The notes below the pieces were generated by a model, which made no database searches, was not told the origin of the DNA, and was given only the letters and a program-made list of their open reading frames with translations. A program made the position numbers and the translations under genes. Shown here one piece after another: positions 1 to 46,679 of a stretch of 46,679 nt of DNA (position 1 is the stretch's first letter; each line of letters begins with the position of its first letter). This DNA is from Pseudomonadota bacterium (GTDB lineage: Bacteria > Pseudomonadota > Gammaproteobacteria > Xanthomonadales > Xanthomonadaceae), in the NCBI GenBank assembly GCA_018240435.1, contig JAFEFT010000001.1:1-46679 (forward strand). The letters are read 5' to 3'.

Positions 1-60
1 CTTGGGAAGGTCTGAACAACTTTGTTTTTGATCGTCATTGACCGGCTTCGCCGTTGTAAA

Positions 61-180
61 GCGCTTCCGCGAAAGCGGGAATCCAGTGTCTTTTATTTCA
101 ACAACATAGAGTCACTGGATCCCTGCCTTCGCAGGATTGACGAGACTTATTCAGACCTTCCCTTGCGAAGGCAGGGATGC
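61..180. repeat. Intergenic palindromic repeat element (MITE-like)
   Basis: Several nested inverted repeats are visible. CCGC-GAAA-GCGG forms a hairpin at 67-78. ATCCAGTG at 81-88 is matched perfectly by CACTGGAT at 113-120. CCTGC-CTTC-GCAGG forms a hairpin at 122-135. CCCTGCCTTCGCA at 121-133 is matched perfectly in reverse by TGCGAAGGCAGGG at 164-176. The gcgaaagcgggaatccag-type arm resembles intergenic repeats common in xanthomonads and other proteobacteria. No coding capacity is evident. The rest of 1-250 holds nothing I recognise. Confidence 0.7.
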
Positions 181-250
181 GCCAGCGGGACAGACGAAGA
201 CCGATGCTGCCTCATGTCTGCCAAGATGGCAGCGTCCTCGCCGCCCGCCC

Positions 251-303
251 ACTGCCAACTGCCCACCGACTACCATCTGTCCTCTGTCCTCTGTCCTCTG
301 CCA
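251..303 (+). repeat. Degenerate 7-bp tandem repeats abutting the tatD start
   Basis: Read in sevens from 251, the sequence is actgcca, actgccc, accgact, accatct, gtcctct, gtcctct, gtcctct, then gccaatg, whose last three bases are the tatD start codon. The phase is unbroken for seven units, and the last three units are identical. There is no Shine-Dalgarno sequence in the stretch, so this repeat occupies the position of a normal leader. A similar heptad arrangement lies upstream of accC and at the S23 gene near 44.2-44.6 kb. Confidence 0.7.
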
Positions 304-1104
304 ATGATCGACATCGGCGCCAACCTCACGCATGACTCGTTCGACCACGACCGCGACGACGTGCTGGCGCGCGCGCGCGCGGCCGGGGTGACGCGGATGA
401 TCGTCACCGGCGCCAGCCGCGAGCACAACCCCAAGGCATTGGCGCTGGCGCGGGCGCATCCGGGCGTGCTGTGGTGCACCGCCGGCGTGCATCCGCATCA
501 TGCGACCGAATACACCGACGAATGCGATGCGCAATTGCGCGCGCTGCATGGCGAACCCGAAGTGGTCGCGGTCGGCGAATGCGGGCTGGATTATTTTCGC
601 GACTTCTCGCCGCGACCGGCGCAGCGCCGCGCGTTCGAACGACAGTTGCAGATCGCCGCCGACCTCGCTGCCAACGGCATGGGCAAACCCTTGTTCCTGC
701 ACCAGCGCGACGCCCACGCCGATTTCATCGCGATGATGAAAAATTTCGAAGGCCGCATCGGCGCAGCGGTGGTGCATTGCTTCACCGGCAGCCGCGATGA
801 ATTGTTCGCCTGCCTCGACCGCGACTGGCACATCGGCATTACCGGCTGGCTGTGCGACGAGCGCCGCGGTGCGCACCTGCGCGAGCTGGTGAAACACATC
901 CCCGCGCATCGGTTGATGATCGAAACCGACGCGCCCTACCTGCTGCCGCGCACCGTCAAACCTGCGCCCTCACACCGCCGCAACGAGCCGATGCATCTGG
1001 CGCACATCGTCGAAGAGCTGGCGCGCGATCGTGGCGAAGCGGTCGCAAACACGGCGGCATCGACGACGGCGACGGCAACGAAGTTTTTTCGCTTGCCGGC
1101 GTGA
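304..1104 (+). CDS. tatD: TatD family metal-dependent DNase
   Basis: The 266-residue product is a TIM-barrel metal-dependent hydrolase of the TatD family. Members act as Mg-dependent 3'-5' exonucleases and are linked to DNA repair and quality control; the protein should be cytoplasmic. The N-terminus MIDIGANLTHDSF matches the start of E. coli TatD. Metal-site motifs follow in order: GVHPHH (61-66), GECGLDYFRDFS (91-102), HCFTGSRDE (158-166), GWLCDERRG (181-189) and ETDAPYLLPR (207-216). ATG 304 was chosen because homology begins exactly there; the frame is open further upstream to 22, but that part only translates the repeats. No ribosome binding site is visible, because 7-bp repeats fill the leader. 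The gene is convergent with the ABC transporter genes, 9 bp away. Family assignment is firm; the exact in vivo substrate is not established by sequence. Confidence 0.93.
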   Translation: MIDIGANLTHDSFDHDRDDVLARARAAGVTRMIVTGASREHNPKALALARAHPGVLWCTAGVHPHHATEYTDECDAQLRALHGEPEVVAVGECGLDYFRDFSPRPAQRRAFERQLQIAADLAANGMGKPLFLHQRDAHADFIAMMKNFEGRIGAAVVHCFTGSRDELFACLDRDWHIGITGWLCDERRGAHLRELVKHIPAHRLMIETDAPYLLPRTVKPAPSHRRNEPMHLAHIVEELARDRGEAVANTAASTTATATKFFRLPA

Positions 1105-1113
1105 GCGGTTGGC

Positions 1114-1929
1114 TCAACTCCGCAGCCCCACCCCGCGTTCGAGCAGCCACAGCCCGAGCAGCGCCAAGGCCACGGTGAAGCCGAGCATCAGCGCGAACGC
1201 CAGCCACAGCGGCACGTCGCTGATGCCGAGCATGCTGTAGCGGAAAGCGTTGACCATGTAGAAGATCGGATTGAGGTGGGTCGCGCCTTCGGCCCAGCCC
1301 GGCAGCAGCTTGACCGAATAGAACACGCCGCCGAGGTAGGTCAGCGGGGTGAGGATGAAGGTCGGGACGATGGCGATGTCGTCGAACTTCTTGGCGTACA
1401 CCGCGTTGACGAATCCGGCCAGGGAGAAGATCGTCGCGCCGAGCACGATCGTGGCCACCATCACCAGCGGATGCGGCAGGTGCAGCGGCGTGAATCCCCA
1501 GGCGATCGCCAGCACGATCGCTCCGACCATCAGCCCGCGCAGCACGCCGCCGGCGACGTATCCGGCGAGGATCACCCAGTTCGGCATCGGGCTGACCAGC
1601 AATTCCTCGACGTGGCGGCCGAACTTGGCGCCGAAGAAACTCGACGAGATGTTGCCGTAGGCGTTCTGGATCACCGCCATCATCACCAGGCCGGGGACGA
1701 TGAACTGCATGTACGAATAGCCGCCCATCGCGCCGATGCGGCTGCCGATCAGGCGGCCGAAGATCATGAAATACAGCGTCATGGTGATCGCCGGCGGCAC
1801 CAGCGTCTGCGCCCAGATGCGCAGGATGCGGGTGACCTCGCGACGGGCGATGGTGGCCAGCGCGGTCAGGTTGGCGCGCAGCGGCGGCAACGGCGTGGCG
1901 GTCGGCAAGGGCAGCGCATCGGCCTTCAT
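1114..1929 (-). CDS. ABC-2 type transporter permease (YadH-like)
   Basis: The 271-residue integral membrane protein has about six hydrophobic segments and the layout of ABC-2 export permeases, close to the YadH type. A cytoplasmic N-terminal stretch precedes the first membrane segment, which contains LVPPAITMTLYFMIFG. Conserved-looking stretches include GGYSYMQFIVPGLVMM and, near the C-terminus, HLNPIFYMVNAFRY. It should form the membrane channel of an exporter with the ATPase encoded just upstream. The two genes overlap in an ATGA (1926-1929), so they are translationally coupled. The substrate cannot be read from sequence; relatives are annotated for drugs, polysaccharide or lipid. It ends 9 bp from the convergent tatD. 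Confidence 0.9.
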   Translation of the reverse strand: MKADALPLPTATPLPPLRANLTALATIARREVTRILRIWAQTLVPPAITMTLYFMIFGRLIGSRIGAMGGYSYMQFIVPGLVMMAVIQNAYGNISSSFFGAKFGRHVEELLVSPMPNWVILAGYVAGGVLRGLMVGAIVLAIAWGFTPLHLPHPLVMVATIVLGATIFSLAGFVNAVYAKKFDDIAIVPTFILTPLTYLGGVFYSVKLLPGWAEGATHLNPIFYMVNAFRYSMLGISDVPLWLAFALMLGFTVALALLGLWLLERGVGLRS

Positions 1930-2885
1930 GCCGCCTCCTCGTCGCTGGCGCCATGGCCGGTCAGGCGCACGAACAATTCTTCCAGCCGGTTTGATTTGGT
2001 GCGCATCGAACGCACGCGGATACCGGCTTCATCGAACGCCGTGAAGACGCGGTTGAGATCCATCGTCCGTGGCATGTCCAGATCGAGCGTGTGCGCATCG
2101 GCCGCACATAGCGTCGCGCCGGTGATGCTCGGCAGCGCCGCCGGCAATTCGCCGTCGATGTCGAACAGGAAGCCCTCGACATCGAGTTTGGCCAGCAAGG
2201 CCTTGATCGGGCCATTCTCGACGATGCGGCCGTGGTCGATGATGGCGAGGTTGCGGCACAGGTTCTCGGCTTCCTCCAGATAATGCGTGGTGAGGATGAC
2301 CGTGGTGCCGGCGGCATTGACCTCGCGCAGTGTCTTCCACATGCCGCGACGGATCTCGATGTCGACGCCGGCGGTGGGTTCGTCGAGGATCAGCAGCCGC
2401 GGCCGCGTCATCAGCGCGCGGGCGATCATCAGCCGCCGCTTCATGCCGCCGGAGAGGGTGCGCGAGGTGACGCTGGCCTTGTCGGTGAGCTGGGCGCGCG
2501 CCAGTTCCTGATGCGCCCGCGCGATCGCCTGCGCCCTTGGCAGGCCGTAGAAGCCGGCGTAATTGACGAGGATGTCGAGCGGCTTTTCGAACATGTTGAA
2601 ATTGATTTCCTGCGGCACCAGGCCAATCTGGCGCATGCAGGCGCTGCGGTCGCTGGCAAGGTCGGTGCCGAACACGCGCACGCGCCCGCTGCCGAGGTTG
2701 ACCAGCGAGCTGACGATGCCGATCAGGGTCGACTTGCCGGCACCATTGGGGCCGAGCAGGGCGAAGAAATCGCCCGGCTCGACGCGCAGGCTGACGCCCT
2801 TGAGCGCTTCCACGCCGTTGTCGTAGACCTTGCGCAGTTCGTCGATCTGCAACGCCGCCGGCGCGGATTCGGAACGCTCCATCAT
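1926..2885 (-). CDS. ABC transporter ATP-binding protein (YadG-like)
   Basis: The 319-residue protein is the nucleotide-binding subunit of an ABC-2 exporter. Walker A GPNGAGKS is at 45-52, the signature LSGGMK at 144-149 and Walker B LLILDEP at 164-170; a switch histidine follows in the TTHYLEEAE segment. The C-terminal third, after the ATPase core, is the extension usual in this subfamily. The frame extends upstream to 2954, but the extra 23 residues (starting MRAADPIYY) look non-coding, so I placed the start at the ATG-ATG pair 2885/2882. It pairs with the permease that it overlaps by 4 bp. The promoter should lie in the short region shared with the divergent reductase gene at 2980. Confidence 0.92.
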   Translation of the reverse strand: MMERSESAPAALQIDELRKVYDNGVEALKGVSLRVEPGDFFALLGPNGAGKSTLIGIVSSLVNLGSGRVRVFGTDLASDRSACMRQIGLVPQEINFNMFEKPLDILVNYAGFYGLPRAQAIARAHQELARAQLTDKASVTSRTLSGGMKRRLMIARALMTRPRLLILDEPTAGVDIEIRRGMWKTLREVNAAGTTVILTTHYLEEAENLCRNLAIIDHGRIVENGPIKALLAKLDVEGFLFDIDGELPAALPSITGATLCAADAHTLDLDMPRTMDLNRVFTAFDEAGIRVRSMRTKSNRLEELFVRLTGHGASDEEAA

Positions 2886-2979
2886 GCGATTCCAACGATG
2901 AGGACGGGCCGCGGGGCGTGCGGGACGGTAGTATATCGGGTCGGCCGCGCGCATCGCGGCAACGCCGTGTCGAGGAAAC

Positions 2980-3729
2980 GTGCCCGCTCATTTCCCTTTG
3001 AGGCTCGTATCGAGCCGCATGCTCGCCCCCACCGTGCGCCACCTGGCCTTCGTCCGCGACGACGGCCAGCCGCTGGATTTCATTCCCGGCCAGTTCCTGC
3101 AGGTGCATTTCCAGCTCGACGATGGCAGTCCGGCCAAACGCAGCTATTCGGTGGCGACCATCCACGATCATGCGCTCGGCCCGGGTGAGTCGGTCGAAAT
3201 CGCGGTCAGCTACGTGCAAGGCGGCGCGGCGACCCGGCTTTTCGAAGCGCTGCCCGAAGGCGGCCGCATCGAGGCCAGCGGCCCGTACGGGCGCTTCTGC
3301 CTGCACCCCGGCGACAGCAATCGGCGTTACCTGCTGATCGGCACCGGCACCGGCATCACCCCGTATCGGGCGATGCTGCCTTCGTTGGCGCAGGCGATGG
3401 CCAGCCGCGGCGTGCAGATCGTGTTGCTGTTCGGCGCGCGCCGGCGCGAAGAGCTGCTCTACGCCGACGATTTTCGCGCCTTCGCCGACGCCCATCCGGG
3501 CTTTCGTTTCGTGCCCTGCTTCTCGCGCGAGCTGCCCGAGGTGCCGCACCCGGACGTGCGGCGCGGCTACGTGCAGAACGCGCTGGCCGAGTTCACGCCC
3601 GACGCGGCGGGCGATATCGCCTACCTGTGCGGCAATCCGTTGATGGTCGACGCCTGCTTCGAGTCGCTCAAAGTAGCCGGTTTGCCGATCCCGAACATTC
3701 GCCGCGAGAAATACATCAGCGGCAAGTGA
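2980..3729 (+). CDS. Ferredoxin--NADP reductase-like FAD/NAD(P)-binding oxidoreductase
   Basis: The 249-residue flavoprotein belongs to the ferredoxin-NADP reductase superfamily and has only the two reductase domains, with no ferredoxin domain. The FAD-binding barrel contains RSYS (54-57) and GPYGRF (101-106). The NAD(P)-binding domain has GTGTGITPYRAM (121-132) and LCGNP followed by MVDACF near the C-terminus. It presumably transfers electrons between NAD(P)H and a ferredoxin, flavodoxin or an oxygenase partner; no such partner gene is adjacent. The start is GTG 2980, preceded closely by GAGGAA. It is divergent from the ABC exporter genes. The C-terminus ends REKYISGK rather than the aromatic end typical of E. 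coli Fpr, so I do not assign a symbol. Confidence 0.85.
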   Translation: MPAHFPLRLVSSRMLAPTVRHLAFVRDDGQPLDFIPGQFLQVHFQLDDGSPAKRSYSVATIHDHALGPGESVEIAVSYVQGGAATRLFEALPEGGRIEASGPYGRFCLHPGDSNRRYLLIGTGTGITPYRAMLPSLAQAMASRGVQIVLLFGARRREELLYADDFRAFADAHPGFRFVPCFSRELPEVPHPDVRRGYVQNALAEFTPDAAGDIAYLCGNPLMVDACFESLKVAGLPIPNIRREKYISGK

Positions 3730-3774
3730 CCTGCGGCGCCGTTTCCCGCTGAACCGCGGCGACGGCGACCGCCG

Positions 3775-4698
3775 TCACCGCGACGCCAGCCGCGCCAGCA
3801 GGGCATCGGCGCCGCGCGCCAGCAGATGCTGCGCCACCTGCCGGCCCAGCGCCTGCGGATCGCCGGCATCGCCGTGGGCATCCGCACGCACCTGCTCGCC
3901 GCTGTCGGCATCACCGACCAGGCCTTGCAGATGCAGCCGGTCGCCGTCGAGAACGGCATACCCGGCCACCGGCACCTGGCAGCTGCCGTGCAGGTGGCGA
4001 TTCATCGCCCGCTCGGCGTCGACGCAGCGGCGGGTAGGCGCATGTTCGAGCGCGGCGCACAGCGCTTGCGTGGCGGTGTCGTCGGCGCGGCACTCGATCG
4101 CGATCGCGCCCTGCGCCACCGCCGGCAGCCAGGCGGGCGCGGTCAGACGTTGCCGGATGCGCGATTCCAGACCCAGCCGCTGCAAGCCGGCGCAGGCGAG
4201 CACGATGGCGTCGTAGTGGCCGTCGTCGAGCTTGCGCAGGCGGGTGCCGACGTTGCCGCGCAGGTCGGCGATGTGCAAGTCGCGCCGGCACGCGCGCAGC
4301 TGCGCCTGCCGGCGCAGCGAGGACGAGCCCACGCGCGCGCCGTGCGGCAGGTCGTCGAGCGAGCAATAGCGCGGGCTGACGAAGGCGTCGAACGGATCGT
4401 CGCGCTCGAGCACCGCGGCCAGCGCGAACGGGCCGTCGAGTTCCATCGGCACGTCCTTGAGCGAGTGCACCGCAGCATCGGCGATCCCCTCGAGCATTGC
4501 CACTTCCAGTTCCTTGAGGAACAGGCCCTTGCCGCCGATGGTTGCCAGCGATTGGTCGAGGATGCGATCGCCACGGGTGCTCATCGGTACCAGTTCGACG
4601 ACCAGGCCAGGGTGCGCGGCGCGCAGGCGGGCGGCGACGTGCTCGCTCTGCCAGAGCGCGAGCGGGCTTTCGCGGGTGGCCAGGCGCAGGGTCGTCAT
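3775..4698 (-). CDS. hemC: Hydroxymethylbilane synthase (porphobilinogen deaminase)
   Basis: The 307-residue enzyme joins four porphobilinogen molecules into hydroxymethylbilane in heme and siroheme synthesis, in the cytoplasm. The N-terminus is [17 protein letters not shown]. The catalytic Asp is in HSLKDVP (Asp82). [11 protein letters not shown] (124-134) and [15 protein letters not shown] (146-160) line the active site, and AQGAIAIE precedes the C-terminal domain. The dipyrromethane cofactor attaches to Cys240 in GSCQVPVAG; the usual motif is GGCQVP-like, so Gly to Ser at 239 is a small departure. ATG 4698 gives the family-length protein; the open frame upstream to 4938 overlaps the algR-like gene and is rejected. 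No adjacent hemD is seen. The 166-bp gap to the regulator probably holds its promoter. Confidence 0.96.
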
Positions 4699-4864
4699 CG
4701 GTGTGAGTGCCGGCAGAGGCCAGCGTCGTCGGCGCCGGCAGTGGTCAAGCGGCTGTGCATTATGCCGCAGCGCGGCGATTGCCCACGCGCCGGCGCCGGC
4801 CGCCGGGCGTGCCGACGTTCTGCCGACAAGGCCACGCGGACAATCCGTGGCTGGCGACGGCGCC

Positions 4865-5599
4865 TCACAAATGCCGCAGCTTCTCGCGCAGCCCGGGCAG
4901 GCAGCGGCGGCTGACTTCCAGCGGCGGCGCGCCGTCACGCAGGACGACGTGGGTCTGGCCGTCGAGGCCGCGGCGCAGTTCGACCACCGCCTCGGCGGCG
5001 ACCAGACAGTTGCGATGGATGCGCAGGAAGCGTTCGCCGAATTCGGCTTCCAGCGACTTGAGCGATTCTTCGATCAGATCCTCGCCGCGGGCATGATGGA
5101 CGACGACGTATTTCTCGTCGGCCTGCAGGTAGCGGATGTCGCCGATCGGGATCAGCCGCAGGCTGCCGCGCAGGCGCGCCGACAGGTGACTGCGCGGCTG
5201 GTTGCGCGGCATCTCGGGGGCGGCCTGGGCGGGGCGGCTGGCGACGTAACGGCGCGCGCGCTCGATGGCGCTGGCCAGACGCTCGGCGCGCACCGGTTTG
5301 ACCAGGTAATCCACCGCCGCTGCCTCGAACGCCGACAGCGCGTGCTCGTCGTAGGCAGTGCAGAACACGATCGCCGGTGGCTGTTCGAGCCGGGCCAGAT
5401 GGTGGGCGGTCTCCAGCCCATCCATCTCGGGCATGGCGATGTCCAGCAGCAACAGATCCGGGTGCAGCGATTGCACCGCATCGAGCGCCTGCCGCCCGTT
5501 GCCGGCCTCGCCGACCACATGCAGGTCGGCGTGCGCGGCCAGCAGCGAGCGCAGGCGCTGCCGGGCCAGGGGTTCGTCGTCGACGATCAACACGTCCAT
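4865..5599 (-). CDS. algR: LytTR-family response regulator (AlgR-like)
   Basis: The 244-residue two-component regulator has an N-terminal receiver domain (acidic pocket VDDEP near 6-10, phospho-acceptor Asp53 in LLLLDIAMP, Lys in YLVKPV) and a C-terminal LytTR DNA-binding domain from about 140 to the end, with [14 protein letters not shown] and the terminal LREKLRHL. The placement next to hemC is the same as for algR in Pseudomonas, where AlgR controls alginate and type IV pilus functions; the targets here are unknown. The usual histidine kinase partner (AlgZ/FimS type) is not adjacent: the next gene upstream is an esterase 29 bp away. ATG 5599 is the natural start. Confidence 0.9.
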
Positions 5600-5628
5600 G
5601 CAGATCCCGGGGCAGCGGGCAACGGTGG

Positions 5629-6309
5629 CTAGTTTCCGCTCGCCGCCAGCCGCGCGTCCAGCCATGCGGTCAGCGCTGCGATCTCGGGCGGACAGACCTG
5701 GTGCGCCATCGGATAGCTGTGCCATTGCACCGCCATGCCCAGCGCCGTCAGGGCGTCGCGGCTGCGCCGGCCCAGTGTCTCGGGCACGATCGGGTCGAAC
5801 TGGCCGTGCGCCATGAACACCGGCGTCGAGCGCGCCTCGATCGTGCTCTCGGCGATGCTGGCGGCGGCGAGCGGCAGGTAGGTCGACAACGCCACCAGCC
5901 CCGCCAGCGGCTGCGTGCGGCGCAGGCCGGTGGCCAGCGTGATGGCGCCGCCCTGCGAGAAACCGGCCAGCACCACCCGCGCCGGCGGCACCCCGCGTTC
6001 GCCTTCGCGGGCGATCAATGCCTGCACCTGGGCGATCGCCTGGCGCACGCCCGCCTCGTCCTCGCGGCTGGCGATGTCCATCGCCGCAATGTCGTACCAG
6101 CCGCGCATGCGCATGCCGCCGTTGATGGTGATCGGCCGTACGGGCGCGTGCGGAAACACGAAGCGCAGCGCCGGCCAGTGCGGGCGTACCAGCTGCGGCA
6201 CCATCGGCGCGAAATCGTTGCCGTCGGCGCCGAGCCCGTGCAGGAAGATCACGCTGAAGCTCGGCGCGGCGCCGGTGCTGGTTTCGATGCCATCGAGCAG
6301 GTCGGACAT
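5629..6309 (-). CDS. Phospholipase/carboxylesterase family alpha/beta hydrolase
   Basis: The 226-residue cytoplasmic-type alpha/beta hydrolase resembles carboxylesterase EstB and acyl-protein thioesterases. The oxyanion region is FLHGLGADGNDF (23-34). The catalytic triad reads as Ser118 in GFSQGG, Asp172 in GQFDPIVP and His203 in MAHQVCPPE. These enzymes cleave short-chain esters; the natural substrate is unknown. No signal peptide is present. I start at ATG 6309 (MSDLLDG) rather than 6345, because the longer form adds a non-conserved MRYRCDFAQRPT segment. It may share transcription with the algR-like gene downstream, 29 bp away. It is divergent from the exported protein gene at 6445. Confidence 0.9.
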   Translation of the reverse strand: MSDLLDGIETSTGAAPSFSVIFLHGLGADGNDFAPMVPQLVRPHWPALRFVFPHAPVRPITINGGMRMRGWYDIAAMDIASREDEAGVRQAIAQVQALIAREGERGVPPARVVLAGFSQGGAITLATGLRRTQPLAGLVALSTYLPLAAASIAESTIEARSTPVFMAHGQFDPIVPETLGRRSRDALTALGMAVQWHSYPMAHQVCPPEIAALTAWLDARLAASGN

Positions 6310-6444
6310 GGTAGGTCGCTGGGCAAAGTCGCAACGATAGCGCATGCGGCGTCATCGCGATCGGATGGGGGCGGTGCTGGCGGCGCACTTTACAACGGCG
6401 TCGACCCGGCGCAATTTTTAGCGATGCAAAGGAAGGAGGCTTGC

Positions 6445-7146
6445 ATGAAACGTTCCTGTCTCGTCCTCATTCTGGCGACGGTTTGCGCGATGCCGGTGCT
6501 TGCCGTCGAGCCAGATGCCGTCCGCGCCGCCGAAGCACGCGCGCTGCGGGCGCAGATCGATCAGATGGATACGCAGATGCGTGATCTGGCTGATCAGTTG
6601 CACGCGATCGAAACAGCGCATCCAACCGATCGCGATGGCCGCGATGCGCTGCGACAACGAATACACGACATCAGCAGCGACCAGCAATTGCTGGAAAGCC
6701 GCCTGCGCGAGCTGGAGCGGCCGCAAGCCGCCGGTAGTGCCGCAAGGACGAATCCGGTCACGCCGCCTCCGCCATCCTCTCCACCGCAGCCACAGGCGCC
6801 GCCACCGGTCGCAGCCGCACCGGCGGTTCCGCTGGGGCCACCTTTGCGCAAGGCAGCCGATCCGGCGATCTATCTCAAGGCCGCCGGCGATCGCCGCAGC
6901 ATGTTCAACTACAACCCGTACCGCTGGATACCGGTCGGCACCCGGCAACTGGCGGTGTACAACGATTACAACGATGCCGTCCTGCTTGATCTGGAAAATG
7001 ACTGCCCGACCTTGTTGACGGCGCGCAAGATCGATATCGAAAACTTTTCGACGCGCGTTTACGTGAACAAGAGCGCCGTCGTGGCCGATGGCGTGCGCTG
7101 CGTGATCGTCGGCATCCGCGAGCTGTATACCAACCGCCTGCCGTGA
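6445..7146 (+). CDS. Exported coiled-coil, proline-rich protein of unknown function
   Basis: The 233-residue product has a signal peptide (MKRSCLVLILATVCAMPVLAVEP, probable cleavage after Ala). Residues about 29-95 are rich in Glu, Arg, Gln and Leu and look like a coiled coil. A Pro/Ala linker (TPPPPSSPPQPQAPPP and on) joins this to a C-terminal domain of about 90 residues starting near RRSMFNY, with RQLAVYNDYNDAVLLDLEND, two cysteines and RVYVNKSAVV. The C-terminal part resembles small periplasmic DUF6491-type domains of Xanthomonadales, but that is a weak memory match. The start is fixed by a strong GGAGG at 6435-6439 before ATG 6445. It is transcribed divergently from the esterase and convergently with recD. 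The role is unknown; a cell-envelope location is inferred. Confidence 0.8.
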   Translation: MKRSCLVLILATVCAMPVLAVEPDAVRAAEARALRAQIDQMDTQMRDLADQLHAIETAHPTDRDGRDALRQRIHDISSDQQLLESRLRELERPQAAGSAARTNPVTPPPPSSPPQPQAPPPVAAAPAVPLGPPLRKAADPAIYLKAAGDRRSMFNYNPYRWIPVGTRQLAVYNDYNDAVLLDLENDCPTLLTARKIDIENFSTRVYVNKSAVVADGVRCVIVGIRELYTNRLP

Positions 7147-7179
7147 CGCGCGTACCAGGCCGCAGCGTTTGGCCTGCCA

Positions 7180-8943
7180 TCAGCATCCGCGCAGGCGGGC
7201 TGCCAGGCCGCCGGCGCGCGTGGTGCTGCGGTTCAGCGCCGCTGCCGTTGCCTCCTCGCTGCTCCATAGCTCGACGCGGGTGCGCGCGCGCGAGAGGGCG
7301 GTGTAGAGCAATTCGCGGTTCAGGATGGGATTGTCGGGCGATGGCGGCAGCAGCACGGCGACGTGGTCGTATTCCGAGCCCTGGCTTTTGTGGATGGTGA
7401 TCGCCCAGGCGCTTTCGTGTGCTGGCAGTTGTTCGATGGCGACAGCGCGGACGCTGCCGTCGCTGGCGGCGAACCACACGCGCGGCACGCCCGTTGCGTC
7501 GTGCAGGCACAGGCCGACATCACCGTTGAACAGTTGGGCGTGGTAGTCGTTGTGGAGGATCAGGATGGCGCGACCGTGGTACCACGGGCTGTCGTCATCG
7601 CTGCCGCGGACGCGGCGCAGATGGCGATCGATCCGCGCGGCGACCGCCAGCGCGCCGAACGGGCCTTCGTGCAGGGCACAGAGCAGTTGCCGTTGCGTCA
7701 GGGTGCGCAATGCCGCACTGACGGCAGCGGTGGTGTGGGCGGAATCCCCGTCGGGATGCGGTGGTGCGGCGGCGGCCAGCAACGACTGGCTCCAGGCGTC
7801 GATGTGCCGGGCCAGCGTGGGCACATCGGTCACGCGATGGCGGATGGCGGCGTCGCCCGCTGCCTGCCAGGCGGCCCGGAATGCGGCCGCGTCGCCACTG
7901 CGCACGCTCTGGTGGATCGCCGCCAGCGCGTGCTGCGACCGGAACACATGGTGCAGTCGCACCAGATCGTCGCGCGGATCGGCCTCCAGCGCCGCCACCA
8001 GATCGGTCAGCACCGCGCCGGCTCCGATCGAGGCGAGTTGATCGGCGTCGCCGACCAGAATCAGCGCGGCATCCTCGCGCAGGGCATCGAGCAGGGCGCG
8101 CAACATCGCCAGGTCGATCATGGATGCCTCGTCCACCACCACCACGTCGGCGGCGAGCGGCGCACCGGCCCGCGGGCCGCCGTGGCCACCCATGCCGAGC
8201 AGACGATGCAAGGTGCTCGCCTCCTGCGGTATCGCGGTCAGGCACGCGGCCCCATCGGGCGTCGATGCGATGCCACCGTTGGCGCGCAGCGCCTGCGCAC
8301 CTTCGCGCAATGTCTGGCTCAGGCGCTGCGCCGCCTTGCCGGTGGGCGCGGCGGCAACGATGTGCAGTGGCGTGCCTGCGCGGCGTTGCAACAGCAGCAA
8401 CATGCGCAGCACGGTGGTGGTCTTGCCGGTGCCGGGGCCGCCGGTGAGCACGAACAGCCGCTTGCCGGCGACCTGACGCACCGCCGCACGCTGCGGCGCG
8501 ACGGCGTCACTGGCATCGCCCGCAAACAACACGTCGATGTCGGCCGTGTCCACATCCAGCGTTTGCGCCGCATCCCGCCGCGCGCGTAGTGATGCGATCA
8601 CTTGCGATTCATCGCGGCGATTGCGCCACAGATAAAAACGATCATCGGCATCGAGCACGAACGGACGCACCGGCCCTTCGTCGCTGGCCGCGACCATCGC
8701 TTCGGCGCGCAACGCGGCGATGTCCTCTGCGCTCAACGGCATTGCCCCGGCAACGCTCGCGCCGGCCTGGCGCAGCAACAGCGCGGTGTCGCCATCGCCA
8801 TGCGCGGCGCTCGCGCAAGCGGCGGTGCGTGCCAGCAGCGCCGAGCCCCCGTGCACCAGCACCCAGCGATACACGGCGCGATCGAGCGGTCGCCAGCTTG
8901 CCGGCAGGGTGTGCGGTGTGGTGGCAAAAGAGTAATCGCTCAT
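7180..8943 (-). CDS. recD: Exodeoxyribonuclease V alpha subunit (RecD)
   Basis: The 587-residue protein is the fast 5'-3' helicase subunit of RecBCD, which processes double-strand ends and loads RecA at Chi. The N-terminal RecB-binding region is followed by Walker A GGPGTGKTTTV (168-178), Walker B VVVDEASMIDL, the GDADQLASIGAG helicase motif and the C-terminal TIHKSQGSEYDHVAV and LYTALSRAR motifs. Length is close to E. coli RecD (608). Its ATG overlaps the recB stop in an ATGA (8940-8943), so the two are translationally coupled. Gene order recC-recB-recD on one strand, without ptr between, is common outside enterics. Confidence 0.96.
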   Translation of the reverse strand: MSDYSFATTPHTLPASWRPLDRAVYRWVLVHGGSALLARTAACASAAHGDGDTALLLRQAGASVAGAMPLSAEDIAALRAEAMVAASDEGPVRPFVLDADDRFYLWRNRRDESQVIASLRARRDAAQTLDVDTADIDVLFAGDASDAVAPQRAAVRQVAGKRLFVLTGGPGTGKTTTVLRMLLLLQRRAGTPLHIVAAAPTGKAAQRLSQTLREGAQALRANGGIASTPDGAACLTAIPQEASTLHRLLGMGGHGGPRAGAPLAADVVVVDEASMIDLAMLRALLDALREDAALILVGDADQLASIGAGAVLTDLVAALEADPRDDLVRLHHVFRSQHALAAIHQSVRSGDAAAFRAAWQAAGDAAIRHRVTDVPTLARHIDAWSQSLLAAAAPPHPDGDSAHTTAAVSAALRTLTQRQLLCALHEGPFGALAVAARIDRHLRRVRGSDDDSPWYHGRAILILHNDYHAQLFNGDVGLCLHDATGVPRVWFAASDGSVRAVAIEQLPAHESAWAITIHKSQGSEYDHVAVLLPPSPDNPILNRELLYTALSRARTRVELWSSEEATAAALNRSTTRAGGLAARLRGC

Positions 8944-11900
8944 GCCATCACCTCGGCTTCGCCATGGGCCAGCGCTGCGTCGGCAGCGGCGACGAAGGCA
9001 TCTGGAAACCGTTGTGACCAGACACCCGCATCGGCGCTCAGCCCAACCGCGCGCACGAACAGATACACCGCCGCGCCGAGCTGGCGACTGCGATCGTAGT
9101 CGGGCAGGCGCGAGCGCAGATAGCGATCGAGCGCAATGGTGTACAGCAGCGCCTGGAAGCGGTAGTGATGGCGATCCATCGCGTCGCGCAACGGGGCGGG
9201 CGCGTAGTCTTCCAGGCGCGCACCGAGCCAGTTGCTCTTCCAGTCGAGCACATGAAAACGGCCTTCGTGCTCGAACACCAGATCGATGAAGCCGCTCATC
9301 GTGCCGCGCAGCGTTGCGGGTGCCTGCTCCGGCAGCACGTCGGACTGTCCATGATCTTTGCAGACCTCGCGCAGACGTTTCATCTGCGCGCCATCGAGGG
9401 CGAAACAGAACGCCATCTCGTGCCGTTGCTGCGCGGGCCGAAGATCGCGCAGGCGCAGCGCAGCGCCGTCGGCCAGATGCAGCGGGGCGTCGAGCACTGC
9501 CTGCAATCGTGCCGCCACGAGCGCGGGCAGGTGCGGATCGTGCGCGAAGTCGATGCCGTTGTCGTGCAGACAGCGTTGCACCAGCGCGTGCTGGCTGCTC
9601 AACGACGCACCGGGCGATTTTTTCTCGAATACCGAATGCAGGGCGGTGCCGAATTCGGTACCTTTCCAGCGTTCCAGCTCGATCAGTTGCGGATGGGTGG
9701 AGGTGATTTCTTCACTCGCGTCGATGATCTGGTTCGTGCCGGCAGGCTCGTCGCTCGCCCCGCCGTTGTCGCCGGGCTCGGCGGTGCGGTGGACGAGGCT
9801 GCTGAAACTGTAACGCCCCAGGAACGGGCGCGGTGCCGGCACCAGTGGCCGCGCCGCGCGCAGTGCCGGCGATGCCGCTGCGTCGGGTTGATAGCTAATG
9901 GAGGTTTCCGGCCAGTCTTCCGACCAGTCGACATGCGGGCAAGTCCGTTCGAGTGGGTTTTCGCCCGCCCGCGACCGCAGGCGGGAAAGTTGAACCTGTA
10001 GCGCGCTGCGTTCGTGCTCGTTTTTCACCACATCCCGATCGAGCGCGTAGACATGGCAGGCGTACTGCGCGCGGGTGAGGGCAACGTAGAGCACGCGAAA
10101 GCGCTCGTCCTGACTTTCCCATTGCGCCGCCTCAAGGGTGGCGTCGTATTCCGGCCCGCCCAGATCGAGCAGGCGCCGCTTGCCATCGTTGGCCCGCGCC
10201 AGCGGGAAGGGGATGGACTTGCCCTTGTGCGCCCACAGCAACGGCAGAAACACGACCGGAAACTGCAAGCCCTTGCAGGCATGCAGGGTCATCAGGCGCA
10301 CCCGCCTGGCATCGGATTCCACCCGCAACTGGCGCTCGTCGCCGGCCTCGTCATCGCTGTCGCCGGCGCGCTGTTCGGCCAGCCAGGTCAGCAAGCCCTG
10401 TACGCCATCGCCGTCTCGTGCGCGTGCCTGCAACAGCTCGCCCAGATGGCGCAGATCGGTCAGCCGGCGTTCGCTGTCGGCACGCCCGCCCAACGGCGCG
10501 GCCTGACTGGCAATCAGGCTGGCCAGCACGGCCTGAACGCCATCGCGTTGCCATTGCTGGTGCCAGCCGGCGAATTGCAACACGATGCGCTGCCACCCAT
10601 CGGCATCGTCGGCAAGCGCCCGTATCGCGGCAAAATCGCGGTCGAAAAACAGCGGTGTCGCCAGCGCCGCGCGAAGGGCCATCACGTCGTGCGGATGCGC
10701 GATGGCGTAGAAAATCACCTGCAAATCGCGCGCGCTGTCGCTGGCGAACACCGACTGCGTGCCGGCACCGACGCTGGGCACGCCACACGCGGTCAGGCGC
10801 GTGCGCAGCGCGGCAATGTCACGGTTTGCCGGCAACAACACCGCCAGATCGCCCGGCGCCAGCAGCTCGCCGCCGATGCGGTGGCGGCGTTCCTGCAACA
10901 TCGTGGCAATGTGCCTGGCGCAGGCATCGAGCGCTTGATCGCGGAGGTATTCGGCGCCTTCTTTCTTGTCCTCACTGCTGCGGCGTTGATGAATCGCCAG
11001 CGGCCGTGCGCAGGGCTGGCCGTCGATGGTGAGTGTCCTGTCGCCGTCTTTCGCGGCGCATGCCCTGGCCGGGATGTAACGGATCGCATCCTTGCCGTCG
11101 CGGCCCAGCGCTGAATCAGGCGCATCGAACAACTCGTTGCAGGCGGCGACGAACTCCGGCGTTGAACGGCGATTGACGTCCAGCCGCATATGCGTTCGCG
11201 CCGTCGCCCCGGCGCGTTGGTAGGCCGCGATGTCGCCGCCGCGAAACGCGTAAATGGCCTGCTTGGGATCGCCGATCATCACCAACGAGAGCCGCCGCGT
11301 GCAGGCATCGGCGGTTGCGTCGCCGGTGGTGGCCTGCGGCCAGAGGTGATCGAGGATGTCGAACTGGCGCGCGTCGGTGTCCTGAAATTCGTCTACCAGG
11401 GCGATGGGCCAGCGCTGGCGCACGCAAACCGCCAGCTCGGCGCCACCGTCACCGGCGAGCGCATCGGCGACGCGCGCGATCATCGCATCGAAGCTCAGCT
11501 CCGAACGCGCACGCAGGCGGCGCTCGCGTTCGCCGAGCAGCCATTGCCGTGCCTCGGCGAGGGTTTGCGCGAGGATCGGTGCCTGCGGGTCTTTCGGCAC
11601 GCAGGCGAGCACCGCACGCGCCAGCACGATGGCCGGGTGCTGGCTCACCGCCGCCAGAGTTTCGGGCGGAACCTGATCGCGAAGAAGGATGTCGAGAGTC
11701 TGTTTTTTGTCTGTGCAAATTTTCGGCAATACGTTGACATCACCGGCCAGCAGATAATCGGCCAGATTCGACAGACGGTCTTTCAGAGTTCTTTTTTTGG
11801 ATTGATGACGTATCGAATTCGCGCCATCGCGCAGCACCTGCGCGTTTTTGGCGGTCATCAAGGCCTTCAGCGCGGACAGATCGATGCAGCGCACATCCAT

Positions 11901-12521
11901 CCCCGGCTCGCAGGCGCGGGTCAGGGCTTCGGTGAATTTCTTGTAGCCCGCTTGCGCCCACGCCGTTTCGCCGGCGCTGCGTTGTGCGGGCGGTGCCTGC
12001 ACGATGCGCCGCCAGGCGTCGTCGCGCAGTTGCGCATCCAGCCCGTTGCCGGAGGTCATCGTGTCGGCGCTGAAATCAGCGCCGATCATCAGCCCGTGCT
12101 CGGCGATGATCTTGCCGCACAGGCCGTGCAGGGTGGTGATCGGTGCGCGATCAAACTCGGCCAGTGCCAGACGCAGATGCAGCGCATCGGCGGCGCGCTG
12201 CGACGGATCGGCGTGCCAGCACTCGTCCATCCAGACATCGACATCGTCAGAATCTGCCGCGTCGGCACGGGCATCTGCCGCATCGGCGCGCGCCAGCGCG
12301 CGCAGCAGGCGCGCGCGCAGGCGTTCGCGCAATTCCTGCGCGGCGGCACTGGTGAAGGTGGTCACCACGATCTGCGGCGGCAACAAGCGCTGTTGCAGGT
12401 GCAGGCGCAGATACAGCGCCGCAATCGTCCAGGTTTTGCCGGTGCCGGCGCTGGCTTCGATCAGCGCGCGCGCGCCATCGGCCAATGGCAGGCTGCGCCA
12501 GGTGACGGATGCGTCATTCAT
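8940..12521 (-). CDS. recB: Exodeoxyribonuclease V beta subunit (RecB)
   Basis: The 1193-residue protein is the 3'-5' SF1 helicase and nuclease subunit of RecBCD. Walker A lies in EASAGTGKTWTIAALYL near residue 23-39. The Walker B region VDEFQDTDARQFDIL is near 374-388 and GDPKQAIYAFRGGD follows. MTLHACKGLQFPVVFLP is the later helicase motif. The C-terminal nuclease domain has GFIDLVFEHEGRFHVLDWKS around 1075-1094, which supplies the acidic residues and Lys of the RecB nuclease site. The length matches the family (E. coli 1180). Its start overlaps the recC stop by 4 bp (12518-12521), and its stop overlaps the recD start. All nuclease and helicase motifs that I could check are present, so the complex is probably active. 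Confidence 0.96.
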   Translation of the reverse strand: MNDASVTWRSLPLADGARALIEASAGTGKTWTIAALYLRLHLQQRLLPPQIVVTTFTSAAAQELRERLRARLLRALARADAADARADAADSDDVDVWMDECWHADPSQRAADALHLRLALAEFDRAPITTLHGLCGKIIAEHGLMIGADFSADTMTSGNGLDAQLRDDAWRRIVQAPPAQRSAGETAWAQAGYKKFTEALTRACEPGMDVRCIDLSALKALMTAKNAQVLRDGANSIRHQSKKRTLKDRLSNLADYLLAGDVNVLPKICTDKKQTLDILLRDQVPPETLAAVSQHPAIVLARAVLACVPKDPQAPILAQTLAEARQWLLGERERRLRARSELSFDAMIARVADALAGDGGAELAVCVRQRWPIALVDEFQDTDARQFDILDHLWPQATTGDATADACTRRLSLVMIGDPKQAIYAFRGGDIAAYQRAGATARTHMRLDVNRRSTPEFVAACNELFDAPDSALGRDGKDAIRYIPARACAAKDGDRTLTIDGQPCARPLAIHQRRSSEDKKEGAEYLRDQALDACARHIATMLQERRHRIGGELLAPGDLAVLLPANRDIAALRTRLTACGVPSVGAGTQSVFASDSARDLQVIFYAIAHPHDVMALRAALATPLFFDRDFAAIRALADDADGWQRIVLQFAGWHQQWQRDGVQAVLASLIASQAAPLGGRADSERRLTDLRHLGELLQARARDGDGVQGLLTWLAEQRAGDSDDEAGDERQLRVESDARRVRLMTLHACKGLQFPVVFLPLLWAHKGKSIPFPLARANDGKRRLLDLGGPEYDATLEAAQWESQDERFRVLYVALTRAQYACHVYALDRDVVKNEHERSALQVQLSRLRSRAGENPLERTCPHVDWSEDWPETSISYQPDAAASPALRAARPLVPAPRPFLGRYSFSSLVHRTAEPGDNGGASDEPAGTNQIIDASEEITSTHPQLIELERWKGTEFGTALHSVFEKKSPGASLSSQHALVQRCLHDNGIDFAHDPHLPALVAARLQAVLDAPLHLADGAALRLRDLRPAQQRHEMAFCFALDGAQMKRLREVCKDHGQSDVLPEQAPATLRGTMSGFIDLVFEHEGRFHVLDWKSNWLGARLEDYAPAPLRDAMDRHHYRFQALLYTIALDRYLRSRLPDYDRSRQLGAAVYLFVRAVGLSADAGVWSQRFPDAFVAAADAALAHGEAEVMA

Positions 12522-15500
12522 GCTGCGGCCTCCGCCGGCGCGTCGCCCAGGTCGATGGTGTGCGCGATCTGCCGGGCGATTTCGATCAGGTGCCGGCGGG
12601 CGTCGCTGTCATCGGCAAAGCATTCGTCGCCGGCGAGCAGGGCGGTGTAGCCGGGGGCGTAATCGCGCTCGCCGGTGTGGCGATAACCGCTGAGCCATGC
12701 TGCTTCGATGCCTGCTTCACGGGTCGCCGCCACCGCGCTCGTACGCGGGAAATACGACAGCGGCGCGGCGAGGGATGCCGCATGCAGATCGAGCAAACCG
12801 CCGATGCGAGCGTGCAGGTCGGCGCGCCGCGCCGCGCGTTCGATCGGCTGCGTACAAAAGCGTTCGTCCCAGGCGTTGATCGCCTGTTGCCAGCGCTCCC
12901 CGCCCTTCTTGTCGGCCTTGCAGACCGCCAGCAGTCGCAACGATGCGGTGTCGTCCGGGCCAGCCAGCCGTGCCAGCGCCCATTCGAGAAACAAACCGGC
13001 GCGCTTGCCGAAATCCAGATCGGCTTCCGTCTTGCCGGGGAACACGTCCATCACCCATCGCCCGTCGCTGCCGCGCATCACGCGCGAGGTCTGGCCGCAT
13101 ACGCGATGGCCGGCAACGACGACATCGATGGCCATCGGTTCGCAGGCAGGCATGCCGTCGCGAAACAGCGGGTGATTCGCGTAGCGGTCGAGCGCCGGGC
13201 GCACGTCCTGCACCTGTTCGGCCCAAAGCTGCTCGCCGGGTTCGCCCGGCGCGATCAGCGCGCGCGTGCGCAGCCACGCCGGCGCCGCGTCGGGCAATGC
13301 GTGTTCGGGGTCGGCGATGGCCTGCATGAAGATGCGCCGCCCGATGCGGTCGAGCGGTGATGCGTCCGCGTCGAGTGCTTCGTCTTCGCACAGGGCGTCA
13401 TCGTCGAGCGCATCCAGTCGCAGCCCGATGTGCTGCTGGAAGAATCGTTTGGCCGGATCTTTCAGCCACGCCAGCACCTCGCGCAGTTGCACGACAGGCG
13501 GCGTCGGGCCGGCGCTGGCGTTGGGCGGCGTCGGCGCGCGCGCGCACGGCGTGCGTGGGATGGGATCGAGCGCGGCGCAGGCCGGATCGAACGAAAACAG
13601 CGCCGGGTCGGTGCCATCGAAATAGCGCGCATCGAACGGCTGCAAGGGATGCCGGACGAACCAGGGCCGCCGTTGCCGCGCCTGTTCGCGATTGGCGGTG
13701 CTGGCCGCATCGGGCAGCGGTGTCGGATCCGGGTCGAGCAGGGCGATCAGGTCGGCCAGCGGCGCGGCGGGATTGCGCGGCTTGCCGTCGCGCGCGCTTT
13801 CGCCGACGTAACTCAGATGCAGCATCTCGCGGGCCGCCATCAGGGTTTGCAGGAACAGCCAGCGATCATCGTGGCGGGTATCGCGATCACCGGTGCGCGG
13901 GTGCTCGCGCATCGGGTCGAGGCCGCCATCGTCGAGCGCGCGCGGCAGCGCTCCATCGTCGAGGCCGAGCACGGCGATCACGCGATGCGGAATGCCGCGG
14001 CGGGCGACCATGCCGCAGAACGCGACGCTGCCGGCGCGGTTGCGGGCGCGGCCCGACGAGGCCGCGAGTTCGGCCAGAAGATGATCGCGCACGGCTGCAA
14101 ACGGCAGCGCAGGATCGAGGCCGCAGGCAGCCGGCTCATCACGCAGACGGGCGATGGCCTGGCGCATCGCCTGCCCGGCGCGCTGCGCAGCGACATCGCC
14201 ATCATCGCTGCCACCGAGCAGCGCCGCGCAGCGCGCATCGAGCCACGATGCCCACGCGCTGGCGGGCCGCTCCAAGTGAGCAGCGGCATCCCACTGTGCC
14301 AATTCGCCGAGCAGCACCTCCAGCGCGCCGATCAGGATGGGCGAGGCGGCCAGCGGGGCGATCATCGTGGCGTCGGGCAGGGCCAACACCTGCGTTTCGT
14401 CAAGCTCGCCGACGAGGTGGCCGGCGAGCGCGCGATCCATGCCCCAGGCCAGCGTCTGCGCGGCGATGCCCGGCACCCCCTGACGGGCGCGGAACGACGC
14501 ATCCAGCCCCCACGCGACACGGCTTCGACGCAGCAGTTCGACGATGCCGTCGGCGTCGCTGTCAGACAGTTCCAGACGCGCGCGGATCGGTGCGAGCGCG
14601 AGCAGATCGGCCACCTGCGGTGCGCTCAGGCGCGAACCGGGCACCGCGAGCAGGCGGGTGAATGCGGTCAGCAACGGCGGCATGCCATCGCCTTCGGCGC
14701 TGGCCAGATGCCACGGCAACAGCGCGTTGCGATCACCGGGCGGGCCAAACACCGCCGGCAGCAGCGGCGCGTAGGCAGCGATGTCGGGTGCCATTACCAC
14801 GATCTGTTCGTGCCGCAGATCGGCGCTTTGCTGCATGGCGTCGAGCAGCGCGTCGCGCAGCACTTCGAGCTCGCGCAGGCGGGTGTGGCAGGCGTGTACG
14901 CGCAGCGAGCGATCATCGCGGCGGCTGGCGGTGGCCGGTGGATCAAGGCGCGGGTCGGCGCGGCGGATGCCTTCCTGCAACCATTCCAGGCGGTTGCGCG
15001 GCACGGTTTCGGCCTCGGCGCGATCCTGCCAATGGCGCTCGTCGATGGCGATCTCGCCGTCTTCCAGTTGCAGCAGAAAATGCTGACCGATGCGGCCCAG
15101 GCTGCCCAGCAGCGGATGGCTGGCCTGCACGAATGCGGCCTCGATTTCGCGTTGATCGTCGCCGCCGGTGGCGAGCCGACGCAGTTCGGTGCAGCGCGAC
15201 GCCATGCCCACCCAGGATTCGCGGCACGGATCGGGCACATACAGCACCACCAGCCGCCGGCGCGCCAGCGTTTGCAGCAGCGCGATTTCGGTGGGCGGCA
15301 GATGCGACAGACCGAACAGGTGCAGCGGCGTATCGTCGCCCGGGCCGGCTGCACGCAGGCGTTCGCTGGCCTGGCGCAGCCGCTCGCCCCGGTGCGGCGT
15401 CGCGATGGCGCGGCGCAGCGTGCGCCAGATCGGTGCCAGCAACGCATCCTCGCCAGCGGCCAGCTCGCGCGGGGCGCGGTGATCGGCCCAGGCAGCGAGC

Positions 15501-15964
15501 CAGTCAGGGCGATAGACGAGGTATTGCACGAAGATGCGCGCCAGCCGCTCGGCCAGCGCGAAACGCCGGCGCGCACCGCCCTCGCCATCGAGGCGTTGGC
15601 GCAAGCGCGGATCGGAAATCTCACCCAGCGCGGCGTGGATGCGCCAGCGCAGATGCTCGCGCTGCCATGCCCGGGTGCCGTCGCCACGCTCGCCGAGCAC
15701 CTCGCCCAGCAGGCTTTCGATCCACTCGCTGGGCGCAACCGCCGCGACGTTGGCAACGATGCCGCCCGGGCCGATGCGGCGGCACCATTCATCGAGCAAC
15801 CATTGCCGCATCGCCGGATCGGCGACCACCACCCGCTGCGGTGCCAGCGCCGCCGCCGGCGGGCAGGCGTCGAGCAGCGCCAGCAGCGGGTCGAGCAGGG
15901 CTTCGAGGCGGCTGGCGCGGAACAGCCACAGGCCGTGAGCGGGGAGGTCGGGCGGCTGAATCAC
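12518..15964 (-). CDS. recC: Exodeoxyribonuclease V gamma subunit (RecC)
   Basis: RecC is the Chi-recognising subunit of RecBCD, an inactive helicase/nuclease relative. The C-terminal two thirds carry family stretches such as the RNRAGSVAFCGM and LGLDDGALPR blocks and HDDRWLFLQTLMAAREMLHLSY, and the protein ends in DLGDAPAEAAA. The family N-terminus (a Leu-aromatic strand followed by SRLEALLDPL) begins at GLWLFRASRLEAL. Upstream of it the only in-frame ATG is 16144, which would overlap the divergent ubiA start by 40 bp. I chose GTG 15964 (1148 residues); TTG 15994 is an equal alternative, and neither has a clear ribosome binding site. The gene heads a recC-recB-recD cluster with 4-bp overlaps. 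Confidence 0.9.
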   Translation of the reverse strand: MIQPPDLPAHGLWLFRASRLEALLDPLLALLDACPPAAALAPQRVVVADPAMRQWLLDEWCRRIGPGGIVANVAAVAPSEWIESLLGEVLGERGDGTRAWQREHLRWRIHAALGEISDPRLRQRLDGEGGARRRFALAERLARIFVQYLVYRPDWLAAWADHRAPRELAAGEDALLAPIWRTLRRAIATPHRGERLRQASERLRAAGPGDDTPLHLFGLSHLPPTEIALLQTLARRRLVVLYVPDPCRESWVGMASRCTELRRLATGGDDQREIEAAFVQASHPLLGSLGRIGQHFLLQLEDGEIAIDERHWQDRAEAETVPRNRLEWLQEGIRRADPRLDPPATASRRDDRSLRVHACHTRLRELEVLRDALLDAMQQSADLRHEQIVVMAPDIAAYAPLLPAVFGPPGDRNALLPWHLASAEGDGMPPLLTAFTRLLAVPGSRLSAPQVADLLALAPIRARLELSDSDADGIVELLRRSRVAWGLDASFRARQGVPGIAAQTLAWGMDRALAGHLVGELDETQVLALPDATMIAPLAASPILIGALEVLLGELAQWDAAAHLERPASAWASWLDARCAALLGGSDDGDVAAQRAGQAMRQAIARLRDEPAACGLDPALPFAAVRDHLLAELAASSGRARNRAGSVAFCGMVARRGIPHRVIAVLGLDDGALPRALDDGGLDPMREHPRTGDRDTRHDDRWLFLQTLMAAREMLHLSYVGESARDGKPRNPAAPLADLIALLDPDPTPLPDAASTANREQARQRRPWFVRHPLQPFDARYFDGTDPALFSFDPACAALDPIPRTPCARAPTPPNASAGPTPPVVQLREVLAWLKDPAKRFFQQHIGLRLDALDDDALCEDEALDADASPLDRIGRRIFMQAIADPEHALPDAAPAWLRTRALIAPGEPGEQLWAEQVQDVRPALDRYANHPLFRDGMPACEPMAIDVVVAGHRVCGQTSRVMRGSDGRWVMDVFPGKTEADLDFGKRAGLFLEWALARLAGPDDTASLRLLAVCKADKKGGERWQQAINAWDERFCTQPIERAARRADLHARIGGLLDLHAASLAAPLSYFPRTSAVAATREAGIEAAWLSGYRHTGERDYAPGYTALLAGDECFADDSDARRHLIEIARQIAHTIDLGDAPAEAAA

Positions 15965-16104
15965 GCGCGGCGGCAGGAAGTCGGGAAGTGGCAAGGCTAG
16001 CGCGATCGCGTCTCGTGGGGTGAGACGGTTTGCTGCACCGATGCAACGATCTTCGCCATCGGGATGACGGCGAATGCCGGCACGGCTTTTGTTAGGCTGC
16101 CCGG

Positions 16105-17019
16105 ATGGATCGAACACAAACCAGCCCGCCTTCGATGCTGGCACCCTCCACGGCGCGCGGCATCGGCTCGCGCCTGCGCCAGTACTGGCTGCTGATCCGC
16201 GGCCATCGCCCGATCGGCACCTTGCTGCTGCTGTGGCCGACGTGGTGGGCGCTGTGGCTGGCTGCCGACGGGTTTCCGGCGTGGCAGACGTGGGCGATCT
16301 TCACCGCCGGGGTCTGGCTGACCCGCTCGGCCGGCTGCGTGATCAACGATTACGCCGACCGCTGGCTCGATCCCCAGGTCGAGCGCACCAAGGCGCGGCC
16401 GCTGGCGACCGGTGCGGTGTCCGGGCGTGAGGCGCTGGCGGTATTCGCGTTGTTGATGCTGGCGGCGTTCGCGCTGGTGCTGCTGACCAACCGGTTGACG
16501 GTGCTGCTGAGCGTGGTCGGCGTCTTCCTCGCGGCGACCTATCCCTATCTCAAGCGTCATACCTACCTGCCGCAGGTCTATCTCGGGCTGGCGTTCGGCT
16601 GGGGCATCCCGATGGCCTTCGCCGCCACCCTGGGGACGGTGCCGGCGCTGGCCTGGCTGTTGTTTCTGGCCAACGTGCTGTGGGCGACCGCCTACGACAC
16701 CTGGTATGCGATGGTCGATCGCGACGACGACCTGCGCGCCGGTGCCAAGTCCACCGCGATCCTGTTCGGCAGCGTCGATCTGGTCGCCCAGGGCGTGCTG
16801 TATGCGCTGTTCCTGCTGGCGCTGCTGCTGGTCGGCAGGCAGGCGCAGCTGGCGCTGGCTTACTACGGTGGCGTGGCGATCGCCGCGATCCTGATCGGCG
16901 TCGAGTTCCGCATGGCGCGTGGCCGCGATCGCGACGGTTGTTTCAAGGCTTTCTTGCACAACAACTGGGTTGGCGCCTGCGTGTTCGCCGGCTTCGTGCT
17001 GGGGGTGGCGATGCGCTGA
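16105..17019 (+). CDS. ubiA: 4-hydroxybenzoate octaprenyltransferase
   Basis: The 304-residue inner-membrane protein attaches the polyprenyl tail to 4-hydroxybenzoate in ubiquinone synthesis. It has about eight to nine hydrophobic segments. The two Asp-rich Mg/diphosphate motifs of the UbiA superfamily are NDYADRWLD (81-89) and [13 protein letters not shown] (197-209). [11 protein letters not shown] follows the first motif, and [16 protein letters not shown] is typical of bacterial UbiA. It starts divergently from recC with a short shared upstream region. No ubiC or other ubi gene is adjacent in the window. Confidence 0.96.
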
Positions 17020-17140
17020 GCGCCATCGCCGCGAGGTGGCCAGCCGTCGCCGGCTTGCGCTGCGTCAATGAAATCATCACGGGAACATGGAATTTTCCCG
17101 GCGACGGGGCGACACTCGATCCAGCCATCGGAGCCATGCC

Positions 17141-18214
17141 ATGACTTCCCACTACCCGAAAACGATCGCCGCCATGATCCTGGCCGGCGCGGCAATGGCG
17201 CTCACGGCGCACGGCCAGCCCGCGGCGGCAGCCGATCCGGCGACGACGACGGCGCCCGAGGTCAAGGCGCCTGAACCTGCGCTCGCGGCCGGACTGAGCG
17301 ATTACCGCCACGAACTGGCCCGCACCCTCGGCAAGGGCGACTCGCCGCGCGACTGGGCGCTGGCCGCGCAGTTGCTGGAAACCCAGCCGCCCAGCGGCGC
17401 CCGCCTGCGCGAGCGCCTGCAGCTGCTGCGGCGCGCCGCCGCCGCCGCACCCGGCGACCGGATCGTGCAGTCGGCGTGGGCGCGGGTGTGCGAGAACCGC
17501 CGCGGCTGCGGCGACCCGGGGGCATTGGCGCGGATCGATCCGGGCAATGGCGCGTCGTGGATACCGCCGGTCACCGTTGCATGGAAATCCGGCAACCTGC
17601 GCGCGGTCGATGCCGGGCTGGCGCGAATCGCCGCCAGCGGCCGTTTCAACGAGCACTACGGACAGGCGATCGGCGTCTGGCGCGAATTGTTCGCGCGGCA
17701 TCCGCCACCGTCGCCGGCGCAGGCCGATCCGGCGCGGGAAGCCGACTACGTGCTCAGCCTGGCCCTCGACGAGGCGACCGCGATGGCGATCCCGGACACC
17801 GCGGCAATCATCGACGCGTGCAGCAAGGCGCGGCATCCGCAGGCCTCGTCGCGACGGTTCGCCAGCTGCGGTCGGGTGGGCCGGTTGCTGATGGATCGCG
17901 CGCAGACGCTGACCGGACGCATGGCCGGGGTCTTGCTCGTGCGAGGTTCGGAAACGGTGACCAGGGACGACGACGCACGCATTCGCACCATCGCCTGGCG
18001 TTTCGAGCAGATGGGCAAGGTGTACGCCCAGCTGGCCGCCGATCCGGTTGCCCGGCAGAACTACGTGAACATGGTGCAGGCCAACGACAGCGAGATGGCG
18101 GCGATCGGTTACCAGCTGGCGATCACGGGTTTGCCGCCGATGCCACCGGCCGGCTGGGAGCCGGCGGAAACCACGCAACCGGTGCGGCCACAGGCCGAGG
18201 CGGCCACTCCCTGA
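17141..18214 (+). CDS. Exported protein of unknown function
   Basis: The 357-residue product begins with a signal peptide (MTSHYPKTIAAMILAGAAMALTAHGQ, likely cleavage near Ala-His-Gly or in the following Ala run). The mature part is Ala/Arg-rich and helical, with pairs of cysteines (ENRRGCGD, ASCGRVG) and a pattern that suggests helical repeats of the TPR or Sel1 kind, though I cannot fix the repeat units. The C-terminus is Pro-rich. ATG 17141 is favoured, as the signal peptide follows it directly; the frame is open back to 17087. A small CGGGAA/TTCCCG inverted repeat lies upstream at 17080-17100. I do not recognise the family. It ends 22 bp before the convergent comF. Confidence 0.75.
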   Translation: MTSHYPKTIAAMILAGAAMALTAHGQPAAAADPATTTAPEVKAPEPALAAGLSDYRHELARTLGKGDSPRDWALAAQLLETQPPSGARLRERLQLLRRAAAAAPGDRIVQSAWARVCENRRGCGDPGALARIDPGNGASWIPPVTVAWKSGNLRAVDAGLARIAASGRFNEHYGQAIGVWRELFARHPPPSPAQADPAREADYVLSLALDEATAMAIPDTAAIIDACSKARHPQASSRRFASCGRVGRLLMDRAQTLTGRMAGVLLVRGSETVTRDDDARIRTIAWRFEQMGKVYAQLAADPVARQNYVNMVQANDSEMAAIGYQLAITGLPPMPPAGWEPAETTQPVRPQAEAATP

Positions 18215-18236
18215 CGATGCGGGCGCGCAGGCGCGC

Positions 18237-18998
18237 TCATCGCGGCGCCGTGCGCACCGGCACCCGCGCCGCCACCCAGGCATCGACGCGTTGCACGCCG
18301 GCGTGACGCAGCACGCGGGCGCACTCGTGCAAGGTGGCGCCGGTGGTCATCACGTCGTCCACCAGCGCAACGTGCGCCGGCAATTTGCCATCGCCGACCG
18401 CGAACGCGCCGCGCGGGTTGCGCCGGCGCGCCAGCGCGCCCAGTTCCGATTGCGCCGGCGTCGCGCGCATCCGGCGCAGGCCATCGGCGAGCAGTGGAAT
18501 GGCGAATGCGCTCGCCAGCGGCCGCGCCAGTTCCAGCGCCTGGTTGTAGCCGCGTGCGCGCAGTCGCGAGCGATGCAGGGGCACCGCGATCAAGGCCTGG
18601 GGTCGCGGCGGTGATTCATCCAGGATGCGAGCGATGTGCGCGCGCATGGCCGCGGCCAGTTCGCGGCCGGCGGCGAGATCCTGATGGAACTTCAGTCGCG
18701 GCAGCAGCTCGGCGGCCGGAAACGCGTAGCGGAACACCGCGATCACCCGATCCAGCGGCGGCGGCTTGCGCAGGCAGCGGCCACAGGCCGGCGTCGCTTC
18801 CGGCATCGGCAGGCCGCAGCGGGCGCAGCAGGGCTCGTTCCACGGCAGCGCGGCGATGCAGGCCGCGCACAGGTCGTGGCCGGCGCTGCCGGCTTGCCCG
18901 CAAACGAGGCAGCGCGGCGGCAGCAGCACCCGGCCGATGCGCGCCAGGGTGCCGTCAACCGGCGGCAGGCGATCGAAGTTGACAGGAGGCGATGCCAT
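18237..18998 (-). CDS. comF: ComF family protein (amidophosphoribosyltransferase-like)
   Basis: The 253-residue ComF/GntX-type protein has an N-terminal zinc-finger part (CLVCG at 30-34, CAAC at 44-47, CARCG at 58-62, CGRC at 72-75) and a C-terminal phosphoribosyltransferase fold, whose PRPP-binding loop reads [17 protein letters not shown] (211-227). Family members are needed for DNA uptake in competent bacteria and, in GntX, for use of internalised DNA or gluconate. The catalytic role is not established. The gene is divergent from bioB with only 42 bp between the starts, a neighbour pair also seen in other Xanthomonadales and enterics (bioH-gntX). Confidence 0.9.
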
Positions 18999-19040
18999 TC
19001 CCAGACTTTCGCATTCCCGCACGCCACTTGCGAGCCTGCC

Positions 19041-20294
19041 ATGCACCCGTTGAATCCGGTCGATGACGCCGTTCGTGGCGATTCAACCCGCACCTGTGTT
19101 CGTGCCGAGCCTGTCGAAGGTTCCGTTCGTGGCGCGCCCACCGAAGGTTCCGCTCGTGTTGTGCCCGTCGAAGATTCCGTTCGTGGTGGGCCTGTCGAAG
19201 ATTCCGTTCGTGGTGAGCCAGCCAAAGGCTCCGTTCGTGGTGAGCCTGTCGAACCACGGACGGGCGCACGATCCGCCTCGCCCTCGCGCGAATCCGTGCG
19301 CGCGCTGTTCGACCTGCCCTTCACTGAGCTGGTATTCCGCGCCGCCAGCGTTCACCGTCAACATTTCGACCCGGCGCAGGTGCAGGTGTCGACGCTGTTG
19401 TCGGTGAAAACCGGCGGCTGCCCCGAGGATTGCGCCTATTGCCCGCAGGCCGCGCGCTACGACACCGGCGTGCAGGCGCACAAGTTGATGGATACCGACG
19501 AAGTGCTGGCCAAGGCGCGCGCGGCCAAGGCGGCCGGGGCGAGCCGCTTCTGCATGGGCGCGGCGTGGCGTTCGCCGAAAGATCGCGACATCGCCAAGGT
19601 CGCCGACATGGTGAGCGCGGTGAAATCGCTGGGGCTGGAAACCTGCGCCACGCTCGGCATGCTGAGCGCCGCGCAGGCCGGCGCGCTCAAGCAGGCCGGG
19701 CTGGACTACTACAACCACAACCTCGACACCGCGCCCGAGTTCTACGGCCAGATCATCCACACCCGCGAGTATCAGGATCGCCTCGACACCCTCGGCCACG
19801 TCCGCGACGCCGGCCTGAAGACCTGCTGCGGCGGCATCGTCGGCATGGGCGAGTCGCGTGATGAGCGCGCCGGCCTGCTGCATGCGCTGGCGAGCCTGCC
19901 GGCGCATCCGGACTCGGTGCCGATCAATCGCCTCGTGAAAGTCGCCGGCACGCCATTGGCGGAACAAGCCGAGCTCGATCCGTTCGAGTTCGTGCGCACG
20001 ATCGCCGTCGCCCGCATCCTGATGCCGCGCTCGATGGTGCGGCTGTCGGCGGGACGGGCGACGATGAGCGACGAGTTGCAGGCGCTGTGCTTCCTCGCCG
20101 GCGCCAATTCGATCTTCCTCGGCGACAAGCTGCTGACCACAGGCAATCCCGATGTCGCCGCCGATCACGCCTTGTTCGCGCGCCTCGGCCTGCAGCCGAT
20201 GACGATCGGTTGCGGCGATGGCGACTCGCCCTGTGCCTGTGCCGGCACCGCCCACGCCGATGTGCGGGCGAGCGAAGCGGCAGCGCTGGTCTGA
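19041..20294 (+). CDS. bioB: Biotin synthase, with N-terminal nine-residue repeat extension
   Basis: BioB is the radical-SAM enzyme that inserts sulfur into dethiobiotin, the last step of biotin synthesis. The 4Fe-4S cluster ligands are Cys127, Cys131 and Cys134 in CPEDCAYC; later conserved blocks include [24 protein letters not shown] and RLSAGR. The product is 417 residues against about 346 in E. coli, because residues 11-73 are seven nine-residue repeats of the VRGEPVEGS type placed between a ten-residue leader ([10 protein letters not shown]) and the normal N-terminus near [16 protein letters not shown] 19041 is the only plausible start; a GTG inside the core (at VRALF) would cut conserved sequence. 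bioF, bioH and bioC follow on the same strand. Whether the extension is tolerated or removed is unknown. Confidence 0.95.
19071..19259 (+). repeat. 27-bp coding repeat array, seven units, inside bioB
   Basis: Seven units of exactly 27 bp start at 19071, 19098, 19125, 19152, 19179, 19206 and 19233. Each begins GTTCGTG (or a variant) and continues in a gGTGAGCCTGTCGAA pattern. They translate in the bioB frame to [54 protein letters not shown] and VRGEPVEPR. The units diverge towards the 5' end and are nearest to consensus at the 3' end. The same unit occurs in purH and at the bioH/bioC junction. Confidence 0.95.
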
Positions 20295-20454
20295 AGTGAA
20301 CGCGTCGGCAGCGGCGACGACGGCAGCGGACGAACGGCGGCCCGCGGCCGACGAACCGGGGCGATCCGTCCAGCGCGTCGCAGTTTCAAGGCGGCCATCG
20401 GCGCGATCATCGGGACAGCGCAACCAGAGGGGGGAAGCGCGCCCCGAACGGATC

Positions 20455-21687
20455 ATGGACAACGACGGCCAGCAGCGACGAATCGATCTGCGCGCGCGCG
20501 TGGACTCGGCGCTCGAACGGCGCGTGGCCGACGACCTGCTGCGCCAGCGGCGCACCGTCAGCCATTGCCGGCAGGCGCACGTCAGCTGCGACGGCCAGCG
20601 CCTGCTCGATTTCGCCGGCAACGACTACCTCGGCCTCGCCCACCATCCGGCGATGGTCAGCGCGATGCAGGTGGCGGCGCAGAATTGCGGCGTCGGCGCC
20701 GGCGCCTCGCACATGGTCTGCGGCCACCATCAGGAACACGAGGCGCTGGAGCGGGCGATCGCGCAGTGGCTCGGTTATCCGCGGGCGCTGCTGTTCGGTG
20801 CCGGCTATCTGGCCAATCTCGCGGTGATGCAGGCGCTGTTGCAGGCCGGCGATGTCTGCCTGCAGGACAAGCTCGACCACGCCAGCCTGATCGACGGCGC
20901 GCGCCTGTCGCAGGCCCGGCTGGTGCGCTATCCGCACGCCGACGTGGTGGCGGCGCGACGACAGGCGCAGGCGCATGCCGAGGGCGCATTGCTGCTGGCC
21001 ACCGACGGCGTGTTCAGCATGGATGGCGATGTCGCGCCGCTGGCCGAACTGGCCGCGCTCGCCGACGAGCAGCAAGGCCTGCTGTACGTCGACGAGGCGC
21101 ATGCGATCGGCGTGCTCGGCCCGGATGGGCGCGGCAGCGCCGCCGCCGCCGGACTCGACCCACGACGCGCACCGTTGCTGCTGGTGACCCTCGGCAAGGC
21201 GCTGGGCAGTTGCGGTGCGGTGCTGGTCGGGCAGGACTGGATCATCGAACACGTCATGCAAACCGCGCGCGCGTACATCTACACCACGGCGATGCCGCCG
21301 GCGTTGGCGGTGGCGGCGCTGACGGCGGTCAAGCTGGCGCGCGAGCAGTCGTGGCGACGCGAGAAGCTGGCCGGCCTGATCGCGCGCTTTCGCAGCGGCG
21401 CGCAGGCGCTCGGCCTGCAATTGCTCGATTCGCACACCCCGATCCAGCCGCTGCCGGTTGGCGACAACACACGGCTGCTGCGGATTGCGCAGAATCTGCA
21501 CGAACGCGGCTTCCTGGTCGGCGCGATCCGGCCGCCGAGCGTGCCGCCGGGGGGTGCCCGCCTGCGCATCACCCTCAGCGCCGCGCACGAGCCGCACGAC
21601 ATCGATGCCTTGCTCGACGCGCTGGCACCGCTGGCTGCCGAGATCGCCGCAGGCAAAGGCGATCCAGACCATTCGGTGGCCGGCTGA
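20455..21687 (+). CDS. bioF: 8-amino-7-oxononanoate synthase
   Basis: The 410-residue PLP enzyme condenses pimeloyl-ACP (or -CoA) with alanine to form 8-amino-7-oxononanoate in biotin synthesis. The family stretches are FAGNDYLGLAHHP (53-65), GAGASHMVCGHH (81-92), TDGVFSMDGD (183-192), YVDEAHAIGVLGP (211-223) and LVTLGKALGS, with the PLP lysine at 248. The frame is open from 20218, but ATG 20455 (MDNDGQQRRIDLRARVDSAL) is where family homology begins. The 160-bp gap from bioB shows no gene. Its TGA overlaps the bioH ATG by one base (21685-21689), so bioF and bioH are coupled. Confidence 0.94.
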   Translation: MDNDGQQRRIDLRARVDSALERRVADDLLRQRRTVSHCRQAHVSCDGQRLLDFAGNDYLGLAHHPAMVSAMQVAAQNCGVGAGASHMVCGHHQEHEALERAIAQWLGYPRALLFGAGYLANLAVMQALLQAGDVCLQDKLDHASLIDGARLSQARLVRYPHADVVAARRQAQAHAEGALLLATDGVFSMDGDVAPLAELAALADEQQGLLYVDEAHAIGVLGPDGRGSAAAAGLDPRRAPLLLVTLGKALGSCGAVLVGQDWIIEHVMQTARAYIYTTAMPPALAVAALTAVKLAREQSWRREKLAGLIARFRSGAQALGLQLLDSHTPIQPLPVGDNTRLLRIAQNLHERGFLVGAIRPPSVPPGGARLRITLSAAHEPHDIDALLDALAPLAAEIAAGKGDPDHSVAG

Positions 21688-22511
21688 TGCAGATTTCGAC
21701 GCGCGGCAGCGGCCCGCCGCTGGTGCTGATCCACGGCTGGGCGATGCACTCGGACCTGTTCGGCCGCCTGCTCGACCGTCTGGCGGCACATCGCACCTTG
21801 CATCTGGTCGATCTGCCCGGACATGGCCGCAGCCGTGACGACACCTCGCCACTGGATCTGGAAACCTGCGTGCAGGTCATCGCCGATGCCACGCCGCCGG
21901 CGCCGTGGCTGGGCTGGTCGCTCGGCGGCCTGTTTGCGCTGCACGCCGCGCTGTCGTGGCCCGCGCAGGTGCCGGCGCTGGCGATGCTGTGTTCGACGCC
22001 GCGCTTCGTGCGTGCGCCGGATTGGCCGCGCGGCATGGATGTCGAGATCTTCCGCCGCTTCGAAGCCGATCTGCGCCAGGATGTGCACGCCACCATCGAG
22101 CGCTTCCTCGCGCTGGAAACGCTCGGCTGCGAAACCGCGCGCGGCAACGTGCGCGAACTGCGTCAGCATGCGTTCCTGCATGGCGATCCCGCGCCGGCCG
22201 CATTGACCGAAGGCCTGCATCTGCTGGAGAACACCGATCTGCGCGCGCGCCTGCCGACACTGACCGTGCCGAGTCTGTGGATCGGTGCCCGCCGCGATCG
22301 TCTGGTCGATCCACGCGCGGTCGCCAGTGCCGCCGCGCTGACGCCGATGGCGAGGCATGTGCAGCTCGACTCCGGCCACGCACCCTTCCTGACGCATGCC
22401 GAAGCGCTGGCGGAGGTGGTCGCCGGGTTTCTCGTCGACGCCAACGCAACACATCCGGTTCGAGGCAGGCGCGACGACGTTTCCGTTCGTGGTGAGCCTG
22501 TCGAACCATGA
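21687..22511 (+). CDS. bioH: Pimeloyl-[ACP] methyl ester esterase, repeat-derived C-terminus
   Basis: The 274-residue alpha/beta hydrolase removes the methyl group from pimeloyl-ACP methyl ester, ending the BioC-started route to the biotin precursor. HGWAMHSDLFGRL (16-28) is the BioH oxyanion region. Ser78 in GWSLGG is the nucleophile, the Asp lies in GARRDRLVDP, and the His in DSGHAPFLTH. The last residues, SVRGEPVEP, and the TGA stop come from a copy of the repeat found in bioB and purH, added after a natural-looking end near FLVDANA. The stop overlaps the bioC start in an ATGA at 22508-22511. It lies between bioF and bioC, in pathway order. Confidence 0.93.
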   Translation: MQISTRGSGPPLVLIHGWAMHSDLFGRLLDRLAAHRTLHLVDLPGHGRSRDDTSPLDLETCVQVIADATPPAPWLGWSLGGLFALHAALSWPAQVPALAMLCSTPRFVRAPDWPRGMDVEIFRRFEADLRQDVHATIERFLALETLGCETARGNVRELRQHAFLHGDPAPAALTEGLHLLENTDLRARLPTLTVPSLWIGARRDRLVDPRAVASAAALTPMARHVQLDSGHAPFLTHAEALAEVVAGFLVDANATHPVRGRRDDVSVRGEPVEP

Positions 22512-22515
22512 ACGG
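22483..22515 (+). repeat. 33-bp palindrome-ended repeat at the bioH/bioC junction
   Basis: One unit of the repeat runs from CCGTTC (22483-22488) to GAACGG (22510-22515), which are inverted ends; GTTCG and CGAAC inside form a shorter inverted pair. It encodes the last residues of bioH in the same frame as the copies in bioB and purH, and its ATGA supplies the bioH stop and the bioC start. Confidence 0.9.
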
Positions 22516-23413
22516 CCAACCCCAAAGCCCCATCGACAGCGCCCGCCTGCGCCGAGCGTTCGCTCGTGCCGCCGACGGCTATGACGCCGTCGCCCACTTG
22601 CAGCGCGAAGTGGAGTCGCGCCTGCTCGAACAACTCGCCGCGCTTGAAGATCGCATCCCCGAGCGCGCGCTCGACCTCGGCGCCGGGCCCGGGCGTGCGG
22701 CGCGAGCGCTGCGCGAACGCTGGCCGAAGGCGCAGGTGCTGGCGCTGGATTTCGCGCTGCCGATGCTGCAACGGGTCGGCGCGCAAAAGCCGTGGTGGAA
22801 GCCCGGCGCGCAACGTCTGCACGCGATCTGCGCCGACGCCGCCGCGTTGCCGCTGGTCGATGGCAGTTGCGACCTGGTGTTTTCCAGCCTCTGCCTGCAA
22901 TGGGCTATCGATCTGCCACGCACCTTGCGCGGCCTGCGTCGGGTGATGCGCCCGGATGGCCTGTTGCTGTTCTCCACATTCGGCCCGGATACCCTGCGTG
23001 AACTGCGCGACGCCTTCGCCAGCGCTGGCGCCGGCAACCCGGTTACGCCGTTCGCGCACATCCAGCAGGTCGGCGATGCCTTGCAGGAGGCCGGTTTTCG
23101 CGATCCGGTGCTCTACCGCGAACATTTCACCCTGACTTACCCCGATCCGCGCGCGTTGATGCGCGAGTTGCGCGCGCTGGGCGCGCACAACGCCCGCACC
23201 GATCGCCGCCGCGCGTTGATGGGCAAGGCGCGCATGGCGCGCGTGATCGAAAGCTACGAATCGCTGCGTCGCGACGGCACCCTGCCCAGCACCTGGGAAG
23301 TGATCTACGCGCAGGCCTTCGCGCCACCGCCGGGACAACCGCTGCGCGGCGATGGCAGCGAGATCGCCAGCGTGCCGTTGTCGGCGATCCCGATCCGGCG
23401 ACGTGGCGGGTGA
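22508..23413 (+). CDS. bioC: Malonyl-[ACP] O-methyltransferase
   Basis: The 301-residue SAM-dependent methyltransferase converts malonyl-ACP (or -CoA) to its methyl ester, so that fatty-acid synthesis can build the pimeloyl chain. The SAM-binding loop is LDLGAGPGR (55-63); other BioC-like blocks are LRRAFARAADGYDAVAHLQ, SSLCLQWAIDLPRTL and FSTFGPDTLRELR. The start codon and first residues (MNGQ) come from the repeat copy that also ends bioH; native homology begins near residue 11. The overlap with bioH implies coupled translation. It ends 33 bp before the convergent PH-domain gene. Confidence 0.94.
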   Translation: MNGQPQSPIDSARLRRAFARAADGYDAVAHLQREVESRLLEQLAALEDRIPERALDLGAGPGRAARALRERWPKAQVLALDFALPMLQRVGAQKPWWKPGAQRLHAICADAAALPLVDGSCDLVFSSLCLQWAIDLPRTLRGLRRVMRPDGLLLFSTFGPDTLRELRDAFASAGAGNPVTPFAHIQQVGDALQEAGFRDPVLYREHFTLTYPDPRALMRELRALGAHNARTDRRRALMGKARMARVIESYESLRRDGTLPSTWEVIYAQAFAPPPGQPLRGDGSEIASVPLSAIPIRRRGG

Positions 23414-23446
23414 GGACTCCCGCAGCCCCGCGCAGGGCCGCGTCGA

Positions 23447-23965
23447 TTACCCGCCGACTTCCGTGTTCATGTCCACCTCGCGCACGCCGCGTGCGGCGCG
23501 ACAGGCTTCGACGAGGTTGCGGATCTGGTTCCACAAGGTCTCGGGTGCGCGCATCCCGGCCAGCACCACCAGCGGTTCGCTGTCCTGGGTGGTGCGCAGG
23601 CGGATCGTGCCCAGCCCGAAGATGCGTTCGGCCAGCGGCTGGGTGAAGTGGGAATCCTTGACCCGGTACAGCTCCACGTAGTCGGTGGTGCGGTTGAGGA
23701 TGCCGCGGCGCAGGATCAGCCGCTGGTCGGTCAGGGTGATCTGCTCGCAGCGGGTTTGCAGCCAGCGCTTGCCGGCGACGATGGCCGGCACCAGCAACAG
23801 CAGCAATGGCACCCAGCTCGGCAGGCGCGACCCATGCACCTTGATCGCGGCCACCAGCAGCACCAGCGCGACCACGGCGCACAGCGCGTACAGGCCCAGA
23901 TGGCGGATCTGCGACGGGGTGCCGCTCCAGACTTCCTTCTCGTCGGCAGGATGGGGTGTGTTCAT
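23447..23965 (-). CDS. PH domain-containing membrane protein
   Basis: The 172-residue protein has two adjacent membrane segments (about 22-42 and 50-64) followed by a bacterial PH domain of the YdbS type, with LTDQRLILRRGILNRTTDYVELYRVKD (78-104) and the FGLGTIRLRTTQ strand. Such proteins are small inner-membrane proteins without a settled function. I start at ATG 23965 (MNTPHPADEKEVW); the extra upstream codons to 24061 include Cys-rich non-conserved sequence. It ends 33 bp from convergent bioC and lies downstream of the dehydratase gene on the same strand. Confidence 0.85.
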   Translation of the reverse strand: MNTPHPADEKEVWSGTPSQIRHLGLYALCAVVALVLLVAAIKVHGSRLPSWVPLLLLLVPAIVAGKRWLQTRCEQITLTDQRLILRRGILNRTTDYVELYRVKDSHFTQPLAERIFGLGTIRLRTTQDSEPLVVLAGMRAPETLWNQIRNLVEACRAARGVREVDMNTEVGG

Positions 23966-24026
23966 GGCCGGATTCCAGATGTGGCGGGACAGGCAGCCTC
24001 GGCAGTGTGCCAGAAACCCGGTCGCC

Positions 24027-25028
24027 TCAAGGCGGCCACGGCAGCGCATCGAGATCGACATTGCCGCCGCTGAGCACGACGCCCACGCGCTGGCCGGCGA
24101 AGTGTTCGCGTGCGGCCAGCAGCGCCGCCAGTGTCACCGCCGAGGAGGGTTCGACGACGATTTTCAGATGCTGCCAGAGCAATCGCATGGCGGCGACGAT
24201 CTGCGTTTCGCCGGCCAGCATGATGCCGTCGATGCGTTCGCGCAGGATGGCGAAGGTGATCGGTGCCAGATGCCCGCGCAGGCCATCGCAGATCGTGTCG
24301 GGAACCCGATCGTCGAGCAGGCGATTGGCGCGCAGCGAATCGTGGGCATCGGCGGCCTGTTCGGGTTCGGCACCCCACAACGTCGTGCGCGGCGACAGCG
24401 CGCGCGTGGCGATCGCGCAACCCGAGAGCAGACCGCCGCCACCGACCGGCGCGATCAGCGCGTCGATGCTGTCGCACTGGCGCAGCAGCTCCAGCGCCAC
24501 CGTGCCCTGCCCGGCGATCACGCGCGGATCGGCAAACGGATGCACCAGTTCCGCACCGGTACGCGCGATCAGCGCGGCGGTCGCGGCATCGCGTGCGGCC
24601 ATGGTCGGCGCGCAGTCGACGATGCGTGCGCCGTAACTCGCGATCGCCGCGCGTTTCACCTTCGCCGCATTCTCCGGCACAACGACTTGCGCACCGATGC
24701 CGCGCAAGCGTGCCGCGAGCGCCAGCGCCGCGCCGTGGTTGCCGGAACTTTGCGTGACCACGCCGCACGCGGCGGTCGCATCATCCAGCGCGAACACCGC
24801 GTTGCAGGCGCCGCGAAACTTGAACGCGCCGATGCGCTGGAAGTTCTCGCACTTGAAATGCAGTTCGCAGCCGGCGAGATCGTCGAGCGCATCCGCGCGC
24901 AGCACCGGCGTGATCTGCGCGTATGGAACGATGCGCGCAGCGGCGTCGAGGATGGCAGACAGATCGACCACGGCGTCGGTGGGCGTCGTGCCGGCGGCGG
25001 GCGGCGGATCGGTGCGCATCGGCCGCAT
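24027..25028 (-). CDS. PLP-dependent threonine/serine dehydratase-like enzyme
   Basis: The 333-residue enzyme is a fold-type II PLP protein close to threonine/serine dehydratases and serine racemases. The PLP lysine is Lys70 in GAFKFRGA. SSGNHGAALA (94-103) binds the substrate carboxylate, GGGGLLSG binds phosphate, and SGGNVDLD closes the C-terminus. There is no ACT regulatory domain, so it is a short catabolic or racemase type rather than IlvA. The exact substrate (Thr, Ser, hydroxyaspartate) cannot be decided. Starts at 25028 or 25019 (MRTDPPP) are both possible. It is divergent from pepN, with 44 bp between starts. Confidence 0.85.
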   Translation of the reverse strand: MRPMRTDPPPAAGTTPTDAVVDLSAILDAAARIVPYAQITPVLRADALDDLAGCELHFKCENFQRIGAFKFRGACNAVFALDDATAACGVVTQSSGNHGAALALAARLRGIGAQVVVPENAAKVKRAAIASYGARIVDCAPTMAARDAATAALIARTGAELVHPFADPRVIAGQGTVALELLRQCDSIDALIAPVGGGGLLSGCAIATRALSPRTTLWGAEPEQAADAHDSLRANRLLDDRVPDTICDGLRGHLAPITFAILRERIDGIMLAGETQIVAAMRLLWQHLKIVVEPSSAVTLAALLAAREHFAGQRVGVVLSGGNVDLDALPWPP

Positions 25029-25072
25029 GATAATCTTCCTGTCTGCACGATCACCTGTGTGGATACCTTGCG

Positions 25073-27688
25073 ATGACCGACTCCGGCCCTTCCGGCCAGA
25101 CCGAAACGCTGCTCGCCGATTACCGTGCGCCGGCCTGGCGCGTCGCCCATGCCGACCTCGCTTTCGATCTCGACGCCGAGGCCACGGTCGTCAGCGCACG
25201 CTTGCAGTTGCAGCCCGATCCGGCGCAGCCCGGCGCGCCGCTGGTGCTCGATGGGCAGGAGCTGGAACTGCTGGCCATCGCCCTCGACGGTCAGCCGCTG
25301 CCCGCCGATCGTTACCACCTCGACGACCAACAGCTGACCGTTCACGGCGTGGCCGCTGCCTGCGTGCTGGAAACCCGCTGCCGCATCCATCCGGCGCGCA
25401 ACACGAGGCTGGAAGGCCTTTATCGCAGCGGGCAGTCGCTGTTCACGCAGTGCGAGGCACAGGGCTTTCGCCGCATCACCTGGTTCACCGACCGCCCCGA
25501 CGTGATGCCGCGCTGGCGCATCACCCTGCGCGCCGACAAGGCCGCTTATCCCGTGCTGCTGGGCAACGGCAACCCGGTGACGCAGGCCGAGCTGGGCGAT
25601 GGCCGCCACGAGGTGGTGTGGGAGAACCCGCATCCGACGCCGTGTTATCTGTTTGCGATCGTCGCCGGCCATCTGCACTGCCTGCGCAAGGACGTGGTCA
25701 CCGCCGATGGCCGCGCGGTGGCGCTGCAGGTGTGGGCCGCGCCCAACGATGTGGCGCGCTGCGCCTACGCGCTGGGCGCGGTCGAACGCGCGCTGCGCTG
25801 GGACGAACAGCGCTTCGGCCGCTGCTATGACCTGTCCGTGTTCAACGTCGTCGCCGCCCAGGATTTCACCATGGGCGCGATGGAGAACAAGGGCCTGAAC
25901 ATCTTCAACGCCCGCTACATCCTCGCCGACGAGGACACCGCCACCGACGCCGACTACCAGGGCATCGAATCGGTGATCGGCCACGAGTATTTCCACAACT
26001 GGTCGGGCAATCGCGTCACCCTGCGCGACTGGTTCCAGCTCGCGCTGAAGGAAGGCCTGACCGTGTTCCGCGATCAGGAGTTCGTGTCCGACCTGCAATC
26101 GCGCCAGGTCAAGCGTATCGAGGACGTGCGCCTGCTGCGCTCGCGCCAGTTCGCCGAGGACGCCGGTGCGCTGGCGCATCCGGTGCGGCCCGATCGCTAT
26201 CGCGAGATCAACAACTTCTACACGCTCACGGTGTACGAAAAAGGTGCGGAGATCGTGCGCATGCTGCACACCTTGCTCGGCGAGGAAGCCTTCCGCGCCG
26301 GCATGGATCGCTACTTCGCCGACAACGATGGTCGCGCCGCCACCATCGAGGATTTCATCACCGCCCACGAACGGGCCTCCGGGCGCGAGCTGGCGCAATT
26401 TGCGCGCTGGTACGCGCAGGTCGGCACGCCGCAGATCGAGGTCGAGGATGCCTTCGCGGACGGTCGCTATGTGTTGACGATCCGCCAGCGCCAGCGCGAT
26501 GCACAGGCCCTGCCGCTGCACCTGCCGCTGCGTTTTGCCCTGCACGATGGCGACGGCCGGCCGCTGGCGGCCCGTTCCGTGCAAGCCGATGCGCGCATGC
26601 GCGAGGGCTTGATCGAGCTGCACGCATCGGTGCACACGCTGGTGTTCGAGGGGCTGGCGACGCGGCCGTTGCCTTCATTCAACCAGGGCCTGAGCGCGCC
26701 GGTAAAGCTGCGCTACGACTACCGCCCCGAGCAGTTGGCGCAACTGGCGCGTAGCGAACGCGACGGGCTGGCGCGCTGGGAAATGCTGCAACGGCTGGCG
26801 CAAGGCGTGCTGCTGGGCGAATTCGCGGCCGACGCATCGGCCGGCGCGGCGCTGTCCGACGCGATCGGGCAGTTGCTCGACGATGCCGGCGAGGATCCGG
26901 CGCTGGTCGCCGAATGCATGGCCCTGCCCGATTTCGACACCTTGGCCGACGCCCAGGCGCGGATCGACATCGACGGCCTGTTGACGGCGCGCAAGGCCTT
27001 GCTGCGGGAGCTGGCACACCGCCATCGCGACCGCCTGCACGCCCGTTACCACGCGCTGGCGCCGGCGGCGGCGGCCGGCCTGGATGGGCGCGCCATCGCC
27101 GCCCGCCGCTTGCGCAATGCCTGTCTGTCCTGGCTGACCGAAATCGACCCGCAGGCCCAGCTGGCACAGGCCCAGTTCGCGGCGGCGACCGGCATGACCG
27201 ATCGGTTGGCGGCACTGCGCTGCCTGCTGCATGCCGGGGCCGAGGCGTCCAGCGCCGCCGAGGCGGCATACATCCAGCGCCATCACGACGACCCGCTGGC
27301 GATCGACAAATGGCTGACCGTGGCGGTGATGCGCCCGCATGCCGATGCCGCAGAGCGCGTGCGCGAACTGATCGATTCGAGCTGGTGGACGCCGACCAAT
27401 CCCAACCGGGTGCGCGCCATCCTCGGCGGATTCTCGCGGATGAATCCGACCGCCTTCCATCGTGCCGACGGCGCCGGCTATGCCTTGCTGAGCGAACAAC
27501 TGCCGCTGCTCGACCGCATCAATCCGCAGGTGGCCGCGCGCCTGCTCGCCGGCTTCGAGAGCTGGCGACGCTGGGACGACGCCCACGCGGCGCTGGCGCG
27601 CGCACGGCTGGAAACGCTGCGCGGGCGGCTGGCCTCGCGCGATGCCAACGACCTGCTCGGCCGGCTGCTGGCCGAGCCGGCGCGCTGA
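25073..27688 (+). CDS. pepN: Aminopeptidase N
   Basis: The 871-residue M1-family zinc aminopeptidase removes N-terminal residues from peptides in the cytoplasm. The exopeptidase motif GAMENKG is at 268-274. Zinc site HEYFHNW is at 304-310, with the third ligand Glu in LALKEGLTVF just after. The C-terminal part, ending in FESWRRWDDAHAALARARLE and RLLAEPAR, is the helical superhelix found in the E. coli PepN subfamily, and the length matches it (870). It is divergent from the dehydratase gene. A perfect 18-bp palindrome follows 28 bp after the stop and may serve as a terminator stem. Confidence 0.96.
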   Translation: MTDSGPSGQTETLLADYRAPAWRVAHADLAFDLDAEATVVSARLQLQPDPAQPGAPLVLDGQELELLAIALDGQPLPADRYHLDDQQLTVHGVAAACVLETRCRIHPARNTRLEGLYRSGQSLFTQCEAQGFRRITWFTDRPDVMPRWRITLRADKAAYPVLLGNGNPVTQAELGDGRHEVVWENPHPTPCYLFAIVAGHLHCLRKDVVTADGRAVALQVWAAPNDVARCAYALGAVERALRWDEQRFGRCYDLSVFNVVAAQDFTMGAMENKGLNIFNARYILADEDTATDADYQGIESVIGHEYFHNWSGNRVTLRDWFQLALKEGLTVFRDQEFVSDLQSRQVKRIEDVRLLRSRQFAEDAGALAHPVRPDRYREINNFYTLTVYEKGAEIVRMLHTLLGEEAFRAGMDRYFADNDGRAATIEDFITAHERASGRELAQFARWYAQVGTPQIEVEDAFADGRYVLTIRQRQRDAQALPLHLPLRFALHDGDGRPLAARSVQADARMREGLIELHASVHTLVFEGLATRPLPSFNQGLSAPVKLRYDYRPEQLAQLARSERDGLARWEMLQRLAQGVLLGEFAADASAGAALSDAIGQLLDDAGEDPALVAECMALPDFDTLADAQARIDIDGLLTARKALLRELAHRHRDRLHARYHALAPAAAAGLDGRAIAARRLRNACLSWLTEIDPQAQLAQAQFAAATGMTDRLAALRCLLHAGAEASSAAEAAYIQRHHDDPLAIDKWLTVAVMRPHADAAERVRELIDSSWWTPTNPNRVRAILGGFSRMNPTAFHRADGAGYALLSEQLPLLDRINPQVAARLLAGFESWRRWDDAHAALARARLETLRGRLASRDANDLLGRLLAEPAR

Positions 27689-27715
27689 CCTCGCCGCCGC
27701 GGTGCAATGCGCGCA

Positions 27716-27733
27716 CGGCAGCGGCCGCTGCCG
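27716..27733. terminator. Palindrome after pepN, possible terminator stem
   Basis: CGGCAGCGGCCGCTGCCG is a perfect 18-bp palindrome 28 bp after the pepN stop. No run of T follows on either strand, so a factor-independent terminator is not proven. Confidence 0.3.
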
Positions 27734-27793
27734 CAGCCTTAAGGGGCGATTCACCGTCGCAGGTCAAGACTCCGGGGCATTCGGAGGTGCGCC

Positions 27794-28342
27794 ATGAACC
27801 GTCTTTCCCTATTCGGCATCGTCCTCGCCGCCGGCCTGCTCGGCGGTTGCGCCACCACCGGCGCGAGCTACACCAACGCCCGCGCCGTGCCCTATGGCAG
27901 CGGTTACTACGTGCCGGCGCAGGACGGCGAGGGCGATTACTACTACGACGCACCGTCCGCACAGACCGTCTATGTCGGCGGCATGTGGCAGTTCGGCTTC
28001 GGCATGGGGTTCGGCCCGGGCTGGTACGGGCCGGGTTCGCCGTGGTGGGCATTCGGCCCGGGCGGTGGGTGGGGTTATGGGCCAGGCCCGTGGTGGGGCC
28101 ATGGTCCGGGTGGCTGGTGGAGCTATCCCTATGTGCCTTGGCAAGGCCCGCCGGCGCACGTCCCGCCGCCGGGCGGGGTGGTGGTTTCGGCGCCGGGCGC
28201 ACGATCGCCAGTGAATTTGCAGCCCCGATCGCCGGTGCAGATGCAATTTCGCCCGGCGATGGCGCCGCCGCATGTGGCCGGCGGCATGCGAGCGCCGCCA
28301 ATGCGTGCGCCACGTCACGGTTTCGACAATCGGCGGCGTTGA
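27794..28342 (+). CDS. Gly/Trp/Pro-rich lipoprotein
   Basis: The 182-residue product has a lipoprotein signal (lipobox LLGGC, lipidated Cys19). The mature chain is unusual: residues about 70-125 are dominated by Gly, Trp, Tyr, Pro and Phe in short GPG and WW patterns (GFGPGWYGPGSPWWAFGPG), then a Pro-rich region, then a basic Met/Arg/Pro tail ending FDNRRR. The composition suggests a surface- or envelope-bound low-complexity protein; the function is unknown. The ATG 27794 start follows GGAGG at 27784-27788. No neighbour suggests a role. Confidence 0.8.
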   Translation: MNRLSLFGIVLAAGLLGGCATTGASYTNARAVPYGSGYYVPAQDGEGDYYYDAPSAQTVYVGGMWQFGFGMGFGPGWYGPGSPWWAFGPGGGWGYGPGPWWGHGPGGWWSYPYVPWQGPPAHVPPPGGVVVSAPGARSPVNLQPRSPVQMQFRPAMAPPHVAGGMRAPPMRAPRHGFDNRRR

Positions 28343-28850
28343 CGCGGTCGCGACCCTTGCGCGCGGCCGGTGGCAGGGGGAAGATCCAGGCAGTGACACG
28401 CAGCGTCGCTTTTTGACGCAACCGACATGGCGCGAACTGCGCCGACCCTGCCCGACGCCCGGCAATCGGTACCGAAGGATCCCCCCTGTTCCTGAAAGAC
28501 CCGCCGGGCGTCGGCATTTCTTGCACGATCGGGCGTCGTCACGAGGAAAATCCTGGCCGGGAGCCTCCCCCGAGACTCCCGGCCATGCCCCGTGGACGCC
28601 GTGGCCGTCCCTGTTCCCATCACCGGCCCGGTACGCGGCCTTGCCGGCCGCGGGTGCAGGCTATGAAAAGCACGATGCGTGCCAAGGCTCGCGGCAATGC
28701 TGCGCGCAGGCGTCGGCTCGCCGTTGCAAAGCGGCTTGCCCTGAGACGCGGTGCGGTTTTCCGTCGCCGCCGCCGTGACGGGTGCAGGTGCAGGTGCTTG
28801 AACCGCCGGCAGGCAAGCCCCATCCTGTTGCGGTGACCGACATCCTGCCC
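28343..28850. other. Gene-free stretch with strong hairpins
   Basis: I see no convincing gene in these 508 bp. Three inverted repeats stand out: CCGACGCCCGGC at 28452-28463 with its complement at 28503-28514; GGCCGGGAG at 28555-28563 with CTCCCGGCC at 28576-28584 (12-base loop); and a small GCGTC/GACGC pair near 28403-28420. A short open frame at 28585-28836 encodes an extremely Arg-rich peptide and is probably fortuitous. The stretch could hold a terminator for the lipoprotein gene, a small RNA, or the erpA promoter. Confidence 0.5.
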
Positions 28851-29204
28851 ATGTACCCCGACTCCGCCCAGCCGGTGGCGCCGCTGGCGTTCACCGCCGC
28901 CGCCGCGCGCAAGGTCGCCGAATTGGTGCGCGAGGAGGGTAACGCCGCGCTCAAGCTGCGCGTGTACATCCAGGGCGGCGGCTGCTCGGGCTTCCAGTAC
29001 GGGTTTTCGTTCGACGAGGAACAGGCCGAGGACGACATCGCCGTCCATACCGACGAGGCGACCTTGCTGATCGACCCGCTGAGCCTGCAATACCTGCTCG
29101 GCGCCGAGGTCGACTACAGCGAGAGCCTGCACGGCGCGCAGTTCACCATCCGCAATCCGAACGCGAAAACCACCTGCGGCTGCGGCAGCTCGTTCTCGGC
29201 CTGA
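28851..29204 (+). CDS. erpA: Iron-sulfur cluster insertion protein ErpA
   Basis: The 117-residue A-type carrier delivers Fe-S clusters to target apoproteins such as IspG/IspH. The three conserved ligands are Cys45 in [11 protein letters not shown] and Cys109 and Cys111 in [11 protein letters not shown]. The stretch [18 protein letters not shown] is typical of ErpA. Two starts are possible: ATG 28851 (used here) or GTG 28833, which adds six residues; neither has a good ribosome binding site. nudC follows after 16 bp on the same strand. Confidence 0.92.
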
Positions 29205-29220
29205 ATCACGTCCTTCGCGC

Positions 29221-30117
29221 ATGGACGAATTACCGCCCGATTACGCGTTTTCACAGCCGCCACCCGATCACGCCGACCATCTGCGCGACGATCCCGTGGC
29301 GCTGCGCGCCTTGTGGCCCGATGCCGGCGTGCTGTTGCTGGACGAGCACGGCAACGTCGCGGCCAGCGCCGATGGTCAGCGCCTGGCGCCGTTGCGCGGC
29401 GCCGAACTGGCCGCGCAGATGCCCGACACGGCGCTGTTTCTGGCCCTGCACGAGGGCCGCGGCTGGTTCGCCTTGACCACCGCGACGTCGGTGGCCGAGG
29501 CCGGCACCCGCATCGACCTGCGCGCGGCCGCACTCGCCCTGCCCGCCTTCGAGGCCGGCCTGCATGCGCAGGCGCGGGCGCTGGCGCACTGGCAGGCCAG
29601 CCATCGCCATTGCCCGAGCTGCGGCCACGCGCTGCGACCGATCCGCGCCGGCCACGCCGCGCGTTGCGATCATTGTCAGTGCGAACACTATCCGCGCACC
29701 GATACCGCCATCATCGTCGCGGTCAGCGATGGGTCGCGGCTGTTGCTGGGTCGCCAGGCGACATGGCCGGCACGGCGCTATTCGGTCATCGCCGGCTTTC
29801 TCGAACCCGGCGAACGGCTGGAAGACGCGGTCGCACGCGAGGTCGCCGAAGAAGCCGGCGTGCGCGTGCGGTCGAGCCGCTATGTCGGCTCGCAGCCGTG
29901 GCCGTTTCCAGCCAACTTGATGGTCGGATTCGAGGCCGACGGCGAGCCCGACGAGCCGCGTTTCGGCGGTGAACTGGAAGATGCGCGCTGGTTCACCGCC
30001 GCGCAGATCCATGCCGGCGTGGCGGCCGGTGAACTGCTGCTGTCGCCGCGCTTGTCGATTTCGAGCTGGCTGATCCGGCGCTGGCTGGCCGGTCAAGGCG
30101 CGCCGCTGGCGAGGTGA
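29221..30117 (+). CDS. nudC: NAD+ diphosphatase (NADH pyrophosphatase)
   Basis: The 298-residue Nudix enzyme cleaves NADH/NAD+ to NMN(H) and AMP and, in E. coli, removes NAD caps from RNA. The zinc ribbon uses Cys131, Cys134, Cys149 and Cys152 (CPSC and CDHC). The Nudix box GFLEPGERLEDAVAREVAEE AGV spans 192-214. The SQPWPFP array (224-230) that defines the NudC subfamily is present, followed by NLMVGFEA. It probably shares a transcript with erpA. Its last codons (encoding APLAR and the stop) are repeated 3.16 kb downstream, after the sigma/kinase genes. Confidence 0.95.
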   Translation: MDELPPDYAFSQPPPDHADHLRDDPVALRALWPDAGVLLLDEHGNVAASADGQRLAPLRGAELAAQMPDTALFLALHEGRGWFALTTATSVAEAGTRIDLRAAALALPAFEAGLHAQARALAHWQASHRHCPSCGHALRPIRAGHAARCDHCQCEHYPRTDTAIIVAVSDGSRLLLGRQATWPARRYSVIAGFLEPGERLEDAVAREVAEEAGVRVRSSRYVGSQPWPFPANLMVGFEADGEPDEPRFGGELEDARWFTAAQIHAGVAAGELLLSPRLSISSWLIRRWLAGQGAPLAR

Positions 30118-30129
30118 ACGTGCGCGGGT
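30098..30129 (+). repeat. Left 32-bp direct repeat flanking the sigma/kinase pair
   Basis: The 32 bases starting GCGCGCCGCTGGCGAGG, which include the nudC stop, recur at 33255-33286 with two substitutions (C to T at 30106, G to A at 30126 relative to the right copy). Confidence 0.85.
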
Positions 30130-30210
30130 GGTACGTGGCCGCGCGCGGGGCGTTGTCCGCTGTCGCGTTCTTCCGCGTGGCACTATTTATAGAAAAAGTC
30201 GAGACGAACC

Positions 30211-30945
30211 ATGAAGAGCTCGGTGAATTTCGCGACCACGAGCTGGAGCTTGGTTCTGGCTGCTGGCGAACGCGGCTCGGTGAAAGCCGAGCAGGCGCTC
30301 GAACGCTTGTGCGCACTCTATTGGTATCCGATTTTCGCCTTTGTGCGGCGACAGGGTCATGGCGCAGATGCGGCGCAGGATCTGACACAGGGTTTCTTCA
30401 GCGTTCTCATCGGCAAGGGCGAAATCGCCCGCGCCGACAGGGCGCGTGGGCGTTTCCGCTCGTTCCTGCTGGCGTCATGCCAACACTTTCTTGCCAACGA
30501 ACGCGATCGCGATCACGCGCTCAAACGTGGCGGCGGTGTCGTTTCGGTGCCGATCGATATCGTCGCGGCCGAGCAGCGCTACGAACGGGCACTGGGGCAC
30601 GCCGAAACACCCGAACGCTTCTATGATCGGCAGTGGTGCCTGACTCTGCTCGATGCCGTGCTGGACGATGTGCGTGCGCATTATGTCGCGGCCGGGAAAG
30701 GCAGGATCTTCGATGTGCTGAAGGTCTTTTTGACGGGAAACGAGGATGCCGGAAGCAGCGCGACCATCGCCCAAGAACTGGGAATGACGGCCGGGACCGT
30801 CAAGGTCGCCATCCATCGCCTTCGTCGTCGTTACGGCGAAGCGCTACGCGTGCGCATCGCCGATTGCGTGAGTACCGACCAGGACATCGAAGACGAGATC
30901 CGACACCTGCTTGCATCCCTCGGCCCGGCGCAAGAAGGCCTGTAA
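30211..30945 (+). CDS. ECF-type RNA polymerase sigma factor
   Basis: The 244-residue protein has the two-domain layout of an extracytoplasmic-function sigma factor. Region 2 is around 26-75 (ALYWYPIFAFVRRQGHGADAA, then DLTQGFF and RFRSFLLASCQHFLANE). Region 4, a helix-turn-helix, is around 185-220 (IAQELGMTAGTVKVAIHRLR). A longer-than-usual linker and N-terminus recall sigma factors of Planctomycetes and Myxobacteria that are paired with Ser/Thr kinases. The next gene, 44 bp downstream, is such a kinase; there is no anti-sigma gene, so control by phosphorylation is plausible but inferred. The upstream ACTATTTATAGAAAAAG is unusually AT-rich for this locus and may be its promoter. The pair lies between direct repeats. 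Confidence 0.88.
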   Translation: MKSSVNFATTSWSLVLAAGERGSVKAEQALERLCALYWYPIFAFVRRQGHGADAAQDLTQGFFSVLIGKGEIARADRARGRFRSFLLASCQHFLANERDRDHALKRGGGVVSVPIDIVAAEQRYERALGHAETPERFYDRQWCLTLLDAVLDDVRAHYVAAGKGRIFDVLKVFLTGNEDAGSSATIAQELGMTAGTVKVAIHRLRRRYGEALRVRIADCVSTDQDIEDEIRHLLASLGPAQEGL

Positions 30946-30989
30946 TCTTTCGGACGGGTTGCTTCATGCAAGGGCAGGAGGAACCCACG

Positions 30990-33218
30990 ATGAACACCAA
31001 GACCTGCTCGGCCTGCCGCGCCGAAATCCAGACCGACCATCCGCACGGACTGTGCGCTGCCTGCCTGCTGAAGAACGCGCTGGCACCGCAAGCCGCGTCG
31101 CTCTACACCACCCTCGCATGCGCGTCGTGTCATGGCATGCTCGCCGCCGACGCGCGTTTTTGCGCCCATTGCGGCGCGCCGGTGCCGGTCGATCCGGCGT
31201 TCGCGGGGGAGGCTGATCCAATCCGCGTGGCACTCGAGACCAAGCTGCAAGGGCAGTACCGCATCATTCGCCTGCTGGGCACGGGCGGCATGGGCTCGGT
31301 CTATCTCGCGCGCGATCTCGTGCTCGATCGTGAAGTGGCGATCAAGGTCGTCAAGGCCATAGGCGACTCGGCCGAGCTGTACGACCTGTTTCGCCGCGAG
31401 GCCCGAATCGTGGCCCGCCTGACGCATCCGAACATCGTCCCCCTGCACGCCTTCGGTGAGGTTGCAGGCATGCCGTACTTCGTCATGGGCTATGTACGTG
31501 GCGAAGCACTGGCGACCCGCCTGCGCCGCGACGGACGGCTGTCCGAGGAGGATGCGCGCCGGGTCATCGCCGAAATCGCCGACGCATTGAACCACGCGCA
31601 TCGTCAGGGCGTCGTCCATCGCGACGTCAAGCCCGACAACGTGTTGCTCGAAGATGAATCGGGACGGGCATTGCTGACCGACTTCGGTATCGCCAAAGCG
31701 CTGGGCAAGGCGGAAACCGTGGCAGCGCCAGGCAGCATCATCGGCACGCCGCATTACATGTCGCCCGAACAGGCCTCCGGCCACGCCATCGTCGATGGAC
31801 GCAGCGACATCTATTCGCTGGGGATCATGGCTTACCGGATGCTCGCCGGTCGTCACCCGTTCGATGGCAGCGAGCCGGCGGACATTCTGACCCAGCATTT
31901 GACGCAGGCACCACCACCTCTGCGTTCGCTGGCGCCGGCGTTGGCGGACTCCACGGTGCAGGCGGTGGAGCGTTGCCTAGCCAAGGATCCGGCGCAACGC
32001 TGGCCGGATGCGCGATCGCTCAAACTGGCGCTGGGAAAGATCGAAGAGGCGCAGCTTCCCGATCTGCTCGACGATGTGCAAGGCAGCGGCATCTGGCTGC
32101 TGACGTACGCAACGATCTGCCCGGCCGTCATCAATATCGTGATGATTGCGTCCGGCGTCGTGCCGTCGCCGCATGGATGGTGGTCGCCCTTCACCCAGCT
32201 GATGCTTTTCGTGGCGTGGCCGGTGTTGTTCTACATCGCTCACGTCCTGCGTCTGCGACGAAAGGGATTTCCGTTCGCGCAATCGCAACGCGCCATCTGG
32301 CGGGAGCCGGTGTGGTGGCCGTTCTGGTATCCGCGATCGTTGCGACGTCGCGGCAACGTAAGGGACAGGCTTCCGGTTTCGGTGCGGCGGGTTCGCGGCT
32401 GGTGGGCAGCTGGCGGGATCGTTGTCCTATCGTGTCTGGATTTGTTCGCGGGCGCGGTCAAGGTCTGGGCGTCCACGGCGGGCAGTGCGTTCGGAAACGG
32501 CTGGGGTGCATTCGCCGTCAACGTCGGGCCGGGGCTGATGTTCCTAATCGTTTATTTCGTCCTCATGGCCAGCGCGATGCGCGAACTGCGCCGGATGGGG
32601 CTGGGATCGGCCGACAGCAACCGCGTGTTGTACGTGTCGTTGAACCGCGCGCACTTCTGGGACCGGCCGCAGATTGCCGACGTACTTGCGCCCGTGCCGC
32701 AGATCGATGGCAGCCGGAACGCCGACACCCCGAATGACCATTTGCAAGCGATCCTGCGTCATGCCGATGCCATGTCGGGTACGCTGCAACCGCTCGGCGC
32801 GCAAGCTGCTGCTGCCGCTCGACAGATCATCGCATCGATCGACGAGATCGACCGGCAGATCGCCCGGCTGGCGCAGAACATGGATCCGGACGAAGCGGAT
32901 CGACTCGCGACGAAGATCGAATCGCTCACAAACGCCGATGGATCGGACGATGAGCAGGCTTCGATGCGGGTTCTTCTCGAAAAGCAACTCGAACTGGTTC
33001 GCCAACTTTCGACCCGGATCGAAGATGCGACGGCGCGTCGCAGCCGGCGCGTCGAGATGCTCAAGATGCTTCGTCTGCATCTGGCATCGCTGCTGGTGCC
33101 TTCGAAAGAAGGCCCCGCCGACGTGCGTTCAACCAGCGATCGCGTGCAGGCGCTGTGCGAGGAAATCGAAGGGCGTGCAGAGGCGAAATTCGCGGCGAAA
33201 GCCGACGGAGAACATTGA
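30990..33218 (+). CDS. Zinc-ribbon, membrane-anchored Ser/Thr protein kinase
   Basis: The 742-residue protein begins with two zinc-ribbon-like Cys pairs sets (Cys6, 9, 22, 25 and Cys44, 47, 58, 61). A complete Hanks-type kinase domain follows at about 90-350: glycine loop LLGTGGMGSVYLA, Lys119 in VAIKVV, HRDVKPDN (210-217), DFG (231-233) and SPE (258-260) with the GTPHYM activation segment. After it come four hydrophobic segments (about 365-390, 405-425, 470-490, 500-525) and a helical C-terminal region with coiled-coil character (IASIDEIDRQIARLAQN and on). All catalytic residues are present. AGGAGG at 30976-30981 fixes ATG 30990; an in-frame ATG at 30966 lacks such a site. It probably phosphorylates or senses for the sigma factor encoded just upstream; this is inference. 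Confidence 0.9.
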   Translation: MNTKTCSACRAEIQTDHPHGLCAACLLKNALAPQAASLYTTLACASCHGMLAADARFCAHCGAPVPVDPAFAGEADPIRVALETKLQGQYRIIRLLGTGGMGSVYLARDLVLDREVAIKVVKAIGDSAELYDLFRREARIVARLTHPNIVPLHAFGEVAGMPYFVMGYVRGEALATRLRRDGRLSEEDARRVIAEIADALNHAHRQGVVHRDVKPDNVLLEDESGRALLTDFGIAKALGKAETVAAPGSIIGTPHYMSPEQASGHAIVDGRSDIYSLGIMAYRMLAGRHPFDGSEPADILTQHLTQAPPPLRSLAPALADSTVQAVERCLAKDPAQRWPDARSLKLALGKIEEAQLPDLLDDVQGSGIWLLTYATICPAVINIVMIASGVVPSPHGWWSPFTQLMLFVAWPVLFYIAHVLRLRRKGFPFAQSQRAIWREPVWWPFWYPRSLRRRGNVRDRLPVSVRRVRGWWAAGGIVVLSCLDLFAGAVKVWASTAGSAFGNGWGAFAVNVGPGLMFLIVYFVLMASAMRELRRMGLGSADSNRVLYVSLNRAHFWDRPQIADVLAPVPQIDGSRNADTPNDHLQAILRHADAMSGTLQPLGAQAAAAARQIIASIDEIDRQIARLAQNMDPDEADRLATKIESLTNADGSDDEQASMRVLLEKQLELVRQLSTRIEDATARRSRRVEMLKMLRLHLASLLVPSKEGPADVRSTSDRVQALCEEIEGRAEAKFAAKADGEH

Positions 33219-33254
33219 TTCGCGCGTCTGGTGGAGGCGAAGGCGAGTCGATCA

Positions 33255-33286
33255 GCGCGCCGTTGGCGAGGTGAACGTGCGCAGGT
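33255..33286 (+). repeat. Right 32-bp direct repeat flanking the sigma/kinase pair
   Basis: This copy (GCGCGCCGTTGGCGAGG and on) matches 30098-30129 at 30 of 32 bases. It repeats the nudC 3' end, including its stop, in a place where no nudC gene exists, 36 bp after the kinase stop. Confidence 0.85.
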
Positions 33287-33320
33287 CAGGCTAGAATCGC
33301 GGCATGCACCGAGCGCCCGC

Positions 33321-34208
33321 ATGTCCTTCGCCCTGATCGCCGTCGTCATCGTCCTGCTGGTCGGCCATGCCGCGCCGGCGCTGATGGCGTTGCGCCGGTT
33401 CGAGTGGCTGGTGGCGTGGCGGCGCTACCTCGAAGCGGCCTCGGCGCCCGACGGCGCGCTCACCGGCCGGCTCGGGCTGGTGTTGATGGCGGGCCTGCCG
33501 GTGTTGCTGGTGGCGCTGTTGCAGATCGCCCTGCGCGAGCCGTTGTGGGGCTTGCCCGGATTCGTGTTCGCGACCTTGCTGCTGTTCTGGTGCTGGGGGC
33601 CGCGCGACCTGGATGTCGATGTCGAGGCCATCGTCGAGGCGGGCGATGCCGATGCGCGTCGGCAGGCGACGGCGCACCTGCTGCACGAGCCCGGCGAAGC
33701 GCTGCCCGACGGCCACACCCTGGTTGCGGCGGTATTCGAAGGCGCGCTGCGGCGCTGGTTCGCGCCTTTGTTCTGGTTCGTGCTGCTCGGCCCGGCCGGG
33801 GTGCTGACGTATCGCATCTTCGCCCAGCTCGGAGTCGACCCTGCGCACGCCGAGGCAACCCCGACGCAGCGCGAGGACGCGCGCTGGCTGCTGTCGGTGC
33901 TGGACTGGCCGGCGGCGCAATTGATGGCATTGGCGCTGGCGCTGGCGGCCAATTTCGATGCGGTGTTCAGTGCCTGGCGGCAATGGCACGCGGAAGGCTG
34001 GCGGTTGGACAACGGCTTTCTCGCCGCCGCCGCGCGTGCCAGTGTCGACATCGAAATCGCCGAACACGACACCGACCTGCCCGAAGCCGACCTCGCTACC
34101 GCCACCCCGGCCTTGCTGGAGCTGCGCGACGCGATGAGCCTGGTCTGGCGGATGTTGCTGTTGTGGCTGGCGGTGCTGGCGATGTTCGTGATCGCACGCT
34201 TGTTCTGA
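33321..34208 (+). CDS. AmpE-like regulatory/membrane protein
   Basis: The 295-residue integral membrane protein has about four to five hydrophobic segments (start MSFALIAVVIVLLVGHA, then LGLVLMAGLPVLLVALLQIAL, FAPLFWFVLLGPAGVLTYRIF and the terminal MLLLWLAVLAMFVIARLF). The blocks FAPLFWFVLLGPAGVLTYR, SVLDWPAAQLMALALALAANF and GPRDLDVDVE match the AmpE/CobD-like family seen near ampD and ribosomal or membrane genes. AmpE is a proposed membrane sensor in beta-lactamase induction; that role is not shown here, as there is no ampD nearby. Before the sigma/kinase insertion it probably followed nudC directly. It is convergent with the MFS-acyltransferase gene, 45 bp away. Confidence 0.78.
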   Translation: MSFALIAVVIVLLVGHAAPALMALRRFEWLVAWRRYLEAASAPDGALTGRLGLVLMAGLPVLLVALLQIALREPLWGLPGFVFATLLLFWCWGPRDLDVDVEAIVEAGDADARRQATAHLLHEPGEALPDGHTLVAAVFEGALRRWFAPLFWFVLLGPAGVLTYRIFAQLGVDPAHAEATPTQREDARWLLSVLDWPAAQLMALALALAANFDAVFSAWRQWHAEGWRLDNGFLAAAARASVDIEIAEHDTDLPEADLATATPALLELRDAMSLVWRMLLLWLAVLAMFVIARLF

Positions 34209-34253
34209 TCTTCCTGCGATGGGTTGCGCGCGGGCGACGGCTCCGACCGGGGC

Positions 34254-36131
34254 TCAGGCCATCTCCCCGCGCAGCGTGCGCACTTGCGTTTCCAGCGCGG
34301 CGGCGGTGGCCGTTGTCCCGTCCACCGGCGCGCCGACGATCAGCTCCACGCGCGCACGCAGCCGCCGCGGCATTCTCAGCCGGCGCAGCTGCGAGTCGCG
34401 GCGGCTCCACATGCTCGCCCACATGCCGCGCAGCGCCAGCGGGATCACCGGCACCGGGCGGCGGGCGAGGATGCGTTCGACGCCGCCGCGGAAGGGCGCG
34501 ATTTCGCCGTCTTTCGTCAATGCCCCTTCGGGGAAGATGCATACCAGTTCGCCTTCGGCCAGCGCCGCATCGACGGCATCGAAGGCGCGTTGCATCAGTT
34601 CCGGATCTTCCTTGGCGCTGGCGATCGGGATCGCCTTGGCCGCCTTGAACATCCACGCCGCGCAGGGCGTGTTGAAAATCTTGTGGTACATCACGAAGCG
34701 CGCCGGTCGCGGCACCGCGCCGCCGATCAACATCGCGTCGAGATAGCTGACGTGGTTGCACACCAGCAGCGCCGGGCCTTCGTCGGGGATGCGCTCGATG
34801 CCGTCCACCCGCAATCGGTACAGCGCCCGGCCCAGCATCCAGCAAAAAAAGCGCATGCCGAATTCGGGCACCAGGGTGAAGATGTAGATCGCCACCAGCG
34901 CATTGAGCACGGCGGTCGCCAGCAGCAGTTGCGGCACGCTCAGGCCGAGCTTGAGCAAGCCCAGCCCGAACAGCGAAGCCAGCACCATGAACACCGCGTT
35001 GAGGATGTTGTTGCCGGAAATCACCCGCGAGATTTGCTCGCGCGGCGTGCGCGACTGCACCAGCGCGAACAGCGGCACGATGTAGAGGCCGGCGAACACG
35101 CCGATCAGCAGCAGGTCGATGCAGATTCGCCAGTGGCCGGGCTGGGCGAGGAAGGCCAACGCGCCCAGTTCATGCACGCGCGCCGGCGTGTGGCAGGCGA
35201 AATACAGATCGATGCCGAGCACCGTCAGGCCGAGCGAACCCAGCGGTACGAGTCCGATCTCGACCGTCCGCCCGGATAATTTCTCGCACAGCAGCGAGCC
35301 GATGCCGGTGCCGATCGAGAACAGCGCCAGCGCCAGCGTCTCGACGCTGCCGCTGCCGCCGAGGTAATCCTTGGTGTAGCTCGGTAGCTGCGCGGTGAAC
35401 ACCAGCCCGAAGAACCAGAACCACGAGATGCCCAGCACCGAGTTGAACACGGTGCGGTTTTGCGCGACGAAGCGCAGCGAACGCCACGTGGCGCGCGCGA
35501 TGTTCCAGTCGAACGGCAGTTCGGGCGCGGTCGCCGGTGCCGGTGGTATCTGCCGGCTGCACAGGTAGCCGACGATGGCGACGGCGATCACCAATGCCGC
35601 CGCGGCCGGCGCGCCCCAGATCGTCATCGCCACGCCGCCGCCGATCATGCCGATCAGCACCGCCATCGACGTACCCATTTCCACCAAGCCATTACCGCCG
35701 ACCAGCTCGGCCGGATGCAGCACCTGCGGCAAGATCGCGTACTTGATTGGCCCGAACAGCGTCGAATGCAGGCCCATCATCACCAGCACCGTCAACAGCA
35801 GCGGTACGCTTTTTGCGTAGAACGCATACGCCGCCAGCGCCATCGCCGCGATCTCGAACAACTTCACGTAGCGGATCAGCCGCGTCTTCTCGAACTTCTC
35901 GGCGATCTGCCCGGCGCTGGCCGAGAACAGGAAGAACGGCAGGATGAACAGTGCCGGCGCAAGGTTGGAGTAGAACGACACCGCGCCGTCGCTGAGCCCG
36001 ATCTGGAATCCGACCAGGACGATCAACGCTTGGCGGAAGGCGTTGTCGTTGAACGCACCCAGCGCCTGGGTGAGGAAGAACGGCGCGAAGCGGCGCTGGC
36101 CGAGCAATTCGAATTGGTTGTGACCGGACAT
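34254..36131 (-). CDS. MFS transporter-acyltransferase fusion (LplT-PlsC type)
   Basis: The 625-residue protein joins an N-terminal major facilitator domain of about 420 residues, like the lysophospholipid flippase LplT (QALGAFNDNAFRQAL near the start, GLHSTLFGPIKYAILPQ in the middle), to a PlsC-type 1-acylglycerol-phosphate acyltransferase domain. The acyltransferase motifs are NHVSYLD (459-465) and FPEG (533-536). It likely takes in lysophospholipids and re-acylates them at the inner membrane. Many homologues carry a third, AMP-binding acyl-ACP synthetase domain as in Aas; that domain is absent here, and no separate gene for it lies nearby. ATG 36131 was chosen over an upstream TTG. Confidence 0.9.
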   Translation of the reverse strand: MSGHNQFELLGQRRFAPFFLTQALGAFNDNAFRQALIVLVGFQIGLSDGAVSFYSNLAPALFILPFFLFSASAGQIAEKFEKTRLIRYVKLFEIAAMALAAYAFYAKSVPLLLTVLVMMGLHSTLFGPIKYAILPQVLHPAELVGGNGLVEMGTSMAVLIGMIGGGVAMTIWGAPAAAALVIAVAIVGYLCSRQIPPAPATAPELPFDWNIARATWRSLRFVAQNRTVFNSVLGISWFWFFGLVFTAQLPSYTKDYLGGSGSVETLALALFSIGTGIGSLLCEKLSGRTVEIGLVPLGSLGLTVLGIDLYFACHTPARVHELGALAFLAQPGHWRICIDLLLIGVFAGLYIVPLFALVQSRTPREQISRVISGNNILNAVFMVLASLFGLGLLKLGLSVPQLLLATAVLNALVAIYIFTLVPEFGMRFFCWMLGRALYRLRVDGIERIPDEGPALLVCNHVSYLDAMLIGGAVPRPARFVMYHKIFNTPCAAWMFKAAKAIPIASAKEDPELMQRAFDAVDAALAEGELVCIFPEGALTKDGEIAPFRGGVERILARRPVPVIPLALRGMWASMWSRRDSQLRRLRMPRRLRARVELIVGAPVDGTTATAAALETQVRTLRGEMA

Positions 36132-36221
36132 GCGCAAGATCCCCAAGGCTCGGCCGCAGTGTAGCCGGGCCGATGGATGCAGCGCGCCGACGTTGGCGGG
36201 GTAGGGCGGTGCGATGCCGCA

Positions 36222-36250
36222 GGTAGCGCGTGGGTCGACTGCGCGCTACC
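36222..36250. other. Hairpin (9-bp stem)
   Basis: GGTAGCGCG at 36222-36230 is matched by CGCGCTACC at 36242-36250, with an 11-base loop. It lies between the MFS-acyltransferase start and the end of doc. No T-run follows. Confidence 0.4.
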
Positions 36251-36280
36251 CACGTGTTTGGATGCAGGGTCGCCACGGCG

Positions 36281-36303
36281 CGCGCTGCGGTATCCGCAGC
36301 GCG
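36281..36303 (-). terminator. Hairpin downstream of doc, possible terminator
   Basis: CGCGCTGCGG, a three-base TAT spacer and CCGCAGCGCG form a perfect 10-bp stem, 58 bp beyond the doc stop. The absence of a T-run leaves its role as a terminator unproven. Confidence 0.35.
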
Positions 36304-36360
36304 ACTTTCCGGACGCTGCGATCTGCGTGAGGCCCGGCGGCGAGGACCGCGCTGGTCGAT

Positions 36361-36795
36361 TCAGCGCGCGCGGCGGTAGCGGTCCGGTGCTTCGTGCACG
36401 GCCTTGCCGGTTTCCAGTCGCAGCCGCGGGCGCAACCAGGCGGCGAAATCGGCTTCCGCGAGGCTGCCGTCGGCGAGGCAGAGCATTTGCAGGTATTTTT
36501 CTTCCTCACTCGCCGCCAGCATGGCATCGTTGATGGCGAGGAAGACGCGATAGCACACGTGCGCGGTGCGCTTGTTGCCATCGACGAAGGGATGATTGCG
36601 CGCCAGGCCGAAAGCCAGGCTGGCGGCGAGGTCGGCCAGGTCGGGTGGCGGCTCGCCATAGGCGAACAACTGCCGGGGCCGCGCCAGCGCGGACTGCAGC
36701 AGGGATTCGTCGCGCACGCCGTCGCCGCCGCCGTGTTCGGCGAGCTGGCGCTGGTGGATGGCCAGGGCGAGCTCGCGCTCGATCCAGACGATCAT
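36361..36795 (-). CDS. doc: Type II toxin, Doc/Fic family
   Basis: The 144-residue protein is a Doc-type Fic-fold toxin. The core motif reads HPFVDGNKRTAH (68-79), matching HxFx(D/N)xNKR. P1 Doc, the model member, phosphorylates elongation factor Tu and so blocks translation; the same is expected here. The stretch RDESLLQSALARPRQLFAYGE is conserved in chromosomal Doc proteins. The antitoxin gene lies 7 bp upstream on the same strand, so the two form an operon. The short arginine tail DRYRRAR ends the protein. The family call is strong; the toxicity is untested. Confidence 0.92.
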   Translation of the reverse strand: MIVWIERELALAIHQRQLAEHGGGDGVRDESLLQSALARPRQLFAYGEPPPDLADLAASLAFGLARNHPFVDGNKRTAHVCYRVFLAINDAMLAASEEEKYLQMLCLADGSLAEADFAAWLRPRLRLETGKAVHEAPDRYRRAR

Positions 36796-36802
36796 GGCGT
36801 GA

Positions 36803-37024
36803 CTACTGCGCCAGCTTGCGCAGCAGGTCGCGATCCTCGCGCATGATCCGCTCGGCCACTTCCATCTGCGCGGCGAACACCGGGTCGTAGCGGGTCAGGC
36901 GGATGCCGTCGGGGGTTTCCACCGCGTACAGCTCGTCGCCCTTGTCCACGCGCAGGCGGGCGAGCAAATCCTTGGGCAGGATGACGCCGGCCGAATTGCC
37001 GATGCTGGTGACTTTGAGTTTCAT
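36803..37024 (-). CDS. AbrB/MazE-type antitoxin
   Basis: The 73-residue product has an N-terminal swapped-hairpin AbrB DNA-binding fold (MKLKVTSIGNSAGVILPKDLL, then VDKGDELYAVE), and a C-terminal helical, acidic part (VAERIMREDRDLLRKLAQ) that should wrap the toxin. It is the partner of the Doc toxin directly downstream. AbrB-type antitoxins with Doc toxins are common alternatives to the Phd type of phage P1. The antitoxin is expected to repress its own operon by binding the TTATA-rich repeats just upstream. Confidence 0.9.
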   Translation of the reverse strand: MKLKVTSIGNSAGVILPKDLLARLRVDKGDELYAVETPDGIRLTRYDPVFAAQMEVAERIMREDRDLLRKLAQ

Positions 37025-37044
37025 GGGAACCTCGCGGGACGCAC

Positions 37045-37063
37045 GTTATAACCGATGTTATAC
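37045..37063 (-). promoter_or_regulatory. Likely operator/promoter of the antitoxin-toxin operon
   Basis: GTTATAAC (37045-37052, itself a palindrome) and GTTATAC (37057-37063) are two copies of one motif, 12 bp apart, 21 bp before the antitoxin ATG. They stand out as AT-rich in a GC-rich region. On the coding strand, TATAAC could serve as the -10 box, so bound antitoxin would block transcription. Confidence 0.5.
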
Positions 37064-37098
37064 GCGATCGGCGGCGATGGCAATCCCTTCCCGTGCCT

Positions 37099-38388
37099 TC
37101 AGCCGCGCTCGCGGGCAATCGCGCGCCAGCCGATGTCGTGGCGGTGAAATTCGCCATCCCAGCTAATCTTCGCTGCCGCGGCGTAAGCCTCGCGTTGTGC
37201 TTGCGCGACCGAGTCGCCGAGCGCGCAGGCGCACAGCACGCGGCCGCCGGCGGTGACGATGCGGCCGTCGGCGGCGAGCTGGGTGCCGGCGTGGAAGACC
37301 TTGCTGCCGTCCGGCGCCGGTGCGTCGAGGCCGTGGATGACATCGCCGGTGCGCGGCGTGCCGGGATAGTTCGCCGCCGCCATCACCACCCCCAGCGCCG
37401 GGCGTGGATCCCATTGCGCGTGGGCGGTGTCGAGCCGGCCATCGATCGCCGCATCGACCAGATCGAGCAGATCGGATTGCAGGCGCAGCATCACCGGCTG
37501 GGTTTCCGGGTCGCCGAAACGGACGTTGAACTCGATCACCTTCGGCGCGCCGTGCGCGTCGATCATCAATCCGGCATACAAAAACCCGGTGAACGGCACG
37601 CCGTCGGCGGCCATGCCGCGCACGGTCGGCGCGACGATCTCGCGCATCACCCGCGCATGCACCTCGGGCGTGACCACCGGAGCCGGCGAGTAGGCGCCCA
37701 TGCCGCCGGTGTTGGGGCCGGTGTCGCCATCAAAGACGCGCTTGTGGTCCTGCGAGGTCGCCATCGGCAGCGCGGTCACGCCATCGACCATCGAGATGAA
37801 GCTGGCTTCTTCGCCGGCGAGGAATTCTTCGATCACCACCCGCGCACCGGCCGCGCCGAAAGCGTTGCCGGCGAGCATGTCGCGCACCGCGGCTTCGGCT
37901 TCGGCCAGCGACATCGCCACGATCACGCCCTTGCCGGCGGCCAGGCCATCGGCCTTGATCACGATGGGCGCACCGACCTGCTGCAGGTGGGCGAGCGCCG
38001 CATCAAGATCGGTGAACACCGCGTAGTGCGCCGTGGGGATGCCGTGGCGGGCGAGAAAATCCTTGGCGAACGCCTTGCTGCCTTCGAGCTGCGCAGCGGC
38101 GGCAGTCGGGCCGAAAATGCGCAGGCCCGCCGCGCGGAAAGCATCGACCACGCCCGCCACCAGCGGCGCTTCCGGGCCGACCACGGTCGATGCAATGGAT
38201 TCGCGTTCGACCAGTGCGAGCAGCCCGTCGATGTCGCTGGCCGCGACCGCGACGTTGCGGCACTTTCCTTCGGTGGCGGTACCGGCGTTGCCGGGGGCGA
38301 CCAGCACTTCGTCCACGCGCGGCGACTGCGCCAGCTTCCACGCCAGCGCGTGCTCGCGGCCGCCGGATCCGATGACGAGGATCTTCAT
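37099..38388 (-). CDS. purD: Phosphoribosylamine--glycine ligase
   Basis: The 429-residue ATP-grasp enzyme catalyses the second step of purine synthesis, joining glycine to phosphoribosylamine. The N-terminus [19 protein letters not shown], the block GPEAPLVAGVVDAF, ATP-grasp stretch VIKADGLAAGKGVIVA, and EFNVRFGDPETQPVM are all characteristic. The length equals the E. coli enzyme. Its ATG overlaps the stop of the upstream lipoprotein gene in an ATGA (38385-38388). It is the last gene of the fis-purH-lipoprotein-purD run. The divergent-direction TA operon ends 75 bp downstream. Confidence 0.97.
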   Translation of the reverse strand: MKILVIGSGGREHALAWKLAQSPRVDEVLVAPGNAGTATEGKCRNVAVAASDIDGLLALVERESIASTVVGPEAPLVAGVVDAFRAAGLRIFGPTAAAAQLEGSKAFAKDFLARHGIPTAHYAVFTDLDAALAHLQQVGAPIVIKADGLAAGKGVIVAMSLAEAEAAVRDMLAGNAFGAAGARVVIEEFLAGEEASFISMVDGVTALPMATSQDHKRVFDGDTGPNTGGMGAYSPAPVVTPEVHARVMREIVAPTVRGMAADGVPFTGFLYAGLMIDAHGAPKVIEFNVRFGDPETQPVMLRLQSDLLDLVDAAIDGRLDTAHAQWDPRPALGVVMAAANYPGTPRTGDVIHGLDAPAPDGSKVFHAGTQLAADGRIVTAGGRVLCACALGDSVAQAQREAYAAAAKISWDGEFHRHDIGWRAIARERG

Positions 38389-38807
38389 GGCGAGGATGCG
38401 CCGAACAGCTTGCAGTTGGGGGCTTTCATCGCGGTCAGCTCGAACACGGTCTTGCCGTCCTTGTCGAGGAAGCGGCGGGCGACCGTGAAATGGGCGTCCA
38501 TCAGTGCCTTGTAATCCGGATCATTGCAGGCGGCGACGTTGAGATCGCCCTGTTCCTGATTGCGGATGATCGGCAGCTTGGCCGGATCGAGCTTGGCGAC
38601 GGTGGCGAAAGGAATGCGGATGTCCACCACCAGCCGCTTGCCGTCGGCATGCGCGTGCTGCATCTGCAAGCCGTCGGCATAGGGCTTGGGCAGGCTCTGG
38701 TTGAGCTTGGCGGCGACGTGTTCGGGGTCGATCGGGGCCGGTGTCGGCTTGCAGGCTGCCAGCGCGGCGACGAGTGCGACCAATCCGATGCGGCGAAGGC
38801 GATTCAT
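38385..38807 (-). CDS. Lipoprotein of unknown function between purH and purD
   Basis: The 140-residue product has a lipoprotein signal ([19 protein letters not shown], lipidated Cys19). The mature part has no motif I recognise; it includes [21 protein letters not shown], two further Cys (AACNDPDYK and APNCKLF) that could form a disulfide, and [16 protein letters not shown]. Its stop overlaps the purD start by 4 bp, so it is coupled to purine synthesis genes although its own role is presumably in the envelope. The gap from purH is 30 bp. Confidence 0.8.
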
Positions 38808-38837
38808 GGATCAGGCTCCGAGCCGAGGCAGAGGAGT

Positions 38838-40505
38838 TCAGTGGCGGAAGTGGCGGCGACCGGTGAACACCATGGCGATGCCGTGCTCGTCGGCAGCGGC
38901 GATCACCTCGGCGTCGCGCAGCGAGCCGCCGGGCTGGATCACGCAGGCGATGCCGGCCGCGGCGGCGGCGTCGATGCCGTCGCGGAACGGGAAAAACGCA
39001 TCGCTGGCCATCGCTGCGCCAGGCACCGGCAGGCCGGCTTCTTCGGCCTTGAGCGAGGCGATCTTCGCGCTGACCACGCGGCTCATCTGGCCGGCACCGA
39101 CGCCGATGGTGCGGCCGTCCTTGGCATAGACGATGGCATTGGACTTGACGTGCATGGCGACCTTCCACGCGAACAGCAGGTCGCTCAATTCTTCCGCGGT
39201 GGGTGCGCGCCGGGTCACCACTTTCAGATCGGCGATGGTGAGTGCGTCGCTGTCGGCGTCCTGCACCAGCAGGCCGCCGGCGATGCGCTTGAAGTCGTAA
39301 CGCGAAGAGCGTGGTTCGACAGGCTCACCACGAACGGAATTTTCGACAGGCTCACCACGAACGGAATTTTCGACAGGCGCACCACCAACGGCCTCGTGCA
39401 GGGCACCACAGGCGAGCACACGCACGTTGGCCTTCTTCGCAAACGCGGCCAACGCATCGGGTTCGATCTCCGGCGCGATCACCACCTCGACGAACTGGCG
39501 CTTGACGATTTCGCGCGCGGTCGCCGCATCCAGCGGCCGGTTGCAGGCGATGATGCCGCCGAAGGCCGAGGTCGGATCGGTGGCCCAGGCGCGATCGTAG
39601 GCGGTGAGCAGCGTATCGGCGACGGCCACGCCGCAGGGGTTGGCGTGCTTGACGATCACGCAGGCCGGCCGGTCGAAGGACTTGACGCATTCCAGTGCGG
39701 CATCGGCATCGGCGAGATTGTTGTAGGAGAGCTCTTTGCCTTGCAGGAAGCGAGCGGTGGCGACGATGCCTGATGGCGCGTTCTTTTCGACGTACAGTGC
39801 ACCGGACTGGTGCGGGTTTTCGCCGTAGCGCAGGGCGCTGGCGAGATCGAGCGAGAGATGGAACGTGCGTGGCCAGATTTCCGGTTGCGACGGCTCGCCC
39901 GCCCGTGGCGACAGCCACTGCGCGATCGCGCCATCGTAGGCGGCGGTATGGGCATAGGCCTTGGCCGCGAACCGGCGACGCTGGGCGGCGGTGGTGCCGC
40001 CGGCAGCGATGGCATCGACCAACTCGCCATAATCGCGGGGATCGACCACCACCGCGACGCGCTGGTGATTTTTCGCCGCGCCGCGCAACATCGCCGGGCC
40101 GCCGATGTCGATGTTCTCGACCGCATCGTCGTAGCTGCAACCGGGCTTGGCGATGGTGGCCTCGAACGGATACAGATTGACCACCAGCAAATCGATCGGC
40201 GCGATGCGATGCGCGGCCATGACCGCATCGTCGACGCCGTCACGACCGAGCAGGCCGCCGTGGATCGTCGGGTGCAGGGTCTTGACGCGGCCGTCCATGA
40301 TTTCAGGGAAGCCGGTGACCTCGCTGACATCGCGCACGGCGATGCCGGCCTCGCGCAACGCCTTGGCGGTGCCGCCGGTGGACAGCAGTTCCACGCCGTG
40401 TGCGATCAGGGCGTCGGCGACGTCGATCAGCCCGGCCTTGTCGGAAACCGAAAGCAGGGCGCGGCGCACGGGCTGGCGCGCGGCAGCGGCATCATGGTTG
40501 GCCAT
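38838..40505 (-). CDS. purH: Bifunctional AICAR transformylase/IMP cyclohydrolase, with repeat insertion
   Basis: The 555-residue enzyme performs the last two steps of IMP synthesis. The N-terminal cyclohydrolase (MGS-like) domain has [15 protein letters not shown] and GRVKTLHP; the transformylase domain has YGENPHQ (near 227), KHANPCG (near 285) and [10 protein letters not shown]. Residues 373-399 are three in-frame nine-residue repeats ([27 protein letters not shown]), placed where E. coli PurH has a short surface stretch before DFKRVNGG; here [10 protein letters not shown] follows. This accounts for the length (529 in E. coli). Both flanks of the insertion are well conserved, so the enzyme is probably functional. 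fis lies upstream and the lipoprotein-purD pair downstream. Confidence 0.96.
39309..39389 (-). repeat. 27-bp coding repeat array, three units, inside purH
   Basis: Three exact 27-bp units lie at 39363-39389, 39336-39362 and 39309-39335, read on the minus strand. Each begins GTTCGTGGTGAGCCTGTCGA or a near variant and encodes the same nine residues, in the same frame, as the bioB array. The two downstream units are identical over the first 21 bases. Confidence 0.95.
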
Positions 40506-40572
40506 CGGAGATCCCGGAAAGCGAGGCGCGAATTATACCGACTGGCGCCCACTCCGACCCGCAGCGTGCGCC

Positions 40573-40854
40573 TCAGGCGAGGTCGTACTGGCGCAGCTTC
40601 TTGCGCAGGGTGCTGCGATTGATGCCCAGCGCGGCGGCGGCGCGGCACTGGTTGGCACCGTAGTGCTCCATCACCTCGACCAGCAACGAGCGCTCGACTT
40701 CCTGCACGATCAGCGCATGCAGGTCTTCGGCGGGATGGTCGCCGAGGTCGCGCAGGTATCGGCGCACCGTGTGCCGGACGCAATCGCGCAGCGACAACTG
40801 CGAGGCGGTGGTCGCAGTCGGGCCGCCATCGTGCAGTGCATGGATGCCAGTCAC
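40573..40854 (-). CDS. fis: Fis family DNA-binding protein
   Basis: The 93-residue protein matches the nucleoid-associated and transcription factor Fis. The N-terminal part leads to LRDCVRHTVRRYLRDLG, a dimerisation helix region follows (ALIVQEVERSLLVEVMEHY), and the C-terminal helix-turn-helix is NQCRAAAALGINRSTLRKKLRQY. I start at GTG 40854 (MTGIHALHDGG), which gives family length and follows GGAGCGAG; the frame is open to ATG 40998, but that part is Ser/Arg/His-rich and does not resemble Fis. It lies 67 bp upstream of purH and 245 bp downstream of the DUF3426-like gene, the latter gap probably holding the fis-purHD promoter. Confidence 0.9.
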   Translation of the reverse strand: MTGIHALHDGGPTATTASQLSLRDCVRHTVRRYLRDLGDHPAEDLHALIVQEVERSLLVEVMEHYGANQCRAAAALGINRSTLRKKLRQYDLA

Positions 40855-40975
40855 GGGAGATCTCGCTCCGGTTGCATGTTGTCGCTGGTGTCGATTCGAT
40901 GCGCAGACCGCGCTCGAATCGTCGTGGGGGGAGCGAGTGTACGCCCGGCTCGCAACGATGGCGCAAGCACGCGCG

Positions 40976-40987
40976 AAAAATATTTTT
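40976..40987. promoter_or_regulatory. AT-rich palindrome upstream of fis
   Basis: AAAAATATTTTT is a perfect 12-bp palindrome, 122 bp before the fis start, in a GC-rich region. Its TATTTT could be part of a -10 box, or an AT-rich protein-binding site; Fis controls its own gene in E. coli, but no clear Fis consensus was identified here. Confidence 0.4.
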
Positions 40988-41099
40988 CTTGACAGCATTC
41001 ACGCCGTGACACATTGCACCCCGTGAAGAAATACGGCGCGCAGGCATTGCCTATGCCGGCAATGCCGTGCGCGGCGTCACGGTTTGCGTGGCTGCGCGT

Positions 41100-41819
41100 T
41101 CAGCGGAACTCGATCACCCAGGTCACGGCGTCGGGATCGACCACTTCGAGCGTGGCGCTGGCCGACTGCCCGGGTTGCAACAGCGGCGACTCGGGCGCAC
41201 CACCCAGGTATTCCTGCGGGCGGAAGCGGCGCTTGCCGACGACGCGGCCATTGATGTCCGCTGCGGTCAGCTCCAGCAGCGGCCATGCCTGCGCGAAGTC
41301 GGCGGTGTTGCGAAAACTCACCGTCACCAGTCGCGCGCCTTTCACGCTCGGATGCGGGTTGAATTCCGAGGCGGTGGTCTTGAAGGCCGTCGGCTCGTGC
41401 CAGGGCGGCAGCGTGCAACCGACCACGTTGCAGATTGCTTCCACCCGCGGTCGCCAATCCGGATCGGCGGCCAGCGCATCGCGGTCGGCGATCGGCACGA
41501 TCGCCAGCAGTACCGCCAGAAGCAGAAACGCCGCCAGCCACCAGCGCCACGGCGACGGTCCGCGTACGCGGGCACGGGCGAATTGCGGCACCGCGATGGT
41601 CGCGGCCGGGCGCGCACGCGTGGTGAACAGGTCGCCCTGCGGGCCATCGACCGGCGTGTCCCTGCTGGCGTCCGCCGCCTTGGTCGATTCGTCGATCTGA
41701 TTGGCCAGCGCATCGAACGGAATCGCGCAAGTCGGGCAGACCATGCCGCTGCCTGCGCCCGGCGGACGATCGTCGGCGAGGTCGGTCACGTTCTGGCAAT
41801 GTGGGCAGCGCGTGCGCAT
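41100..41819 (-). CDS. DUF3426-like zinc-ribbon membrane protein
   Basis: The 239-residue protein starts with an MJ0042-type zinc ribbon (Cys5, Cys8, Cys28, Cys31; MRTRCPHCQNVTDL). A linker leads to one membrane segment (about 92-111, WRWWLAAFLLLAVLLAIVPI) and a C-terminal DUF3426 domain with VCNVVGCTLP-like NVVGCTLPPW, VTVSFRNTADFAQAWPLLEL and RRFRPQEYLGG. In Xanthomonadales and pseudomonads this gene commonly lies between prmA and fis, as here. The function is unknown; the ribbon is cytoplasmic and the domain probably periplasmic. prmA is 17 bp upstream. Confidence 0.88.
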   Translation of the reverse strand: MRTRCPHCQNVTDLADDRPPGAGSGMVCPTCAIPFDALANQIDESTKAADASRDTPVDGPQGDLFTTRARPAATIAVPQFARARVRGPSPWRWWLAAFLLLAVLLAIVPIADRDALAADPDWRPRVEAICNVVGCTLPPWHEPTAFKTTASEFNPHPSVKGARLVTVSFRNTADFAQAWPLLELTAADINGRVVGKRRFRPQEYLGGAPESPLLQPGQSASATLEVVDPDAVTWVIEFR

Positions 41820-41836
41820 GCGTGCAGTGTAAGGGA

Positions 41837-42760
41837 TCAGCGGCGCAGCCCGGTGATCCGCAGCCAGTCGCCCTGGCGGCACACCTGCAGCTCGTCGAAC
41901 CATTCGTGGTAGCGCGCCAGCAAGTCGTCCTGCTGGCCATCGAGGATGCCCGACAGCGCCAGCCGCCCGCCCGGCCGCACGCGCGCGGCGATCACGGGCG
42001 CCAGTTCGTCCAGCGCCGAGGCGAGGATGTTGGCGAGCACCACGTCGTAGCCGGTGTCGGGCGCGTCGTGCGGCATGAAAACGGCCAACCGTTCGGCGAC
42101 GCCATTGCGCTGCGCGTTGTCGATGCTGGCGATCAATGCCTGCGGATCGTTGTCGATGCCGTCGGCCTGCGCGGCGCCCAGCGCGAGCGCGGCGATGGCG
42201 AGGATGCCCGAGCCGCAACCCAGATCGAGCACGCGCCTTCCCTGCAAAGATCCGTCCTGCGCGAGTTGGTCGAGCCATTCCAGACACAGCGCCGTGGTCG
42301 GATGCGTACCCGAGCCGAACGCCAGCCCCGGATCGAGGCGAATGATCGTCGCCGCCGCGCCCATCGCGCTCGCCTCCGCCGGCAGTTCGGCGTTCCACGG
42401 CACGATCCACAGCGACCGCCCGAAGCGCAGCGGCGGGTAGTCGTCCATCCATGCCCGCACCCAGTCCTGATCGGGCAATGGCATGAACTCCGCGCCCGAC
42501 CAGTCGAGATCCGGGTCGAACGCTTCCAGCGCAGCCAGCAGCAGCACCGGGTCGGCCTCCGCGGGAAACAACGCGGTCAGCGTCATCTCGTCCCACAGCG
42601 GCACCTGGCCGACGCCGGGTTCGAAGATGGCCTGCTCGTCGGCAGCATCGCGGTGCGCATCTTGCAAGGTCACCGCCAGCGCGCCGACATCTTCCAGTGC
42701 ATGCTCGCAGCGCGGCTGCGCGGCAAGCGAACAGGACAAGGTTAGTTGCAGGAAGGGCAT
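41837..42760 (-). CDS. prmA: Ribosomal protein L11 methyltransferase
   Basis: The 307-residue SAM-dependent enzyme trimethylates ribosomal protein L11. The N-terminal substrate-recognition domain covers about 1-60. [16 protein letters not shown] (141-156) and the SAM loop [15 protein letters not shown] (177-191) are PrmA signatures, followed by GIDNDPQAL and [14 protein letters not shown]. It lies between accC (24 bp upstream) and the DUF3426-like gene, the same order as in related genomes. Confidence 0.95.
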
Positions 42761-42784
42761 GCGCGCACTCCGGAGGTCCGGGAT

Positions 42785-44152
42785 TCACCCCAACCCCATC
42801 CCCTTGTCCTTGCGCTCGGCGAGGCGTTTTTCGAGGTAATGGATGTTCTGCCCGCCGATCTGGAAATTCGGGTCGGCCATGATCCGTTGCTGCAGCGGGA
42901 TGTTGCACTTCACGCCTTCGATCACCGTTTCCGACAGTGCCAGGCGCATCCGTGCGATGGCGCTGGCGCGGTCGGGGCCGTGCACGATCAGTTTGCCGAT
43001 CATCGAATCGTAATTGGAGGGAATGCGATAACCGTCGTAGAGGTGGGTATCGACGCGCACGCCGGGGCCGCCGGGCGATTCGAAGCGCTTGATCGTGCCG
43101 GGGCAGGGCATGAAGGTGTCCGGGTCCTCGGCATTGATGCGGCACTCGATGGCGTGGCCGCGGATGACGATGTCCTCCTGCCGGATCGCCAGCGGCTGGC
43201 CGGCGGCAATCAGCAATTGCTCGCGCACCAGATCGACGCCGGTGATCCACTCCGTCACCGGGTGTTCGACCTGGATGCGGGTGTTCATCTCGATGAAATA
43301 AAAGCGGCCATCTTCGTAGAGGAATTCGAACGTGCCGGCGCCGCGATAACCGATGCGCAGGCAGGCCTCGACGCAGACCTTGCCGATCGCCGCGCGTTGC
43401 TCGGCGGTGATGCCCGGCGCGGGCGCTTCCTCGACCACCTTCTGATGCCGGCGCTGCATCGAACAGTCGCGCTCGCCGAGGTGGATGGCGTGGCCCTGGC
43501 CGTCGGCGAGCACCTGCACCTCGACGTGGCGCGGGTTTTCCAAAAACTTCTCCATGTACACCTGCGGATTGCCGAACGCCGCCTTGGCTTCCGCTTGCGT
43601 GGTTGCGATGGAATTGATCAGCGCCGCCTCAGTGTGCACCACCCGCATGCCGCGACCGCCGCCGCCGCCGGCGGCCTTGACGATCACCGGATAGCCGATC
43701 TTCTTCGCCATCGCCATGCATTCGGCGTGGTCCTCCGGCACCGGGCCATCGGAACCGGGCACGCAGGGCACGCCGGCGGATTTCATCGCACGGATGGCTT
43801 CGACCTTGTCGCCCATCATGCGGATGGTCTCGGCGCGCGGGCCGATGAAGATGAAGCCGGATTGCTCGACGCGCTCGGCGAAGTCGGCGTTCTCGGATAA
43901 AAATCCGTAGCCGGGATGGATCGCCTGCGCATCGGTGACTTCGGCCGCCGCGATCAGCGCCGGGATGTTGAGATAGCTCTCCGCCGACGGCGCCGGGCCG
44001 ATGCAGACCGATTCATCGGCCATCGCCACGTGCTTGAGGTTGCGATCGACGGTGGAATGCACGGCGACCGTGCGGATGCCCAGCGCCTGGCAGGCGCGCA
44101 GGATGCGCAGCGCGATTTCGCCGCGATTGGCGATGACGACTTTGTCTAACAT
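42785..44152 (-). CDS. accC: Acetyl-CoA carboxylase, biotin carboxylase subunit
   Basis: The 455-residue ATP-grasp enzyme carboxylates the biotin carried by AccB, the first half of malonyl-CoA formation. [20 protein letters not shown] opens the protein. The glycine loop GGGGGRGMR is at 162-170; Glu288, Asn290 and Arg292 lie in [14 protein letters not shown], at the same numbers as in E. coli. ATG 44152 is abutted by five 7-bp repeats, and no Shine-Dalgarno is visible. An S23-family gene and its repeats separate it from accB by about 440 bp, where related genomes have the two genes adjacent; co-transcription with accB is still possible, because all three genes are on one strand. Confidence 0.97.
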
Positions 44153-44187
44153 GTGATTTGTGAATCGTGAATCGTGAATGGTTGAAA
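44153..44187 (-). repeat. 7-bp repeats abutting the accC start
   Basis: Read on the minus strand, 44187 to 44153 splits into TTTCAAC, CATTCAC, GATTCAC, GATTCAC and AAATCAC, directly followed by the accC ATG. They are inverted relative to the heptads at 44560-44587, with the S23 gene between. Confidence 0.85.
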
Positions 44188-44195
44188 GGCGCGCA

Positions 44196-44573
44196 TCAGC
44201 GGGCTCCGCGTTTTTCGAGGGATTGGATAAGGGCAGTAAGTTTGGCGAACAACGAGTCGATGCGGGCATCAATGGCGGCGGCCGGTTCGACGTATTTGAG
44301 TCGCACGGAAATTTGCAGTTGGGTATCGAGTTCTGACAGCGATCCGCGTGCGATGGCGAGGAATCGCAGCAATTCCGGAGTCGAGCGACGCGCGGCACCC
44401 TCGGCGATGTTCGACGGGATGCTGACTGCCGATCGTCTGGCCTGAGAAGTCAGGCCGAAACGTTCGGAATCGGGAAATCCGGACGAAAAGGCGTAGACGG
44501 CCTCCACCAGCGCCATGGACTCCTGCCAGACATCCAGCGCTTCGTGCGGCCGCTTTACCGATTCACGATTCAC
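44196..44573 (-). CDS. Four-helix-bundle protein (S23 / 23S rRNA intervening-sequence family)
   Basis: The 125-residue protein belongs to the S23 family (four-helix bundle), first seen as ORFs in 23S rRNA intervening sequences and since found as lone genes in many bacteria; its role is unknown. The conserved [14 protein letters not shown] (51-64), [16 protein letters not shown] (12-27) and [12 protein letters not shown] stretches are present. The start is GTG 44573, inside the flanking 7-bp repeat, so the repeat encodes MNRES. It is inserted between accB (20 bp upstream) and accC, and the heptads on the two sides are inverted. This looks like an inserted cassette rather than a native operon gene. 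Confidence 0.88.
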
Positions 44574-44587
44574 GATTCACCATTCAC
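44560..44587 (-). repeat. 7-bp repeats at the start of the S23 gene
   Basis: Read on the minus strand, 44587 to 44560 is GTGAATG, GTGAATC, GTGAATC, GTGAATC. The S23 start GTG is the first codon of the third unit. The unit length is not a multiple of three, so earlier GTG starts in the array hit a stop. Confidence 0.85.
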
Positions 44588-44592
44588 GGCTT

Positions 44593-45084
44593 TCACTCGA
44601 TGACAAACAACGGCTCATCGAACTCGATCGGCTGGCCGCTGCTGGCGAGGATGGCCTTGATCGTGCCGGAAACATCGGCTTCGATCGGGTTGAACATCTT
44701 CATCGCCTCGATGATCGCCAGGGTTTCGCCGGCTTTCACGGTCTGTCCGACCTTCACGAACGGCGGCGACTCGGGATTGGGCGAGGCATAGAAGGTGCCG
44801 ACCATCGGCGAGCGCAGGACGTGGCCTTCGGGCAGTTCGCGGCCACCTTTGCCGAGGTGGGCCAGGTCGGGTGACGGCGCTGGCGCCGGCGTCGCGCGTG
44901 GGGCTTCGGCGGCGGGGGCGGGTGCCGCGGCGGTGTAGTGGGCCGGGGTGGCCGGCGCGGCCGCGAAGCCGCCCTTGGGCATGCGCGACAGGCGCACGCT
45001 TTCCTCGCCTTCCTTGATCTCGATTTCGGCGAGGTTGGATTCGTCGAGCAGGTCGATGAGTTTCTTTATCTTGCGAAGATCCAT
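44593..45084 (-). CDS. accB: Acetyl-CoA carboxylase, biotin carboxyl carrier protein
   Basis: The 163-residue protein carries the biotin used by AccC and the carboxyltransferase. An N-terminal helical part ([20 protein letters not shown]) and Ala/Pro-rich linker precede the biotinyl domain, with the biotin lysine at about 129 in EAMKM. The terminal PLFVIE is typical. ATG 45084 is preceded by AGGAACG. The open frame further upstream to 45186 is not conserved. Immediately upstream lie Rhs remnants, so the natural promoter region may have been replaced or shortened. Confidence 0.96.
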
Positions 45085-45182
45085 GGTGTTCGTTCCTGTG
45101 TCTTGTTCGCTGCAAATCATCTCTTGGTCTGTCGGCTGCCCGTGCACCATCTCGCGACTGGTCGCCCGGTTCCGGATGCGCC

Positions 45183-45444
45183 TCAACGCACCGGCTCGCC
45201 CCTGATTTCGAATTTGGGAAGGTTGAATTCGTCACGCGGCCAATGAGTTCGGTGGAGAAGTTCCGCCTGCCCTTGATCACCAGCCGATTTTGTCCCGGGC
45301 GACATAGCGATGGAAGGCGCAGTTGTTGGCGCGCCAGACGACGGCCTTCGTCGGGTTGGTCACCATCTCCGGGCGTCCCAGATGGTCGATGTGGATCGCG
45401 TAGAGCACGTTGTTGCGCACCATGCCGACCAAGGTGCCCGTCAT
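45183..45444 (-). pseudogene. Displaced Rhs core fragment and second toxin-tip remnant
   Basis: From ATG 45444, overlapping the immunity gene stop in an ATGA, 55 codons (stop at 45277-45279) encode MTGTLVGMVRNNVLYAIHID and on to DKIGW. This is a near copy of the Rhs core piece in the intact gene at the right edge (GGTLVGMVRNNVLYAIHTD). The reading frame is lost just past the homologous part. In another frame, the sequence down to TGA 45183-45185 reads [16 protein letters not shown] and [13 protein letters not shown], which looks like the end of a different toxin tip. So an older core-tip junction has been displaced by the current toxin/immunity cassette. Confidence 0.75.
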
Positions 45445-45827
45445 CGCTCTGATTTGCAGGGAATTTCCAAATCAATCCGAATGTTTTCAGAACGACCATT
45501 CGCATTTAATGGAGCGATATTTCTATAAATATTTGATATTCCATCTGATAGACAAATTTTCACCTCATTTTTAGAAAACCAACTCACATGCTCGACTGTA
45601 AAAGCTCCTTCCAAAACTAAAACTCGATCCAGCTTTCCTTTGTTTCTTAAATTTACATAAACACGCAAATTGTCAGAAGTGATCGCGCCCTTCCCATAAT
45701 ACGTTTCTGCAAAAAGAAAAATATCAGGATCTTGTGAAGGATAATCCTTTACTTTATCAGGCTTAGCACATCCGCACATCAAAAACCCACAAGTTAGCAT
45801 CATGACAACATGAGAACTCCGTTTCAT
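45441..45827 (-). CDS. Putative Rhs immunity lipoprotein
   Basis: The 128-residue product has a lipoprotein-type signal (MKRSSHVVMMLTCGFLMCGC, lipidation probably at Cys20). The mature part has no motif known to me. It is markedly AT-rich, unlike all genes left of it, as is the toxin tip. Its ATG follows the toxin stop directly (TAA then ATG), the usual place for a cognate immunity gene. An envelope-bound immunity protein would fit a toxin acting in the periplasm. Function is inferred from position and composition only. Confidence 0.7.
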   Translation of the reverse strand: MKRSSHVVMMLTCGFLMCGCAKPDKVKDYPSQDPDIFLFAETYYGKGAITSDNLRVYVNLRNKGKLDRVLVLEGAFTVEHVSWFSKNEVKICLSDGISNIYRNIAPLNANGRSENIRIDLEIPCKSER

Positions 45828-46679
45828 TTATTGGCACCCATTCGCCGCAAGAGCTGCATTGCGAACAGATTTTGCGCTCAAATCCGAGCCCATCGGCCCA
45901 CCTAGAGAAGAGAAGCTTTTTTGCCCTTTAATCGCGGACAAAATTGCGTAGGCACCAGCACCCATATCTAGTTCTTGAGCCGTCAATGCGCCAACCCCAA
46001 TTGCATAGTACGCAAAATTGCCTGCTTGCCCTAATTGCGTAGCATCTCCACGGCCACGGAAAGTATTTTTAAAATCTATAGGTCCATTAGATTTGAAAAT
46101 GTTGAAAAAAATTGCTTCGGTAGCGAATGTGGCCCCATTGCCAATCATCTGATCATTCGCGTTGGCCATGCCACTCATTTCGGCATTTAAGGCGCTTTGC
46201 ATTTCCGCGTAATATTTCCTTACATAGTCTCCAACGGTCTTTCCATCTGGCAACTTTGTATTGCAATCAATTGGACAAAGACCAAGAAAATCGGCTCTAT
46301 TGCCGGGATTCCCCCCCACATATGCATACGTATTGATCCCACCCGCCAACCCGATGGGATCGGACTCCACATAGACGCCCATGCTCGAATCATAGTCGCG
46401 GAAGCCGTTGTTCCACAGGCCCGTTTCGGCATCGAAGTACTGCCCGGGAAAGCCGAGGTTCAAGCCGCCGATGTTGTCCTGGGCGACATCGCGATGGAAG
46501 GCGTAGTTGTTGGCGCGCCAGACGATCGCCTGCGTCGGGTTGGTCACCATCTCCGGGCGACCCAGATGGTCGGTGTGGATCGCGTACAGCACGTTGTTGC
46601 GCACCATGCCGACCAGGGTGCCGCCGAGCCACAGGTAGTCGGTCATCCCGGCCGGCCCTCGTTCGGTCAGCAACGATCC
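45828..46679 (-). CDS. Rhs-family polymorphic toxin, C-terminal part (cut by window edge)
   Basis: The reading frame is open to the right edge; 283 residues are visible. The GC-rich first half is Rhs core (YLWLGGTLVGMVRNNVLYAI, DHLGRPEMVTNPTQAIVWRAN, FPGQYFDAETGLWNNGFRDYD, then GVYVESDPIGLAGGINTYAY and DFLGL). The core ends near DFLGL, where Rhs proteins switch to a variable toxin tip. The tip (about 150 residues) is AT-rich and starts with CPIDCNTKLPDGK. It has a hydrophobic Gly/Ala pattern (FAYYAIGVGALTAQELDMGA) that loosely recalls the type-44 toxin domain, but I cannot confirm that. Rhs proteins deliver the tip to rival cells, often by type VI secretion; the secretion genes are not in the window. 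Confidence 0.85.
   Translation of the reverse strand, partial: GSLLTERGPAGMTDYLWLGGTLVGMVRNNVLYAIHTDHLGRPEMVTNPTQAIVWRANNYAFHRDVAQDNIGGLNLGFPGQYFDAETGLWNNGFRDYDSSMGVYVESDPIGLAGGINTYAYVGGNPGNRADFLGLCPIDCNTKLPDGKTVGDYVRKYYAEMQSALNAEMSGMANANDQMIGNGATFATEAIFFNIFKSNGPIDFKNTFRGRGDATQLGQAGNFAYYAIGVGALTAQELDMGAGAYAILSAIKGQKSFSSLGGPMGSDLSAKSVRNAALAANGCQ

Follow-up and report, generated by a model that had tools for sequence, protein, structure and literature searches.

Why should copies of one short repeat be read in the same frame in unrelated protein genes? In the window (the whole stretch of 46,679 nucleotides analysed here), eleven 27-bp units were found in three genes, all in the frame VRGEPVE: seven in bioB, one in bioH and three in purH (Table 1). 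As an earlier note on this DNA had described, the host genes lie on both strands. The codons of each unit were GTT CGT GGT GAG CCT GTC GAA or variants. TRF reported 27-bp arrays at 19098-19253 and 39315-39391, and the 20-mer TTCGTGGTGAGCCTGTCGAA gave eight matches in the window with up to 3 mismatches and none in 100 shuffles. An Rfam search over the window returned no match at gathering score. As the eleven units represent three loci and not eleven independent events, the coincidence of frame within the window is in itself weak.

Table 1. Host genes and repeat units in the window
Feature	Position	Strand	Domains
bioB (biotin synthase) with N-terminal extension likely derived from the repeat	19041..20294	+	Radical_SAM + BATS
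Array of 7 units in the N-terminal extension of bioB, period 27, frame VRGEPVE	19071..19265	+	
bioH-like alpha/beta hydrolase, last codons formed by one unit (VRGEPVEP stop)	21687..22511	+	Abhydrolase_1
Single exact unit, 3' end of bioH (C-terminus)	22483..22511	+	
purH (AICAR transformylase / IMP cyclohydrolase) with repeat-derived loop	38838..40505	-	AICARFT_IMPCHas + MGS
3 units in purH, period 27, frame VRGEPVE	39315..39391	-	

The bioB array contains several degenerate units, the first very much so, and the gene caller placed the start of this gene downstream of it, at GTG 19296. Translation of the array is nevertheless likely, because a start similar to ATG 19041 is present in the congener G002 (MNVSNPIDDS). 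The next gene begins at ATG 22508, in overlap with the bioH stop codon, and in purH the units lengthen a variable loop by about 27 residues.

A dispersed family of REP-like hairpins

The consensus of the unit, CCGTTCG-NNN-TGAGCYTGTCGA-A-NNN-YG, describes a REP-like hairpin of 27-33 bp, in which a conserved 5' tag (CCGTTC) is followed by a short variable base-paired stem, with 5-6 conserved bp, and a fixed loop of 11 nt (GAGCYTGTCGA). Copies were arranged as singles, as inverted A/B neighbours or in tandem arrays. The three variable stem pairs were all standard in 55 of 61 copies listed from other genomes with a search pattern that imposes no pairing, compared to a mean of 15.9 and a maximum of 28 when the arms of the same 61 were shuffled; the core stem therefore covaries. 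As the pooled covariation figures had taken in viral loci from pairing-imposing patterns, the test was repeated sample by sample in addition to this unpaired-pattern list. An A form with matching outer arms reached a folding z of -5.5, whereas the example folds of the B and C forms gave only -0.6 and -1.5. The outer stem of the hairpin was 35-74% paired and thus not conserved; therefore, the 11-bp stem belongs to some copies only.

The genome from which the window comes holds 261 copies, compared to a single match for the reversed control, and its four congeners hold 1, 3, 5 and 7. Exact matches, among them an exact 24-mer, were obtained in several phyla. Other repeat-bearing genomes include the one-contig G256, with 22 copies, and G310, with 4, and 28 plasmid records gave weak to good matches to a 35-mer, mostly with no listed gene beneath the match. 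When 255 copies of the own genome were examined, 228 were intergenic and 26 lay wholly within genes; the coding share of this DNA is 80.5%. The stretches examined contained 70 dispersed clusters in both orientations, many of them singletons, and nine of these clusters included an in-gene copy. The intragenic hosts are real enzyme genes (for example, recG, valS and folC in the own genome; AlaRS, SelB and GlnE elsewhere). Same-orientation spacings of up to 120 bp were a multiple of 3 in 14/14 cases inside genes, compared to 29/96 in intergenic DNA. The census thus bore out a dispersed palindromic family with copies both in ORFs and in the DNA between them.

A RAYT, which the earlier note had proposed to look for in the same genome, was not found: the 99.96% complete assembly, in which contigs begin or end in repeat arrays, gave no match to the one Pfam model used for RAYT-type Y1 transposases (PF01797, Y1_Tnp). 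The same model yielded 16 matches, of which two seem to be pieces of a single gene, in 10 of 16 other genomes (the four congeners and 12 that bear the repeat), and none in five of those 12, including G310 and the complete G256. No copy of the repeat was present in the 2.1-3.4 kb fetched around each of the 16 matches (within about 1.5 kb).

Reading frames and insertion sites in host genes

Host genes were counted in three samples (own genome, other organisms and viral contigs), with gene calls outside the own genome made by models pooled by G+C. In this count, which omits bioB because of its uncertain start and two copies overlapping gene ends, L056 (s1) and L333 (s2), the gene-frame pairs were 14 for the sense frame s0 (VRGEPVE), 13 for the antisense frame a1 (STGSPRT), 4 for a2 and none for a0 or s1 (chi-square p 4e-6). 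Only s0 or a1 was used by 19 of 23 host genes (p 3.6e-5), or by 18/22 if one is dropped of L210 and L269, both AlaRS with inserts at about one site and here counted as two; L311 and L338, with identical gene context, were counted once. The frame a2 appeared in four of the 23, and a0 or s1, the two remaining open frames, in none (p 8e-6). Own genes (p 0.0038) and other organisms plus viral contigs jointly (p 0.0039) both showed the bias, which was weak in the viral contigs alone (two genes each for s0, a1 and a2), and a simulation argued against gene-caller scoring as its cause. The degenerate LRQAQGRP stretch of the folC insert, in the a2 frame, fell below the match threshold and was left uncounted. 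Therefore, of the single frame claimed by the earlier note, non-randomness held, but VRGEPVE is not the only frame, STGSPRT being about equally common. The same note had taken random frames together with mostly intergenic sites as the mark of chance survival; the copies were indeed mostly intergenic, but their frames were not random.

What s0 and a1 have in common is how they are phased against the arms of the hairpin (in the A form, SVRG opens both), not codon boundaries. The A form gave in these two frames the lowest GRAVY (-1.35 and -1.21) and most disorder-promoting residues (0.75). In the B form, a0 and s0 were not separated by hydropathy alone. Mismatches at the three codon positions numbered 3/18/8 in 22 coding units and 12/63/35 in 179 intergenic units, so that this test gave no signal of peptide selection.

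The insertion sites were compared between species, with one genome per species, leaving the host genes tadA, hrpB and bioH aside. Sites without the insert were found for five genes: recG and folC (4/4 congeners each), valS (2/3), cysI (4/4, at the exact site) and purH, where 17 of 18 aligned relatives had a short loop. The purH of G004 carries one degenerate unit in the same frame as the own genome, and both this unit and those of bioB carry amino-acid changes. Where compared, the inserts occupy loops that relatives mostly leave empty. Each of the four congeners has a long and variable DeaD-type linker. Different repeats were present in congeners in the same regions, namely the valS loop, the DeaD-type linker and the bioB N-terminus, which therefore offer directly comparable tolerant insertion sites. 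The exact sequence of the valS repeat of G004 occurred in 44 copies in G004 and in none of the other four genomes, and a GTAG-type pattern for it gave no matches.

Origin of the in-gene copies and relation to known repeats

Taken together, the data make it quite probable that the repeat is a non-autonomous, REP-like palindromic element whose in-gene survivors were filtered for hydrophilic, disorder-prone peptides. Such an element would be mobile, spreading through an activity supplied in trans and then growing locally by tandem duplication. Copies landing in genes would mostly be eliminated, and the survivors would be found at tolerant sites, in loops, linkers or termini, with the frame kept, read as VRGEPVE in sense, STGSPRT in antisense and more rarely a2. 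Selection may be the cause of the frame filter; the encoded peptides are predicted to be disordered and are probably harmless, and the insert-bearing enzymes presumably work. Against this explanation count the Y1_Tnp searches, which identified no mobilising enzyme in the own and 16 other genomes, the weak bias in viral contigs, the unseparated frames of the B form, the two gene-end copies in s1 and s2, the uncounted a2 stretch of the folC insert, the DeaD-type linker of the congeners, the pooled models behind the gene calls outside the own genome, and the fact that sites were compared across species and not across strains.

If the insertion mechanism itself preferred targets in a particular codon phase, the palindrome would take a single register in both orientations with no selection on the peptide, and the common phase of s0 and a1 relative to the hairpin arms is what such a mechanism predicts. 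However, four of 23 genes use a2, which is another phase, host loci range in G+C from below 54% to above 62%, and the columns flanking the element in the own-genome logo hold no strongly fixed target, so that this explanation is improbable. A useful peptide, allowed for in the earlier note, would mean a domesticated linker selected for its sequence; the different repeats of congeners in the same three regions and the degenerate unit persisting in frame in the purH loop of G004 are in its favour. Of such usefulness there was no sign in the coding units, whose mismatches spread over codon positions as in intergenic ones, and the absence of the inserts from most aligned relatives and the amino-acid changes in the bioB and G004 purH units also make it a poor candidate.

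Mere coincidence among the three genes of the window, with no frame bias behind it, might be argued from their being only three independent loci and from the intergenic majority, but such coincidence is very hard to reconcile with a bias that extends across 23 genes in three samples and is not explained by gene-caller scoring. Local 27-bp duplication with no dispersed element, i.e., a plain minisatellite, would account for period-27 arrays with local variants, such as the five recG units sharing GCTTGTCGA. As a complete explanation it was refuted by the 70 dispersed clusters in both orientations, the many singletons and the exact 24-mer in several phyla, and deserves next to no credence; tandem duplication remains as a secondary step of the REP-like element.

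A wider reading, which we consider unlikely, is that this is selfish hairpin DNA crossing phyla whose sequence itself has been shaped to be coding-compatible, with a common phase in both orientations giving disordered linkers from both strands. If so, the element could enter essential genes either way with little harm and be a recurrent source of protein loop insertions.

In-frame palindromic repeats in Rickettsia proteins and scattered intragenic REPs are already known; the present repeat is a distinct REP-like family in several phyla, which can be counted and tested for the passage from mobile DNA to protein, and whose frame restriction would record, in countable form, how selection acts on peptides just after their insertion. 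For annotators, bacterial SVRGEPVE-, STGSPRT- or LRQAQGER-type stretches can be repeat-derived.

In the open-licence literature, the core DNA strings of the repeat led only to apparently unrelated papers, and its peptide strings to none. Rickettsia palindromic elements (RPEs), reportedly described by Ogata and colleagues in 2000 and 2002, had been named as the closest parallel, and in kind they are, both being palindromic and in frame in unrelated protein genes whose products, in our case, presumably work. According to the accessible parts of two papers, RPEs occur in metabolic genes, measure about 150 bp and encode a conserved peptide (PMC10969869), RPE-4 and RPE-6 being short CGTC-type repeats (PMC3733652); compared by description, our repeat differs in its 27-33 bp, its presence in several phyla and its mostly intergenic location.

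Like REPs in general, it is a hairpin-forming palindrome in the 20-40 bp range, with high copy number and a mostly extragenic location. In the available text of Di Nocera et al. (2013, PMC3733652), REPs with GTAG or CGTC tags, some intragenic, likewise have a short hairpin, a conserved unpaired end, high copy number and opposite-orientation neighbours, and are mostly intergenic with a minority in genes, including helicases and tRNA synthetases; that text reports no frame restriction for the intragenic ones. The repeat belongs to neither super-family as described there, its conserved 5' end being CCGTTC in place of an unpaired GTAG or a CGTC (TGTC/CCTC) tag, and its conserved stem of 5-6 bp and 11-nt loop differing from those of CGTC REPs, in which the stem has 8-9 bp, with AT pairs first, and the loop 4-5 nt. 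The REPs of REP/RAYT systems, as far as presented in the part of Nunvar et al. (2010, PMC2817692) at hand, resemble it in high copy number and in orientations alternating as in BIMEs, and differ in their Y1 transposase, for which PF01797 gave no match in the own genome; none of its 16 matches elsewhere had the repeat within about 1.5 kb. Enterobacterial RU elements are, in the accessible portion of Delihas (2007, PMC2759123), longer MITE-like units of 103-168 bp, and like the putatively mobile repeat described here they are small mobile sequences that form part of proteins.

The repeat family and its stem

The contig is C11 of the 71 contigs of its genome assembly (3.18 Mb). In it, TTCGTGGTGAGCCTGTCGAA was matched 8 times with up to three mismatches, compared to none in 100 shuffles. 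In the whole genome, 261 copies of the 27-bp hairpin were detected at up to three mismatches (132 forward and 129 reverse), against 1 match for the reversed sequence. At this threshold, four congeners carried 1, 3, 5 and 7 copies, and the remaining 25 relatives searched 0-2, about the background of single three-mismatch matches.

Two subfamilies were distinguished by their stems, A (TGG/CCA) and B (CCC/GGG), with loop and 5' tag in common; A and B copies often followed each other in alternating orientation, many at a distance of 48-61 bp. The three variable stem pairs were 82-89% paired in units of this genome, compared to 61-71% after shuffling. When a degenerate pattern without imposed pairing was applied to a phylum sample of 398 genomes, the family was found in 13 of them, the present one counted. 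The 12 others held 78 copies; among the 61 listed, all three variable pairs were standard (G-T allowed) in 55, compared to 15.9 on average and at most 28 after arm shuffling. An exact 24-mer was present in at least 115 stretches from records named Chloroflexi, Fibrobacteres, Tectomicrobia and alpha-, beta-, gamma-, delta- and epsilon-proteobacteria, and the variable pairs of their units were 95-98% paired (shuffled, 49-76%).

Same-orientation spacings of up to 120 bp were multiples of 3 in 14/14 in-gene cases, because units within a gene share a frame, versus 29/96 intergenic ones. The recG units have a common local variant; therefore, arrays appear to grow also through local duplication. Contigs C12, C22, C37, C39, C40 and C61 have ends within or near repeat copies and, therefore, the repeat probably breaks the assembly.

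Genomic location and host genes

Genes were called with a purpose-written small hexamer gene finder. The location sample of this genome comprised 61 stretches (716 kb, 80.5% called coding) with 253 of the 261 copies, in which the family pattern at up to two mismatches gave 255 copies. Of these, 228 were intergenic, 26 lay completely within called genes and 1 overlapped a gene in part; 9 of 70 clusters had an intragenic copy. The 60 wholly intergenic clusters lay between same-direction (30), convergent (13) or divergent genes (7), or at edges (10), compared to 212, 53 and 76 for all gaps of at least 40 bp. In 115 stretches of other organisms (up to one mismatch), 248 of 264 copies were intergenic and 16 were inside 8 genes, and at 62 viral-contig loci 108 of 116 were intergenic, 7 inside genes and 1 overlapping a gene end. 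The genome-wide census proposed in the earlier note returned mostly intergenic sites, and frames in genes were non-random over the three samples together (chi-square p 4e-6).

Positions and host genes of the repeat (s0, sense, VRGEPVE; a1, antisense, STGSPRT; a2, antisense, LRQAQGER type)
Sample	Feature	Locus	Positions	Frame	Units
Window	27-bp tandem array (TRF)	C11	19098-19253
Window	27-bp tandem array (TRF)	C11	39315-39391
Window	bioB ATG	C11	19041
Own genome	bioH			s0	1
Own genome	purH			s0	3
Own genome	recG			s0	5
Own genome	CysI-like reductase			s0	6
Own genome	GIY-YIG/TadA open frame	L061	948-1844	s0	1
Own genome	valS			s0	1 (B form)
Own genome	folC			a1	2
Own genome	DeaD-type helicase			a1	4
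Own genome	TadA open frame			a1	1
Own genome	valS			a1	1
Own genome	hrpB			a2	1 (B copy, LRQAQGDR)
Other organisms	AlaRS (Pfam)	L210, L269
Other organisms	tRNA_SAD/DHHA1 protein (Pfam)	L172
Other organisms	SelB (Pfam)	L194
Other organisms	complex I 51K-type protein (Pfam)	L223
Other organisms	Lnt (Pfam)	L253
Other organisms	GlnE (Pfam)	L208
Other organisms	type I restriction R-type protein (Pfam)	L214
Viral contig	unit at 3' end of portal gene	L333	655-675

The window hosts were bioB, a bioH-like hydrolase and purH. As the earlier note had stated, all eleven units there read VRGEPVE, several in degenerate form, although they represent three loci and not eleven independent events. The bioB units are in s0 but upstream of the called start; the ATG at 19041, ahead of them, resembles a start in congener G002. 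In folC, the insert has in addition a degenerate stretch in a2, LRQAQGRP, which is under the match threshold. In L061, one open frame spans a TadA-type deaminase and a GIY-YIG domain with a repeat-derived junction; the two may have been fused through the repeat, or they may be separate genes that share the open frame.

The 16 in-gene copies of other organisms (a1 8, s0 7, a2 1) came from Chloroflexi or Dehalococcoidia, Nitrosomonadales, Gallionella, Methylobacter and Betaproteobacteria records. An inverted repeat pair is read in frame in both AlaRS genes (L210 and L269, one record being Dehalococcoidia and the other Chloroflexi), at approximately the same position. The 7 viral copies (a2 3, a1 2, s0 2) fell in six genes once L311 and L338 were merged, for a tail-tip J-type protein, a DUF5906/VapE-like protein, a terminase large subunit, a Mu-type transposase, an ATP-dependent DNA ligase and one product without family. 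In L333, an in-frame TGA of the unit terminates the phage portal gene.

Frames used inside genes

Over the three samples, the gene-frame pairs were s0 14, a1 13, a2 4 and none for the remaining open frames, a0 and s1, once copies overlapping the L056 start (s1) and the L333 end (s2) were set aside; the single VRGEPVE frame of the earlier note was therefore not upheld. Frames a0 and s1 were found in 0/23 host genes (p 8e-6 under 2/5) and 19/23 used s0 or a1 exclusively (p 3.6e-5), in tests that treat genes as independent, which the two AlaRS cases may not be. The four a2 genes were hrpB and L311/L338 (B type) and L214 and L322 (A type), L214 having an s0 copy too.

As a control of the caller, the consensus unit was placed in 200 sampled genes of this genome per frame and the gene score was recomputed with a fixed model rather than a full re-run. 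All five open frames remained open, the upstream gene part became negative in 0-6 of 200, and the mean score changes were s1 -1.3, s0 -4.0, a1 -4.6, a0 -7.7 and a2 -9.8. As s1 was the least penalised, its absence wholly inside genes is not a scoring artefact.

The frame bias is most simply read as selection against hydrophobic or aromatic inserts. The main frames of the A form, s0 and a1, had hydropathy (GRAVY) values of -1.35 and -1.21 with 75% disorder-promoting residues, compared to -0.26 and -0.84 for the unused frames and -1.00 for a2. For the B form, a2 was the most hydrophilic (-1.25), and s0 has a stop directly after the core, with the B tail as entered by hand. GRAVY alone does not explain the missing B-form a0, since its value (-1.01) is not worse than that of s0 (-0.97). 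An insertion mechanism with a specific phase, which would also give the bias, is improbable; the a2 cases are in a different phase. The mismatches by codon position gave no indication that the peptides were under selection once inserted: 3/18/8 in 22 s0 units in coding sequence, those of bioB among them, versus 12/63/35 in 179 intergenic A-type units.

Insert sites, mobilising enzyme and known systems

The insert sites of purH, recG, folC, cysI, valS and the DeaD-type helicase were aligned with relatives. The PurH site, which maps between chain residues 364 and 365 of solved PurH 3zzm, is a short variable loop in 17/18 relatives; congener G004 has one split, degenerate unit there in the same frame, beginning TCC GTT CCT GGT GAG CC and ending GTGTCGAACCACGG. 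The inserts were absent from recG and folC in 4/4 congeners, from the exact cysI site in 4/4 (G004 has one VRGELGEP unit downstream) and from valS in 2 of the 3 aligned (G001, G002 and G004). In the same ValS loop, G004 (L295) has a different repeat, TGTGGGAGCGGCTTCCAGCCGCGA, read in frame as SVGAASSRD, of which G004 has 44 copies and G000 (the present genome) to G003 have 0. The DeaD-type helicase linker is long and variable in 4/4 congeners; where G000 has STGSPRT units, G001 and G002 (L303, L305) have in-frame PSPPPLTGEGLGRGGE-type sequence, encoded by another palindrome of the CCCCTCCCC...GGGAGAGGGG type. The G004 BioB N-terminus (L135) has PVLSEAEG twice in place of VRGEPVE units, apparently another repeat. 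We infer that the repeat active in a given species, whichever it is, accumulates at tolerant protein sites.

The RAYT transposase that the earlier note proposed to look for did not appear, as Y1_Tnp gave no match at E 0.001 in this genome. There were also 0 matches in 5 of the 12 other repeat-bearing genomes, and the 16 matches in other genomes searched had no repeat copy within the roughly 1.5 kb of flanking sequence retrieved. A mobiliser gene could possibly lie in an assembly gap, because contigs of this genome begin or end in arrays. That a resident Y1 transposase is needed to keep the family is spoken against by G256 and G310, both without a Y1_Tnp match, which are 100% complete in one contig each and hold 22 and 4 copies.

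No description of the repeat sequence or its peptides was found in open-licence literature, and its core strings are absent from the main text of PMC3733652. That paper (Di Nocera et al. 2013) describes REPs inside genes, belonging to the GTAG and CGTC super-families; compared to these, as far as that source presents them, the present repeat lacks either tag and differs in stem and loop. The RPEs of Rickettsia (PMC10969869) are likewise palindromes in frame within proteins.
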